Part shown: piece by piece, positions 1 to 64,000 of the stretch
Layout of the letters: each line of letters begins with the position of its first letter
Numbering within the stretch: position 1 is the stretch's first letter
Assembly: GCF_027943255.1 (NCBI RefSeq)
Contig: NC_072897.1
Coordinates: forward strand, 18,972,044 to 19,036,043
Length of the DNA: 64,000 bases
Reading direction: 5' to 3'
From: Anastrepha obliqua
Taxonomy: Eukaryota; Arthropoda; Insecta; Diptera; Tephritidae
Program-made: the position numbers and the translations under genes
Notes under the pieces: generated by a model
What the model saw: the letters and a program-made list of their open reading frames with translations, nothing else
The model's database searches: none
What the model was told of the DNA's origin: nothing

Positions 1-4
1 AGAG

Positions 5-1969
5 AAACTAAATATGTGCAAAACCATAAAAATACTTCCATGGAACTCGAATGGCCTACTAAAGCTCAAAAATGAGTTAGAGATTGTACTCAATTCGGAA
101 AACGTTGCTATTTGTATGATATTTGAAACACATTCCACAGCGCATCCATCCAAGCAATTGAGTCCGAGGTGGTAACCATTATTGAAGATAAAAGCCCCCT
201 TTTGCTTATTACTATATACAAAACACCAGATCCAATATGAGCAATATTTTACTATTAAAAATATAAAAATAGATTCGTCATGGGTGAAGACTTTAACGCA
301 AAAAACGTAGACTGGGGCTCAAGACTAACTACATCGAATGGAGGAGAATTATGTAAGGCGATGCAACTTGCTGGATGTGATGCGGTCACAACATGCAAAT
401 CAACGTACTAGCCAACTGATTTAAAAAAAATACCTGACCTAATTGATTTCTTCATAGTTAACAAAGTATCTCGAAACTTTCTAGAAATTGAACACAGTGA
501 TTACCTAAACTCGGATCCCTCACCAATACTTTTGTCTCTCAGCGAGCATATCATTTTTAGCGATCATATGGATAAATAGAGTAACCGATTCACAGTTTGG
601 CATTACTTCCGGAAAATTCTGGAAAATTGGAAAAATAATGAAGCACAATTATTTAATAAGGAAAAATTCCATAATGAAGTTCAAAATTTTACGTCCAACG
701 TGCAACTTGCAGCATGGAAAAAGACTCCAACTAATAAAAAAAGCCCAATGATTACACAATACCCAAAGGACTTCAGCGATCTTATTTTACTTAAGAGAAA
801 ACTTCGTAGTAAGCGGCATAAAACTCGAGCACCAATAGATAGGCCAAACAAAACGACTAAAGACTTAAGTCGGAAAATAAAGAAATTTAAAAATGATAAT
901 TTTTCTCGTCACTTCATTCATTGTCCAACAATCGTTGTGTGGATTACTCCTTATGGAAATGCACTAAATACTTAAAAAGGACCCAAATGCACTGTCCTCT
1001 TCTCAAGATAATAGGAAAATAGGCTAACAACATTTCCCAGAAAGCAGAATCATATGCAGACTATCTAGCTGATGTTTTTACACCTAATAAAGCAACATGC
1101 GAAAGCCTGAGTACATCTGTGCTCCAAGAGTTTGAAGATATTCCACGAGTTACGAGCGCCGAAATAAAAAGAAAATGCTAAAAAAAGTCTCCAGGCTTCT
1201 ATTTAATCACTGCAGAAATACTCAAGCAGCTTGCACCTAAAAGCATCCAAACTCTCTTTAAGTTTCATTACGTTTGTGGAGGTTATTATACTCCAAAACC
1301 AGGCAAACCTAGGCACGAGGTTTCATCGTAAATGCCCATATCAGTTCTACCTGCGATCTCAAAGCTATTAGAAAAGCTATATTTCCGGCAAAAAAAAATA
1401 TTTCCAGCCCACCAGGTACACAGGATCACGCACGAAATAGAAAAATCACTCGAAAACAAAAAAAATATGTTCTGGCGCGTTCCTTGATGTGGCAAAGGCA
1501 TTCGATAAAATTGATCACACAGGTTTGCTTGTTAAACTAAAATTAATACTTCCTAAACAATAATATGAAATCTACTAAAACAAATTATTCCTAAACAATA
1601 CTACGAAATCTTGGAGTCGTACTTATCAGACCGCTACTTTCGAATAAAGCAAGATGATGCTTATTCAAGTATTCGATAAATAAAGGCAGGATCACCTCAA
1701 GGCAGCATTCTTGGACCTATACTGTACCTTATCTTCATACATAACCTACCGTCTGATCCTAATTACGTCACAGCAACATTTGCAGATGACTCCGCGCTGA
1801 TTGCAGATGGTGAAACTGAAAGTGAATCGATAGCCACAATACAAACCGCTTCAAATAAGGTCTCCCAGTCGACTAATAAAAGGAAAATTAACTAAACTAA
1901 GCAAAACCTACACACGTAGTTTTCACAAACACTCAAATAAATACCACGTTACCGACGAAATCCCAATCA
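5..1969 (+). pseudogene. Jockey-like non-LTR retrotransposon ORF2 remnant (endonuclease + reverse transcriptase)
   Basis: Broken frames give a recognisable order. An AP-endonuclease start lies near 30-150 (ILPWNSNGLL, then IFETHS). Its mid part lies near 290-420 (NVDWGSRL, GGELCKAMQLAG). An RT lies near 1030-1970: ADYLADVFTP, a KKSPGF..AEILKQL segment, HRITHEIEKSLE, KAGSPQGSILGPILY, and the catalytic FADDSALIA box near 1780-1805. Many stops and frameshifts interrupt it, for example TAG near 409 and a broken VAKAFDK region near 1495. A functional copy would nick the target and prime cDNA synthesis there; this one is dead. The 5' end lies outside the window and the 3' end abuts a Tc1/mariner remnant. 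Jockey is favoured over CR1 or R1 from motif wording, but the clade is not firm. Confidence 0.8.
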
Positions 1970-1970
1970 A

Positions 1971-2702
1971 ATGGCGAAAGAACTGAAAATATCTGACCGT
2001 AGCGTCCGCCGCATACTGAAAATTGATCTTAAAGTCAGGCCAAAGTCAAGGCACATGATCTCACACCAAACCAGCAACAAGTCAAACTTGAGAGAGCGAA
2101 GGAGTTGCTTCGCTTGTCGAAAGCGGCCGATTTCCGAACATTTTGTTTTCCCAAAGCGATAAGGTTTATTTGACCGACTGTTCATACGAGAATTAGAGTC
2201 ATCGATTGGTTACCAAAAGGTAGCACCCGCCACAGGTAAAGGTTTGGGTCGCTATAACCGCAGATGGGCGCTCTTCAATCGTTTTCATGGAGTCTGGTGT
2301 CAAGGTAAAGGTAAGTGCGAAATATTATCGATAAAGTATTCTAGAGGTTGCTTTGAAGCCGTGAGCAGGCAAACATTTTGATGGTAGACCATGGATGTTC
2401 CAACAGGACTCGGCACCGTCTCTCAAAGCTCGAGCGAACCAAGAATGGCTAAAAAACAACGTTCTGAACCTTATAACGGCCACACAATAGCTCTCAAATT
2501 TACCAGACAGACTATTTTTGAGAGCAAGGTCCGAACTAAAAGGTTTACCAGTCTCGAGGCGCCGAAAAAAGCCATTGCCCGCGGGTGGGGCAAAATACCT
2601 GCAAGTCACATTCGGGCAGCTTGCAATTCGTTTTTGGACCGTCTCAAGGCCATAGTCAAGGCAAAAGGTGGTCATATGAAACAACAGTACATTGATTCTT
2701 AA
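1971..2702 (+). pseudogene. Tc1/mariner-superfamily transposase remnant
   Basis: The 5' part encodes a helix-turn-helix segment (MAKELKISDRSVRRIL). Downstream pieces in shifted frames read as the catalytic core (VWVAITADGRSS..., then near 2385 a GRPWMFQQDSAPS-like Asp box) and as a C-terminal tail (SKVRTKRFTSLEAPKKAI, then IRAACNSFLDRLKAIVKAKGGH) ending at a TAA at 2700-2702. This is the usual order for a DD(n)D Tc1/mariner cut-and-paste transposase, but it is carried by several frames. It directly follows the Jockey remnant. The terminal inverted repeats were not found. Family assignment within Tc1/mariner is not attempted. Confidence 0.75.
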
Positions 2703-3122
2703 TATTGTATAATTTTTACACATTTTTTACTTTGAATTGAAAAAAAGTAATTTTTCAAACTAAATGCATGACCTTTCTAACTTCGAGTGCCGGACTCTAT
2801 ATATATTTGGGTCGGCAGTATCGATACATAATGTACAAACACCGGCGCATGTTCGACCGGGTCGTTCCAGTGAAAACATCTGGAGGTGTGGTGAAGTCAT
2901 TTTTTTTTCAAAAATTCGAAAGATGTTAATAACTGAATTTCGGCGAATTATTGATTATATAAATATCACTGAATTACGGTTTCAGTAGGACGGTGAAGCC
3001 ACCGTCACACAGTCACAATGCATTTATTGCAAACCAAGTTTCCCGATCGCAAAGATTGACGAAATTCTTGCTATATAATACTATATAATTGGGTAATTTT
3101 TTGTGAGGCTTTGTGAAATATA
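2703..3122. other. Non-coding stretch, no recognisable feature
   Basis: AT-rich sequence after the Tc1/mariner remnant. It may include that element's 3' non-coding region. No ORF with family resemblance and no repeat pair was seen. Confidence 0.4.
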
Positions 3123-3750
3123 TAGCACTGTGCGACAGTGAAATTATACTTTTATGGAGACCTAGTTCAAGTTGTAGGTATAGTAAAACTAAGAAAAATG
3201 GTATAGGAGAAATTTCCAATGCACCCCCAAAATCTCATTTTATGGCCATAAAACCGTTTTTCAGTAGGTTGATGTGAAGAATAACTCCTAACTTCGCCTA
3301 TTTCCATCCGATTTCGAATTTGCTTTTTTAGTTCGAAAGAACAAAAACAAGCCTTTTTGACAGTGTGTTGACAATTTTTCTGAAATGACAACTGACGAGA
3401 CTGTAGACGGAAGTATTTGGAATTTTTTTATTTTTTCTCTATTTTTTCAACTTTGATATAATTTTTACGATATTATCCGATATTGAGGATTTTTTTAGTA
3501 CCCTACTGTTATAGCAAATTTAATTTTGCGTCGAATGAGCTATATTTGACTGTAATTGAATTAAAATTAATAGAGTTGTGTGGGTTTTAAGATTTTTTCT
3601 TTGTTTTTACTACGTTTTTGTTTACTTTGTTTGTTTTTACTTGTATTGGAAATTTCTCCTATACCATTTTTTTAGTTTTTCTATAGCCACAAGTTGTGCT
3701 AGGTCTCCATAAAAGTATATTTAATTTTTTTTTTTTTGTCACACAGTGTA
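3123..3750. mobile_element. Foldback-type MITE with about 95-bp terminal inverted repeats
   Basis: The left arm (about 3126-3223) is the reverse complement, with mismatches, of the right arm (about 3647-3748). Both carry ATACTTTTATGGAGACCTAG and ATGGTATAGGAGAAATTTCC. The tips read CACTGTGCGAC and GTCACACAGTG, next to TA dinucleotides, as expected of Tc1/mariner-type MITEs. The roughly 420-bp centre has no coding capacity. One extra G after the left TA makes the exact left edge uncertain. Confidence 0.75.
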
Positions 3751-4062
3751 GTCTATAACGAGCGAATCGAATCGATTGCAGCTTTAAATCAAAATCCGTT
3801 ACGAAATTAACGAAATACATAGATATTTGCCCGATAATAGCTTTTATTTATAATTACCGAATCTTACTCTTTCTAATATAATACAAATTTTAATCATTAT
3901 AAACTCTTTTTTCTTACTTTGCAATATCAAATTTCGCAATCTAACTCTAGAAAGAACACCATATAACAATATACGTAAAAGTTAAACATACGCTTCAGAA
4001 GCTAACGATTTTCTAAAGTGTCTATTTTACCCGAATACTCGTATTAAATATATCTGTGAGTA
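3751..4062. other. Non-coding stretch, nothing recognised
   Basis: AT-rich spacer between the foldback MITE and a mariner. No ORF, repeat pair or RNA gene was seen. Confidence 0.4.
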
Positions 4063-5260
4063 TTGGGTTGGAGAAAAAGTTCATAGCGTTCTTATATTTT
4101 CTTTTGTTTTACAACGATTTGTTTGGTGTTTGGCAAAGGGTAAGCATTCATTCGATAGAACTCTTTCTGTTGTACAAAACTATGTTAATTGTACTTTTGA
4201 GTTAGTTATTTTATTTTTTATTAGTTTTGAGGCTTAGAAATGGAATACCCTAGAGGCAAAAATCAATATTTTCGACACCTGCTCTTTTTTGCTTCTCAAT
4301 ATGGTCAAAAAGCTGCCGAAGCAGGTCGGGATATTTGCGACGTGCATGGGGAAGGTGTGATAGCCAAGTCTACAGCAAGGAAATGGTTTGCAAAGTTCAC
4401 AAATGGCGACTTTGACGTCGATGGCCCGTCCCGCACCGTAAGGCATTCTGAATTCCATGAAGAACGTCTCAAATCACTTTTGAAAGAACTGTCACCACAC
4501 CAGTCGTGAATTGGGGGAAAAAATGAACTGTGATCATAGAACGATTCTTAATCGCCTTCATTCAATAGGACTTACCGAAAAATTGGGAGCCTGGTTGCCT
4601 CGCGAGCTCAACGAATAAAACCAAGAAAGTCGCCTTCTAATTGCTTCTCAGAATTTCGCCCGCCATCGAGCAACACACGGTTATAAAGAGCACTTTTTGT
4701 TCCGAATCGTACCGGGAGATGAGAAATGGTGCCTATACATCAATACGAAGAATAGAAAGGAGTGGGCGGCTCTAGGAGATACCCCAAAGCCGAGAATCAA
4801 GCCACATATTAATGCACAGAAGGTCATTATATGTATTTGGTGGGACTGGGCGGGAATGGCGCACTGGGAAATGCTCCAAAAAGTATGTCTCGGTCAACAT
4901 GGAGCTTTACATTACCCTGCTACGCCACATGAATAAGGATATTCGACTGAAAAGACCTGATCGACATAGTCAAACGATACTCCTTCACGCTCCCTGCTAA
5001 AAAGGGATTAATACCGGGGCAAAAGTATTCTAGGAGGGTGTCTTAGAAGGTGTGGTGAAGCGGTTGAGCAGTATTCTATTCAATGGAGAGCGCTAGGTCT
5101 TCCTGCAATATTCCGTTGATGCCAATGAACCACGTAGCAGTAGCAGTCTTTGGTTCGAACAGCGACGTCGATAGCCATGGAAAGCGTGCGTGCTGCAATA
5201 GCTGAATGGCCTAATTGAAGGCTTGTGTAAAAGCAAATGTTGACCATTTTGAATGAAAAT
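4063..5260 (+). pseudogene. mariner element with broken transposase
   Basis: The left terminal repeat begins after a TA at 4061-4062 (TTGGGTTGGAGAAAAAGTTC). The transposase starts at ATG 4240 (MEYPRGKNQYFRHLLFF). It has the N-terminal HTH (STARKWFAKFTNGDF), then frameshifts and stops (first stop 4507-4509). Downstream, VPGDEKWCLYINTKNRKEW (near 4700) carries the first catalytic Asp, followed by VIICIWWDWAG and DIRLKRPDRHSQTILLHA. The second Asp box after LLH is lost and the C-terminal part to about 5260 is barely readable. No right terminal repeat was found. A functional protein would be a DD34D mariner transposase. Confidence 0.85.
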
Positions 5261-5399
5261 TAAAATTTTGTTTTAACATGATTATATAAAACTGACTTCA
5301 TTAAAATAGTATTATAATTCGATATCTATAACGGACCTAACTTCTAACAGAGCTTGTGGCAGGACTTAAGTATATATTGTATTATTTATATTATATAAT

Positions 5400-5758
5400 A
5401 TAATTGGCGCTTACACCCTTTTTTGGGTGTTCGGCCGAGCTCCTCCTCCTATTTGTGGCGTGTGCAGTGTTGTTGTAAAGTATATACAATTGGCATATAT
5501 ATCCCTTGTTGGTTTTTTGGCCCAGCTCTTCCTCAGATTAATGTTGTGCCACAAATGAAGGGACCTTTGGTTTTACGCCACTTTTGAACGGCAGATATGG
5601 TTTTATGAGAAGGCGTTTCCCTGTGGAAACACAATCCGCGGTTTGTCATTAAAACACAATTTTATCATTTTGGTGTTTCGTGACCACACCAGGTTTCGAA
5701 CTAAGGCACTATCGAATTGTAGTCGCGTCCCACTCCATTCGGCTAAGACGGGCGCCCG
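5400..5758 (-). repeat. tRNA-derived SINE, minus strand, with duplicated 3' tail
   Basis: Read on the minus strand, the 5' end has a tRNA-like RNA polymerase III promoter: an A-box-like TTAGCCGAATGG near 5734-5746 and a B-box-like AGTTCGAAACC near 5692-5702. The body follows. The tail motif (AATTGGCGC next to an AT-rich tract) at 5395-5410 and the GCTCGGCCGAACACCC-type segment occur twice (about 5405-5475 and 5485-5560), which suggests a second, partial SINE tail. The plus-strand copy at 5936-6108 shares the body. Confidence 0.7.
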
Positions 5759-5935
5759 TAAATAATATAGTACTTTTATAATAGCCTTCAAAACAAAAAT
5801 CAACATTCGTCGAACGAACAATCTATTTTATCGGTGATGAATTAATTAAAACATAATCTTGAATCAAATATGATATGTTGCGACTCATGCAAATTGGAAC
5901 TCTGGTTGCTCAAATTATATTATATTGATGACAAA

Positions 5936-6108
5936 TCAGGCAATGGCAAACCTCCGAGTGTATTTCTGCCATGAAAAAAGCTCCTCATAAAAACAGTTTG
6001 CCGTTCAGAGTCGGCTTAAGACTGTAGGTCCATTCAATTGTGGAACGATATCCAGACGTACACGAAAAATTGGAGGAGCAGCTCGGCCAAACACCTAACA
6101 GAAGTGTA
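5936..6108 (+). repeat. 5'-truncated SINE body, plus strand
   Basis: It contains the body of the same SINE family in the opposite orientation: GGCAATGGCAAACCTCCGAG, TTCTGCCATGAAAAAAGCTC, a CCGTTCAGAGTCGGCTTAAG segment, and GAGCAGCTCGGCCAAACACC near the 3' end. The promoter part is missing. Confidence 0.7.
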
Positions 6109-6111
6109 AAA

Positions 6112-6840
6112 TCAAATCACAATCACAATGGAGACAATATAATCAATATGTTTCGAGAGCGTTAATCCTGAATCGAAGATTATACCCAAGTCTTTAATGT
6201 CATGTTCGCGAATAAGTTTAATATTGTTCAAAATATAATCATAGACAAATGGATCGAGTTGTTTCCTGTATAAAACCGGGCAGCATTTGTCGGTATTCAA
6301 GTACAGATAGTTCAAGGTACACCATAAATGTTTAAGATCCCTGTGAAGATTCTTGTGAAGTTTGTAAAAATAATTTTACGTCATTTGCAAACATTAAACA
6401 TTCTACACACTGAAAATTTATTGATAAGTCGTTAATGAAACTTAAGAACAGATGAGGTCCACGGAAGATCTTTTGGGGTGTTTCAGACAAAGCATTAGTC
6501 ACAGACCTAGATTTAGACGATGCCATTTTTACAAATATTTTTTAAAGTGTTTCCTTAATACCGCATGCACTCAGCTTCTTAATGAGATTGAAATGGTCGA
6601 CTTTATTGAATACCTTTGAGAGATCTGTGTAGTCTACATATATTGTGCACGATTTACAAAAGGGTTACAAAATACTCTCTGTGAGTAGCGCTAAATTAGT
6701 AAAAGTAGATTTTAATGGGACAAAGCCAGGTTGGTACTCGCAAGTGTGATCATCAATACGATTTAAATTTTAACTTTGAGGATAGAATCAAATAATTTCG
6801 AAATTTAAACTTTTGGGCGATAGTTGCATACGTCATTTTG
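6112..6840 (-). pseudogene. LINE-type reverse transcriptase fragment
   Basis: On the minus strand the fragment reads, with frame changes, as the fingers/palm to thumb of a non-LTR RT: an IYVDYTDLSKVFNKVDHFNL-like segment near 6580-6650, a PQ..F.GPHLFLSFINDLS segment, the catalytic box as MFANDVKLFL (near 6370-6400, Asn where FADD is usual), and a DIKDLGIIFDSGLTLSKHIDY segment near 6150-6215. No endonuclease was seen. It lies right beside the plus-strand SINE. Confidence 0.75.
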
Positions 6841-7532
6841 CCTTACAGATTTATAAATAGATTGCCGTGATTAAGCATATTTGCCAAGCATCTAAAACGC
6901 TCTCTATAAAATCGCTTATAACCGCATATATAAAATACTAGCAAACCCGGCCCCCTTCGCTGGGCACACTAAAATAGAATAGATATGGTTTAGAACAGAA
7001 AATATATGGTTTTCATATTATTTATTTCTTTATTCTTTATTCAAGCGCTTTGTTTTTGAGTAAATATAAAATATAAATTGAAAATCAGGAAAAAGGAAGA
7101 TTGTTTTTAAATTTCAAATCAACGCATATGAATAAACAATCGTCTTTTTTCCTGATCATCCATGAATTTTTCGTTTCAATTTATATGTTTTATTAAGCAT
7201 TGGAGCTTTTTTAACCATTATCCATTTAAATTTTTCAAAAAAAAAATAAACGAAAAAAATTGTTTTTACCACGAACACATAATTTCATTCGGATTTCACA
7301 TTAAATTCTCAAATTTCGTAAGAAATTATTCACTGTTCCAAAATCCACTCCAAAAAAATTCACAAACAATTTTTACATGTTGCACTTACGTGTTTTCCTT
7401 ATGGCATCCAAATCAGAAAGAAATATTGACACATTGTAACTCACACTGTCAATTTGACAGTTCAGTTCCGCCCAAGCGTTAAAAAAGTAAGCAACATTAT
7501 GGCTGGCTGAAAAGAACGCTGTACCCTTTGCC

Positions 7533-8520
7533 ACTGCTCCGAATTACAACCAAACTTTACGAAACCCATTTTCAATACTTACTTAACAATGTGCGTAAGT
7601 TTGGTTTAATTCGGTTCAAAGACACGGCGGGTCCACGTTTTGGCATATATTTCGAGACCCTAGTCATCAATAGGTATGAAAATTACCCCGTATTAAAGCA
7701 CTTATCAACAGCTTTCGTTTGATACCCATATTGTACATACACAATCAAAGGTTACCCGGGTCCACGTTTTGACCTATATCTCGAGACCCCAGTCACGGAG
7801 CGGCATGAAAAATACTCTGTACTAAAGCATTCACCAACAGCTTCAATTTGATATCCATATTGTACAAACACATTCTAGGGTCCACGTTTTGGTCTCTATC
7901 TCGAGACCCTAGTCACGGAGCGGATGGAAATACTCTGAACTAAAGCATTCACCAACAGCTTCCATTTGATACCCATATTGTACATACACATCGGAAGGTT
8001 ATCCGGGTCCACGTTTTGACCTATATCTCGAGCCCTATCCACCAATATGTATCCAAACTATACGGAAACCATCTTCAATACCTCCTTAACAATGTGTGTA
8101 AGTTTGGTTTAATTCGGTGCAAAGACACGGCGGGTCCACGTTTTGGCATATATTTCCAGACCCTAGTTATCAATAGGTATGAAAATTACCCCGTATTAAA
8201 GCACTTATCAACAGCTTTCATTTGATACCCATATTGTACATACACAACCAAAGGTTACCCGGGTCCACGTTTTGACCTATATCTCGAGACCCTAGTCACG
8301 GAGCGGCATGAAAAATACTTGTACTAAAGCATTCACCAACAGCTTCAATTTGATACCCATATTGTACATACACATCCGAAGGTTACCCGGGTGCACGTTT
8401 TGACCTATATCTCGAGCCCTATCCACCAATATGTATCCAAACTATACGGAAACCATCTTCAATACCTTCTTAACAATGTGTGTAAGTTTGGTTTAATTCG
8501 GTGCAGACACGGCCGGTTAG
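7533..8520. repeat. Tandem repeats inside the Helitron
   Basis: Units of roughly 115-125 bp share TCCACGTTTTG..CTATATCTCGAGACC, ACCAACAGCTTC and ATTTGATACCCATATTGTAC. A longer unit beginning GTAAGTTTGGTTTAATTCGG recurs near 7595, 8098 and 8482, so the short units are arranged in blocks of about 503 and 384 bp (about four and three units). Short ORFs here are not credible proteins. Confidence 0.8.
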
Positions 8521-8716
8521 CGAACACACACAAAAAGTTGACTTTATTTTATATATAAGATTTTTTTCAGTTTGTGTCCTAAAAATCCAAATATCTTACG
8601 GAACCCTATTTTTTTCCAAAATAAAATGTAATCCGTGTTACTCGTGGATAATGTAGTTTTCGAATGGTGAAAGAATTTTTAAAATCGGTCCAGTAGTTTT
8701 TGAGCCTATTCGTTAC

Positions 8717-8742
8717 AAACAAACAAACAAACAAACAAACAA
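8717..8742. repeat. CAAA microsatellite
   Basis: Six to seven copies of ACAA in a row, just inside the Helitron 5' end. Confidence 0.9.
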
Positions 8743-9289
8743 AGTTTTCCTCTTTATAATATTAGTATAGATTTAAAACCAAAAGCGCTAATTAGATCCG
8801 TCGTGTTTCACTTAAACTGCGTTTGGTTTATTCCGGAATTAACAGAATCATCTAAATAAGTACCAGAGAACGTTAATGTATAGAGAAGTCTCAATGACAG
8901 GAACGTATGGAATTTCGAGGGGTACTCGTCTCGCGAAAACTTTTTCAGCACAGATACATTTTTCACCAAAAGTTAACAGTAAGGGGCTGAATTATGTAAA
9001 TTTAGCAGCAGTCGATAAGAATTTGTTGGTGATTAGAAGCAAATAATGTTCAGAGTAAGTTTTTAACTTTGCAGATATATGCATATGTCTTGTGCACTTT
9101 TTATCAATTGAAGAACTACATACGTAAAGTAATATACTAATTAACTATTTACCTACTATCAGAGAACATAAAATAATTGTTTCGAAATTTACTTCTAGTA
9201 TTGAAATGTCCGACACAGGACTTTTTTATAAGCTACATATGTTTTCTTCTGCAAGTTACTGTATGCTCATGCGCGCTCATGACGCACAG

Positions 9290-9690
9290 CAGCTGCGGCT
9301 GTCGAGCATTTAGAAAGACATATTTACATACATATATTGATGCACACATATGTACGAAGCCGCGGGCATGCGACTTGACATAAATTCAAGATTTATTAAA
9401 TATTGGCAAATAATTCTACCCGAAATATTCCAATATTGACTATTTTCTAATGATCGAGAAAATTGGCATATGGCGGCTCATTTTATGAATGAAAGTACTT
9501 TGCTCGTAGAAATATGAGCTCGAATTTATCAATGAATTTTTTGATGATGTGTTTTTGTTGAAACTGTTCAGCGCCGTCGCGACTATTTTGAGCTGTTCAG
9601 CACGATGGCAACTAGAATGATGGCCGCTACGCCTGCGCCTATGACTGCATTTTGTTCTTGTAGTCGCTAGGCATAGAATTTTAGGTTTGA
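9290..9690. repeat. Internal block of element A shared, inverted, with element B
   Basis: This block matches the reverse complement of about 16815-17145, including AATATTCCAATATTGACTAT, GAAAGTACTTTGCTCGTAGA and TGCATTTTGTTCTTGTAGTC. It shows A and B are related beyond their termini. Short ORFs here (for example minus 9440-9703) have no family resemblance. Confidence 0.75.
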
Positions 9691-9987
9691 ACGACATACG
9701 CACTTTGAGGAATTAAGTGAGTGCCCTGTGTGTGCGGTTGTATGTGCATGCATATGTGTATATTAATAAGCATTGTTTTGCTTGAATTCAATTGACATAT
9801 TTTTATTTGCATATGCCATCTTCCTGTGTACCTGGTAATGAAGCGTTTTCTATAAAGAATTTTTTAATTTAATCAATTGAACGTACATAGTGAGGGCATC
9901 AAGTGTGCATATACGCACATGCAAATACATCGATGCATATGCAGAAGAAATTGTTTTAGCATTTGCAGGAATTCGATCATTCGAATA

Positions 9988-10351
9988 AAGGGCTTTTCAA
10001 TAAGGGCGGGTAGATGTTGAAATGGAATAAAATGGCGTTTGCTGTGTGGCACGTAGCGCCGTTCTGCTGGAACCACATGTCGTCTAGGCCTATATGGTTC
10101 AATATGGGCCATAAGAAATTGGAAGGGCCACCACGGCTACTGAAAAATGGGCGCAATGCGCGCAACGTTTGCGTTAATGAACACTCATTTTACTCATAAT
10201 AAAGTTTTATCATTTGAACGTGCTGTTCAATCGTGTAACTTGCCATGATGATTTTGCAGAAACAACTGAATAATAAACAAAAGATTTGACAGATGTCACC
10301 AAAACAAAATGGCTGCCACAGGGCGCCAAAATCGACCCACGCCAATTGAAA
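9988..10351 (-). pseudogene. Mariner-like transposase, internally deleted
   Basis: The minus-strand product would start MASYTIEQHVQMIKLYYE (ATG near 10243), then hits a stop/frameshift and continues as CSLTQTLRALRPFF. It jumps to the C-terminal half LWPILNHIGLDDMWFQQNGATCHTA near 10040-10120 before the left terminal repeat. The middle of the gene, including the first catalytic Asp, is absent. The second Asp box reads QQNGATCH, with Asn where QQDGA is usual. The right tip CCCTT is missing; instead a 14-bp AACGTTTGCGTTAA leads into piggyBac. Confidence 0.75.
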
Positions 10352-10365
10352 AACGTTTGCGTTAA

Positions 10366-12839
10366 CCCTCCGATGTTCATATGGGTCTGGCCAGACCCAT
10401 TCGATCTTTAAATGCATGTAGATCTTTTATTTTTAATATCTGAGGCTTCTTAGTCCATGACTTCCTAAAATGTAGTGTGCTAAGCACAATGAAGTAGCAA
10501 AATTAAGATTTTTGCTTTATTTGTTGTAAAAATAATAATTTTAAACTAATTATGTTAATTAAGCTCACATGGGTCTGTGCAGACCCATATAAGGTTCTCA
10601 TGTAAATTGGTTAACCGTTAGGTGTAATCAACTAAACTGTTAGCGGAGGCAGCGGCAGAGATAGTTTTTTAGTTGACATTTGAAAATTAAAGTGAACACG
10701 TGTTTTTTAATTAGTGGGAAGTGTTTTTTTAAATAAAATGGAACAAGTAAATATGGATGAAGTTGATGTGATGACGCGTTTGCTTCGTAAGCTAAGTGCA
10801 GCAAATGTAAGTCCGGAAGAACGTCAACGACTTCAGGCACAAATTGAAGAAATTATGGGACAGGAGTCCGATCCATTTGAAACAAGTGGCGACGTAGAAG
10901 ATGATGAATATTTTCCAGATGAAGATGACTTCGGTGAAGCATCAGATATAGAACAGGAAATCGAGTTAGAGGCTGTTCTGGATGAAAACCATGATGATAC
11001 TGAGGATTTGGATAGAGAAGCTATCGCCCTTCAGGCTTCAACCACAATGGAATCATGTAGCACATCTATTACCCAGGGCCTTATATACAAGTCGAAAGAT
11101 GGTAAGATGTGGAATTCAAATCCTCCACCACCTCGTTGTCACAATGTTACAACTTTTACTCATAAAGGGCCACTACGAGGAGCGTCACCGAGTCATAAAG
11201 CTCTTTTCAAGCTATTGCTGTCTCCTGAAATCGTAAGTATCATTGTGCGGGAAACCAACAGAAAAGCCGTTGAAGCGTTTCGTCTATGGAATGAAAAGCA
11301 TCCCAGTAATAAACAGCGTTCTTGGGTAATGACAAACGAAGACGAAATGTATGCTTTTTTTGGGATGCTACTTATTGCTGGTGTATTCCACTCGAATTCT
11401 CAGGCAGCGAAAGAATTGTGGGCCAGTTATAAGATGTCAATTTATAAGGCCACTATGTCATTGAATCGGTTCAAGAGCTTAACTACTTTCATCCGTTTCG
11501 ATAACAGTGGTACTCGTGCTGAGAGATTGAAGCAAAGCAAATCTGCTGCCCTGGACGATGTATGGCTCATGCTGATGGCCAATTTAGAGAAAGCATACAC
11601 TCCGGATTGTCATGTAACCGTCGATGAACAGTTATTTCCATATCGTGGGCGCACTCGATTCACCCAATATATTCCGAGTAAGTCGGCAAAATATGGCATG
11701 AAAGTGTGGTGGATTTGTGACTCTGTTTCAAACTACCCTTTGAAAGGTATAATTTATACCGGAAAACCACCAGGTGGCCAGCGAGAAACGAATCAAGGTG
11801 AACGGGTCGTCATGAAATTGATAGAAAATTATATGGACAGCGGTAGGACTGTTTATGCTGACAATTTTTTTTCAACATACAACTTGGCAGAAATGTTGAT
11901 GGATCGAAGAGTGACTTTCGTCGGTACCGTAAGAAAAAATAAGACCTTCATCCCGCATGATTGCTTAACCCGAAGCGTGATGTTAAAAGCACTTTATTTT
12001 GTTATCACAATAATAATATCGCTCTGTGCTCGTATATGGCAAAGCCGAAAAAGCTATTAATTATGTTATCCACTGCCCATTACCGTCAAAGCACCGATCC
12101 ATTGAAAGGATTCGAGCCAGGTCAAATTTTGGACTACAATAAATTTAAAGCGGGGGTAGATACAATGGATCAAATGTTGACTGCCTATTCGTGCAAACGC
12201 TCGACAAAGCGTTGGCCACTGGGAATGTTTTATAATATGCTTGATATTGCCCGTTTGGCCTCATTCATCATCTATGACGAGCTGAATCCGGTAAAGCAGA
12301 GTGATAAGAGGCGCTCATTTATCATTGAATTGGCACGGCAGCTGGTTATCCCACATATGACGAAACGGCCGACTAACCCATTAATATAAAGGTTTGCTCA
12401 TATAAGACAAGCAATGAATCTTTTCAATATCAAGGTGAGTATGAATTATATACACACCTACATATATCTCCGCGTATAAAGGTATGTGTATGCATGTATT
12501 CATATTTACTAATTTAAAATAAATTATTTCGCTACTTTTAGGCACCGGAATCTTGTCCATCGACATCAGATGCAACACAGCAACAACCATATGCTCAAGT
12601 TGCTTCAACACGGTCATCGTGCTGCCATTGTCTTGCTTCTTCTTCGAAAAAGCGACGTAAAACTCGTTATAACTGCAGCAAATGTAATCGTCCCATATGT
12701 CTTAATGAACATTCCATGCAACTATATAGTTGTAAACCCAATTGCTCTTCGTAATTAATACCAATCCGTTCAAATAAATAAATAAAATTATTTTTAAAAC
12801 CGTATTTCTTACATTATTTGTATGGGTCTGGGCAGACCC
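10366..12839 (+). mobile_element. piggyBac-like element (right end truncated)
   Basis: The left end is TTAA (10362-10365) followed by CCCTCCGATG, the piggyBac signature. A 16-bp palindrome GGGTCTGGCCAGACCC lies 17 bp inside (10383-10398). Related palindromes occur at 10571-10586 and 12824-12839. The right palindrome is the last recognisable piece: the expected terminal CATCGGAGGG and TTAA are missing, replaced at 12840-12864 by TTATGATGC-7 nt-GCATCATAA. It carries a broken transposase gene. AATAAA runs at 12772-12787 could serve as poly(A) signals. Confidence 0.85.
10738..12754 (+). pseudogene. piggyBac-like DDE transposase, frameshifted, with putative intron
   Basis: ATG 10738 (MEQVNMDEVDVMTRLLRKL) opens an acidic N terminus (about residues 40-100), then the transposase core. 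Catalytic Asp candidates are D296 (VDEQLFPYRGR), D375 (VYADNFFSTYNLAEML) and, after a frameshift near 11966, the Asp pair in AGVDTMDQML (near 12155). D296-D375 spacing of 79 fits the family. A frameshift moves the frame to the one ending at TAA 12387-12389. If that stop is ignored, the frame continues to 12434, meets GTGAGT (12435), and after TTTTAG (12541) resumes in phase with a Cys-rich tail (CCHCLASSSKKRRKTR..CSKCNRPICLNEH), ending at 12754. The tail resembles the family's C-terminal zinc-binding domain. The element is likely inactive. Confidence 0.85.
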
Positions 12840-12864
12840 TTATGATGCACTTTCCGCATCATAA
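12840..12864. repeat. 9-bp inverted repeat at the piggyBac/mariner junction
   Basis: TTATGATGC and GCATCATAA are separated by 7 nt, exactly where the piggyBac right end is lost and the mariner flank resumes. It looks like a repair scar or snap-back filler. Confidence 0.7.
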
Positions 12865-13289
12865 GGCACCGAACCTTCATTTTGATAATAAAGTTTTATC
12901 ATTTGAACGTGCTGTTCAGTCGTGTAACTTGCCATAATGATTTGGAATAAACAACGGAATAATAAACAAAAGATTTGACAGATGTCACCAAAACAAAATG
13001 GCTGCCACAGGGCGCCAAAATCGACCCGCGCCAATTGAAAAACCCTTTATTTACTCCCTAATTATTCCAGGAAATATGATAAGACGATGCTCGTGAGGTG
13101 GGTCATGTTGCTTCAGTGCATACATATGCGTGCAAAACTATATTTATTAAAGATAGAACTTAGTTGTCCCATATATGTATGCAAATACGTTTCTTTGAAG
13201 TTTTCTTTTATTTATTTTAAATTTCAAAGTTTTATACTATCTATAAAATGCATACATATATGAATTATTCCCTGTAATATACATACATA

Positions 13290-14135
13290 TGCCCCACAAA
13301 GCCTGCGTTCACCCTACAATAACTTTTTAGTGAATGAAACACACAATCCGATTTTAGAATTTTTATAAATTTGTATCTATTTATATGTTTATTATATGTT
13401 TAAGTTTCAAAAACAAAAATAAATTTCAAGATTCCTCACATAGGTTTTTAGATAACGGTGAATAATGGCTGTAACAAGTAAATAAAGCGACCATAAAGTC
13501 TGCGTTCAGTCTTAAAGTCTAATACAAAAACATGATATGCTATATGCAAAATTTAAATCTAATATATAGTTGGATATCCACGTTGCTTCATGACTTCACT
13601 CAGCCTATTTGGCATTGAACTTACAAGTTTCTCTGTTTCCTCTGCTGTTATCTTCCTCCATGCATGACACTCCGCAAAACCTCTTTACTAGTAATCATTT
13701 GCTGACGAATTCTTTTTTCCAATAGATCCCAATAGATGCTCGATGGGGATAAGATCTGGGGACTCTGGCGGTGTTTTAAGCTGTTTTGGGGCATTGTACA
13801 TGAGCCAAAGCTTAACGATCTCGACTGTGTGCTTCGGGTCGTTATCTTGTTGAAGCCAAAATTTTCTTGATAAGCCGAGATTTTCTGCACTTTGCTTTAA
13901 ATTCCGTTTATGTATGTTCAAGTATCCCCATTTATCCATCGTCGAATCAATAAATTCTAACTTATTTTCCCGTTATCTAAAAAGTGAAGATGGGAATCTA
14001 GTTTTTTTTTGCCCTTAAAATATGGGAATGTAGTGAATAAACAAATTGTAAAGATTTTAATTTAATCATAATATTCTATTTTGTTTTTAATAAATATAAG
14101 AAGGCTATTCGGGTGAACGCAGACTTTGTGGGGCA
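13290..14135 (-). mobile_element. Tc1-like element, internally deleted
   Basis: Ends TGCCCCACAAAGCCTGCGTT (left) and AACGCAGACTTTGTGGGGCA (right) are inverted repeats. A related internal copy (TAAAGTCTGCGTTCAGTC) lies near 13494. The left end follows a TA; the right flank reads TG. Minus-strand coding near 13560-13940 gives the transposase C-terminal half: FWLQQDNDPKHT (second catalytic Asp), ESPDLIPIEHL (catalytic Glu), then after a frame change CHAWRKITAEETEKLV and MPNRLSEVMKQRGYPT. The N-terminal half is gone. Confidence 0.85.
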
Positions 14136-14778
14136 TGTGTATGTAAATTGAAAAAAATTTCGTTTGGCAAAGGAACAAAAAATGCACATTCAAATGTACA
14201 TAAATATGATAAGGCAATGCGTCGTGAGATAGGTCATTGTTGCTGCAGTGCGTGTGCACATACATACATTTGTAACACTATAAGAATTGAAGATGCAATT
14301 GAACTTTTGCACTAACTAACTATAACTAACGTAATATGTGTGATATATATACATATATTGATATACATATATATTCATCAATATACCAATATGCAATTAT
14401 TGTCTAAAATTAATTTCGACTCGAAAAATTAGTAAACATTGTCATCAAATTTACTAAAACGTACACAACAAAATGTGAGGTCGTTTTATAATGTATTTTG
14501 TTTAAATTCTGCTTTTAAAATTAAAGCAACAAACATTAAAGTTACTTTGATTTTAAATGTTGGATTTTAAATCTTTATTTGGTTGTATTTGTTTGAAAAT
14601 ATAAATTGAATAAATTTTCGTTTATCAAGGGAACATAGAAATGCACAAGCAAATCCTTGCAAAATGCCGTCGGCATTCGTCAATTTGATTTCATACAGTA
14701 TTTCGCGGTCAGACTTCATTTTTGACAATTCACACTATTCGTAGCTCGTGAGACTTCTCTATACATTAACGTTCTCTG

Positions 14779-14822
14779 TAAGTACCTAATGAATAAAAGT
14801 AAACAAAAAAGTAAACCAAAAG
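14779..14822. other. 44-bp spacer between P elements A and B
   Basis: Starts with A's 7-bp target repeat (TAAGTAC) and ends with B's (CCAAAAG), so the two elements inserted 44 bp apart. Confidence 0.8.
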
Positions 14823-15028
14823 CAGAGAACGTAAATTGATAGAGAAGGCTAAGGAACGAATGGGCCGGTTAAATGTCAAAACACATCAAAACGAGTGTAG
14901 GAAAGTTAACAGAAGAGAGTTAACATAGCGGAGCGTAGTCCACAGAAATAAATATAGCGTTTGCATTGAAATGTAAAATGTCATGATTTGGTGTTAGGGA
15001 AAAGAAAATAACAGAAGACTTGTACATT

Positions 15029-16650
15029 TTTCTTTCATGCTTATTTGCCGTCGGCATTTTGCATGCGCAAATGGATTATTTCTTGTGAGATGAATAAATT
15101 AATTACATATAAGTAACGCAATAGCACCGTAGGCCTAAGTAGCTAGTGTGCTCTATCAATTAGTGTTATATTATATTTCATATTTCTCTTATAAATAATA
15201 ATAATAATAATTCTAAGTATATGCATGCATGAATATGAAATTTTAAGTATTTAATTGACTAAATTGTATTGAATTTAGGTCTATTATCAAAATTATTCAA
15301 ATATCATAACACAAAAAATATCTTTGTAAACCATTCATTTACATCAAGGTTTATTATTCAGCAAAGTGTTGAATTAATGTGGGCAGAAAAAAACATGACT
15401 TGCCTCAAAACCCAGCTCATACACCTCTCATACACATCTACATACATATAAAGAATTCAAAGCAAATAGACAAACGTATGCAAACATATTTCTAATATAC
15501 ATATGTATGTACATATGTATGCAAAAATCACTTTTCTCTTTCATGCTTATTTCCCGTAGGCATTTTGCATGCGCAAATGGATTATTTCTTGTGAGATGAA
15601 TAAATTAATTCTAAGTATATGCATGCATGAATGTGAAATTTTAAGTATCTAATTAACTAAATTGTATTGATATTAAGTGCTTTATCAAAATAATTTCAAA
15701 ATATTCACATAAAAAGTTGGCTTTGTAAACCATTCATTTGCATCAACGGTTATTATTCATATTTATGTGTCATTTTTAAATTTTTATATCCACATTAGGG
15801 TGGTCCAAAAATGCATGGGAAAAAATTTATATTAAAATTTTTATGCTGCCGGCCCCCATAATGGTAAAGAATGAAAAATAAAAAGACCCGTATTTTTTTT
15901 TTTTAATCAGACCATATTTAATGGTGCCGCCGGGGCTTTGAAATATCCCATGTATTTTGCATGGGAAAAAAATACTTTTTCGTAGATTTCATGTAAAAAC
16001 CTGGAAAATGAATATATTTTAACCGGATACCTCAGTTTCTCTTCATAATTGGTCAGGGAATAACAACCAATTATGAAATAATTAATTTTTTTGTATTAAC
16101 TATTTTTTATAGAACCCCAAAAAGCCCCCATAAAACGAAAATCTAAGAAAAAATCGAAAAACAATATTTTATATTACTTTTATGAAAATAGTTAATACAA
16201 AAAAAATTAATTATTTCATAATTGGTTGTTATTCCCTGACCAATTATGAAGAGAAACTGAGTTATCCGGTTAAAATATATTCATTTTCCAGGTTTTTACA
16301 TGAAACCTACGAAAAAGTATTTTTTTCCCATGCAAAATACATGGGATATTTCAAAGCCCCGGCGGCACCATTAAATATGGTCTGATTAAAAAAAAAAAAA
16401 AAATACGGGTCTTTTTATTTTTCATTCTTTACTATTTTGGGGGGCGGCAGCATACAAATTTTTTTTTGGACCACCCTAATCCACATGTATGTATATTCAT
16501 ATACTAAATAGATATAACATCTACCATCCATATTCATGTGGGCAGAAAAAATCTTGACCTGCCTCAAAACACAGCTCATATATATCTACATATAAAAAAT
16601 TCAAAAGCAAATAGACAAACGTATGCAAACATATTCCTAATATATGCAAA
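15029..16650. repeat. Tandem duplication inside element B, second unit split by a MITE
   Basis: Unit 1 (about 15029-15520) and unit 2 (about 15534-15795 plus 16487-16650) share, in order, TGCATGCGCAAATGGATTAT, GTATATGCATGCATGAAT, TTTGTAAACCATTCATTT, TGCCTCAAAACCCAGCTCAT (ACAC in unit 2) and AGCAAATAGACAAACGTATG. The hAT MITE sits inside unit 2, so it arrived after the duplication or in one copy only. Confidence 0.75.
15796..16478. mobile_element. Palindromic hAT-type MITE, copy 1
   Basis: 683 bp with ends TAGGGTGGTCC and GGACCACCCTA. It is nearly a full palindrome: the arms of about 330 bp share CATGGGATATTTCAAAGCCC and GGTGCCGCCGGGG-type sequence. The 8-bp target duplication is ATCCACAT (15788-15795; 16479-16486), which fits the hAT nTnnnnAn pattern. 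It has no coding capacity; the 67-codon ORF in it recurs in copy 2 only because the DNA recurs. Confidence 0.85.
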
Positions 16651-17143
16651 AAAACTCATCTAAACGGTATTCGTTTACATATACATATGTATGTTGTATG
16701 TATGCATATATGAACACATATGTTGGGACAATGCACATATGTACGCAAAACAATGAATATTCGTATATACATAAAACCGCACATACTTACTTTATGCCTC
16801 TACATGTGTATGCTTCCAAAACTAAAATTCTAAGCCTAGCGACTACAAGAACAAAATGCATTCCTAGGCGTAGCTGTTGCCGCCATGATTATTTACCCGC
16901 GACGGCGCTGAACAGTTTCAAATATTAAAAAGCACAACAAAAACAAATTCATTGATAAGTTCGAGCTCATATTTCTACAAGCAAAGTACTTTCATTCATA
17001 AAACGAGCGGCCCATATGCCAATTTTCGCGACCATTCGAAAATAGTCAATATTGGAATATTTCGCGTTGGATTATTTGCCAATATTTGGTAAATCTTGAA
17101 TTTTTGTCAAGTCGAGTGGCCGCGGCTCCGTACATATGTATGC
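16487..17143. other. Element B sequence between the two MITE copies
   Basis: The first part is the end of duplication unit 2. About 16815-17145 matches element A inverted. No coding feature is supported. Confidence 0.6.
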
Positions 17144-17151
17144 ATCAATAT

Positions 17152-17832
17152 TAGGGTGGTCCAAAAAAAATTTGTATGCTGCCGCCCCCCAAAATAGTAA
17201 AGAATGAAAAATAAAAAGACCCGTATTTTTTTTTTTTTTAATCAGACCATATTTAATGGTGCCGCCGGGGCTTTGAAATATCCCATGTATTTTGCATGGG
17301 AAAAAAATACTTTTTCGTAGATTTCATGTAAAAACCTGGAAAATGAATATATTTTAACCGGATAACTCAGTTTCTCTTCATAATTGGTCAGGGAATAACA
17401 ACCAATTATGAAATAATTAATTTTTTTTGTATTAACTATTTTCATAAAAGTAATATAAAATATTGTTTTTCGATTCTTTCTTAGATTTTCGTTTTATGGG
17501 GGCTTTTTGGGGTTCTATAAAAAATAGTTAATACAAAAAAATTAATTATTTCATAATTGGTTGGTATTTCCTGACCAATTATGAAGAGAAACTGAGGTGT
17601 CCGGTTAAAATATATTCATTTTCCAGGTTTTTACATGAAATCTACGAAAAAGTATTTTTTTCCCATGCAAAATACATGGGATATTTCAAAGCCCCGGCGG
17701 CACCATTAAATATGGTCTGATTAAAAAAAAAAAAATACGGGTCTTTTTATTTTTCATTCTTTACCATTATGGGGGGCGGCAGCATAAAAATTTTAATATA
17801 CATATTTTCCCATGCATTTTTGGACCACCCTA
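17152..17832. mobile_element. Palindromic hAT-type MITE, copy 2 (inverted)
   Basis: 681 bp, nearly identical to copy 1 in reverse orientation, with the same TAGGGTGGTCC tips. The 8-bp target duplication is ATCAATAT (17144-17151; 17833-17840). The distinct duplications show two separate insertions rather than one duplicated segment. Confidence 0.85.
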
Positions 17833-17840
17833 ATCAATAT

Positions 17841-18387
17841 ATGTATGTAAATATGTGTTCTAAGTTCTCGACAGCAATAGCAAATCGAAATATTTTCTCT
17901 GTCGCAAGTGCTCGCAGCCTCATATGTATGTATGTCTATGGAAGTTTGTATGCATGTATTTATGTAGGTATATGCGTGTTTGCTTTTGCACGTCCATATG
18001 AACGATTTTTCATATGCAGATATTCATTTGATTTAGCTGAACGAATATATTTATTTTGTAAGGAAATCCTGTCGAATTAAATTATTGGTATATGTTCATT
18101 TAAGTTAAGAAAATTGAAACACTAGTTTTTTTAATTTCAATTTTTCATTTTTACCAACAAGTAAGTTAACTACTCATATATAGCATATATATTACAATAC
18201 TATAAATAATAGGTATTTATTGTACATTTCCTGAAATGAAAAAATATTGATATTGACATCGATTAAGTCATTGCGATTTACCTGATTTTTAAAACGCTAA
18301 TCTCAATCCATCGTGATTAAGTGAAAATTGTAGTGGTTTAAAAATCTAGGCTCAGGTGCTACCTGAAAAAGAAGATAAAAGAAAAAC
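17841..18387. other. Non-coding interior of element B
   Basis: AT-rich sequence with CATATGTATG runs. The plus 17769-18080 ORF starts in the MITE and resembles nothing known to me. Confidence 0.4.
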
Positions 18388-18423
18388 CTAAAGATAGAGA
18401 AAAGTCTGAAAGATGGAGAAAAC

Positions 18424-18872
18424 CCTGAAAAATAAAATGTTAGTCATTACAATTTGATGTAACTCTGTACCATTAAAACCATTTTTGGAAATATAGTAGA
18501 AAAATACATACTTCCACTTAGAGCACAACCCTTTAATCATAAAAAAACAACATTTGTTCCCTATTCTGCTTTGACGTTGGCCTTCTCCATGGTCCACAAA
18601 CCCATCAATTATATCCCTACTTTTATTATAAGTAAGATCCGGCTTGATGCTAATTTCATCAAATAATAAAATTCATATGCGTTCTGTGCCGGACATTTTG
18701 CTAGCAATTTTGCTTAAATTGTTAACGACATTGGCATTGAAACCTGGAACAACATACCTGATGGGGCGCCAACGCAAAAGAGATGATTTGTGTGGTAAAC
18801 AAAAACCTAGATCGTCACGCATAAAAGAATATGCTTTAGTGGACATATATGTAGTTCAAATGTCATGGATGT
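18424..18872 (-). pseudogene. P-element/THAP9-type transposase remnant
   Basis: On the minus strand one frame runs from about 18840 to 18430 with a single TGA (18673-18675). Motifs in order: TKAYSFMRDDLGF, LLRWRPIRYVVPGFNANVV, ILLFDEISIKPDLTYN (the Asp of FDE is a candidate catalytic residue), IIDGFVDHGEGQR, and FFMIKGLCSKWKYVFFYYIS. This order matches P-element and THAP9 transposases. The N-terminal THAP zinc finger and the C-terminal part are absent. It supports placing elements A, B and C in the P superfamily. It is non-functional. Confidence 0.8.
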
Positions 18873-18907
18873 GTATATTAAGCTTTTCAATAGGCACGAA
18901 GTATTAA

Positions 18908-19297
18908 AAACGACATCCAAGCATACGATTATCAGTTTATGTATGTACATTGAACCAAAAAGAAACTGGTACACTAATATTTAAAAAAATATTCACAGAT
19001 TTATAACTAACTCCGTTATAAACATAAGAGCTTTTCAATATTTGGCGCAATTTTCATGTATGTACATATAGTATGTATACATTTATCCAATCAAAATCAA
19101 ATCTAATGCAATCATACATTTTTTCCAATATTTGGCGCAATTTCCATATATGTAAACCTAATATACATATGTCCTTTGCTAATATACATATGTATATAAA
19201 CATGCATACATAAAATTTCGCGCAATTTTCATAACTTAATTACGTACATTTGTCCTATGCTAATATATGTATTATATAATATATCAACATGAATACA
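18908..19297. repeat. Degenerate local repeats flanking the errantivirus
   Basis: CAATATTTGGCGCAATTT occurs near 19037 and 19128, and CGCGCAATTTTCATA near 19219 and again at 26505 on the other side of the retrovirus. These are parts of element B interrupted by the insertion. Confidence 0.5.
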
Positions 19298-19789
19298 AGT
19301 TATATGTGGTCCACTTTCCCTCTGGAGCAGTGATGATGCCTTGGTCCAGTGGCGGGTGTTGCTGACACGTCTCAGCTACTTCTTGATTCTAATTAGCTTT
19401 AGGATGTTTAGGTTGGGAGACTTGACTTCGTCCCCTTTGTTGGACTATTGGCCTTGTGGCTCAACAGTGTAAATCAATACATCAAATATTAACGGCGGCG
19501 TGCCGGAGTAAAGACTAAAGCTAAGTACATAAATGGAAATATGAATCTAAACCTAAATACATAATAAGTACATAAAGATCATGCCATGGGTTTGTGGTCT
19601 GTAAAACCGACTCAGCATATTTCCGATCAGAATTCCAACGCTTGCGACACAACAGAAACGGCTGGCCGTTGCTCCGACTCACATTATTTTGTTTATGTTG
19701 CATATGTGGTCGGGTTCAGCGACATTGTTTGCGCGCGGGTTGCTCGGTGAATTCATTGCGAGGGACGTTCGATGATTTGGCTGTTAACT
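19298..19789 (-). repeat. Errantivirus 3' LTR (64-bp deletion)
   Basis: 492 bp. It matches the 5' LTR except for a missing segment equivalent to 26152-26215 (AAAG microhomology at the join) and G versus C near 19764. The missing part holds the minus-strand AATAAA and a TCAGT initiator-like site, so transcript 3'-end formation here is probably impaired. Confidence 0.9.
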
Positions 19790-21235
19790 AGCCCCCCTTT
19801 AAGATTGTTGCCGTCCTCGGTGACACTTAACTCCTTTACCAGTTCTTGCAATTTGATGGAAGATCTTCTCCGGTACCAACACTGATAGATGATGCCAATA
19901 CAGCCAAAGGCAAGGCTGAGTGTTACACCAACCATGAACCAGACTCTGGGAGTCCCTCCGGAAAACATATCGTCTCTTAACTTCTGAATTATATGCAGAT
20001 TGTGCTCATTCATCCTTTGTAACATTGGTGGGCTGAGCACTTGGTCGTGTCCTGTAATATTCAGCAATGGTGACGTCACGATGCCTGGACTCTTGTTTAC
20101 AACACCATTGTAGTTAATGTATGTGGTCTCGTTTATAGTCGCAATACGTTCAAATGTGATGAGATGTGTGCCTTCAATTGTCATCACTGGGCCGTCATCT
20201 ACTCTTACTCTTGCTGATAGTTCGTTGACAACGATTATTCCTTCGTCTAATAGGGTAATCGGTTCCAAGTGGCTTGGCTGTGTGTGGCATAACGCTGAAC
20301 CTCCGGAATGTAATCCGCTGGCGCATGTGTCATAAGCAGATTTCTTGCAGAACGTCGCAAAGTTGGTTGTAGCGCATTCTGTCACAGCTAGGACTCCATT
20401 GTCGCATTCAGCTACTATGTCGTCATGTACTTGCAGAATGGTGTTATTGTGGGCAACAGGATATATCATAACCTTCTTACAAATAGTCTTAACATTAGGA
20501 TATTCAATTATTATGTGGATTACTCTATTTGATTGAAATATTTTTATATTTGATACTGCCATTAAACTAACTATTGGGACCTCTGCGAGCTGTTCGGTAA
20601 AAATTGATTTTAAATCTTCGTGGTCGAGAATTGCGGGGTTTATGATGTTAGATTTGGCGAGCGTTATAGTGAGCATAAGGTTTTGGATTTCAGTGGTTAA
20701 CATTCTATTTCGTGCAAGTAAAGTTTCATACAAATGAGGAGAGTCTACGAACTCGCCTTTTTTTTCTTTAATTCATTTATTTACTGCATCAGTTAAAAGG
20801 TTAATTTGTTTCTGTGCTTCAGTGATTACTATTACTTGTCTGTTGTTTGATTCTATGAGCTCGGCTTCGGTAAGTTTAATCTTTTCTAAGTCTGATGCAT
20901 CAGGCGTACCTGCAACGATTTTTAAAGCTGTTCCTAGAAAGTCTAAACTTCTGGCCATTCTATGGTGTACCGTTAAGCTAGATAAAATATTCTGAATATG
21001 GTCGATATCTACATCTAACAATTTTCGCATGTGTGACTGAGGGAAAAGTTTTGATAATTTAATTGTATCATCTATAATGCTCACGAAATTAGATAAATTT
21101 GTAGAATGTCTCACGTAACTATGTTGTTCCCATACAAAAACGTTTCCGTCCAATATCGGAATGTAGCTTGCGTGCGAGAAATCGGTGATGCGTGCGTGAG
21201 TTGTGGATAAGAGTATGAGGGTCACTCCGATGAAC
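19753..21235 (-). pseudogene. env: Errantivirus envelope gene, interrupted by one stop
   Basis: The product would be a class of membrane-fusion glycoprotein related to baculovirus F proteins. The frame opens after a likely splice acceptor (CATACAG ending at 21236) and reads into a hydrophobic stretch (RFIGVTLILLS), so the start codon is probably in an upstream exon. A minimal furin-type RMAR site is followed by SLDFLG (near 20950). A TGA at 20773-20775 interrupts the frame; the same frame continues to 19753. A membrane segment (VWFMVGVTLSLAFGCIGIIY) lies about 63 residues before the end, followed by a basic tail (YRRRSSIK). The last codons lie inside the 3' LTR. Read-through apart, this copy yields no full envelope. 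Confidence 0.88.
19790..19800 (-). other. Polypurine tract
   Basis: On the minus strand AAAGGGGGGCT directly precedes the 3' LTR, the place where plus-strand DNA synthesis is primed. The env frame reads through it. Confidence 0.85.
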
Positions 21236-21302
21236 CTGTATGAAATGATTAAACTGAATTGTAGTAACTATCTGTAAGAATCTTATGCGTTATGACCTAT
21301 GT

Positions 21303-24300
21303 TTACCTCACATTGTCCTTATGGACCACCCTCCCCTTAACAAGTATAGACGTTCCCAGGACTACTTGTACGGCGCCCTCTGTGCACAAGGGAGATAGTT
21401 TGTTACCTAATCTTTTGTTATTTTTGAGGTAAACTTTTTCTCCTACATCAAACATCCTGTTCTGTCTGTTCGGGTTGCATCTAGCTAATTGATCTTGCTG
21501 AGCTTTTATTAGTCGATCTTTGAGTTTTGGCTTAATTTCGTCCGGTATAGAGTGAATTACATCGAGTGGTTTTTGTTCTGTTACTGAATGTATGGTTTTA
21601 TTATATTCTATTGTTGCTCTCATGATAGCCTGAACTGTATCGCTAACTTTTTTATCCAACTTTAAACACCTTGCGATTTCTATTAATGTACTGTGGAAAC
21701 GTTCCGCTTGCCCATTGGAACAGCTATGTAATGGGGGGGCGTTTACAATGTCAATGTTAAAATGATTTTTTAACAATGAAGTGATCGTTTCGGAATTAAA
21801 CGCTGGCTCATTGTGGCAATAGACGGTTTTTGTGTTTGGAAATGTATTAATTATAAGTAAAATGGGGTTAACAATATCGACTATTGATCTAGAAGGTAAG
21901 GGCTGGACGACGGTGAATTTGGAAAATTTATCGATGCAAGTCAGGAAAAGTTTCTGATCGGTAGAAAATATGTCAATGTGTAACATTTCTCCGACAAATG
22001 AGGGAATTGGCGTCTTCCCGAGTTCTTGTTTTTTGGGGTGTCGGTCGTACTTGGCGATAGCGCAAACTTTGCAATTTAGTACAACCTCGTTAGCCAATTT
22101 AGTCATTTTTGGGAAGTAGTAGTCCCGAAGTATCTGTTTTACGTTTTCTTGTGCCGCTCTGTGCGCACGATTATGTTCGGTGTTGACTATTTCTACCTGT
22201 TCGTCTTTGTTAGTGATGTCTGACACTATTCTTTTGCAATGCCAGAATTTGGTTGTCGGGAAAATTGAAACCAGCTCATGTTGAAATGCAGCTAAAGTTG
22301 TGAGTTCGCAATAAAACGCGTTTACAACATCGGGGTTCACAGCAAGTTTTAATGTTTCTATGAGATTAATTTTATCTGTAAATTGAATTAAGTGACGGGT
22401 TTTTTTGCCAAATAGAATAAGTCTTCGATGCAACGAATAACGTGATTCTTCCAAAGTTATCTGATTTCTATAACAATTTAGGGGGTTATCAGTTGTTTGT
22501 ATAGTGTATGTAAGGGATACCTCACTGTGAATAGTGGCTATGTCTGATTGCGTTTCGTCTTCGAGAGCGTTAAGCTCTTGCCTAGATAAGGCATCTGCGA
22601 CAAAGTTTTCTTTCCCTGGCTTGTAATGCAATTGGGCGCTATGTTGTTCAATAAACGCCTTCCACCTCTTGATTTTCGCATTCGTATTTTTCTCAGACAC
22701 TGCGAACGTGAGAGGTTGATGATCTGTAAATATATGTAGCTCTCTTGTACCGTAAAGGTAATTCTGCAGTTTGCCGAGGGCCCATACAATCGCCAACAAC
22801 TCTCTTTCGTTGGTAGCATAGTGAGTTTCGCACGTTTTTAGCGTTCGGGAGATCATGGTGATGGGTCTACCGCCTTGAGATAATACTGCTCCAATGCCAT
22901 TTGCAGAAGCATCTGTAGTCAAGTCAAAAGGTCTTTTGAAATCAGGGTACATGAGCATAACATCTTCTGATGCTAGTATGTTTCTCAATCGGTTAAAAGC
23001 GTCGCGTTGAGATTCGTCAAATTGGACTGCTACTTTCCTAGACATGTGTTTGCTTACAGTGCCGTTTTCGCCTTTTAGTATATTAGTCAAGGGTCTTGCT
23101 ATGGCTGCAAAGTCTTTGATAAACACCCTATAGTAGCTGGCTAGGCCTAGAAAAGATCTCAGAGAGTATAAATTTTTTGGTTCAATGTACTCTTGGATCG
23201 CCTTGACTTTTTCTGGGTCTGTTTTTGCTCCCTCGCTAGTAACAATGAAGATTCTCATGTTAGCATCGCAAAGTTGCTGAAGTATTATATCGATATGGCG
23301 GACGTGGTCTGCGGCATTTTCAGAGAAGATAATTACGTCATCCACATAGACATAACATATCTTTCCGATCTGCTCTCGCAAGATATCGTCGATTGCTCTT
23401 TGAAAAATGCTTCCCGCATTTTTTAGACCAAAGGGCAAACGACAGAATTCGTATTTTCCGCCATTTATCGAGAAGGATGTCTTTTCACGATCGTCCTCCG
23501 CTAGGTAAATCTGGTGGTATCCGGATTTAAGATCCAGTGTGGTAAAAAACTTAGCCTTTCCGAGGTTAGCTAAGATTACCTGGATACTCGGCATCGGATA
23601 TCGGTCGGCGATGGTCTTCTCATTTAGTTTTCTAAAGTCAATGACCAGCCGTTTATTCTTATTTCCGTTGGAATCTATTCCTTTCTTATCAACAACCCAG
23701 ACTGGGCTATTATACGTAGATCTTAATGGCCTTATGATGCCATCTTTCAACAGCTGTGCGACTTCGTTGTTTACAAAATCTGACACGCCTACTGGGTATG
23801 GATAGGGCTTTGAATATACTTCCTTATTGTCTACAGTCCGGATCCTGGCGACGACTGGAGTATTGTAAGGCAGTGCCTCGTTAGAGGTCGCGAATGCACT
23901 AATTCTCTTCAGTATCATTTTCTTGAATTCGCCTTTTACGGAATTTGGGACTACGATATCATCGACACGTGTAAAGTTCACGTTATCGCACGGATGGTGA
24001 TTGAGTATTTCCGAAGTATTACCGTAGTTTATGCTGTTTTCCATCAGGTCAATAGTTACCCCCGCCTGCGTGAGCAGATCGAAGCCTATTATAGCATCAA
24101 AGGTGTCAAGGGTATCTAATATGAAAAACGTGGCAACTTTCCCAAAAATGACTATTGAACATTTTTTTTGAATTTTACTGGACCCATGAATGGAGTTCAC
24201 AGTAAAAGGGGTGTCGACTGGTGTTACGTTTTTTAACTCCTTTACGGGTTTAATGTAACTTTTTGCCGCCCCGGTGTCGATAAGAATCTTTAATGTTTTG

Positions 24301-24342
24301 CCAGCCAATTGACGCTCGACGAACGGCAATCGGGAACGACCT
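21303..24342 (-). CDS. pol: Errantivirus pol polyprotein (PR-RT-RNaseH-IN), likely defective
   Basis: About 1,010 codons, entered by -1 frameshift from gag, with no ATG at its start. Protease: LIDTGAAKSYI near residue 20. RT: LPFGLKNAGSIFQ and the catalytic YVYVDDVIIF near residue 326. RNase H: DLTTDASANGIGAVLSQ and TDHQPL. Integrase: an H-rich/CKVC zinc region (KVCAIAKYDRHP), LHIDIF with the first Asp, NGQAERFHST with the Glu. Two oddities: after DANMRI (near 23250) the stretch of about 16-18 residues that usually precedes the FIV(T)S-G-KTDPEKV segment is absent, in frame; and the second integrase Asp position reads YCHNEPAF (His codon 21813-21815). Both predict loss of function although the frame is open. 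Confidence 0.9.
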
Positions 24343-25657
24343 CTAAAAAATTTAATAAATCGTTGTCCTCGGGTTCGCCACTTTCGTCATCTATTTCAGC
24401 ACGCGCAGTTTCGGCCATTTCTTCGTATTCTTTCTCATCTTGGGTAGGCGCTCGTTGCGTAATATTGTTAATCTTTTGACGCCTATAGCCTGACGTGCGT
24501 TCTGAAGTGTTATGCCTTTTCCGAGCCCCGTCTTGTGTAGAATAGCCCTGTGGCTTTCCCCAATTGGTCTGTTGTCTTAACTTGGACATCGAAGGATCAA
24601 CGTCCATGGGTTGAGCCTGATACTTTGATTGTGGCTCTTTGTCATTCGCTAGCGTTTTAGAGTCAGCTTGCTGTGCCCTGCTTTGGCCTTGATTTCCCAC
24701 AAAATGTGGATTTCTTTCCTGGCCCCTGCCTTGTCTAGCTTGGTTACGATTGCCAAATCTAGTATTATCGCCGCTATGGTTTCTTTCTTCAATTACTTTA
24801 GCATAAGATGCAGCAAATGCGCTTCTTTCGATGCTATTTTCAGCCTCACGGGCCACTGCTAATGCAGATGGCAAATCCTTGGGCTTCGCTGGGATTACTA
24901 AAGATTTTAGGGGCCTCCTAAGTCCTGCCATGAAAGCGTGTAGTGCATCGTCTCTAATTTCTGCACAAAGAATGGACGCAGCTTGCTCGTCATGAGTCAT
25001 TACTATTTTATTTGTGACCAGAGTGAGCTTCTTTTCTACCTCATCGTAATATTCCATTAAGTTTAGGTCACCCTGCCTAACCAGTTCTAGTTGCTGCCTA
25101 AGTACGCGCAAGGAGGTTTTGTCTGCGTACGAGCAGTCGAGCCTAGCGATAATGGCGTCAAAATTTAGCACTGTATTGTGCGACGTAAGGATGGCACGAG
25201 CTGGACCAGTTACTTTGTTTTTTAAAATGGCCACAGCCTCGTAATGCGCCTCGCTGCCTACGTATCTTTTGAAAATCTCATATGCGTCTATAGCCGCCTG
25301 TCGCCACGACACGTATTCCTCATGATTTCCATTGAAGCTAGGCACTGATTTTACAATGTCTAACTTCACCTCACATCGCACACTAGGGTCAATTGTTACT
25401 CTCTGGTATGTTTCAACTTGTGGGGTCTCTATTCTTAACGCATTAACCTGACCTCTAACTGTTTCAAGTTCCGCTCGGAACTCGTCTTTTAGTCTCCTCT
25501 CTTGTTCGAGGAGCGCACTGTTTACCGCACCTTCTATTAACGCTTTTAGTAATGCCGGCTCCATTCCTAATTGACCGTTTCTTCCTGGCCTAAATCCTAT
25601 TTCTTGCTCTTCGTCACTGTCGTACTTTATCTTTATATTTCTATAAGCCCAAGTCAT
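24290..25657 (-). CDS. gag: Errantivirus gag polyprotein
   Basis: 455 codons from ATG 25657 (MTWAYRNIKIKYDSDEEQE); the open frame extends a little upstream but only from a non-ATG codon. The capsid-like core (about residues 90-280) contains VPSFNGNHEEYVSWRQAAID and RAILTSH. The C-terminal third is Arg/Gln-rich (RNQARQGRGQER) with no CCHC knuckle, as in gypsy Gag. It forms the particle shell that packages the genomic RNA. It overlaps pol by about 50 bp. No stop or frameshift was seen. Confidence 0.9.
   Translation of the reverse strand: MTWAYRNIKIKYDSDEEQEIGFRPGRNGQLGMEPALLKALIEGAVNSALLEQERRLKDEFRAELETVRGQVNALRIETPQVETYQRVTIDPSVRCEVKLDIVKSVPSFNGNHEEYVSWRQAAIDAYEIFKRYVGSEAHYEAVAILKNKVTGPARAILTSHNTVLNFDAIIARLDCSYADKTSLRVLRQQLELVRQGDLNLMEYYDEVEKKLTLVTNKIVMTHDEQAASILCAEIRDDALHAFMAGLRRPLKSLVIPAKPKDLPSALAVAREAENSIERSAFAASYAKVIEERNHSGDNTRFGNRNQARQGRGQERNPHFVGNQGQSRAQQADSKTLANDKEPQSKYQAQPMDVDPSMSKLRQQTNWGKPQGYSTQDGARKRHNTSERTSGYRRQKINNITQRAPTQDEKEYEEMAETARAEIDDESGEPEDNDLLNFLEVVPDCRSSSVNWLAKH
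24344..24350 (-). promoter_or_regulatory. Programmed -1 ribosomal frameshift site gag/pol
   Basis: On the minus strand the gag frame reads AAT TTT TTA, containing the U UUU UUA slippery heptamer. A -1 shift here leads into the open pol frame. The downstream stimulatory structure was not worked out. Confidence 0.8.
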
Positions 25658-25923
25658 GAGCAGCCAATGAAGCGAAAATATCAACTTGTTTCTCTTTTTT
25701 TTTTTTCAACAAAAAAACTGCACTTGCACGTCAATAATTTCGCGACTATACCGTAATGCTCACTTTCGCATTGCCAATTTATTCACAATTTTTTTATTTA
25801 AAATAGTTTTTCATCAATACTTTTTCTAATTTTTACCGAACATTCACTTACATGTTCTTGTTTAGGGCCATGGTGTTCCTAACTTAATAGATATCGCAAG
25901 ATTATCTAATTCCAGTTTTAACT

Positions 25924-25936
25924 CTGTTGGGCGCCA
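25924..25936 (-). other. Primer-binding site
   Basis: Right inside the 5' LTR the minus strand reads TGGCGCCCAAC (the first T being the last LTR base), the complement of a tRNA-Lys 3' end as described for gypsy. Confidence 0.8.
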
Positions 25937-26491
25937 GTTATATGTGGTCCACTTTCCCTCTGGAGCAGTGATGATGCCTTGGTCCAGTGGCGGGTGTTGC
26001 TGACACGTCTCAGCTACTTCTTGATTCTAATTAGCTTTAGGATGTTTAGGTTGGGAGACTTGACTTCGTCCCCTTTGTTGGACTATTGGCCTTGTGGCTC
26101 AACAGTGTAAATCAATACATCAAATATTAACGGCGGCGTGCCGGAGTAAAGTCAATCGTTCTTTATTAAACAATTGTCTGGACAAAACTGATTATAAGAA
26201 TGGAATGCATAAAAGACTAAAGCTAAGTACATAAATGGAAATATGAATCTAAACCTAAATACATAATAAGTACATAAAGATCATGCCATGGGTTTGTGGT
26301 CTGTAAAACCGACTCAGCATATTTCCGATCAGAATTCCAACGCTTGCGACACAACAGAAACGGCTGGCCGTTGCTCCGACTCACATTATTTTGTTTATGT
26401 TGCATATGTGGTCGGGTTCAGCGACATTGTTTGCGCGCGGGTTGCTCGGTGAATTCATTGCGAGGCACGTTCGATGATTTGGCTGTTAACT
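25936..26491 (-). repeat. Errantivirus 5' LTR
   Basis: 556 bp, AGTTAAC...ATATAACT on the minus strand. It includes the segment absent from the 3' LTR (26152-26215), with an AATCAGTTTTG initiator-like site and AATAAAG, probable transcription start and poly(A) signal. Confidence 0.9.
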
Positions 26492-26497
26492 TACATA

Positions 26498-26770
26498 CAA
26501 TTACGCGCAATTTTCATAAAAAAACCAAAAAGAACAAATCTGTAAACATGCATACAAATCATATGGACATATCAAATGAACAAATCTGTTCTGTACGCAA
26601 GCAAATGTAAGCTAATGTAAACTACATTTTTTTACACTTGCGTATCACTCTCTCCCTCTCATTTCTCTCCGGCAGCCATATTAATTAATTTCCTACTGTT
26701 AACTTGTGCTGATTTCATTTTCTTACCCGTGTATTGTTAGAGCCCAAAATGAGGAACGGGCCGGGACTGC
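26498..26770. other. Right interior of element B
   Basis: Non-coding. It contains the ACTGTTAACTTG subterminal motif (26694-26708) in inverted orientation to the left end. Confidence 0.5.
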
Positions 26771-26797
26771 GCCTTCTCTATGAATTTACGTTCTCTG

Positions 26798-27041
26798 CCA
26801 AAAGTGCAAACCGATGAGTGTGCAACGTTCTCCGCGAACAGTGTGCGTTCACTCAGCCAGCACTTATGGCAGCAGCTTTCCGTCACACTGATCAACAATT
26901 GGTGTAGAGACACTCAAATTGTCGAATTCGCTGAAATCATAGTAACGGGACCGCGATAGGCGCCATCTCACTATTCTCTCGTGGTTTTTACTCATGTTGC
27001 TTCGTTGCTATCTGAACAACGACTAATAGGACGAGTATCTA
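26798..27041. other. Spacer between P elements B and C
   Basis: 244 bp with no recognisable coding or repeat content, beginning with B's target duplication. Confidence 0.5.
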
Positions 27042-27482
27042 CAGAGAACGTTAATTTATAAAGAAGTCTCACGAGCTACGAATAGTGTGAATTGTCAAAA
27101 ATGAAGTGAAACCGCGAAGACTTTTTCATCTCGCTCAACTCGACAGCGGGGGAGTTCTTAACAGAGCTGATTACAGTGAATTATGTACAAGTACATTGGC
27201 TCCGCTCAGTTTTCGGTTTCTGTATGAAATCAAACTGACGAATGCCGACGGCATTTGGCAAAGAATTTCCTTGTGCATTTCTATGTTCCCTTGAGAAACG
27301 TAATTTTATTCACTTTATATTTTCAAACAAATACAATTATGAAATTATGCGCCAACATTCATCACTTTTGGTTTGTTGATTTAATCTAAAAAGAAGAATA
27401 TAAACAAAATACAGTATAAAACGTCCTCTCATTTCGTTGTGTTGGTTTTAGTAAATTTAAAACTTCATAACTTCAAGGTCTA

Positions 27483-27991
27483 TGAATAAGTTCGTGCGGT
27501 TTTTTTTCGAAATTTGAATTTCGGATCATTCCCATGACTTTTAAACGTTTGGAAATGGTTGATTGATCAACTCCCAAAGTTTTTGCAACCTCTTCTTGCG
27601 TTTGAGCCGGATCTTGATCGAGCAATTCCTCCAATTCGGTATCCATGAACTTTGGCGGCGCGGCCAAAATCACCACTTTTAAAGCGTGCAAACCACTTCT
27701 GGCACGTTCGCTCAGCTAGAGCATGCTCACCATAAACTTCCACCAAGATACGATGACTTTCGGCTGCTTTTTTCTTCATATTAAAGAATTCCCCGCACAA
27801 ACACATTATTTGGCACGAAATTCGACATTTTCAAGTGTGGTAAAAATATTGTTGTTTACGCTTCAAATAAAAAACTTATACTGACGTTTGTGCCTTACGA
27901 CAGTAGCTCTCCAATGAATGTTTGGAAATGTGGATCGATGGAATAATAATCAAGTTACGCCATCTGTTGTAAAACCGCACGAACTTATCCA
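27483..27991 (-). mobile_element. mariner deletion derivative next to the array
   Basis: Ends TGAATAAGTTCGTGCGGTTT and AAAACCGCACGAACTTATCCA are inverted repeats, flanked by TA (27481-27482; 27992-27993). It is 509 bp long. The minus-strand transposase starts at ATG 27828 (MSNFVPNNVFVRG), then with frame changes reads NMKKKAAESHRILVEVYGEH, AERTCQKWFARFKSGDF and LEELLDQDPAQTQEEVAKTL up to KRLKVMGMI. The whole catalytic domain is deleted. The mariner type differs from that in the array monomers. Confidence 0.85.
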
Positions 27992-27996
27992 TAGAC

Positions 27997-28084
27997 CAAA
28001 TTTGATGAAAATCTTTACTAAATTATCGAGTAAAATTATTTTTAGACAAGAATTCAAAGAGCATATTGGTATATTGATGAATAT
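27997..28084. repeat. P-element-derived part of the first monomer
   Basis: Aligns to the reverse complement of 14371-14451 in element A, including the exact run ATTGGTATATTGATGAATAT (28065-28084; 14371-14390 reversed) plus TTTACTAA and TTTTAGACAA. The similarity stops after GATGAATAT, so the mariner or other DNA begins somewhere after 28084. The first unit has one difference from the rest (TAT for CAT near 28182). Confidence 0.75.
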
Positions 28085-28274
28085 TCTGCTCAAATATGAA
28101 CGATTCTTTATCAATAAAACGGTCCGCGTATGGCATATGGCAAAAATAAATTTTTTGTTGGATGGTAGGACTGTTATAAGCGTATATTGCAAATTTCAGC
28201 GTGATATGTCATATAGTTTGTTTTCTGTGCTACTATAAACAAGTTAAGCTCGAGTGTGTTTTTCGAATTTAGCG

Positions 28275-28985
28275 ATGGAAATTCAAGTTGAACAAAGAAT
28301 TTGTTTGAAATTTTGTTATTCCAACAAAATTTCGGCGTCAGACGCCTTAAAAATGTTGCAGACAACCTATGGGGACTCTGCTCTATCGCGTGCACGTGTT
28401 TTCCAGTGGTACAAATCGTTCAAAGAGGGCCGTACATCGGTTGAAAACTTGCCTCATGAACGTCGTCCAGCAACATCAGTAAACGACAAAAACATCGGAA
28501 AAGTAAAGGAAATTGTGCTTCAAAATCGCCGTGTGACCGAAAGAGAGATAGCTAGTGAGCTGAGCATATCAAATGGATCCGTTCATACTATTATTCATGA
28601 TGTCTTGGGCATGAGACGAGTGTCCGCGCGTCTTGTTCCAAAATTGTTGAATTTTCTTCAAAAAGAACAACGCAAAACTGTCGCTAAGGAAATGCTCGCC
28701 ATGACTGATACGGACATCCGGCACATCATAACTGGTGACGAGACAAATTTGATGAAAATCTTTACTAAATTATCGAGTAAAATTATTTTTAGACAAGAAT
28801 TCAAAGAGCATATTGGTATATTGATGAATATTCTGCTCAAATATGAACGATTCTTTATCAATAAAACGGTCCGCGTATGGCATATGGCAAAAATAAATTT
28901 TTTGTTGGATGGTAGGACTGTTATAAGCGTACATTGCAAATTTCAGCGTGATATGTCATATAGTTTGTTTTCTGTGCTACTATAA
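28275..28985 (+). CDS. Chimeric ORF of monomer 1: mariner DNA-binding region plus unrelated tail
   Basis: 236 codons from ATG 28275 (an upstream in-frame GTG is not a likely start). Residues 1 to about 157 are a mariner transposase N terminus: MEIQVEQRICLKFCYSNKIS, helix-turn-helix region with ARVFQWYKSFKEGRTSVENL, second HTH region with REIASELSISNGSVHTII, the LVPKLLNFLQKEQR linker, and IITGDET with the first catalytic Asp. The rest of the catalytic domain is missing. The roughly 79-residue tail (NLMKIFTKLSSKIIF... to SYSLFSVLL) is translation of the next monomer's P-derived and mariner 5' non-coding DNA and resembles no family I know. A protein would probably bind DNA but not transpose; expression is unproven. 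Confidence 0.7.
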   Translation: MEIQVEQRICLKFCYSNKISASDALKMLQTTYGDSALSRARVFQWYKSFKEGRTSVENLPHERRPATSVNDKNIGKVKEIVLQNRRVTEREIASELSISNGSVHTIIHDVLGMRRVSARLVPKLLNFLQKEQRKTVAKEMLAMTDTDIRHIITGDETNLMKIFTKLSSKIIFRQEFKEHIGILMNILLKYERFFINKTVRVWHMAKINFLLDGRTVISVHCKFQRDMSYSLFSVLL

Positions 28986-29021
28986 ACAAGTTAAGCTCGA
29001 GTGTGTTTTTCGAATTTAGCG

Positions 29022-30479
29022 ATGGAAATTCAAGTTGAACAAAGAATTTGTTTGAAATTTTGTTATTCCAACAAAATTTCGGCGTCAGACGCCTTAAAAA
29101 TGTTGCAGACAACCTATGGGGACTCTGCTCTATCGCGTGCACGTGTTTTCCAGTGGTACAAATCGTTCAAAGAGGGCCGTACATCGGTTGAAAACTTGCC
29201 TCATGAACGTCGTCCAGCAACATCAGTAAACGACAAAAACATCGGAAAAGTAAAGGAAATTGTGCTTCAAAATCGCCGTGTGACCGAAAGAGAGATAGCT
29301 AGTGAGCTGAGCATATCAAATGGATCCGTTCATACTATTATTCATGATGTCTTGGGCATGAGACGAGTGTCCGCGCGTCTTGTTCCAAAATTGTTGAATT
29401 TTCTTCAAAAAGAACAACGCAAAACTGTCGCTAAGGAAATGCTCGCCATGACTGATACGGACATCCGGCACATCATAACTGGTGACGAGACAAATTTGAT
29501 GAAAATCTTTACTAAATTATCGAGTAAAATTATTTTTAGACAAGAATTCAAAGAGCATATTGGTATATTGATGAATATTCTGCTCAAATATGAACGATTC
29601 TTTATCAATAAAACGGTCCGCGTATGGCATATGGCAAAAATAAATTTTTTGTTGGATGGTAGGACTGTTATAAGCGTACATTGCAAATTTCAGCGTGATA
29701 TGTCATATAGTTTGTTTTCTGTGCTACTATAAACAAGTTAAGCTCGAGTGTGTTTTTCGAATTTAGCGATGGAAATTCAAGTTGAACAAAGAATTTGTTT
29801 GAAATTTTGTTATTCCAACAAAATTTCGGCGTCAGACGCCTTAAAAATGTTGCAGACAACCTATGGGGACTCTGCTCTATCGCGTGCACGTGTTTTCCAG
29901 TGGTACAAATCGTTCAAAGAGGGCCGTACATCGGTTGAAAACTTGCCTCATGAACGTCGTCCAGCAACATCAGTAAACGACAAAAACATCGGAAAAGTAA
30001 AGGAAATTGTGCTTCAAAATCGCCGTGTGACCGAAAGAGAGATAGCTAGTGAGCTGAGCATATCAAATGGATCCGTTCATACTATTATTCATGATGTCTT
30101 GGGCATGAGACGAGTGTCCGCGCGTCTTGTTCCAAAATTGTTGAATTTTCTTCAAAAAGAACAACGCAAAACTGTCGCTAAGGAAATGCTCGCCATGACT
30201 GATACGGACATCCGGCACATCATAACTGGTGACGAGACAAATTTGATGAAAATCTTTACTAAATTATCGAGTAAAATTATTTTTAGACAAGAATTCAAAG
30301 AGCATATTGGTATATTGATGAATATTCTGCTCAAATATGAACGATTCTTTATCAATAAAACGGTCCGCGTATGGCATATGGCAAAAATAAATTTTTTGTT
30401 GGATGGTAGGACTGTTATAAGCGTACATTGCAAATTTCAGCGTGATATGTCATATAGTTTGTTTTCTGTGCTACTATAA
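29022..30479 (+). CDS. Monomers 2 and 3, intact ORFs
   Basis: ATG at 29022 and 29769, each 236 codons, same product as monomer 1 with His at the tail position where the partial first unit has Tyr. Confidence 0.65.
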
Positions 30480-30515
30480 ACAAGTTAAGCTCGAGTGTGT
30501 TTTTCGAATTTAGCG

Positions 30516-31226
30516 ATGGAAATTCAAGTTGAACAAAGAATTTGTTTGAAATTTTGTTATTCCAACAAAATTTCGGCGTAAGACGCCTTAAAAATGTTGC
30601 AGACAACCTATGGGGACTCTGCTCTATCGCGTGCACGTGTTTTCCAGTGGTACAAATCGTTCAAAGAGGGCCGTACATCGGTTGAAAACTTGCCTCATGA
30701 ACGTCGTCCAGCAACATCAGTAAACGACAAAAACATCGGAAAAGTAAAGGAAATTGTGCTTCAAAATCGCCGTGTGACAGAAAGAGAGATAGCTAGTGAG
30801 CTGAGCATATCAAATGGATCCGTTCATACTATTATTCATGATGTCTTGGGCATGAGACGAGTGTCCGCGCGTCTTGTTCCAAAATTGTTGAATTTTCTTC
30901 AAAAAGAACAACGCAAAACTGTCGCTAAGGAAATGCTCGCCATGACTGATACGGACATCCGGCACATCATAACTGGTGACGAGACAAATTTGATGAAAAT
31001 CTTTACTAAATTATCGAGTAAAATTATTTTTAGACAAGAATTCAAAGAGCATATTGGTATATTGATGAATATTCTGCTCAAATATGAACGATTCTTTATC
31101 AATAAAACGGTCCGCGTATGGCATATGGCAAAAATAAATTTTTTGTTGGATGGTAGGACTGTTATAAGCGTACATTGCAAATTTCAGCGTGATATGCCAT
31201 ATAGTTTGTTTTCTGTGCTACTATAA
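30516..31226 (+). pseudogene. Monomer 4, early stop
   Basis: TCA is changed to TAA at 30579-30581 (codon 22), inside the GGCGTCAGACGCC palindrome. An ATG at 30594 could restart with loss of the first 26 residues. Confidence 0.85.
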
Positions 31227-31262
31227 ACAAGTTAAGCTCGAGTGTGTTTTTCGAATTTAGCG

Positions 31263-34200
31263 ATGGAAATTCAAGTTGAACAAAGAATTTGTTTGAAATT
31301 TTGTTATTCCAACAAAATTTCGGCGTCAGACGCCTTAAAAATGTTGCAGACAACCTATGGGGACTCTGCTCTATCGCGTGCACGTGTTTTCCAGTGGTAC
31401 AAATCGTTCAAAGAGGGCCGTACATCGGTTGAAAACTTGCCTCATGAACGTCGTCCAGCAACATCAGTAAACGACAAAAACATCGGAAAAGTAAAGGAAA
31501 TTGTGCTTCAAAATCGCCGTGTGACCGAAAGAGAGATAGCTAGTGAGCTGAGCATATCAAATGGATCCGTTCATACTATTATTCATGATGTCTTGGGCAT
31601 GAGACGAGTGTCCGCGCGTCTTGTTCCAAAATTGTTGAATTTTCTTCAAAAAGAACAACGCAAAACTGTCGCTAAGGAAATGCTCGCCATGACTGATACG
31701 GACATCCGGCACATCATAACTGGTGACGAGACAAATTTGATGAAAATCTTTACTAAATTATCGAGTAAAATTATTTTTAGACAAGAATTCAAAGAGCATA
31801 TTGGTATATTGATGAATATTCTGCTCAAATATGAACGATTCTTTATCAATAAAACGGTCCGCGTATGGCATATGGCAAAAATAAATTTTTTGTTGGATGG
31901 TAGGACTGTTATAAGCGTACATTGCAAATTTCAGCGTGATATGTCATATAGTTTGTTTTCTGTGCTACTATAAACAAGTTAAGCTCGAGTGTGTTTTTCG
32001 AATTTAGCGATGGAAATTCAAGTTGAACAAAGAATTTGTTTGAAATTTTGTTATTCCAACAAAATTTCGGCGTCAGACGCCTTAAAAATGTTGCAGACAA
32101 CCTATGGGGACTCTGCTCTATCGCGTGCACGTGTTTTCCAGTGGTACAAATCGTTCAAAGAGGGCCGTACATCGGTTGAAAACTTGCCTCATGAACGTCG
32201 TCCAGCAACATCAGTAAACGACAAAAACATCGGAAAAGTAAAGGAAATTGTGCTTCAAAATCGCCGTGTGACCGAAAGAGAGATAGCTAGTGAGCTGAGC
32301 ATATCAAATGGATCCGTTCATACTATTATTCATGATGTCTTGGGCATGAGACGAGTGTCCGCGCGTCTTGTTCCAAAATTGTTGAATTTTCTTCAAAAAG
32401 AACAACGCAAAACTGTCGCTAAGGAAATGCTCGCCATGACTGATACGGACATCCGGCACATCATAACTGGTGACGAGACAAATTTGATGAAAATCTTTAC
32501 TAAATTATCGAGTAAAATTATTTTTAGACAAGAATTCAAAGAGCATATTGGTATATTGATGAATATTCTGCTCAAATATGAACGATTCTTTATCAATAAA
32601 ACGGTCCGCGTATGGCATATGGCAAAAATAAATTTTTTGTTGGATGGTAGGACTGTTATAAGCGTACATTGCAAATTTCAGCGTGATATGTCATATAGTT
32701 TGTTTTCTGTGCTACTATAAACAAGTTAAGCTCGAGTGTGTTTTTCGAATTTAGCGATGGAAATTCAAGTTGAACAAAGAATTTGTTTGAAATTTTGTTA
32801 TTCCAACAAAATTTCGGCGTCAGACGCCTTAAAAATGTTGCAGACAACCTATGGTGACTCTGCTCTATCGCGTGCACGTGTTTTCCAGTGGTACAAATCG
32901 TTCAAAGAGGGCCGTACATCGGTTGAAAACTTGCCTCATGAACGTCGTCCAGCAACATCAGTAAACGACAAAAACATCGGAAAAGTAAAGGAAATTGTGC
33001 TTCAAAATCGCCGTGTGACCGAAAGAGAGATAGCTAGTGAGCTGAGCATATCAAATGGATCCGTTCATACTATTATTCATGATGTCTTGGGCATGAGACG
33101 AGTGTCCGCGCGTCTTGTTCCAAAATTGTTGAATTTTCTTCAAAAAGAACAACGCAAAACTGTCGCTAAGGAAATGCTCGCCATGACTGATACGGACATC
33201 CGGCACATCATAACTGGTGACGAGACAAATTTGATGAAAATCTTTACTAAATTATCGAGTAAAATTATTTTTAGACAAGAATTCAAAGAGCATATTGGTA
33301 TATTGATGAATATTCTGCTCAAATATGAACGATTCTTTATCAATAAAACGGTCCGCGTATGGCATATGGCAAAAATAAATTTTTTGTTGGATGGTAGGAC
33401 TGTTATAAGCGTACATTGCAAATTTCAGCGTGATATGTCATATAGTTTGTTTTCTGTGCTACTATAAACAAGTTAAGCTCGAGTGTGTTTTTCGAATTTA
33501 GCGATGGAAATTCAAGTTGAACAAAGAATTTGTTTGAAATTTTGTTATTCCAACAAAATTTCGGCGTCAGACGCCTTAAAAATGTTGCAGACAACCTATG
33601 GGGACTCTGCTCTATCGCGTGCACGTGTTTTCCAGTGGTACAAATCGTTCAAAGAGGGCCGTACATCGGTTGAAAACTTGCCTCATGAACGTCGTCCAGC
33701 AACATCAGTAAACGACAAAAACATCGGAAAAGTAAAGGAAATTGTGCTTCAAAATCGCCGTGTGACCGAAAGAGAGATAGCTAGTGAGCTGAGCATATCA
33801 AATGGATCCGTTCATACTATTATTCATGATGTCTTGGGCATGAGACGAGTGTCCGCGCGTCTTGTTCCAAAATTGTTGAATTTTCTTCAAAAAGAACAAC
33901 GCAAAACTGTCGCTAAGGAAATGCTCGCCATGACTGATACGGACATCCGGCACATCATAACTGGTGACGAGACAAATTTGATGAAAATCTTTACTAAATT
34001 ATCGAGTAAAATTATTTTTAGACAAGAATTCAAAGAGCATATTGGTATATTGATGAATATTCTGCTCAAATATGAACGATTCTTTATCAATAAAACGGTC
34101 CGCGTATGGCATATGGCAAAAATAAATTTTTTGTTGGATGGTAGGACTGTTATAAGCGTACATTGCAAATTTCAGCGTGATATGTCATATAGTTTGTTTT

Positions 34201-35708
34201 CTGTGCTACTATAAACAAGTTAAGCTCGAGTGTGTTTTTCGAATTTAGCGATGGAAATTCAAGTTGAACAAAGAATTTGTTTGAAATTTTGTTATTCCAA
34301 CAAAATTTCGGCGTCAGACGCCTTAAAAATGTTGCAGACAACCTATGGGGACTCTGCTCTATCGCGTGCACGTGTTTTCCAGTGGTACAAATCGTTCAAA
34401 GAGGGCCGTACATCGGTTGAAAACTTGCCTCATGAACGTCGTCCAGCAACATCAGTAAACGACAAAAACATCGAAAAAGTAAAGGAAATTGTGCTTCAAA
34501 ATCGCCGTGTGACCGAAAGAGAGATAGCTAGTGAGCTGAGCATATCAAATGGATCCGTTCATACTATTATTCATGATGTCTTGGGCATGAGACGAGTGTC
34601 CGCGCGTCTTGTTCCAAAATTGTTGAATTTTCTTCAAAAAGAACAACGCAAAACTGTCGCTAAGGAAATGCTCGCCATGACTGATACGGACATCCGGCAC
34701 ATCATAACTGGTGACGAGACAAATTTGATGAAAATCTTTACTAAATTATCGAGTAAAATTATTTTTAGACAAGAATTCAAAGAGCATATTGGTATATTGA
34801 TGAATATTCTGCTCAAATATGAACGATTCTTTATCAATAAAACGGTCCGCGTATGGCATATGGCAAAAATAAATTTTTTGTTGGATGGTAGGACTGTTAT
34901 AAGCGTACATTGCAAATTTCAGCGTGATATGTCATATAGTTTGTTTTCTGTGCTACTATAAACAAGTTAAGCTCGAGTGTGTTTTTCGAATTTAGCGATG
35001 GAAATTCAAGTTGAACAAAGAATTTGTTTGAAATTTTGTTATTCCAACAAAATTTCGGCGTCAGACGCCTTAAAAATGTTGCAGACAACCTATGGGGACT
35101 CTGCTCTATCGCGTGCACGTGTTTTCCAGTGGTACAAATCGTTCAAAGAGGGCCGTACATCGGTTGAAAACTTGCCTCATGAACGTCGTCCAGCAACATC
35201 AGTAAACGACAAAAACATCGGAAAAGTAAAGGAAATTGTGCTTCAAAATCGCCGTGTGACCGAAAGAGAGATAGCTAGTGAGCTGAGCATATCAAATGGA
35301 TCCGTTCATACTATTATTCATGATGTCTTGGACATGAGACGAGTGTCCGCGCGTCTTGTTCCAAAATTGTTGAATTTTCTTCAAAAAGAACAACGCAAAA
35401 CTGTCGCTAAGGAAATGCTCGCCATGACTGATACGGACATCCGGCACATCATAACTGGTGACGAGACAAATTTGATGAAAATCTTTACTAAATTATCGAG
35501 TAAAATTATTTTTAGACAAGAATTCAAAGAGCATATTGGTATATTGATGAATATTCTGCTCAAATATGAACGATTCTTTATCAATAAAACGGTCCGCGTA
35601 TGGCATATGGCAAAAATAAATTTTTTGTTGGATGGTAGGACTGTTATAAGCGTACATTGCAAATTTCAGCGTGATATGTCATATAGTTTGTTTTCTGTGC
35701 TACTATAA
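31263..35708 (+). CDS. Monomers 5-10, intact ORFs
   Basis: ATG at 31263, 32010, 32757, 33504, 34251 and 34998. Monomer 9 has Gly to Glu (NIEKVKE) and monomer 10 Gly to Asp (VLDMRR). All carry the MRRV allele. Confidence 0.65.
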
Positions 35709-35744
35709 ACAAGTTAAGCTCGAGTGTGTTTTTCGAATTTAGCG

Positions 35745-36816
35745 ATGGAAATTCAAGTTGAACAAAGAATTTGTTTGAAATTTTGTTATTCCAACAAAAT
35801 TTCGGCGTCAGACGCCTTAAAAATGTTGCAGACAACCTATGGGGACTCTGCTCTATCGCGTGCACGTGTTTTCCAGTGGTACAAATCGTTCAAAGAGGGC
35901 CGTACATCGGTTGAAAACTTGCCTCATGAACGTCGTCCAGCAACATCAGTAAACGACAAAAACATCGGAAAAGTAAAGGAAATTGTGCTTCAAAATCGCC
36001 GTGTGACCGAAAGAGAGATAGCTAGTGAGCTGAGCATATCAAATGGATCCGTTCATACTATTATTCATGATGTCTTGGGCATGAGACGAGTGTCCGCGCG
36101 TCTTGATCCAAAATTGTTGAAATTGAAGAATTTGTTTGAAATTTTGTTATTCCAACAAAATTTCGGCGTCAGACGCCTTAAAAATGTTGCAGACAACCTA
36201 TGGGGACTCTGCTCTATCGCGTGCACGTGTTTTCCAGTGGTACAAATCGTTCAAAGAGGGCCGTACATCGGTTGAAAACTTGCCTCATGAACGTCGTCCA
36301 GCAACATCAGTAAACGACAAAAACATCGGAAAAGTAAAGGAAATTGTGCTTCAAAATCGCCGTGTGACCGAAAGAGAGATAGCTAGTGAGCTGAGCTTAT
36401 CAAATGGATCCGTTCATACTATTATTCATGATGTCTTGGGCATGAGACGAGTGTCCGCGCGTCTTGTTCCAAAATTGTTGAATTTTCTTCAAAAAGAACA
36501 ACGCAAAACTGTCGCTAAGGAAATGCTCGCCATGGCTGATACGGACATCCGGCACATCATAACTGGTGACGAGACAAATTTGATGAAAATCTTTACTAAA
36601 TTATCGAGTAAAATTATTTTTAGACAAGAATTCAAAGAGCATATTGGTATATTGATGAATATTCTGCTCAAATATGAACGATTCTTTATCAATAAAACGG
36701 TCCGCGTATGGCATATGGCAAAAATAAATTTTTTGTTGGATGGTAGGACTGTTATAAGCGTACATTGCAAATTTCAGCGTGATATGTCATATAGTTTGTT
36801 TTCTGTGCTACTATAA
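35745..36816 (+). pseudogene. Monomer 11 with 361-bp truncated unit
   Basis: After LDPKLLK the sequence jumps from TTGTTGAA back to AAGAATTTG of the mariner 5' region, so the frame ends at 36275. The second, partial unit reads on from about 36136 to 36816. Spacing to the next monomer is 1108 bp (747 + 361). Confidence 0.85.
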
Positions 36817-36852
36817 ACAAGTTAAGCTCGAGTGTGTTTTTCGAATTTAGCG

Positions 36853-37563
36853 ATGGAAATTCAAGTTGAACAAAGAATTTGTTTGAAATTTTGTTATTCC
36901 AACAAAATTTCGGCGTCAGACGCCTTAAAAATGTTGCAGACAACCTATGGGGACTCTGCTCTATCGCGTGCACGTGTTTTCCAGTGGTACAAATCGTTCA
37001 AAGAGGGCCGTACATCGGTTGAAAACTTGCCTCATGAACGTCGTCCAGCAACATCAGTAAACGACAAAAACATCGGAAAAGTAAAGGAAATTGTGCTTCA
37101 AAATCGCCGTGTGACCGAAAGAGAGATAGCTAGTGAGCTGAGCATATCAAATGGATCCGTTCATACTATTATTCATGATGTCTTGGGCATGAGACGAGTG
37201 TCCGCGCGTCTTGTTCCAAAATTGTTGAATTTTCTTCAAAAAGAACAACGCAAAACTGTCGCTAAGGAAATGCTCGCCATGACTGATACGGACATCCGGC
37301 ACATCATAACTGGTGACGAGACAAATTTGATGAAAATCTTTACTAAATTATCGAGTAAAATTATTTTTAGACAAGAATTCAAAGAGCATATTGGTATATT
37401 GATGAATATTCTGCTCAAATATGAACGATTCTTTATCAATAAAACGGTCCGCGTATGGCATATGGCAAAAATAAATTTTTTGTTGGATGGTAGGACTGTT
37501 ATAAGCGTACATTGCAAATTTCAGCGTGATATGTCATATAGTTTGTTTTCTGTGCTACTATAA
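36853..37563 (+). CDS. Monomer 12, intact ORF
   Basis: Last MRRV unit before the MRRM allele first appears in monomer 13. Confidence 0.65.
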   Translation: MEIQVEQRICLKFCYSNKISASDALKMLQTTYGDSALSRARVFQWYKSFKEGRTSVENLPHERRPATSVNDKNIGKVKEIVLQNRRVTEREIASELSISNGSVHTIIHDVLGMRRVSARLVPKLLNFLQKEQRKTVAKEMLAMTDTDIRHIITGDETNLMKIFTKLSSKIIFRQEFKEHIGILMNILLKYERFFINKTVRVWHMAKINFLLDGRTVISVHCKFQRDMSYSLFSVLL

Positions 37564-37599
37564 ACAAGTTAAGCTCGAGTGTGTTTTTCGAATTTAGCG

Positions 37600-38309
37600 A
37601 TGGAAATTCAAGTTGAACAAAGAATTTGTTTGAAATTTTGTTATTCCAACAAAATTTCGGCGTCAGACGCCTTAAAAATGTTGCAGACAACCTATGGGGA
37701 CTCTGCTCTATCGCGTGCACGTGTTTTCCAGTGGTACAAATCGTTCAAAGAGGCCGTACATCGGTTGAAAACTTGCCTCATGAACGTCGTCCAGCAACAT
37801 CAGTAAACGACAAAAACATCGGAAAAGTAAAGGAAATTGTGCTTCAAAATCGCCGTGTGACCGAAAGAGAGATAGCTAGTGAGCTGAGCATATCAAATGG
37901 ATCCGTTCATACTATTATTCATGATGTCTTGGGCATGAGACGAATGTCCGCGCGTCTTGTTCCAAAATTGTTGAATTTTCTTCAAAAAGAACAACGCAAA
38001 ACTGTCGCTAAGGAAATGCTCGCCATGACTGATACGGACATCCGGCACATCATAACTGGTGACGAGACAAATTTGATGAAAATCTTTACTAAATTATCGA
38101 GTAAAATTATTTTTAGACAAGAATTCAAAGAGCATATTGGTATATTGATGAATATTCTGCTCAAATATGAACGATTCTTTATCAATAAAACGGTCCGCGT
38201 ATGGCATATGGCAAAAATAAATTTTTTGTTGGATGGTAGGACTGTTATAAGCGTACATTGCAAATTTCAGCGTGATATGTCATATAGTTTGTTTTCTGTG
38301 CTACTATAA
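37600..38309 (+). pseudogene. Monomer 13, 1-bp deletion
   Basis: AGAGGGCCG is AGAGGCCG near 37751, shifting the frame; spacing to the next unit is 746. First unit with the MRRM allele. Confidence 0.85.
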
Positions 38310-38345
38310 ACAAGTTAAGCTCGAGTGTGTTTTTCGAATTTAGCG

Positions 38346-39417
38346 ATGGAAATTCAAGTTGAACAAAGAATTTGTTTGAAATTTTGTTATTCCAACAAAA
38401 TTTCGGCGTCAGACGCCTTAAAAATGTTGCAGACAACCTATGGGGACTCTGCTCTATCGCGTGCACGTGTTTTCCAGTGGTACAAATCGTTCAAAGAGGG
38501 CCGTACATCGGTTGAAAACTTGCCTCATGAACGTCGTCCAGCAACATCAGTAAACGACAAAAGCATCGGAAAAGTAAAGGAAATTGTGCTTCAAAATCGC
38601 CGTGTGACCAAAAGAGAGATAGCTAGTGAGCTGAGCATATCAAATGGATCCGTTCATACTATTATTCATGATGTCTTGGGCATGAGACGAGTGTCCGCGC
38701 GTCTTGTTCCAAAATTGTTGAAATTGAAGAATTTGTTTGAAATTTTGTTATTCCAACAAAATTTCGGCGTCAGACGCCTTAAAAATGTTGCAGACAACCT
38801 ATGGGGACTCTGCTCTATCGCGTGCACGTGTTTTCCAGTGATACAAATCGTTCAAAGAGGGCCGTACATCGGTTGAAAACTTGCCTCATGAACGTCGTCC
38901 AGCAACATCAGTAAACGACAAAAACATCGGAAAAGTAAAGGAAATTGTGCTTCAAAATCGCCGTGTGACCGAAAGAGAGATAGCTAGTGAGCTGAGCATA
39001 TCAAATAGATCCGTTCATACTATTATTCATGATGTCTTGGGCATGAGACGAGTGTCCGCGCGTCTTGTTCCAAAATTGTTGAATTTTCTTCAAAAAGAAC
39101 AACGGAAAACTGTCGCTAAGGAAATGCTCGCCATGACTGATACGGACATCCGGCACATCATAACTGGTGACGAGACAAATTTGATGAAAATCTTTACTAA
39201 ATTATCGAGTAAAATTATTTTTAGACAAGAATTCAAAGAGCATATTGGTATATTGATGAATATTCTGCTCAAATATGAACGATTCTTTATCAATAAAACG
39301 GTCCGCGTATGGCATATGGCAAAAATAAATTTTTTGTTGGATGGTAGGACTGTTATAAGCGTACATTGCAAATTTCAGCGTGATATGTCATATAGTTTGT
39401 TTTCTGTGCTACTATAA
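38346..39417 (+). pseudogene. Monomer 14 with truncated unit
   Basis: Same 361-bp junction as monomer 11. It also has NDKS and VTKRE changes, and in the partial unit TGG to TGA (38839-38841). These marks are shared with monomer 18. Confidence 0.85.
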
Positions 39418-39453
39418 ACAAGTTAAGCTCGAGTGTGTTTTTCGAATTTAGCG

Positions 39454-41658
39454 ATGGAAATTCAAGTTGAACAAAGAATTTGTTTGAAATTTTGTTATTC
39501 CAACAAAATTTCGGCGTCAGACGCCTTAAAAATGTTGCAGACAACCTATGGGGACTCTGCTCTATCGCGTGCACGTGTTTTCCAGTGGTACAAATCGTTC
39601 AAAGAGGGCCGTACATCGGTTGAAAACTTGCCTCATGAACGTCGTCCAGCAACATCAGTAAACGACAAAAACATCGGAAAAGTAAAGGAAATTGTGCTTC
39701 AAAATCGCCGTGTGACCGAAAGAGAGATAGCTAGTGAGCTGAGCATATCAAATGGATCCGTTCATACTATTATTCATGATGTCTTGGGCATGAGACGAGT
39801 GTCCGCGCGTCTTGTTCCAAAATTGTTGAATTTTCTTCAAAAAGAACAACGCAAAACTGTCGCTAAGGAAATGCTCGCCATGACTGATACGGACATCCGG
39901 CACATCATAACTGGTGACGAGACAAATTTGATGAAAATCTTTACTAAATTATCGAGTAAAATTATTTTTAGACAAGAATTCAAAGAGCATATTGGTATAT
40001 TGATGAATATTCTGCTCAAATATGAACGATTCTTTATCAATAAAACGGTCCGCGTATGGCATATGGCAAAAATAAATTTTTTGTTGGATGGTAGGACTGT
40101 TATAAGCGTACATTGCAAATTTCAGCGTGATATGTCATATAGTTTGTTTTCTGTGCTACTATAAACAAGTTAAGCTCGAGTGTGTTTTTCGAATTTAGCG
40201 ATGGAAATTCAAGTTGAACAAAGAATTTGTTTGAAATTTTGTTATTCCAACAAAATTTCGGCGTCAGACGCCTTAAAAATGTTGCAGACAACCTATGGGG
40301 ACTCTGCTCTATCGCGTGCACGTGTTTTCCAGTGGTACAAATCGTTCAAAGAGGGCCGTACATCGGTTGAAAACTTGCCTCATGAACGTCGTCCAGCAAC
40401 ATCAGTAAACGACAAAAACATCGGAAAAGTAAAGGAAATTGTGCTTCAAAATCGCCGTGTGACCGAAAGAGAGATAGCTAGTGAGCTGAGCATATCAAAT
40501 GGATCCGTTCATACTATTATTCTTGATGTCTTGGGCATGAGACGAGTGTCCGCGCGTCTTGTTCCAAAATTGTTGAATTTTCTTCAAAAAGAACAACGCA
40601 AAACTGTCGCTAAGGAAATGCTCGCCATGACTGATACGGACATCCGGCACATCATAACTGGTGACGAGACAAATTTGATGAAAATCTTTACTAAATTATC
40701 GAGTAAAATTATTTTTAGACAAGAATTCAAAGAGCATATTGGTATATTGATGAATATTCTGCTCAAATATGAACGATTCTTTATCAATAAAACGGTCCGC
40801 GTATGGCATATGGCAAAAATAAATTTTTTGTTGGATGGTAGGACTGTTATAAGCGTACATTGCAAATTTCAGCGTGATATGTCATATAGTTTGTTTTCTG
40901 TGCTACTATAAACAAGTTAAGCTCGAGTGTGTTTTTCGAATTTAGCGATGGAAATTCAAGTTGAACAAAGAATTTGTTTGAAATTTTGTTATTCCAACAA
41001 AATTTCGGCGTCAGACGCCTTAAAAATGTTGCAGACAACCTATGGGGACTCTGCTCTATCGCGTGCACGTGTTTTCCAGTGGTACAAATCGTTCAAAGAG
41101 GGCCGTACATCGGTTGAAAACTTGCCTCATGAACGTCGTCCAGCAACATCAGTAAACGACAAAAACATCGGAAAAGTAAAGGAAATTGTGCTTCAAAATC
41201 GCCGTGTGACCGAAAGAGAGATAGCTAGTGAGCTGAGCATATCAAATGGATCCGTTCATACTATTATTCATGATGTCTTGGGCATGAGACGAATGTCCGC
41301 GCGTCTTGTTCCAAAATTGTTGAATTTTCTTCAAAAAGAACAACGCAAAACTGTCGCTAAGGAAATGCTCGCCATGACTGATACGGACATCCGGCACATC
41401 ATAACTGGTGACGAGACAAATTTGATGAAAATCTTTACTAAATTATCGAGTAAAATTATTTTTAGACAAGAATTCAAAGAGCATATTGGTATATTGATGA
41501 ATATTCTGCTCAAATATGAACGATTCTTTATCAATAAAACGGTCCGCGTATGGCATATGGCAAAAATAAATTTTTTGTTGGATGGTAGGACTGTTATAAG
41601 CGTACATTGCAAATTTCAGCGTGATATGTCGTATAGTTTGTTTTCTGTGCTACTATAA
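39454..41658 (+). CDS. Monomers 15-17, intact ORFs
   Basis: ATG at 39454, 40201 and 40948. Monomer 16 has His to Leu (IILDV); 17 carries MRRM. Confidence 0.65.
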
Positions 41659-41694
41659 ACAAGTTAAGCTCGAGTGTGTTTTTCGAATTTAGCG

Positions 41695-42766
41695 ATGGAA
41701 ATTCAAGTTGAACAAAGAATTTGTTTGAAATTTTGTTATTCCAACAAAATTTCGGCGTCAGACGCCTTAAAAATGTTGCAGACAACCTATGGGGACTCTG
41801 CTCTATCGCGTGCACGTGTTTTCCAGTGGTACAAATCGTTCAAAGAGGGCCGTACATCGGTTGAAAACTTGCCTCATGAACGTCGTCCAGCAACATCAGT
41901 AAACGACAAAAGCATCGGAAAAGTAAAGGAAATTGTGCTTCAAAATCGCCGCGTGACCAAAAGAGAGATAGCTAGTGAGCTGAGCATATCAAATGGATCC
42001 GTTCATACTATTATTCATGATGTCTTGGGCATGAGACGAGTGTCCGCGCGTCTTGTTCCAAAATTGTTGAAATTGAAGAATTTGTTTGAAATTTTGTTAT
42101 TCCAACAAAATTTCGGCGTCAGACGCCTTAAAAATGTTGCAGACAACCTATGGGGACTCTGCTCTATCGCGTGCACGTGTTTTCCAGTGATACAAATCGT
42201 TCAAAGAGGGCCGTACATCGGTTGAAAACTTGCCTCATGAACGTCGTCCAGCAACATCAGTAAACGACAAAAACATCGGAAAGGTAAAGGAAATTGTGCT
42301 TCAAAATCGCCGTGTGACCGAAAGAGAGATAGCTAGTGAGCTGAGCATATCAAATGGATCCGTTCATACTATTATTCATGATGTCTTGGGCATGAGACGA
42401 GTGTCCGCGCGTCTTGTTCCAAAATTGTTGAATTTTCTTCAAAAAGAACAACGCAAAACTGTCGCTAAGGAAATGCTCGCCATGACTGATACGGACATCC
42501 GGCACATCATAACTGGTGACGAGACAAATTTGATGAAAATCTTTACTAAATTATCGAGTAAAATTATTTTTAGACAAGAATTCAAAGAGCATATTGGTAT
42601 ATTGATGAATATTCTGCTCAAATATGAACGATTCTTTATCAATAAAACGGTCCGCGTATGGCATATGGCAAAAATAAATTTTTTGTTGGATGGTAGGACT
42701 GTTATAAGCGTACATTGCAAATTTCAGCGTGATATGTCATATAGTTTGTTTTCTGTGCTACTATAA
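41695..42766 (+). pseudogene. Monomer 18 with truncated unit
   Basis: Carries the marks of monomer 14 (NDKS, VTKRE, the 361-bp junction, TGA at 42188-42190). It lies 3,349 bp downstream of it, which equals 4 x 747 + 361. Confidence 0.85.
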
Positions 42767-42802
42767 ACAAGTTAAGCTCGAGTGTGTTTTTCGAATTTAG
42801 CG

Positions 42803-45800
42803 ATGGAAATTCAAGTTGAACAAAGAATTTGTTTGAAATTTTGTTATTCCAACAAAATTTCGGCGTCAGACGCCTTAAAAATGTTGCAGACAACCTATGG
42901 GGACTCTGCTCTATCGCGTGCACGTGTTTTCCAGTGGTACAAATCGTTCAAAGAGGGCCGTACATCGGTTGAAAACTTGCCTCATGAACGTCGTCCAGCA
43001 ACATCAGTAAACGACAAAAACATCGGAAAAGTAAAGGAAATTGTGCTTCAAAATCGCCGTGTGACCGAAAGAGAGATAGCTAGTGAGCTGAGCATATCAA
43101 ATGGATCCGTTCATACTATTATTCATGATGTCTTGGGCATGAGACGAATGTCCGCGCGTCTTGTTCCAAAATTGTTGAATTTTCTTCAAAAAGAACAACG
43201 CAAAACTGTCGCTAAGGAAATGCTCGCCATGACTGATACGGACATCCGGCACATCATAACTGGTGACGAGACAAATTTGATGAAAATCTTTACTAAATTA
43301 TCGAGTAAAATTATTTTTAGACAAGAATTCAAAGAGCATATTGGTATATTGATGAATATTCTGCTCAAATATGAACGATTCTTTATCAATAAAACGGTCC
43401 GCGTATGGCATATGGCAAAAATAAATTTTTTGTTGGATGGTAGGACTGTTATAAGCGTACATTGCAAATTTCAGCGTGATATGTCATATAGTTTGTTTTC
43501 TGTGCTACTATAAACAAGTTAAGCTCGAGTGTGTTTTTCGAATTTAGCGATGGAAATTCAAGTTGAACAAAGAATTTGTTTGAAATTTTGTTATTCCAAC
43601 AAAATTTCGGCGTCAGACGCCTTAAAAATGTTGCAGACAACCTATGGGGACTCTGCTCTATCGCGTGCACGTGTTTTCCAGTGGTACAAATCGTTCAAAG
43701 AGGGCCGTACATCGGTTGAAAACTTGCCTCATGAACGTCGTCCAGCAACATCAGTAAACGACAAAAACATCGGAAAAGTAAAGGAAATTGTGCTTCAAAA
43801 TCGCCGTGTGACCGAAAGAGAGATAGCTAGTGAGCTGAGCATATCAAATGGATCCGTTCATACTATTATTCATGATGTCTTGGGCATGAGACGAGTGTCC
43901 GCGCGTCTTGTTCCAAAATTGTTGAATTTTCTTCAAAAAGAACAACGCAAAACTGTCGCTAAGGAAATGCTCGCCATGACTGATACGGACATCCGGCACA
44001 TCATAACTGGTGACGAGACAAATTTGATGAAAATCTTTACTAAATTATCGAGTAAAATTATTTTTAGACAAGAATTCAAAGAGCATATTGGTATATTGAT
44101 GAATATTCTGCTCAAATATGAACGATTCTTTATCAATAAAACGGTCCGCGTATGGCATATGGCAAAAATAAATTTTTTGTTGGATGGTAGGACTGTTATA
44201 AGCGTACATTGCAAATTTCAGCGTGATATGTCATATAGTTTGTTTTCTGTGCTACTATAAACAAGTTAAGCTCGAGTGTGTTTTTCGAATTTAGCGATGG
44301 AAATTCAAGTTGAACAAAGAATTTGTTTGAAATTTTGTTATTCCAACAAAATTTCGGCGTCAGACGCCTTAAAAATGTTGCAGACAACCTATGGGGACTC
44401 TGCTCTATCGCGTGCACGTGTTTTCCAGTGGTACAAATCGTTCAAAGAGGGCCGTACATCGGTTGAAAACTTGCCTCATGAACGTCGTCCAGCAACATCA
44501 GTAAACGACAAAAACATCGGAAAAGTAAAGGAAATTGTGCTTCAAAATCGCCGTGTGACCGAAAGAGAGATAGCTAGTGAGCTGAGCATATCAAATGGAT
44601 CCGTTCATACTATTATTCATGATGTCTTGGGCATGAGACGAATGTCCGCGCGTCTTGTTCCAAAATTGTTGAATTTTCTTCAAAAAGAACAACGCAAAAC
44701 TGTCGCTAAGGAAATGCTCGCCATGACTGATACGGACATCCGGCACATCATATCTGGTGACGAGACAAATTTGATGAAAATCTTTACTAAATTATCGAGT
44801 AAAATTATTTTTAGACAAGAATTCAAAGAGCATATTGGTATATTGATGAATATTCTGCTCAAATATGAACGATTCTTTATCAATAAAACGGTCCGCGTAT
44901 GGCATATGGCAAAAATAAATTTTTTGTTGGATGGTAGGACTGTTATAAGCGTACATTGCAAATTTCAGCGTGATATGTCATATAGTTTGTTTTCTGTGCT
45001 ACTATAAACAAGTTAAGCTCGAGTGTGTTTTTCGAATTTAGCGATGGAAATTCAAGTTGAACAAAGAATTTGTTTGAAATTTTGTTATTCCAACAAAATT
45101 TCGGCGTCAGACGCCTTAAAAATGTTGCAGACAACCTATGGGGACTCTGCTCTATCGCGTGCACGTGTTTTCCAGTGGTACAAATCGTTCAAAGAGGGCC
45201 GTACATCGGTTGAAAACTTGCCTCATGAACGTCGTCCAGCAACATCAGTAAACGACAAAAACATCGGAAAAGTAAAGGAAATTGTGCTTCAAAATCGCCG
45301 TGTGACCGAAAGAGAGATAGCTAGTGAGCTGAGCATATCAAATGGATCCGTTCATACTATTATTCATGATGTCTTGGGCATGAGACGAGTGTCCGCGCGT
45401 CTTGTTCCAAAATTGTTGAATTTTCTTCAAAAAGAACAACGCAAAACTGTCGCTAAGGAAATGCTCGCCATGACTGATACGGACATCCGGCACATCATAA
45501 CTGGTGACGAGACAAATTTGATGAAAATCTTTACTAAATTATCGAGTAAAATTATTTTTAGACAAGAATTCAAAGAGCATATTGGTATATTGATGAATAT
45601 TCTGCTCAAATATGAACGATTCTTTATCAATAAAACGGTCCGCGTATGGCATATGGCAAAAATAAATTTTTTGTTGGATGGTAGGACTGTTATAAGCGTA
45701 CATTGCAAATTTCAGCGTGATATGTCATATAGTTTGTTTTCTGTGCTACTATAAACAAGTTAAGCTCGAGTGTGTTTTTCGAATTTAGCGATGGAAATTC

Positions 45801-48800
45801 AAGTTGAACAAAGAATTTGTTTGAAATTTTGTTATTCCAACAAAATTTCGGCGTCAGACGCCTTAAAAATGTTGCAGACAACCTATGGGGACTCTGCTCT
45901 ATCGCGTGCACGTGTTTTCCAGTGGTACAAATCGTTCAAAGAGGGCCGTACATCGGTTGAAAACTTGCCTCATGAACGTCGTCCAGCAACATCAGTAAAC
46001 GACAAAAACATCGGAAAAGTAAAGGAAATTGTGCTTCAAAATCGCCGTGTGACCGAAAGAGAGATAGCTAGTGAGCTGAGCATATCAAATGGATCCGTTC
46101 ATACTATTATTCATGATGTCTTGGGCATGAGACGAGTGTCCGCGCGTCTTGTTCCAAAATTGTTGAATTTTCTTCAAAAAGAACAACGCAAAACTGTCGC
46201 TAAGGAAATGCTCGCCATGACTGATACGGACATCCGGCACATCATAACTGGTGACGAGACAAATTTGATGAAAATCTTTACTAAATTATCGAGTAAAATT
46301 ATTTTTAGACAAGAATTCAAAGAGCATATTGGTATATTGATGAATATTCTGCTCAAATATGAACGATTCTTTATCAATAAAACGGTCCGCGTATGGCATA
46401 TGGCAAAAATAAATTTTTTGTTGGATGGTAGGACTGTTATAAGCGTACATTGCAAATTTCAGCGTGATATGTCATATAGTTTGTTTTCTGTGCTACTATA
46501 AACAAGTTAAGCTCGAGTGTGTTTTTCGAATTTAGCGATGGAAATTCAAGTTGAACAAAGAATTTGTTTGAAATTTTGTTATTCCAACAAAATTTCGGCG
46601 TCAGACGCCTTAAAAATGTTGCAGACAACCTATGGGGACTCTGCTCTATCGCGTGCACGTGTTTTCCAGTGGTACAAATCGTTCAAAGAGGGCCGTACAT
46701 CGGTTGAAAACTTGCCTCATGAACGTCGTCCAGCAACATCAGTAAACGACAAAAACATCGGAAAAGTAAAGGAAATTGTGCTTCAAAATCGCCGTGTGAC
46801 CGAAAGAGAGATAGCTAGTGAGCTGAGCATATCAAATGGATCCGTTCATACTATTATTCATGATGTCTTGGGCATGAGACGAATGTCCGCGCGTCTTGTT
46901 CCAAAATTGTTGAATTTTCTTCAAAAAGAACAACGCAAAACTGTCGCTAAGGAAATGCTCGCCATGACTGATACGGACATCCGGCACATCATAACTGGTG
47001 ACGAGACAAATTTGATGAAAATCTTTACTAAATTATCGAGTAAAATTATTTTTAGACAAGAATTCAAAGAGCATATTGGTATATTGATGAATATTCTGCT
47101 CAAATATGAACGATTCTTTATCAATAAAACGGTCCGCGTATGGCATATGGCAAAAATAAATTTTTTGTTGGATGGTAGGACTGTTATAAGCGTACATTGC
47201 AAATTTCAGCGTGATATGTCATATAGTTTGTTTTCTGTGCTACTATAAACAAGTTAAGCTCGAGTGTGTTTTTCGAATTTAGCGATGGAAATTCAAGTTG
47301 AACAAAGAATTTGTTTGAAATTTTGTTATTGCAACAAAATTTCGGCGTCAGACGCCTTAAAAATGTTGCAGACAACCTATGGGGACTCTGCTCTATCGCG
47401 TACACGTGTTTTCCAGTGGTACAAATCGTTCAAAGAGGGCCGTACATCGGTTGAAAACTTGCCTCATGAACGTCGTCCAGCAACATCAGTAAACGACAAA
47501 AACATCGGAAAAGTAAAGGAAATTGTGCTTCAAAATCGCCGTGTGACCGAAAGAGAGATAGCTAGTGAGCTGAGCATATCAAATGGATCCGTTCATACTA
47601 TTATTCATGATGTCTTGGGCATGAGACGAATGTCCGCGCGTCTTGTTCCAAAATTGTTGAATTTTCTTCAAAAAGAACAACGCAAAACTGTCGCTAAGGA
47701 AATGCTCGCCATGACTGATACGGACATCCGGCACATCATAACTGGTGACGAGACAAATTTGATGAAAATCTTTACTAAATTATCGAGTAAAATTATTTTT
47801 AGACAAGAATTCAAAGAGCATATTGGTATATTGATGAATATTCTGCTCAAATATGAACGATTCTTTATCAATAAAACGGTCCGCGTATGGCATATGGCAA
47901 AAATAAATTTTTTGTTGGATGGTAGGACTGTTATAAGCGTACATTGCAAATTTCAGCGTGATATGTCATACAGTTTGTTTTCTGTGCTACTATAAACAAG
48001 TTAAGCTCGAGTGTGTTTTTCGAATTTAGCGATGGAAATTCAAGTTGAACAAAGAATTTGTTTGAAATTTTGTTATTCCAACAAAATTTCGGCGTCAGAC
48101 GCCTTAAAAATGTTGCAGACAACCTATGGGGACTCTGCTCTATCGCGTGCACGTGTTTTCCAGTGGTACAAATCGTTCAAAGAGGGCCGTACATCGGTTG
48201 AAAACTTGCCTCATGAACGTCGTCCAGCAACATCAGTAAACGACAAAAACATCGGAAAAGTAAAGGAAATTGTGCTTCAAAATCGCCGTGTGACCGAAAG
48301 AGAGATAGCTAGTGAGCTGAGCATATCAAATGGATCCGTTCATACTATTATTCATGATGTCTTGGGCATGAGACGAGTGTCCGCGCGTCTTGTTCCAAAA
48401 TTGTTGAATTTTCTTCAAAAAGAACAACGGAAAACTGTCGCTAAGGAAATGCTCGCCATGACTGATACGGACATCCGGCACATCATAACTGGTGACGAGA
48501 CAAATTTGATGAAAATCTTTACTAAATTATCGAGTAAAATTATTTTTAGACAAGAATTCAAAGAGCATATTGGTATATTGATGAATATTCTGCTCAAATA
48601 TGAACGATTCTTTATCAATAAAACGGTCCGCGTATGGCATATGGCAAAAATAAATTTTTTGTTGGATGGTAGGACTGTTATAAGCGTACATTGCAAATTT
48701 CAGCGTGATATGTCATATAGTTTGTTTTCTGTGCTACTATAAACAAGTTAAGCTCGAGTGTGTTTTTCGAATTTAGCGATGGAAATTCAAGTTGAACAAA

Positions 48801-51800
48801 GAATTTGTTTGAAATTTTGTTATTCCAACAAAATTTCGGCGTCAGACGCCTTAAAAATGTTGCAGACAACCTATGGGGACTCTGCTCTATCGCGTGCACG
48901 TGTTTTCCAGTGGTACAAATCGTTCAAAGAGGGCCGTACATCGGCTGAAAACTTGCCTCATGAACGTCGTCCAGCAACATCAGTAAACGACAAAAACATC
49001 GGAAAAGTAAAGGAAATTGTGCTTCAAAATCGCCGTGTGACCGAAAGAGAGATAGCTAGTGAGCTGAGCATATCAAATGGATCCGTTCATACTATTATTC
49101 ATGATGTCTTGGGCATGAGACGAATGTCCGCGCGTCTTGTTCCAAAATTGTTGAATTTTCTTCAAAAAGAACAACGCAAAACTGTCGCTAAGGAAATGCT
49201 CGCCATGACTGATACGGACATCCGGCACATCATAACTGGTGACGAGACAAATTTGATGAAAATCTTTACTAAATTATCGAGTAAAATTATTTTTAGACAA
49301 GAATTCAAAGAGCATATTGGTATATTGATGAATATTCTGCTCAAATATGAACGATTCTTTATCAATAAAACGGTCCGCGTATGGCATATGGCAAAAATAA
49401 ATTTTTTGTTGGATGGTAGGACTGTTATAAGCGTACATTGCAAATTTCAGCGTGATATGTCATATAGTTTGTTTTCTGTGCTACTATAAACAAGTTAAGC
49501 TCGAGTGTGTTTTTCGAATTTAGCGATGGAAATTCAAGTTGAACAAAGAATTTGTTTGAAATTTTGTTATTCCAACAAAATTTCGGCGTCAGACGCCTTA
49601 AAAATGTTGCAGACAACCTATGGGGACTCTGCTCTATCGCGTGCACGTGTTTTCCAGTGGTACAAATCCTTCAAAGAGGGCCGTACATCGGTTGAAAACT
49701 TGCCTCATGAACGTCGTCCAGCAACATCAGTAAACGACAAAAACATCGGAAAAGTAAAGGAAATTGTGCTTCAAAATCGCCGTGTGACCGAAAGAGAGAT
49801 AGCTAGTGAGCTGAGCATATCAAATGGATCCGTTCATACTATTATTCATGATGTCTTGGGCATGAGACGAGTGTCCGCGCGTCTTGTTCCAAAATTGTTG
49901 AATTTTCTTCAAAAAGAACAACGCAAAACTGTCGCTAAGGAAATGCTCGCCATGACTGATACGGACATCCGGCACATCATAACTGGTGACGAGACAAATT
50001 TGATGAAAATCTTTACTAAATTATCGAGTAAAATTATTTTTAGACAAGAATTCAAAGAGCATATTGGTATATTGATGAATATTCTGCTCAAATATGAACG
50101 ATTCTTTATCAATAAAACGGTCCGCGTATGGCATATGGCAAAAATAAATTTTTTGTTGGATGGTAGGACTGTTATAAGCGTACATTGCAAATTTCAGCGT
50201 GATATGTCATATAGTTTGTTTTCTGTGCTACTATAAACAAGTTAAGCTCGAGTGTGTTTTTCGAATTTAGCGATGGAAATTCAAGTTGAACAAAGAATTT
50301 GTTTGAAATTTTGTTATTCCAACAAAATTTCGGCGTCAGACGCCTTAAAAATGTTGCAGACAACCTATGGGGACTCTGCTCTATCGCGTGCACGTGTTTT
50401 CCAGTGGTACAAATCGTTCAAAGAGGGCCGTACATCGGTTGAAAACTTGCCTCATGAACGTCGTCCAGCAACATCAGTAAACGACAAAAACATCGGAAAA
50501 GTAAAGGAAATTGTGCTTCAAAATCGCCGTGTGACCGAAAGAGAGATAGCTAGTGAGCTGAGCATATCAAATGGATCCGTTCATACTATTATTCATGATG
50601 TCTTGGGCATGAGACGAGTGTCCGCGCGTCTTGTTCCAAAATTGTTGAATTTTCTTCAAAAAGAACAACGCAAAACTGTCGCTAAGGAAATGCTCGCCAT
50701 GACTGATACGGACATCCGGCACATCATAACTGGTGACGAGACAAATTTGATGAAAATCTTTACTAAATTATCGAGTAAAATTATTTTTAGACAAGAATTC
50801 AAAGAGCATATTGGTATATTGATGAATATTCTGCTCAAATATGAACGATTCTTTATCAATAAAACGGTCCGCGTATGGCATATGGCAAAAATAAATTTTT
50901 TGTTGGATGGTAGGACTGTTATAAGCGTACATTGCAAATTTCAGCGTGATATGTCATATAGTTTGTTTTCTGTGCTACTATAAACAAGTTAAGCTCGAGT
51001 GTGTTTTTCGAATTTAGCGATGGAAATTCAAGTTGAACAAAGAATTTGTTTGAAATTTTGTTATTCCAACAAAATTTCGGCGTCAGACGCCTTAAAAATG
51101 TTGCAGACAACCTATGGGGACTCTGCTCTATCGCGTGCATGTGTTTTCCAGTGGTACAAATCGTTCAAAGAGGGCCGTACATCGGTTGAAAACTTGCCTC
51201 ATGAACGTCGTCCAGCAACATCAGTAAACGACAAAAACATCGGAAAAGTAAAGGAAATTGTGCTTCAAAATCGCCGTGTGACCGAAAGAGAGATAGCTAG
51301 TGAGCTGAGCATATCAAATGGATCCGTTCATACTATTATTCATGATGTCTTGGGCATGAGACGAGTGTCCGCGCGTCTTGTTCCAAAATTGTTGAATTTT
51401 CTTCAAAAAGAACAACGCAAAACTGTCGCTAAGGAAATGCTTGCCATGACTGATACGGACATCCGGCACATCATAACTGGTGACGAGACAAATTTGATGA
51501 AAATCTTTACTAAATTATCGAGTAAAATTATTTTTAGACAAGAATTCAAAGAGCATATTGGTATATTGATGAATATTCTGCTCAAATATGAACGATTCTT
51601 TATCAATAAAACGGTCCGCGTATGGCATATGGCAAAAATAAATTTTTTGTTGGATGGTAGGACTGTTATAAGCGTACATTGCAAATTTCAGCGTGATATG
51701 TCATATAGTTTGTTTTCTGTGCTACTATAAACAAGTTAAGCTCGAGTGTGTTTTTCGAATTTAGCGATGGAAATTCAAGTTGAACAAAGAATTTGTTTGA

Positions 51801-54718
51801 AATTTTGTTATTCCAACAAAATTTCGGCGTCAGACGCCTTAAAAATGTTGCAGACAACCTATGGGGACTCTGCTCTATCGCGTGCACGTGTTTTCCAGTG
51901 GTACAAATCGTTCAAAGAGGGCCGTACATCGGTTGAAAACTTGCCTCATGAACGTCGTCCAGCAACATCAGTAAACGACAAAAACATCGGAAAAGTAAAG
52001 GAAATTGTGCTTCAAAATCGCCGTGTGACCGAAAGAGAGATAGCTAGTGAGCTGAGCATATCAAATGGATCCGTTCATACTATTATTCATGATGTCTTGG
52101 GCATGAGACGAGTGTCCGCGCGTCTTGTTCCAAAATTGTTGAATTTTCTTCAAAAAGAACAACGCAAAACTGTCGCTAAGGAAATGCTCGCCATGACTGA
52201 TACGGACATCCGGCACATCATAACTGGTGACGAGACAAATTTGATGAAAATCTTTACTAAATTATCGAGTAAAATTATTTTTAGACAAGAATTCAAAGAG
52301 CATATTGGTATATTGATGAATATTCTGCTCAAATATGAACGATTCTTTATCAATAAAACGGTCCGCGTATGGCATATGGCAAAAATAAATTTTTTGTTGG
52401 ATGGTAGGACTGTTATAAGCGTACATTGCAAATTTCAGCGTGATATGTCATATAGTTTGTTTTCTGTGCTACTATAAACAAGTTAAGCTCGAGTGTGTTT
52501 TTCGAATTTAGCGATGGAAATTCAAGTTGAACAAAGAATTTGTTTGAAATTTTGTTATTCCAACAAAATTTCGGCGTCAGACGCCTTAAAAATGTTGCAG
52601 ACAACCTATGGGGACTCTGCTCTATCGCGTGCACGTGTTTTCCAGTGGTACAAATCGTTCAAAGAGGGCCGTACATCGGTTGAAAACTTGCCTCATGAAC
52701 GACGTCCAGCAACATCAGTAAACGACAAAAACATCGGAAAAGTAAAGGAAATTGTGCTTCAAAATCGCCGTGTGACCGAAAGAGAGATAGCTAGTGAGCT
52801 GAGCATATCAAATGGATCCGTTCATACTATTATTCATGATGTCTTGGGCATGAGACGAATGTCCGCGCGTCTTGTTCCAAAATTGTTGAATTTTCTTCAA
52901 AAAGAACAACGCAAAACTGTCGCTAAGGAAATGCTCGCCATGACTGATACGGACATCCGGCACATCATAACTGGTGACGAGACAAATTTGATGAAAATCT
53001 TTACTAAATTATCGAGTAAAATTATTTTTAGACAAGAATTCAAAGAGCATATTGGTATATTGATGAATATTCTGCTCAAATATGAACGATTCTTTATCAA
53101 TAAAACGGTCCGCGTATGGCATATGGCAAAAATAAATTTTTTGTTGGATGGTAGGACTGTTATAAGCGTACATTGCAAATTTCAGCGTGATATGTCATAT
53201 AGTTTGTTTTCTGTGCTACTATAAACAAGTTAAGCTCGAGTGTGTTTTTCGAATTTAGCGATGGAAATTCAAGTTGAACAAAGAATTTGTTTGAAATTTT
53301 GTTATTCCAACAAAATTTCGGCGTCAGACGCCTTAAAAATGTTGCAGACAACCTATGGGGACTCTGCTCTATCGCGTGCACGTGTTTTCCAGTGGTACAA
53401 ATCGTTCAAAGAGGGCCGTACATCGGTTGAAAACTTGCCTCATGAACGTCGTCCAGCAACATCAGTAAACGACAAAAACATCGGAAAAGTAAAGGAAATT
53501 GTGCTTCAAAATCGCCGTGTGACCGAAAGAGAGATAGCTAGTGAGCTGAGCATATCAAATGGATCCGTTCATACTATTATTCATGATGTCTTGGGCATGA
53601 GACGAGTGTCCGCGCGTCTTGTTCCAAAATTGTTGAATTTTCTTCAAAAAGAACAACGCAAAACTGTCGCTAAGGAAATGCTCGCCATGACTGATACGGA
53701 CATCTGGCACATCATAACTGGTGACGAGACAAATTTGATGAAAATCTTTACTAAATTATCGAGTAAAATTATTTTTAGACAAGAATTCAAAGAGCATATT
53801 GGTATATTGATGAATATTCTGCTCAAATATGAACGATTCTTTATCAATAAAACGGTCCGCGTATGGCATATGGCAAAAATAAATTTTTTGTTGGATGGTA
53901 GGACTGTTATAAGCGTACATTGCAAATTTCAGCGTGATATGTCATATAGTTTGTTTTCTGTGCTACTATAAACAAGTTAAGCTCGAGTGTGTTTTTCGAA
54001 TTTAGCGATGGAAATTCAAGTTGAACAAAGAATTTGTTTGAAATTTTGTTATTCCAACAAAATTTCGGCGTCAGACGCCTTAAAAATGTTGCAGACAACC
54101 TATGGGGACTCTGCTCTATCGCGTGCACGTGTTTTCCAGTGGTACAAATCGTTCAAAGAGGGCCGTACATCGGTTGAAAACTTGCCTCATGAACGTCGTC
54201 CAGCAACATCAGTAAACGACAAAAACATCGGAAAAGTAAAGGAAATTGTGCTTCAAAATCGCCGTGTGACCGAAAGAGAGATAGCTAGTGAGCTGAGCAT
54301 ATCAAATGGATCCGTTCATACTATTATTCATGATGTCTTGGGCATGAGACGAATGTCCGCGCGTCTTGTTCCAAAATTGTTGAATTTTCTTCAAAAAGAA
54401 CAACGCAAAACTGTCGCTAAGGAAATGCTCGCCATGACTGATACGGACATCCGGCACATCATAACTGGTGACGAGACAAATTTGATGAAAATCTTTACTA
54501 AATTATCGAGTAAAATTATTTTTAGACAAGAATTCAAAGAGCATATTGGTATATTGATGAATATTCTGCTCAAATATGAACGATTCTTTATCAATAAAAC
54601 GGTCCGCGTATGGCATATGGCAAAAATAAATTTTTTGTTGGATGGTAGGACTGTTATAAGCGTACATTGCAAATTTCAGCGTGATATGTCATATAGTTTG
54701 TTTTCTGTGCTACTATAA
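42803..54718 (+). CDS. Monomers 19-34, intact ORFs
   Basis: ATG every 747 bp from 42803 to 54008. MRRM alleles in 19, 21, 24, 25, 27, 32 and 34. Single changes: Thr to Ser before GDET (21), Ser to Cys and Ala to Thr (25), Val to Ala (27), Arg to Cys (30), Arg to Trp (33). An AACGG variant in 26 is shared with the partial unit following monomer 14. Confidence 0.65.
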
Positions 54719-54754
54719 ACAAGTTAAGCTCGAGTGTGTTTTTCGAATTTAGCG

Positions 54755-55826
54755 ATGGAAATTCAAGTTGAACAAAGAATTTGTTTGAAATTTTGTTATT
54801 CCAACAAAATTTCGGCGTCAGACGCCTTAAAAATGTTGCAGACAACCTATGGGGACTCTGCTCTATCGCGTGCACGTGTTTTCCAGTGGTACAAATCGTT
54901 CAAAGAGGGCCGTACATCGGTTGAAAACTTGCCTCATGAACGTCGTCCAGCAACATCAGTAAACGACAAAAACATCGGAAAAGTAAAGGAAATTGTGCTT
55001 CAAAATCGCCGTGTGACCGAAAGAGAGATAGCTAGTGAGCTGAGCATATCAAATGGATCCGTTCATACTATTATTCATGATGTCTTGGGCATGAGACGAG
55101 TGTCCGCGCGTCTTGTTCCAAAATTGTTGAAATTGAAGAATTTGTTTGAAATTTTGTTATTCCAACAAAATTTCGGCGTCAGACGCCTTAAAAATGTTGC
55201 AGACAACCTATGGGGACTCTGCTCTATCGCGTGCACGTGTTTTCCAGTGGTACAAATCGTTCAAAGAGGGCCGTACATCGGTTGAAAACTTGCCTCATGA
55301 ACGTCGTCCAGCAACATCAGTAAACGACAAAAACATCGGAAAAGTAAAGGAAATTGTGCTTCAAAATCGCCGTGTGACCGAAAGAGAGATAGCTAGTGAG
55401 CTGAGCATATCAAATGGATCCGTTCATACTATTATTCATGATGTCTTGGGCATGAGACGAGTGTCCGCGCGTCTTGTTCCAAAATTGTTGAATTTTCTTC
55501 AAAAAGAACAACGCAAAACTGTCGCTAAGGAAATGCTCGCCATGACTGATACGGACATCCGGCACATCATAACTGGTGACGAGACAAATTTGATGAAAAT
55601 CTTTACTAAATTATCGAGTAAAATTATTTTTAGACAAGAATTCAAAGAGCATATTGGTATATTGATGAATATTCTGCTCAAATATGAACGATTCTTTATC
55701 AATAAAACGGTCCGCGTATGGCATATGGCAAAAATAAATTTTTTGTTGGATGGTAGGACTGTTATAAGCGTACATTGCAAATTTCAGCGTGATATGTCAT
55801 ATAGTTTGTTTTCTGTGCTACTATAA
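54755..55826 (+). pseudogene. Monomer 35 with truncated unit
   Basis: Fourth instance of the 361-bp junction, without the NDKS/VTKRE marks, so closer to monomer 11 than to 14 and 18. Confidence 0.85.
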
Positions 55827-55862
55827 ACAAGTTAAGCTCGAGTGTGTTTTTCGAATTTAGCG

Positions 55863-58800
55863 ATGGAAATTCAAGTTGAACAAAGAATTTGTTTGAAATT
55901 TTGTTATTCCAACAAAATTTCGGCGTCAGACGCCTTAAAAATGTTGCAGACAACCTATGGGGACTCTGCTCTATCGCGTGCACGTGTTTTCCAGTGGTAC
56001 AAATCGTTCAAAGAGGGCCGTACATCGGTTGAAAACTTGCCTCATGAACGTCGTCCAGCAACATCAGTAAACGACAAAAACATCGGAAAAGTAAAGGAAA
56101 TTGTGCTTCAAAATCGCCGTGTGACCGAAAGAGAGATAGCTAGTGAGCTGAGCATATCAAATGGATCCGTTCATACTATTATTCATGATGTCTTGGGCAT
56201 GAGACGAGTGTCCGCGCGTCTTGTTCCAAAATTGTTGAATTTTCTTCAAAAAGAACAACGCAAAACTGTCGCTAAGGAAATGCTCGCCATGACTGATACG
56301 GACATCCGGCACATCATAACTGGTGACGAGACAAATTTGATGAAAATCTTTACTAAATTATCGAGTAAAATAATTTTTAGACAAGAATTCAAAGAGCATA
56401 TTGGTATATTGATGAATATTCTGCTCAAATATGAACGATTCTTTATCAATAAAACGGTCCGCGTATGGCATATGGCAAAAATAAATTTTTTGTTGGATGG
56501 TAGGACTGTTATAAGCGTACATTGCAAATTTCAGCGTGATATGTCATATAGTTTGTTTTCTGTGCTACTATAAACAAGTTAAGCTCGAGTGTGTTTTTCG
56601 AATTTAGCGATGGAAATTCAAGTTGAACAAAGAATTTGTTTGAAATTTTGTTATTCCAACAAAATTTCGGCGTCAGACGCCTTAAAAATGTTGCAGACAA
56701 CCTATGGGGACTCTGCTCTATCGCGTGCACGTGTTTTCCAGTGGTACAAATCGTTCAAAGAGGGCCGTACATCGGTTGAAAACTTGCCTCATGAACGTCG
56801 TCCAGCAACATCAGTAAACGACAAAAACATCGGAAAAGTAAAGGAAATTGTGCTTCAAAATCGCCGTGTGACCGAAAGAGAGATAGCTAGTGAGCTGAGC
56901 ATATCAAATGGATCCGTTCATACTATTATTCATGATGTCTTGGGCATGAGACGAGTGTCCGCGCGTCTTGTTCCAAAATTGTTGAATTTTCTTCAAAAAG
57001 AACAACGCAAAACTGTCGCTAAGGAAATGCTCGCCATGACTGATACGGACATCCGGCACATCATAACTGGTGACGAGACAAATTTGATGAAAATCTTTAC
57101 TAAATTATCGAGTAAAATTATTTTTAGACAAGAATTCAAAGAGCATATTGGTATATTGATGAATATTCTGCTCAAATATGAACGATTCTTTATCAATAAA
57201 ACGGTCCGCGTATGGCATATGGCAAAAATAAATTTTTTGTTGGATGGTAGGACTGTTATAAGCGTACATTGCAAATTTCAGCGTGATATGTCATATAGTT
57301 TGTTTTCTGTGCTACTATAAACAAGTTAAGCTCGAGTGTGTTTTTCGAATTTAGCGATGGAAATTCAAGTTGAACAAAGAATTTGTTTGAAATTTTGTTA
57401 TTCCAACAAAATTTCGGCGTCAGACGCCTTAAAAATGTTGCAGACAACCTATGGGGACTCTGCTCTATCGCGTGCACGTGTTTTCCAGTGGTACAAATCG
57501 TTCAAAGAGGGCCGTACATCGGTTGAAAACTTGCCTCATGAACGTCGTCCAGCAACATCAGTAAACGACAAAAACATCGGAAAAGTAAAGGAAATTGTGC
57601 TTCAAAATCGCCGTGTGACCGAAAGAGAGATAGCTAGTGAGCTGAGCATATCAAATGGATCCGTTCATACTATTATTCATGATGTCTTGGGCATGAGACG
57701 AATGTCCGCGCGTCTTGTTCCAAAATTGTTGAATTTTCTTCAAAAAGAACAACGCAAAACTGTCGCTAAGGAAATGCTCGCCATGACTGATACGGACATC
57801 CGGCACATCATAACTGGTGACGAGACAAATTTGATGAAAATCTTTACTAAATTATCGAGTAAAATTATTTTTAGACAAGAATTCAAAGAGCATATTGGTA
57901 TATTGATGAATATTCTGCTCAAATATGAACGATTCTTTATCAATAAAACGGTCCGCGTATGGCATATGGCAAAAATAAATTTTTTGTTGGATGGTAGGAC
58001 TGTTATAAGCGTACATTGCAAATTTCAGCGTGATATGTCATATAGTTTGTTTTCTGTGCTACTATAAACAAGTTAAGCTCGAGTGTGTTTTTCGAATTTA
58101 GCGATGGAAATTCAAGTTGAACAAAGAATTTGTTTGAAATTTTGTTATTCCAACAAAATTTCGGCGTCAGACGCCTTAAAAATGTTGCAGACAACCTATG
58201 GGGACTCTGCTCTATCGCGTGCACGTGTTTTCCAGTGGTACAAATCGTTCAAAGAGGGCCGTACATCGGTTGAAAACTTGCCTCATGAACGTCGTCCAGC
58301 AACATCAGTAAACGACAAAAGCATCGGAAAAGTAAAGGAAATTGTGCTTCAAAATCGCCGTGTGACCGAAAGAGAGATAGCTAGTGAGCTGAGCATATCA
58401 AATGGATCCGTTCATACTATTATTCATGATGTCTTGGGCATGAGACGAGTGTCCGCGCGTCTTGTTCCAAAATTGTTGAATTTTCTTCAAAAAGAACAAC
58501 GCAAAACTGTCGCTAAGGAAATGCTCGCCATGACTGATACGGACATCCGGCACATCATAACTGGTGACGAGACAAATTTGATGAAAATCTTTACTAAATT
58601 ATCGAGTAAAATTATTTTTAGACAAGAATTCAAAGAGCATATTGGTATATTGATGAATATTCTGCTCAAATATGAACGATTCTTTATCAATAAAACGGTC
58701 CGCGTATGGCATATGGCAAAAATAAATTTTTTGTTGGATGGTAGGACTGTTATAAGCGTACATTGCAAATTTCAGCGTGATATGTCATATAGTTTGTTTT

Positions 58801-61800
58801 CTGTGCTACTATAAACAAGTTAAGCTCGAGTGTGTTTTTCGAATTTAGCGATGGAAATTCAAGTTGAACAAAGAATTTGTTTGAAATTTTGTTATTCCAA
58901 CAAAATTTCGGCGTCAGACGCCTTAAAAATGTTGCAGACAACCTATGGGGACTCTGCTCTATCGCGTGCACGTGTTTTCCAGTGGTACAAATCGTTCAAA
59001 GAGGGCCGTACATCGGTTGAAAACTTGCCTCATGAACGTCGTCCAGCAACATCAGTAAACGACAAAAACATCGGAAAAGTAAAGGAAATTGTGCTTCAAA
59101 ATCGCCGTGTGACCGAAAGAGAGATAGCTAGTGAGCTGAGCATATCAAATGGATCCGTTCATACTATTATTCATGATGTCTTGGGCATGAGACGAATGTC
59201 CGCGCGTCTTGTTCCAAAATTGTTGAATTTTCTTCAAAAAGAACAACGCAAAACTGTCGCTAAGGAAATGCTCGCCATGACTGATACGGACATCCGGCAC
59301 ATCATAACTGGTGACGAGACAAATTTGATGAAAATCTTTACTAAATTATCGAGTAAAATTATTTTTAGACAAGAATTCAAAGAGCATATTGGTATATTGA
59401 TGAATATTCTGCTCAAATATGAACGATTCTTTATCAATAAAACGGTCCGCGTATGGCATATGGCAAAAATAAATTTTTTGTTGGATGGTAGGACTGTTAT
59501 AAGCGTACATTGCAAATTTCAGCGTGATATGTCATATAGTTTGTTTTCTGTGCTACTATAAACAAGTTAAGCTCGAGTGTGTTTTTCGAATTTAGCGATG
59601 GAAATTCAAGTTGAACAAAGAATTTGTTTGAAATTTTGTTATTCCAACAAAATTTCGGCGTCAGACGCCTTAAAAATGTTGCAGACAACCTATGGGGACT
59701 CTGCTCTATCGCGTGCACGTGTTTTCCAGTGGTACAAATCGTTCAAAGAGGGCCGTACATCGGTTGAAAACTTGCCTCATGAACGTCGTCCAGTAACATC
59801 AGTAAACGACAAAAACATCGGAAAAGTAAAGGAAATTGTGCTTCAAAATCGCCGTGTGACCGAAAGAGAGATAGCTAGTGAGCTGAGCATATCAAATGGA
59901 TCCGTTCATACTATTATTCATGATGTCTTGGGCATGAGACGAGTGTCCGCGCGTCTTGTTCCAAAATTGTTGAATTTTCTTCAAAAAGAACAACGCAAAA
60001 CTGTCGCTAAGGAAATGCTCGCCATGACTGATACGGACATCCGGCACATCATAACTGGTGACGAGACAAATTTGATGAAAATCTTTACTAAATTATCGAG
60101 TAAAATTATTTTTAGACAAGAATTCAAAGAGCATATTGGTATATTGATGAATATTCTGCTCAAATATGAACGATTCTTTATCAATAAAACGGTCCGCGTA
60201 TGGCATATGGCAAAAATAAACTTTTTGTTGGATGGTAGGACTGTTATAAGCGTACATTGCAAATTTCAGCGTGATATGTCATATAGTTTGTTTTCTGTGC
60301 TACTATAAACAAGTTAAGCTCGAGTGTGTTTTTCGAATTTAGCGATGGAACTTCAAGTTGAACAAAGAATTTGTTTGAAATTTTGTTATTCCAACAAAAT
60401 TTCGGCGTCAGACGCCTTAAAAATGTTGCAGACAACCTATGGGGACTCTGCTCTATCGCGTGCACGTGTTTTCCAGTGGTACAAATCGTTCAAAGAGGGC
60501 CGTACATCGGTTGAAAACTTGCCTCATGAACGTCGTCCAGCAACATCAGTAAACGACAAAAACATCGGAAAAGTAAAGGAAATTGTGCTTCAAAATCGCC
60601 GTGTGACCGAAAGAGAGATAGCTAGTGAGCTGAGCATATCAAATGGATCCGTTCATACTATTATTCATGATGTCTTGGGCATGAGACGAATGTCCGCGCG
60701 TCTTGTTCCAAAATTGTTGAATTTTCTTCAAAAAGAACAACGCAAAACTGTCGCTAAGGAAATGCTCGCCATGACTGATACGGACATCCGGCACATCATA
60801 ACTGGTGACGAGACAAATTTGATGAAAATCTTTACTAAATTATCGAGTAAAATTATTTTTAGACAAGAATTCAAAGAGCATATTGGTATATTGATGAATA
60901 TTCTGCTCAAATATGAACGATTCTTTATCAATAAAACGGTCCGCGTATGGCATATGGCAAAAATAAATTTTTTGTTGGATGGTAGGACTGTTATAAGCGT
61001 ACATTGCAAATTTCAGCGTGATATGTCATATAGTTTGTTTTCTGTGCTACTATAAACAAGTTAAGCTCGAGTGTGTTTTTCGAATTTAGCGATGGAAATT
61101 CAAGTTGAACAAAGAATTTGTTTGAAATTTTGTTATTCCAACAAAATTTCGGCGTCAGACGCCTTAAAAATGTTGCAGACAACCTATGGGGACTCTGCTC
61201 TATCGCGTGCACGTGTTTTCCAGTGGTACAAATCGTTCAAAGAGGGCCGTACATCGGTTGAAAACTTGCCTCATGAACGTCGTCCAGCAACATCAGTAAA
61301 CGACAAAAACATCGGAAAAGTAAAGGAAATTGTGCTTCAAAATCGCCGTGTGACCGAAAGAGAGATAGCTAGTGAGCTGAGCATATCAAATGGATCCGTT
61401 CATACTATTATTCATGATGTCTTGGGCATGAGACGAGTGTCCGCGCGTCTTGTTCCAAAATTGTTGAATTTTCTTCAAAAAGAACAACGCAAAACTGTCG
61501 CTAAGGAAATGCTCGCCATGACTGATACGGACATCCGGCACATCATAACTGGTGACGAGACAAATTTGATGAAAATCTTTACTAAATTATCGAGTAAAAT
61601 TATTTTTAGACAAGAATTCAAAGAGCATATTGGTATATTGATGAATATTCTGCTCAAATATGAACGATTCTTTATCAATAAAACGGTCCGCGTATGGCAT
61701 ATGGCAAAAATAAATTTTTTGTTGGATGGTAGGACTGTTATAAGCGTACATTGCAAATTTCAGCGTGATATGTCATATAGTTTGTTTTCTGTGCTACTAT

Positions 61801-63296
61801 AAACAAGTTAAGCTCGAGTGTGTTTTTCGAATTTAGCGATGGAAATTCAAGTTGAACAAAGAATTTGTTTGAAATTTTGTTATTCCAACAAAATTTCGGC
61901 GTCAGACGCCTTAAAAATGTTGCAGACAACCTATGGGGACTCTGCTCTATCGCGTGCACGTGTTTTCCAGTGGTACAAATCGTTCAAAGAGGGCCGTACA
62001 TCGGTTGAAAACTTGCCTCATGAACGTCGTCCAGCAACATCAGTAAACGACAAAAACATCGGAAAAGTAAAGGAAATTGTGCTTCAAAATCGCCGTGTGA
62101 CCGAAAGAGAGATAGCTAGTGAGCTGAGCATATCAAATGGATCCGTTCATACTATTATTCATGATGTCTTGGGCATGAGACGAATGTTCGCGCGTCTTGT
62201 TCCAAAATTGTTGAATTTTCTTCAAAAAGAACAACGCAAAACTGTCGCTAAGGAAATGCTCGCCATGACTGATACGGACATCCGGCACATCATAACTGGT
62301 GACGAGACAAATTTGATGAAAATCTTTACTAAATTATCGAGTAAAATTATTTTTAGACAAGAATTCAAAGAGCATATTGGTATATTGATGAATATTCTGC
62401 TCAAATATGAACGATTCTTTATCAATAAAACGGTCCGCGTATGGCATATGGCAAAAATAAATTTTTTGTTGGATGGTAGGACTGTTATAAGCGTACATTG
62501 CAAATTTCAGCGTGATATGTCATACAGTTTGTTTTCTGTGCTACTATAAACAAGTTAAGCTCGAGTGTGTTTTTCGAATTTAGCGATGGAAATTCAAGTT
62601 GAACAAAGAATTTGTTTGAAATTTTGTTATTCCAACAAAATTTCGGCGTCAGACGCCTTAAAAATGTTGCAGACAACCTATGGGGACTCTGCTCTATCGC
62701 GTGCACGTGTTTTCCAGTGGTACAAATCGTTCAAAGAGGGCCGTACATCGGTTGAAAACTTGCCTCATGAACGTCGTCCAGCAACATCAGTAAACGACAA
62801 AAACATCGGAAAAGTAAAGGAAATTGTGCTTCAAAATCGCCGTGTGACCGAAAGAGAGATAGCTAGTGAGCTGAGCATATCAAATGGATCCGTTCATACT
62901 ATTATTCATGATGTCTTGGGCATGAGACGAGTGTCCGCGCGTCTTGTTCCAAAATTGTTGAATTTTCTTCAAAAAGAACAACGCAAAACTGTCGCTAAGG
63001 AAATGCTCGCCATGACTGATACGGACATCCGGCACATCATAACTGGTGACGAGACAAATTTGATGAAAATCTTTACTAAATTATCGAGTAAAATTATTTT
63101 TAGACAAGAATTCAAAGAGCATATTGGTATATTGATGAATATTCTGCTCAAATATGAACGATTCTTTATCAATAAAACGGTCCGCGTATGGCATATGGCA
63201 AAAATAAATTTTTTGTTGGATGGTAGGACTGTTATAAGCGTACATTGCAAATTTCAGCGTGATATGTCATATAGTTTGTTTTCTGTGCTACTATAA
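55863..63296 (+). CDS. Monomers 36-45, intact ORFs
   Basis: ATG every 747 bp from 55863 to 62586. MRRV and MRRM alternate strictly from monomer 37 to 45. Single changes: NDKS (39), Ala to Val (41), Ile to Leu at residue 3 (42), Ser to Phe (44). Confidence 0.65.
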
Positions 63297-63332
63297 ACAA
63301 GTTAAGCTCGAGTGTGTTTTTCGAATTTAGCG

Positions 63333-64000
63333 ATGGAAATTCAAGTTGAACAAAGAATTTGTTTGAAATTTTGTTATTCCAACAAAATTTCGGCGTCAGA
63401 CGCCTTAAAAATGTTGCAGACAACCTATGGGGACTCTGCTCTATCGCGTGCACGTGTTTTCCAGTGGTACAAATCGTTCAAAGAGGGCCGTACATCGGTT
63501 GAAAACTTGCCTCATGAACGTCGTCCAGCAACATCAGTAAACGACAAAAGCATCGGAAAAGTAAAGGAAATTGTGCTTCAAAATCGCCGTGTGACCGAAA
63601 GAGAGATAGCTAGTGAGCTGAGCATATCAAATGGATCCGTTCATACTATTATTCATGATGTCTTGGGCATGAGACGAGTGTCCGCGCGTCTTGTTCCAAA
63701 ATTGTTGAATTTTCTTCAAAAAGAACAACGCAAAACTGTCGCTAAGGAAATGCTCGCCATGACTGATACGGACATCCGGCACATCATAACTGGTGACGAG
63801 ACAAATTTGATGAAAATCTTTACTAAATTATCGAGTAAAATTATTTTTAGACAAGAATTCAAAGAGCATATTGGTATATTGATGAATATTCTGCTCAAAT
63901 ATGAACGATTCTTTATCAATAAAACGGTCCGCGTATGGCATATGGCAAAAATAAATTTTTTGTTGGATGGTAGGACTGTTATAAGCGTACATTGCAAATT
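63333..64000 (+). CDS. Monomer 46, cut by window end
   Basis: Open to the end of the window, with the NDKS and MRRV alleles. The array continues beyond. Confidence 0.65.
   Translation, partial: MEIQVEQRICLKFCYSNKISASDALKMLQTTYGDSALSRARVFQWYKSFKEGRTSVENLPHERRPATSVNDKSIGKVKEIVLQNRRVTEREIASELSISNGSVHTIIHDVLGMRRVSARLVPKLLNFLQKEQRKTVAKEMLAMTDTDIRHIITGDETNLMKIFTKLSSKIIFRQEFKEHIGILMNILLKYERFFINKTVRVWHMAKINFLLDGRTVISVHCK

Follow-up and report, generated by a model that had tools for sequence, protein, structure and literature searches.

A single-locus tandem array of a mariner 5′ half and its flank, probably amplified beside its source element

By the time that tandem arrays derived from transposable elements (TEs) are discovered, their origin has usually been blurred. 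The closest known system to the array described here is the Bari1 cluster h39 of Drosophila melanogaster, a single heterochromatic, centromere-adjacent locus of about 80 head-to-tail copies that is reviewed as species specific and thought to be recent. Its copies are whole except for the first two nucleotides, a second small cluster holds six copies, and the 2022 review stated that, to its authors' knowledge, no comparable example had been described (PMC8834629). In a wider sense, TE-derived satellite DNAs are well described (PMC9659126, PMC12628747), with SGM, ENSAT1, miDNA4, Tetris, and a 16-copy tandem of hobo among the examples given. The sources stressed in one of these accounts are repetitive and noncoding TE parts (TIRs, LTRs, and UTRs), next to some ORF-derived cases, and its table includes a mariner located inside a satellite (PMC9659126).

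The locus analyzed in this study shares with Bari1 h39 the organization as a single-locus, head-to-tail array of a member of the Tc1/mariner superfamily. It differs from h39 in that the array unit consists of the 5′ half of a mariner and 86 bp of flank and in that the source element is retained at one end. As in other TE-derived satellite DNAs, part of a TE was amplified in tandem; in contrast to these, the array combines a coding half, a 5′UTR, and host flank at one locus. It also resembles the mariner-inside-satellite case in that a mariner and tandem repeats occur together, but at this locus the repeat is itself derived from the mariner. Compared with Mos1-type mariner transposases (DD34D), the units carry the N-terminal helix-turn-helix (HTH) part and the terminal copy carries the whole transposase frame, whereas the units lack the catalytic domain past the first aspartate. 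According to the published account of the B. tryoni genome, mariners are abundant and the main satellites are 154 to 182 bp long; no such array was found in its passages on these repeats (PMC4367827). The original prediction, made from the letters of the DNA, knew of no described family with this structure. This stands for an array of exactly such make-up, which was not found in open-licence PMC literature, and does not stand for TE-derived arrays as a kind, since these, including Bari1, have been described.

The window, that is, the whole stretch of 64,000 nucleotides that was analyzed, contains the left edge of the array and the following array features.

27998 to 64000, plus strand: window part of the tandem array, which extends to window-equivalent position 101873 (C6:19073916)
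28254 to 29000, plus strand: example of a 747-bp unit without differences from the consensus
35724 to 36831, plus strand: 1,108-bp variant unit with a 361-bp internal duplication
38325 to 39432, 41674 to 42781, and 54734 to 55841, plus strand: further 1,108-bp units with a common junction and a common T399A change

At least 36 kb of head-to-tail 747-bp units had been predicted. The array is real and larger than that, spanning 73,876 bp (C6:19000041-19073916) inside one 80.85-Mb contig, about 19.0 Mb into it. Its left edge lies at 27997/27998, and head-to-tail units are still running at position 64000. The right side was analyzed from 200 kb of sequence adjoining the window, where the array continues for another 37.9 kb and ends at window-equivalent position 101873, at unit position 491. 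Counted in ATG-side phase, the window contains 45 complete units (40 of 747 bp, 4 of 1,108 bp, and 1 of 746 bp) and a 46th unit cut at 689 bp. The whole array contains 96 complete units between 97 anchors, corresponding to about 97 copies, with 90 units of 747 bp, 4 of 1,108 bp, 1 of 746 bp, and 1 of 721 bp. The predicted length of 747 bp applies to 90 of these units. All four 1,108-bp units share the junction of the duplication and the T399A change and differ at other sites. Limited to a maximum period of 500, Tandem Repeats Finder reported nothing of the array but a poor 361-bp period, a value equal to the size of the internal duplication in the 1,108-bp units.

Searching the host assembly, as had been proposed with the original prediction, placed the chimeric junction of the unit at a single locus. 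The chimeric junction GGTGACGAGAC|AAATTTGATGAAAATC had 96 exact matches in the 836-Mb assembly, all of them in the array, and no exact copy outside it. The boundary between the array and a MITE-like insertion to its left was matched once genome-wide with up to 2 mismatches allowed; thus, no second haplotype of the left edge was found in the assembly. The array itself is absent among the matches listed for dispersed mariner copies (see below), and its uniqueness rests on the exact-junction search. The locus has the long head-to-tail arrangement and homogeneous units of a satellite, without high abundance or presence at several loci, and counts as a tandem array at one locus, not as a satellite family. 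Of the young satellite that had been proposed, the large, young, and homogeneous array is supported, whereas the term satellite needs qualification, given that the exact junction occurs at one locus only. A dispersed satellite or mobile composite was rejected on the same result (96/96 junction matches within one array).

The 747-bp unit is one contiguous local piece, composed of 86 bp of a dispersed repeat, here called X, and 661 bp from the 5′ end of a mariner (TIR, 5′UTR, and codons 1 to 157). Its X-derived part and its mariner TIR and 5′UTR are located in the representative unit as follows.

28745 to 28830, plus strand: X-derived part (unit positions 492 to 577), homologous to 14452-14371 on the minus strand
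28831 to 29000, plus strand: mariner 5′ TIR and 5′UTR (unit positions 578 to 747), with the edge taken from dispersed matches

Dispersed mariner copies in the genome match unit positions 1 to 491 and, adjoining, 578 to 747, at 89 to 98% identity; these figures are a lower bound, with 38 copies scored among 1,616 candidates. At least 16 of the genomic matches start exactly at unit position 578, and most of the remaining ones start no more than about 14 bases away, which places the beginning of the mariner at position 578. Consequently, the C-terminal codons of each ORF come from the TIR and 5′UTR of the copy that follows. Each unit was predicted to carry the DNA-binding half of a mariner transposase gene fused in frame to unrelated sequence. 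The DNA-binding half is present, whereas most of the fused sequence belongs to the TIR and 5′UTR of the same mariner and only 86 of 747 bp are not mariner, being local X, as the array edges and a paralogue of X demonstrate.

At the right edge, as predicted from the left side if the unit is local DNA, the last copy continues past unit position 491 into the remaining mariner, followed again by X. The last 499 bp of the array and 644 bp beyond it align in one piece to dispersed copies, for example, with 97.6% identity to the copy L003. This source mariner is about 1,305 bp long and has TIRs beginning TTCTGCTCAAAT (5′, TTCTGCTCAAATATGAACG; 3′, TTCTGCTCAAATGTGAACG), the 3′ TIR matching the 5′ TIR. 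Its transposase frame of 348 amino acids contains D155, D250, and D285, with 34 residues between the last two, as in DD34D enzymes. TA directly precedes the local 5′ TIR and follows one G after the local 3′ TIR; among five dispersed copies whose 5′ flank was inspected, three (L002, L003, and L006, but not L004 and L007) have TA and C before the TIR. The source copy thus displays the TIRs, TA target duplication, and DD34D transposase of a mariner. The array units hold 661 of the about 1,305 bp and, unlike Bari1 copies, are not whole elements; truncated at codon 157, they retain the 5′UTR, the N-terminal half, and one of three catalytic aspartates and lack the second and third aspartates, the catalytic domain that contains them, and the 3′ TIR. 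Across 491 sites, a single difference separates the terminal copy from the unit consensus, whereas the closest among the 38 dispersed copies scored diverge by about 2% (98% identical). This much closer match identifies the terminal copy as the source of the array.

The left edge comprises a copy of X, a MITE-like insertion, and the first array copy, and a second copy of X elsewhere in the window represents the locus without insertions.

27040 to 27458, plus strand: left flank, a copy of the dispersed repeat X (blastn within the window)
27459 to 27997, minus strand: MITE-like 539-bp insertion in X (inverted repeat, translation, and tblastn)
27998 to 28253, plus strand: array left end, the first copy, with the continuation of X and the mariner TIR and 5′UTR (1 substitution in 256 positions compared with the consensus)
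14140 to 14800, minus strand: X paralogue, an "empty site" without MITE, mariner, or array (alignments to both flanks)

Within the window, blastn aligned the left-flank X at 27040-27118 to 14780-14702 (94%) and at 27220-27458 to 14698-14447 (81%). The 539-bp insertion is an internally deleted mariner-type element whose minus strand carries part of a different mariner transposase, and several mariner proteins match the stretch 27459-27997 by tblastn. Its 27-bp TIRs (27477-27503 and 27971-27997) are 96% identical, and AAATTT flanks it on both sides (27453-27458 and 27998-28003). No further copy of the MITE was found in the 264 kb examined. The left boundary of the array coincides with the chimeric junction of the unit, and the first array base directly follows the MITE right end. 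In the units, GACGAGAC (mariner codon 157) is joined to AAATTTGATG, where the uninterrupted terminal copy reads GACGAGACTTGGG; this places the left breakpoint within 1 bp of the end of the MITE right TIR. Both outer flanks of the array are present in the X paralogue: positions 14780-14371 match the left flank and the X part of the unit, and positions 14357-14140 match, with 90% identity, the DNA that follows the mariner 3′ TIR on the right side of the array. When the left flank (to 27458) and the X part of the unit were joined, they gave one collinear alignment to the paralogue (274/335 identical), interrupted solely by the MITE insertion. The window also contains a piggyBac ORF at 10714-12060, whose nearest named relatives are from the tephritid flies Bactrocera dorsalis (84%) and Zeugodacus cucurbitae (80%), which makes a tephritid or a close ally the probable host.

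The chimeric ORF of the representative unit was located by translation.

28275 to 28985, plus strand: 236-codon chimeric ORF with stop

Residues 1 to 157 are the N-terminal part of the mariner transposase, with 148 of 157 residues identical to a 354-amino-acid transposase (P0001). Residues from about 158 to 186 are read from X, and those from about 187 to 236 from the mariner TIR and 5′UTR of the next copy. The N-terminal part contains the Pfam domain HTH_48, and the nearest solved structure by sequence is Mos1 (E value of 1.1e-9). Among the 9 residues that differ from P0001, the unit is apparently derived at about 6, which suggests that the founder mariner was perhaps already drifting. Comparisons of P0001 and of the 5′UTR pattern with the genome-contig and viral-contig collections gave no matches. 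In the predicted structure, two HTH parts are confident, pLDDT is below 50 over residues 147 to 236, the mean is 63.3, and pTM is 0.33. The 79-residue tail alone gave a best E value of 2.5 among the 236 proteins compared, with no recognized homologue. Whole-query alignments to P0001, P0064, P0074, P0101, and P0116 reached the tail at low identity; we take these as probable extensions of the N-terminal match and discounted them because the five proteins are absent when the tail is compared alone. A domesticated tail domain was rejected on the tail-alone comparison with these 236 proteins and the low model confidence. Two AATAAA hexamers lie inside the ORF ahead of its stop, at unit positions 607 and 639. 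The tail is open for 79 codons, an outcome with a probability of 0.0016 under a first-order random model of this stretch.

The predicted count of 39 frame-retaining units among the 45 complete ones in the window was reproduced, and 89 of 96 units retain the frame in the whole array. The six exceptions in the window comprise one unit with a nonsense change, one with a 1-bp deletion, and the four of 1,108 bp. Most units keep the frame because they are almost identical. For the 89 units compared, the mean distance to the consensus was 0.176%, and 25 of the 89 747-bp units were equal to the consensus. The distance rises along the array, from 0.072% in units 0 to 15 to about 0.22% in units 48 to 95. 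Substitution counts leave out the 746-bp and 721-bp units, and each 1,108-bp unit was divided at its duplication junction. A deletion lies between units 65 and 66 and is split unevenly by the unit anchor; the counts for unit 66 start after its first ten bases, and this unit was left out of the mean distance. Variant blocks are repeated at offsets of 6, 7, 12, 16, and 28 units. Units 38 to 43 equal units 45 to 50, five of the six being nonconsensus, and units 72 to 77 equal units 84 to 89; shorter identical blocks recur at offsets of 6, 16, and 28 units. The 1,108-bp form occurs at units 10, 13, 17, and 34. This is the pattern expected from repeated block exchange. The variant 367A alternates among window units 16 to 44, with 1 pair at lag 1 and 7 at lag 2 (permutation P values of 0.007 and 0.05, respectively).

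The ORF had been called conserved. In the selective sense, this was not borne out: the 53 distinct substitutions of the whole array comprise 37 nonsynonymous (including 2 stops), 14 synonymous, and 2 noncoding changes, and the nonsynonymous fraction of 0.725 agrees with the 0.743 expected from random placement with the same spectrum [P(≤) = 0.40]. Stops were also at the chance level, with 2 seen compared with 2.6 expected; in the window only, 34 distinct changes include 2 stops (1.56 expected). The substitutions look neutral, with no sign of selection at the low power that a young array affords, and the frame is intact since the array is young. A coding satellite under selection was thus rejected as the main reading, nonsynonymous and stop changes occurring at the chance rate. 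Within the mariner coding part (unit positions 22 to 492), distinct substitutions are denser than in the rest of the unit (43/53, compared with an expected fraction of 0.64; P = 0.009). Conversion by dispersed mariner copies was rejected and does not account for this excess, as 1 of 51 variants matches alleles of the eight dispersed copies used, compared with 3.7 expected.

We consider it very probable that the array arose by local tandem duplication of the X flank together with the 5′ half of the mariner, amplified beside its source, and that the ORF is a by-product. The starting point would be a mariner that had landed in a copy of X, separated from a mariner-type MITE by 86 bp of X. Next, the 747 bp from the MITE right end to mariner codon 157 would have been duplicated in tandem, and the junction GAGAC|AAATTT would by chance have extended the truncated frame through X and the next 5′UTR to 236 codons. 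Exchange of multi-unit blocks would then have expanded the array to about 97 copies, with the source mariner left whole at the right end. Transposase breaks can create first tandem copies according to an idea of Kapitonov and Jurka (1999), quoted in a review (PMC6947457). The coincidence of the left breakpoint with the MITE end fits this idea, although it was noticed after the fact. We infer that the duplication began with a break at the MITE end, that blocks were exchanged by unequal crossing-over, and that the ORF is without selected function; a selected ORF retains some weight because of the low chance probability of the open tail.

The role of the MITE depends on when it arrived. Its insertion at the left edge after the array had formed, with no part in the duplication, is somewhat unlikely; AAATTT on both sides of the insertion resembles a target duplication, and the X part of the unit likewise starts with AAATTT, but the insertion point and the duplication breakpoint would have to coincide near-exactly by chance. 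For the amplification, the founder segment could have been cut out in circular form, amplified by rolling-circle replication, and reinserted by homology at its own locus, a route put forward for Bari1 (PMC9659126, PMC8834629). Head-to-tail uniformity, the small mean distance from the consensus, and the 25 identical units agree with such a circle, but the variant blocks and the scattered 1,108-bp units need later exchange anyway and both outer flanks are those of the original locus, so that we regard this route as unlikely for the array. Circle and unequal exchange are not exclusive, and a circle is possible for the earliest stage. That the copy number is an assembly artefact is hardly credible: blocks of identical units could in principle be assembler errors, but one contig covers both ends, no N occurs in the 200 kb examined, 53 distinct substitutions and several length variants tell units apart, and both edges resolve to a logical single locus.

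It is also very unlikely that the array is maintained because it is useful, either through a DNA-binding-only mariner protein or through small RNAs against mariner. Frame retention in 89 of 96 units, confidently predicted HTH parts that match Mos1, a tail more open than a simple chance model allows, and other mariner copies in the genome (89 to 98%, 38 scored of 1,616 candidates) speak for it. These are opposed by substitutions that, stops included, fit neutrality, by a tail without homologue among the 236 proteins compared or confident fold, and by the two AATAAA hexamers ahead of the ORF stop. A KP-type truncated-transposase repressor would be an expressed protein that binds TIRs and lowers transposition. 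For the array units, a likeness to such repressors can be argued only for the DNA-binding fold, on the basis of the HTH_48 domain, the match to Mos1, and the structural model. A combined reading, in which the duplication goes back to a cut by a mariner-type transposase at the MITE end and the array of about 97 units is now a nascent repressor or small-RNA locus against resident mariners, appears most improbable. Local duplication beside the source, followed by block exchange, is the reading that we prefer.

The array is ordinary in kind, being a TE-derived, Bari1-like tandem, but has an unusually complete birth record. As a caution, an intact repeated ORF may reflect the youth of an array and not a conserved gene. 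The source transposon, both original flanks, an empty paralogue, and the history of block duplications can be read together, which makes models for the birth of satellites (transposase break, slippage, circle, and unequal exchange) testable at one locus.

Within the 747-bp units of the array (27998-101873), which join 86 bp of a dispersed repeat, X, to the first 661 bp of a mariner, substitutions were concentrated in the mariner coding part. Unit positions 22-492 held 43 of the 53 distinct changes, a higher density than in the remaining unit (P 0.009). Conversion from dispersed mariners, of which eight copies were compared, does not account for this density.

Other elements and matches in the window were as follows:

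8959-9987, matched by the array's right flank (read 9987-8959), 97% identity
10714-12389, piggyBac-like transposase, 80-84% identity to tephritid copies
13048-13281, matched by the right flank (read 13281-13048), 91% identity
19298-26491, Gypsy-like retroelement whose gag-, pol- and env-like ORFs lie on the minus strand
27459-27997, mariner-type element from a different subfamily, with an internal deletion, 27-bp TIRs and an N-terminal transposase fragment

The element at 27459-27997, which abuts the array's left edge, lacks a TA target duplication. Its ends are asymmetric, as 18 additional bases separate the left TIR from AAATTT. Within the Gypsy-like stretch, 25936-26491 and 19298-19789 share 86% identity and look like the LTRs of that retroelement. 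Elsewhere, a tandem repeat with periods of 129, 247 and 384 bp occupies 7550-8517, and 16134-16385 and 17242-17493 form an inverted repeat, each arm being open for 83 codons and almost identical to the other.

Beyond the array, the right flank (window-equivalent 102519-104000) gave further matches to pieces of window 14.4-9.0 kb, including the two listed. Judged from these matches, X would apparently be a portion of a several-kilobase repeat represented by 8959-14357 and by the right flank. The window copy of this repeat may be broken up by the piggyBac-bearing stretch, in which the C-terminal part of the transposase seems to carry on in a different frame from about 11961.
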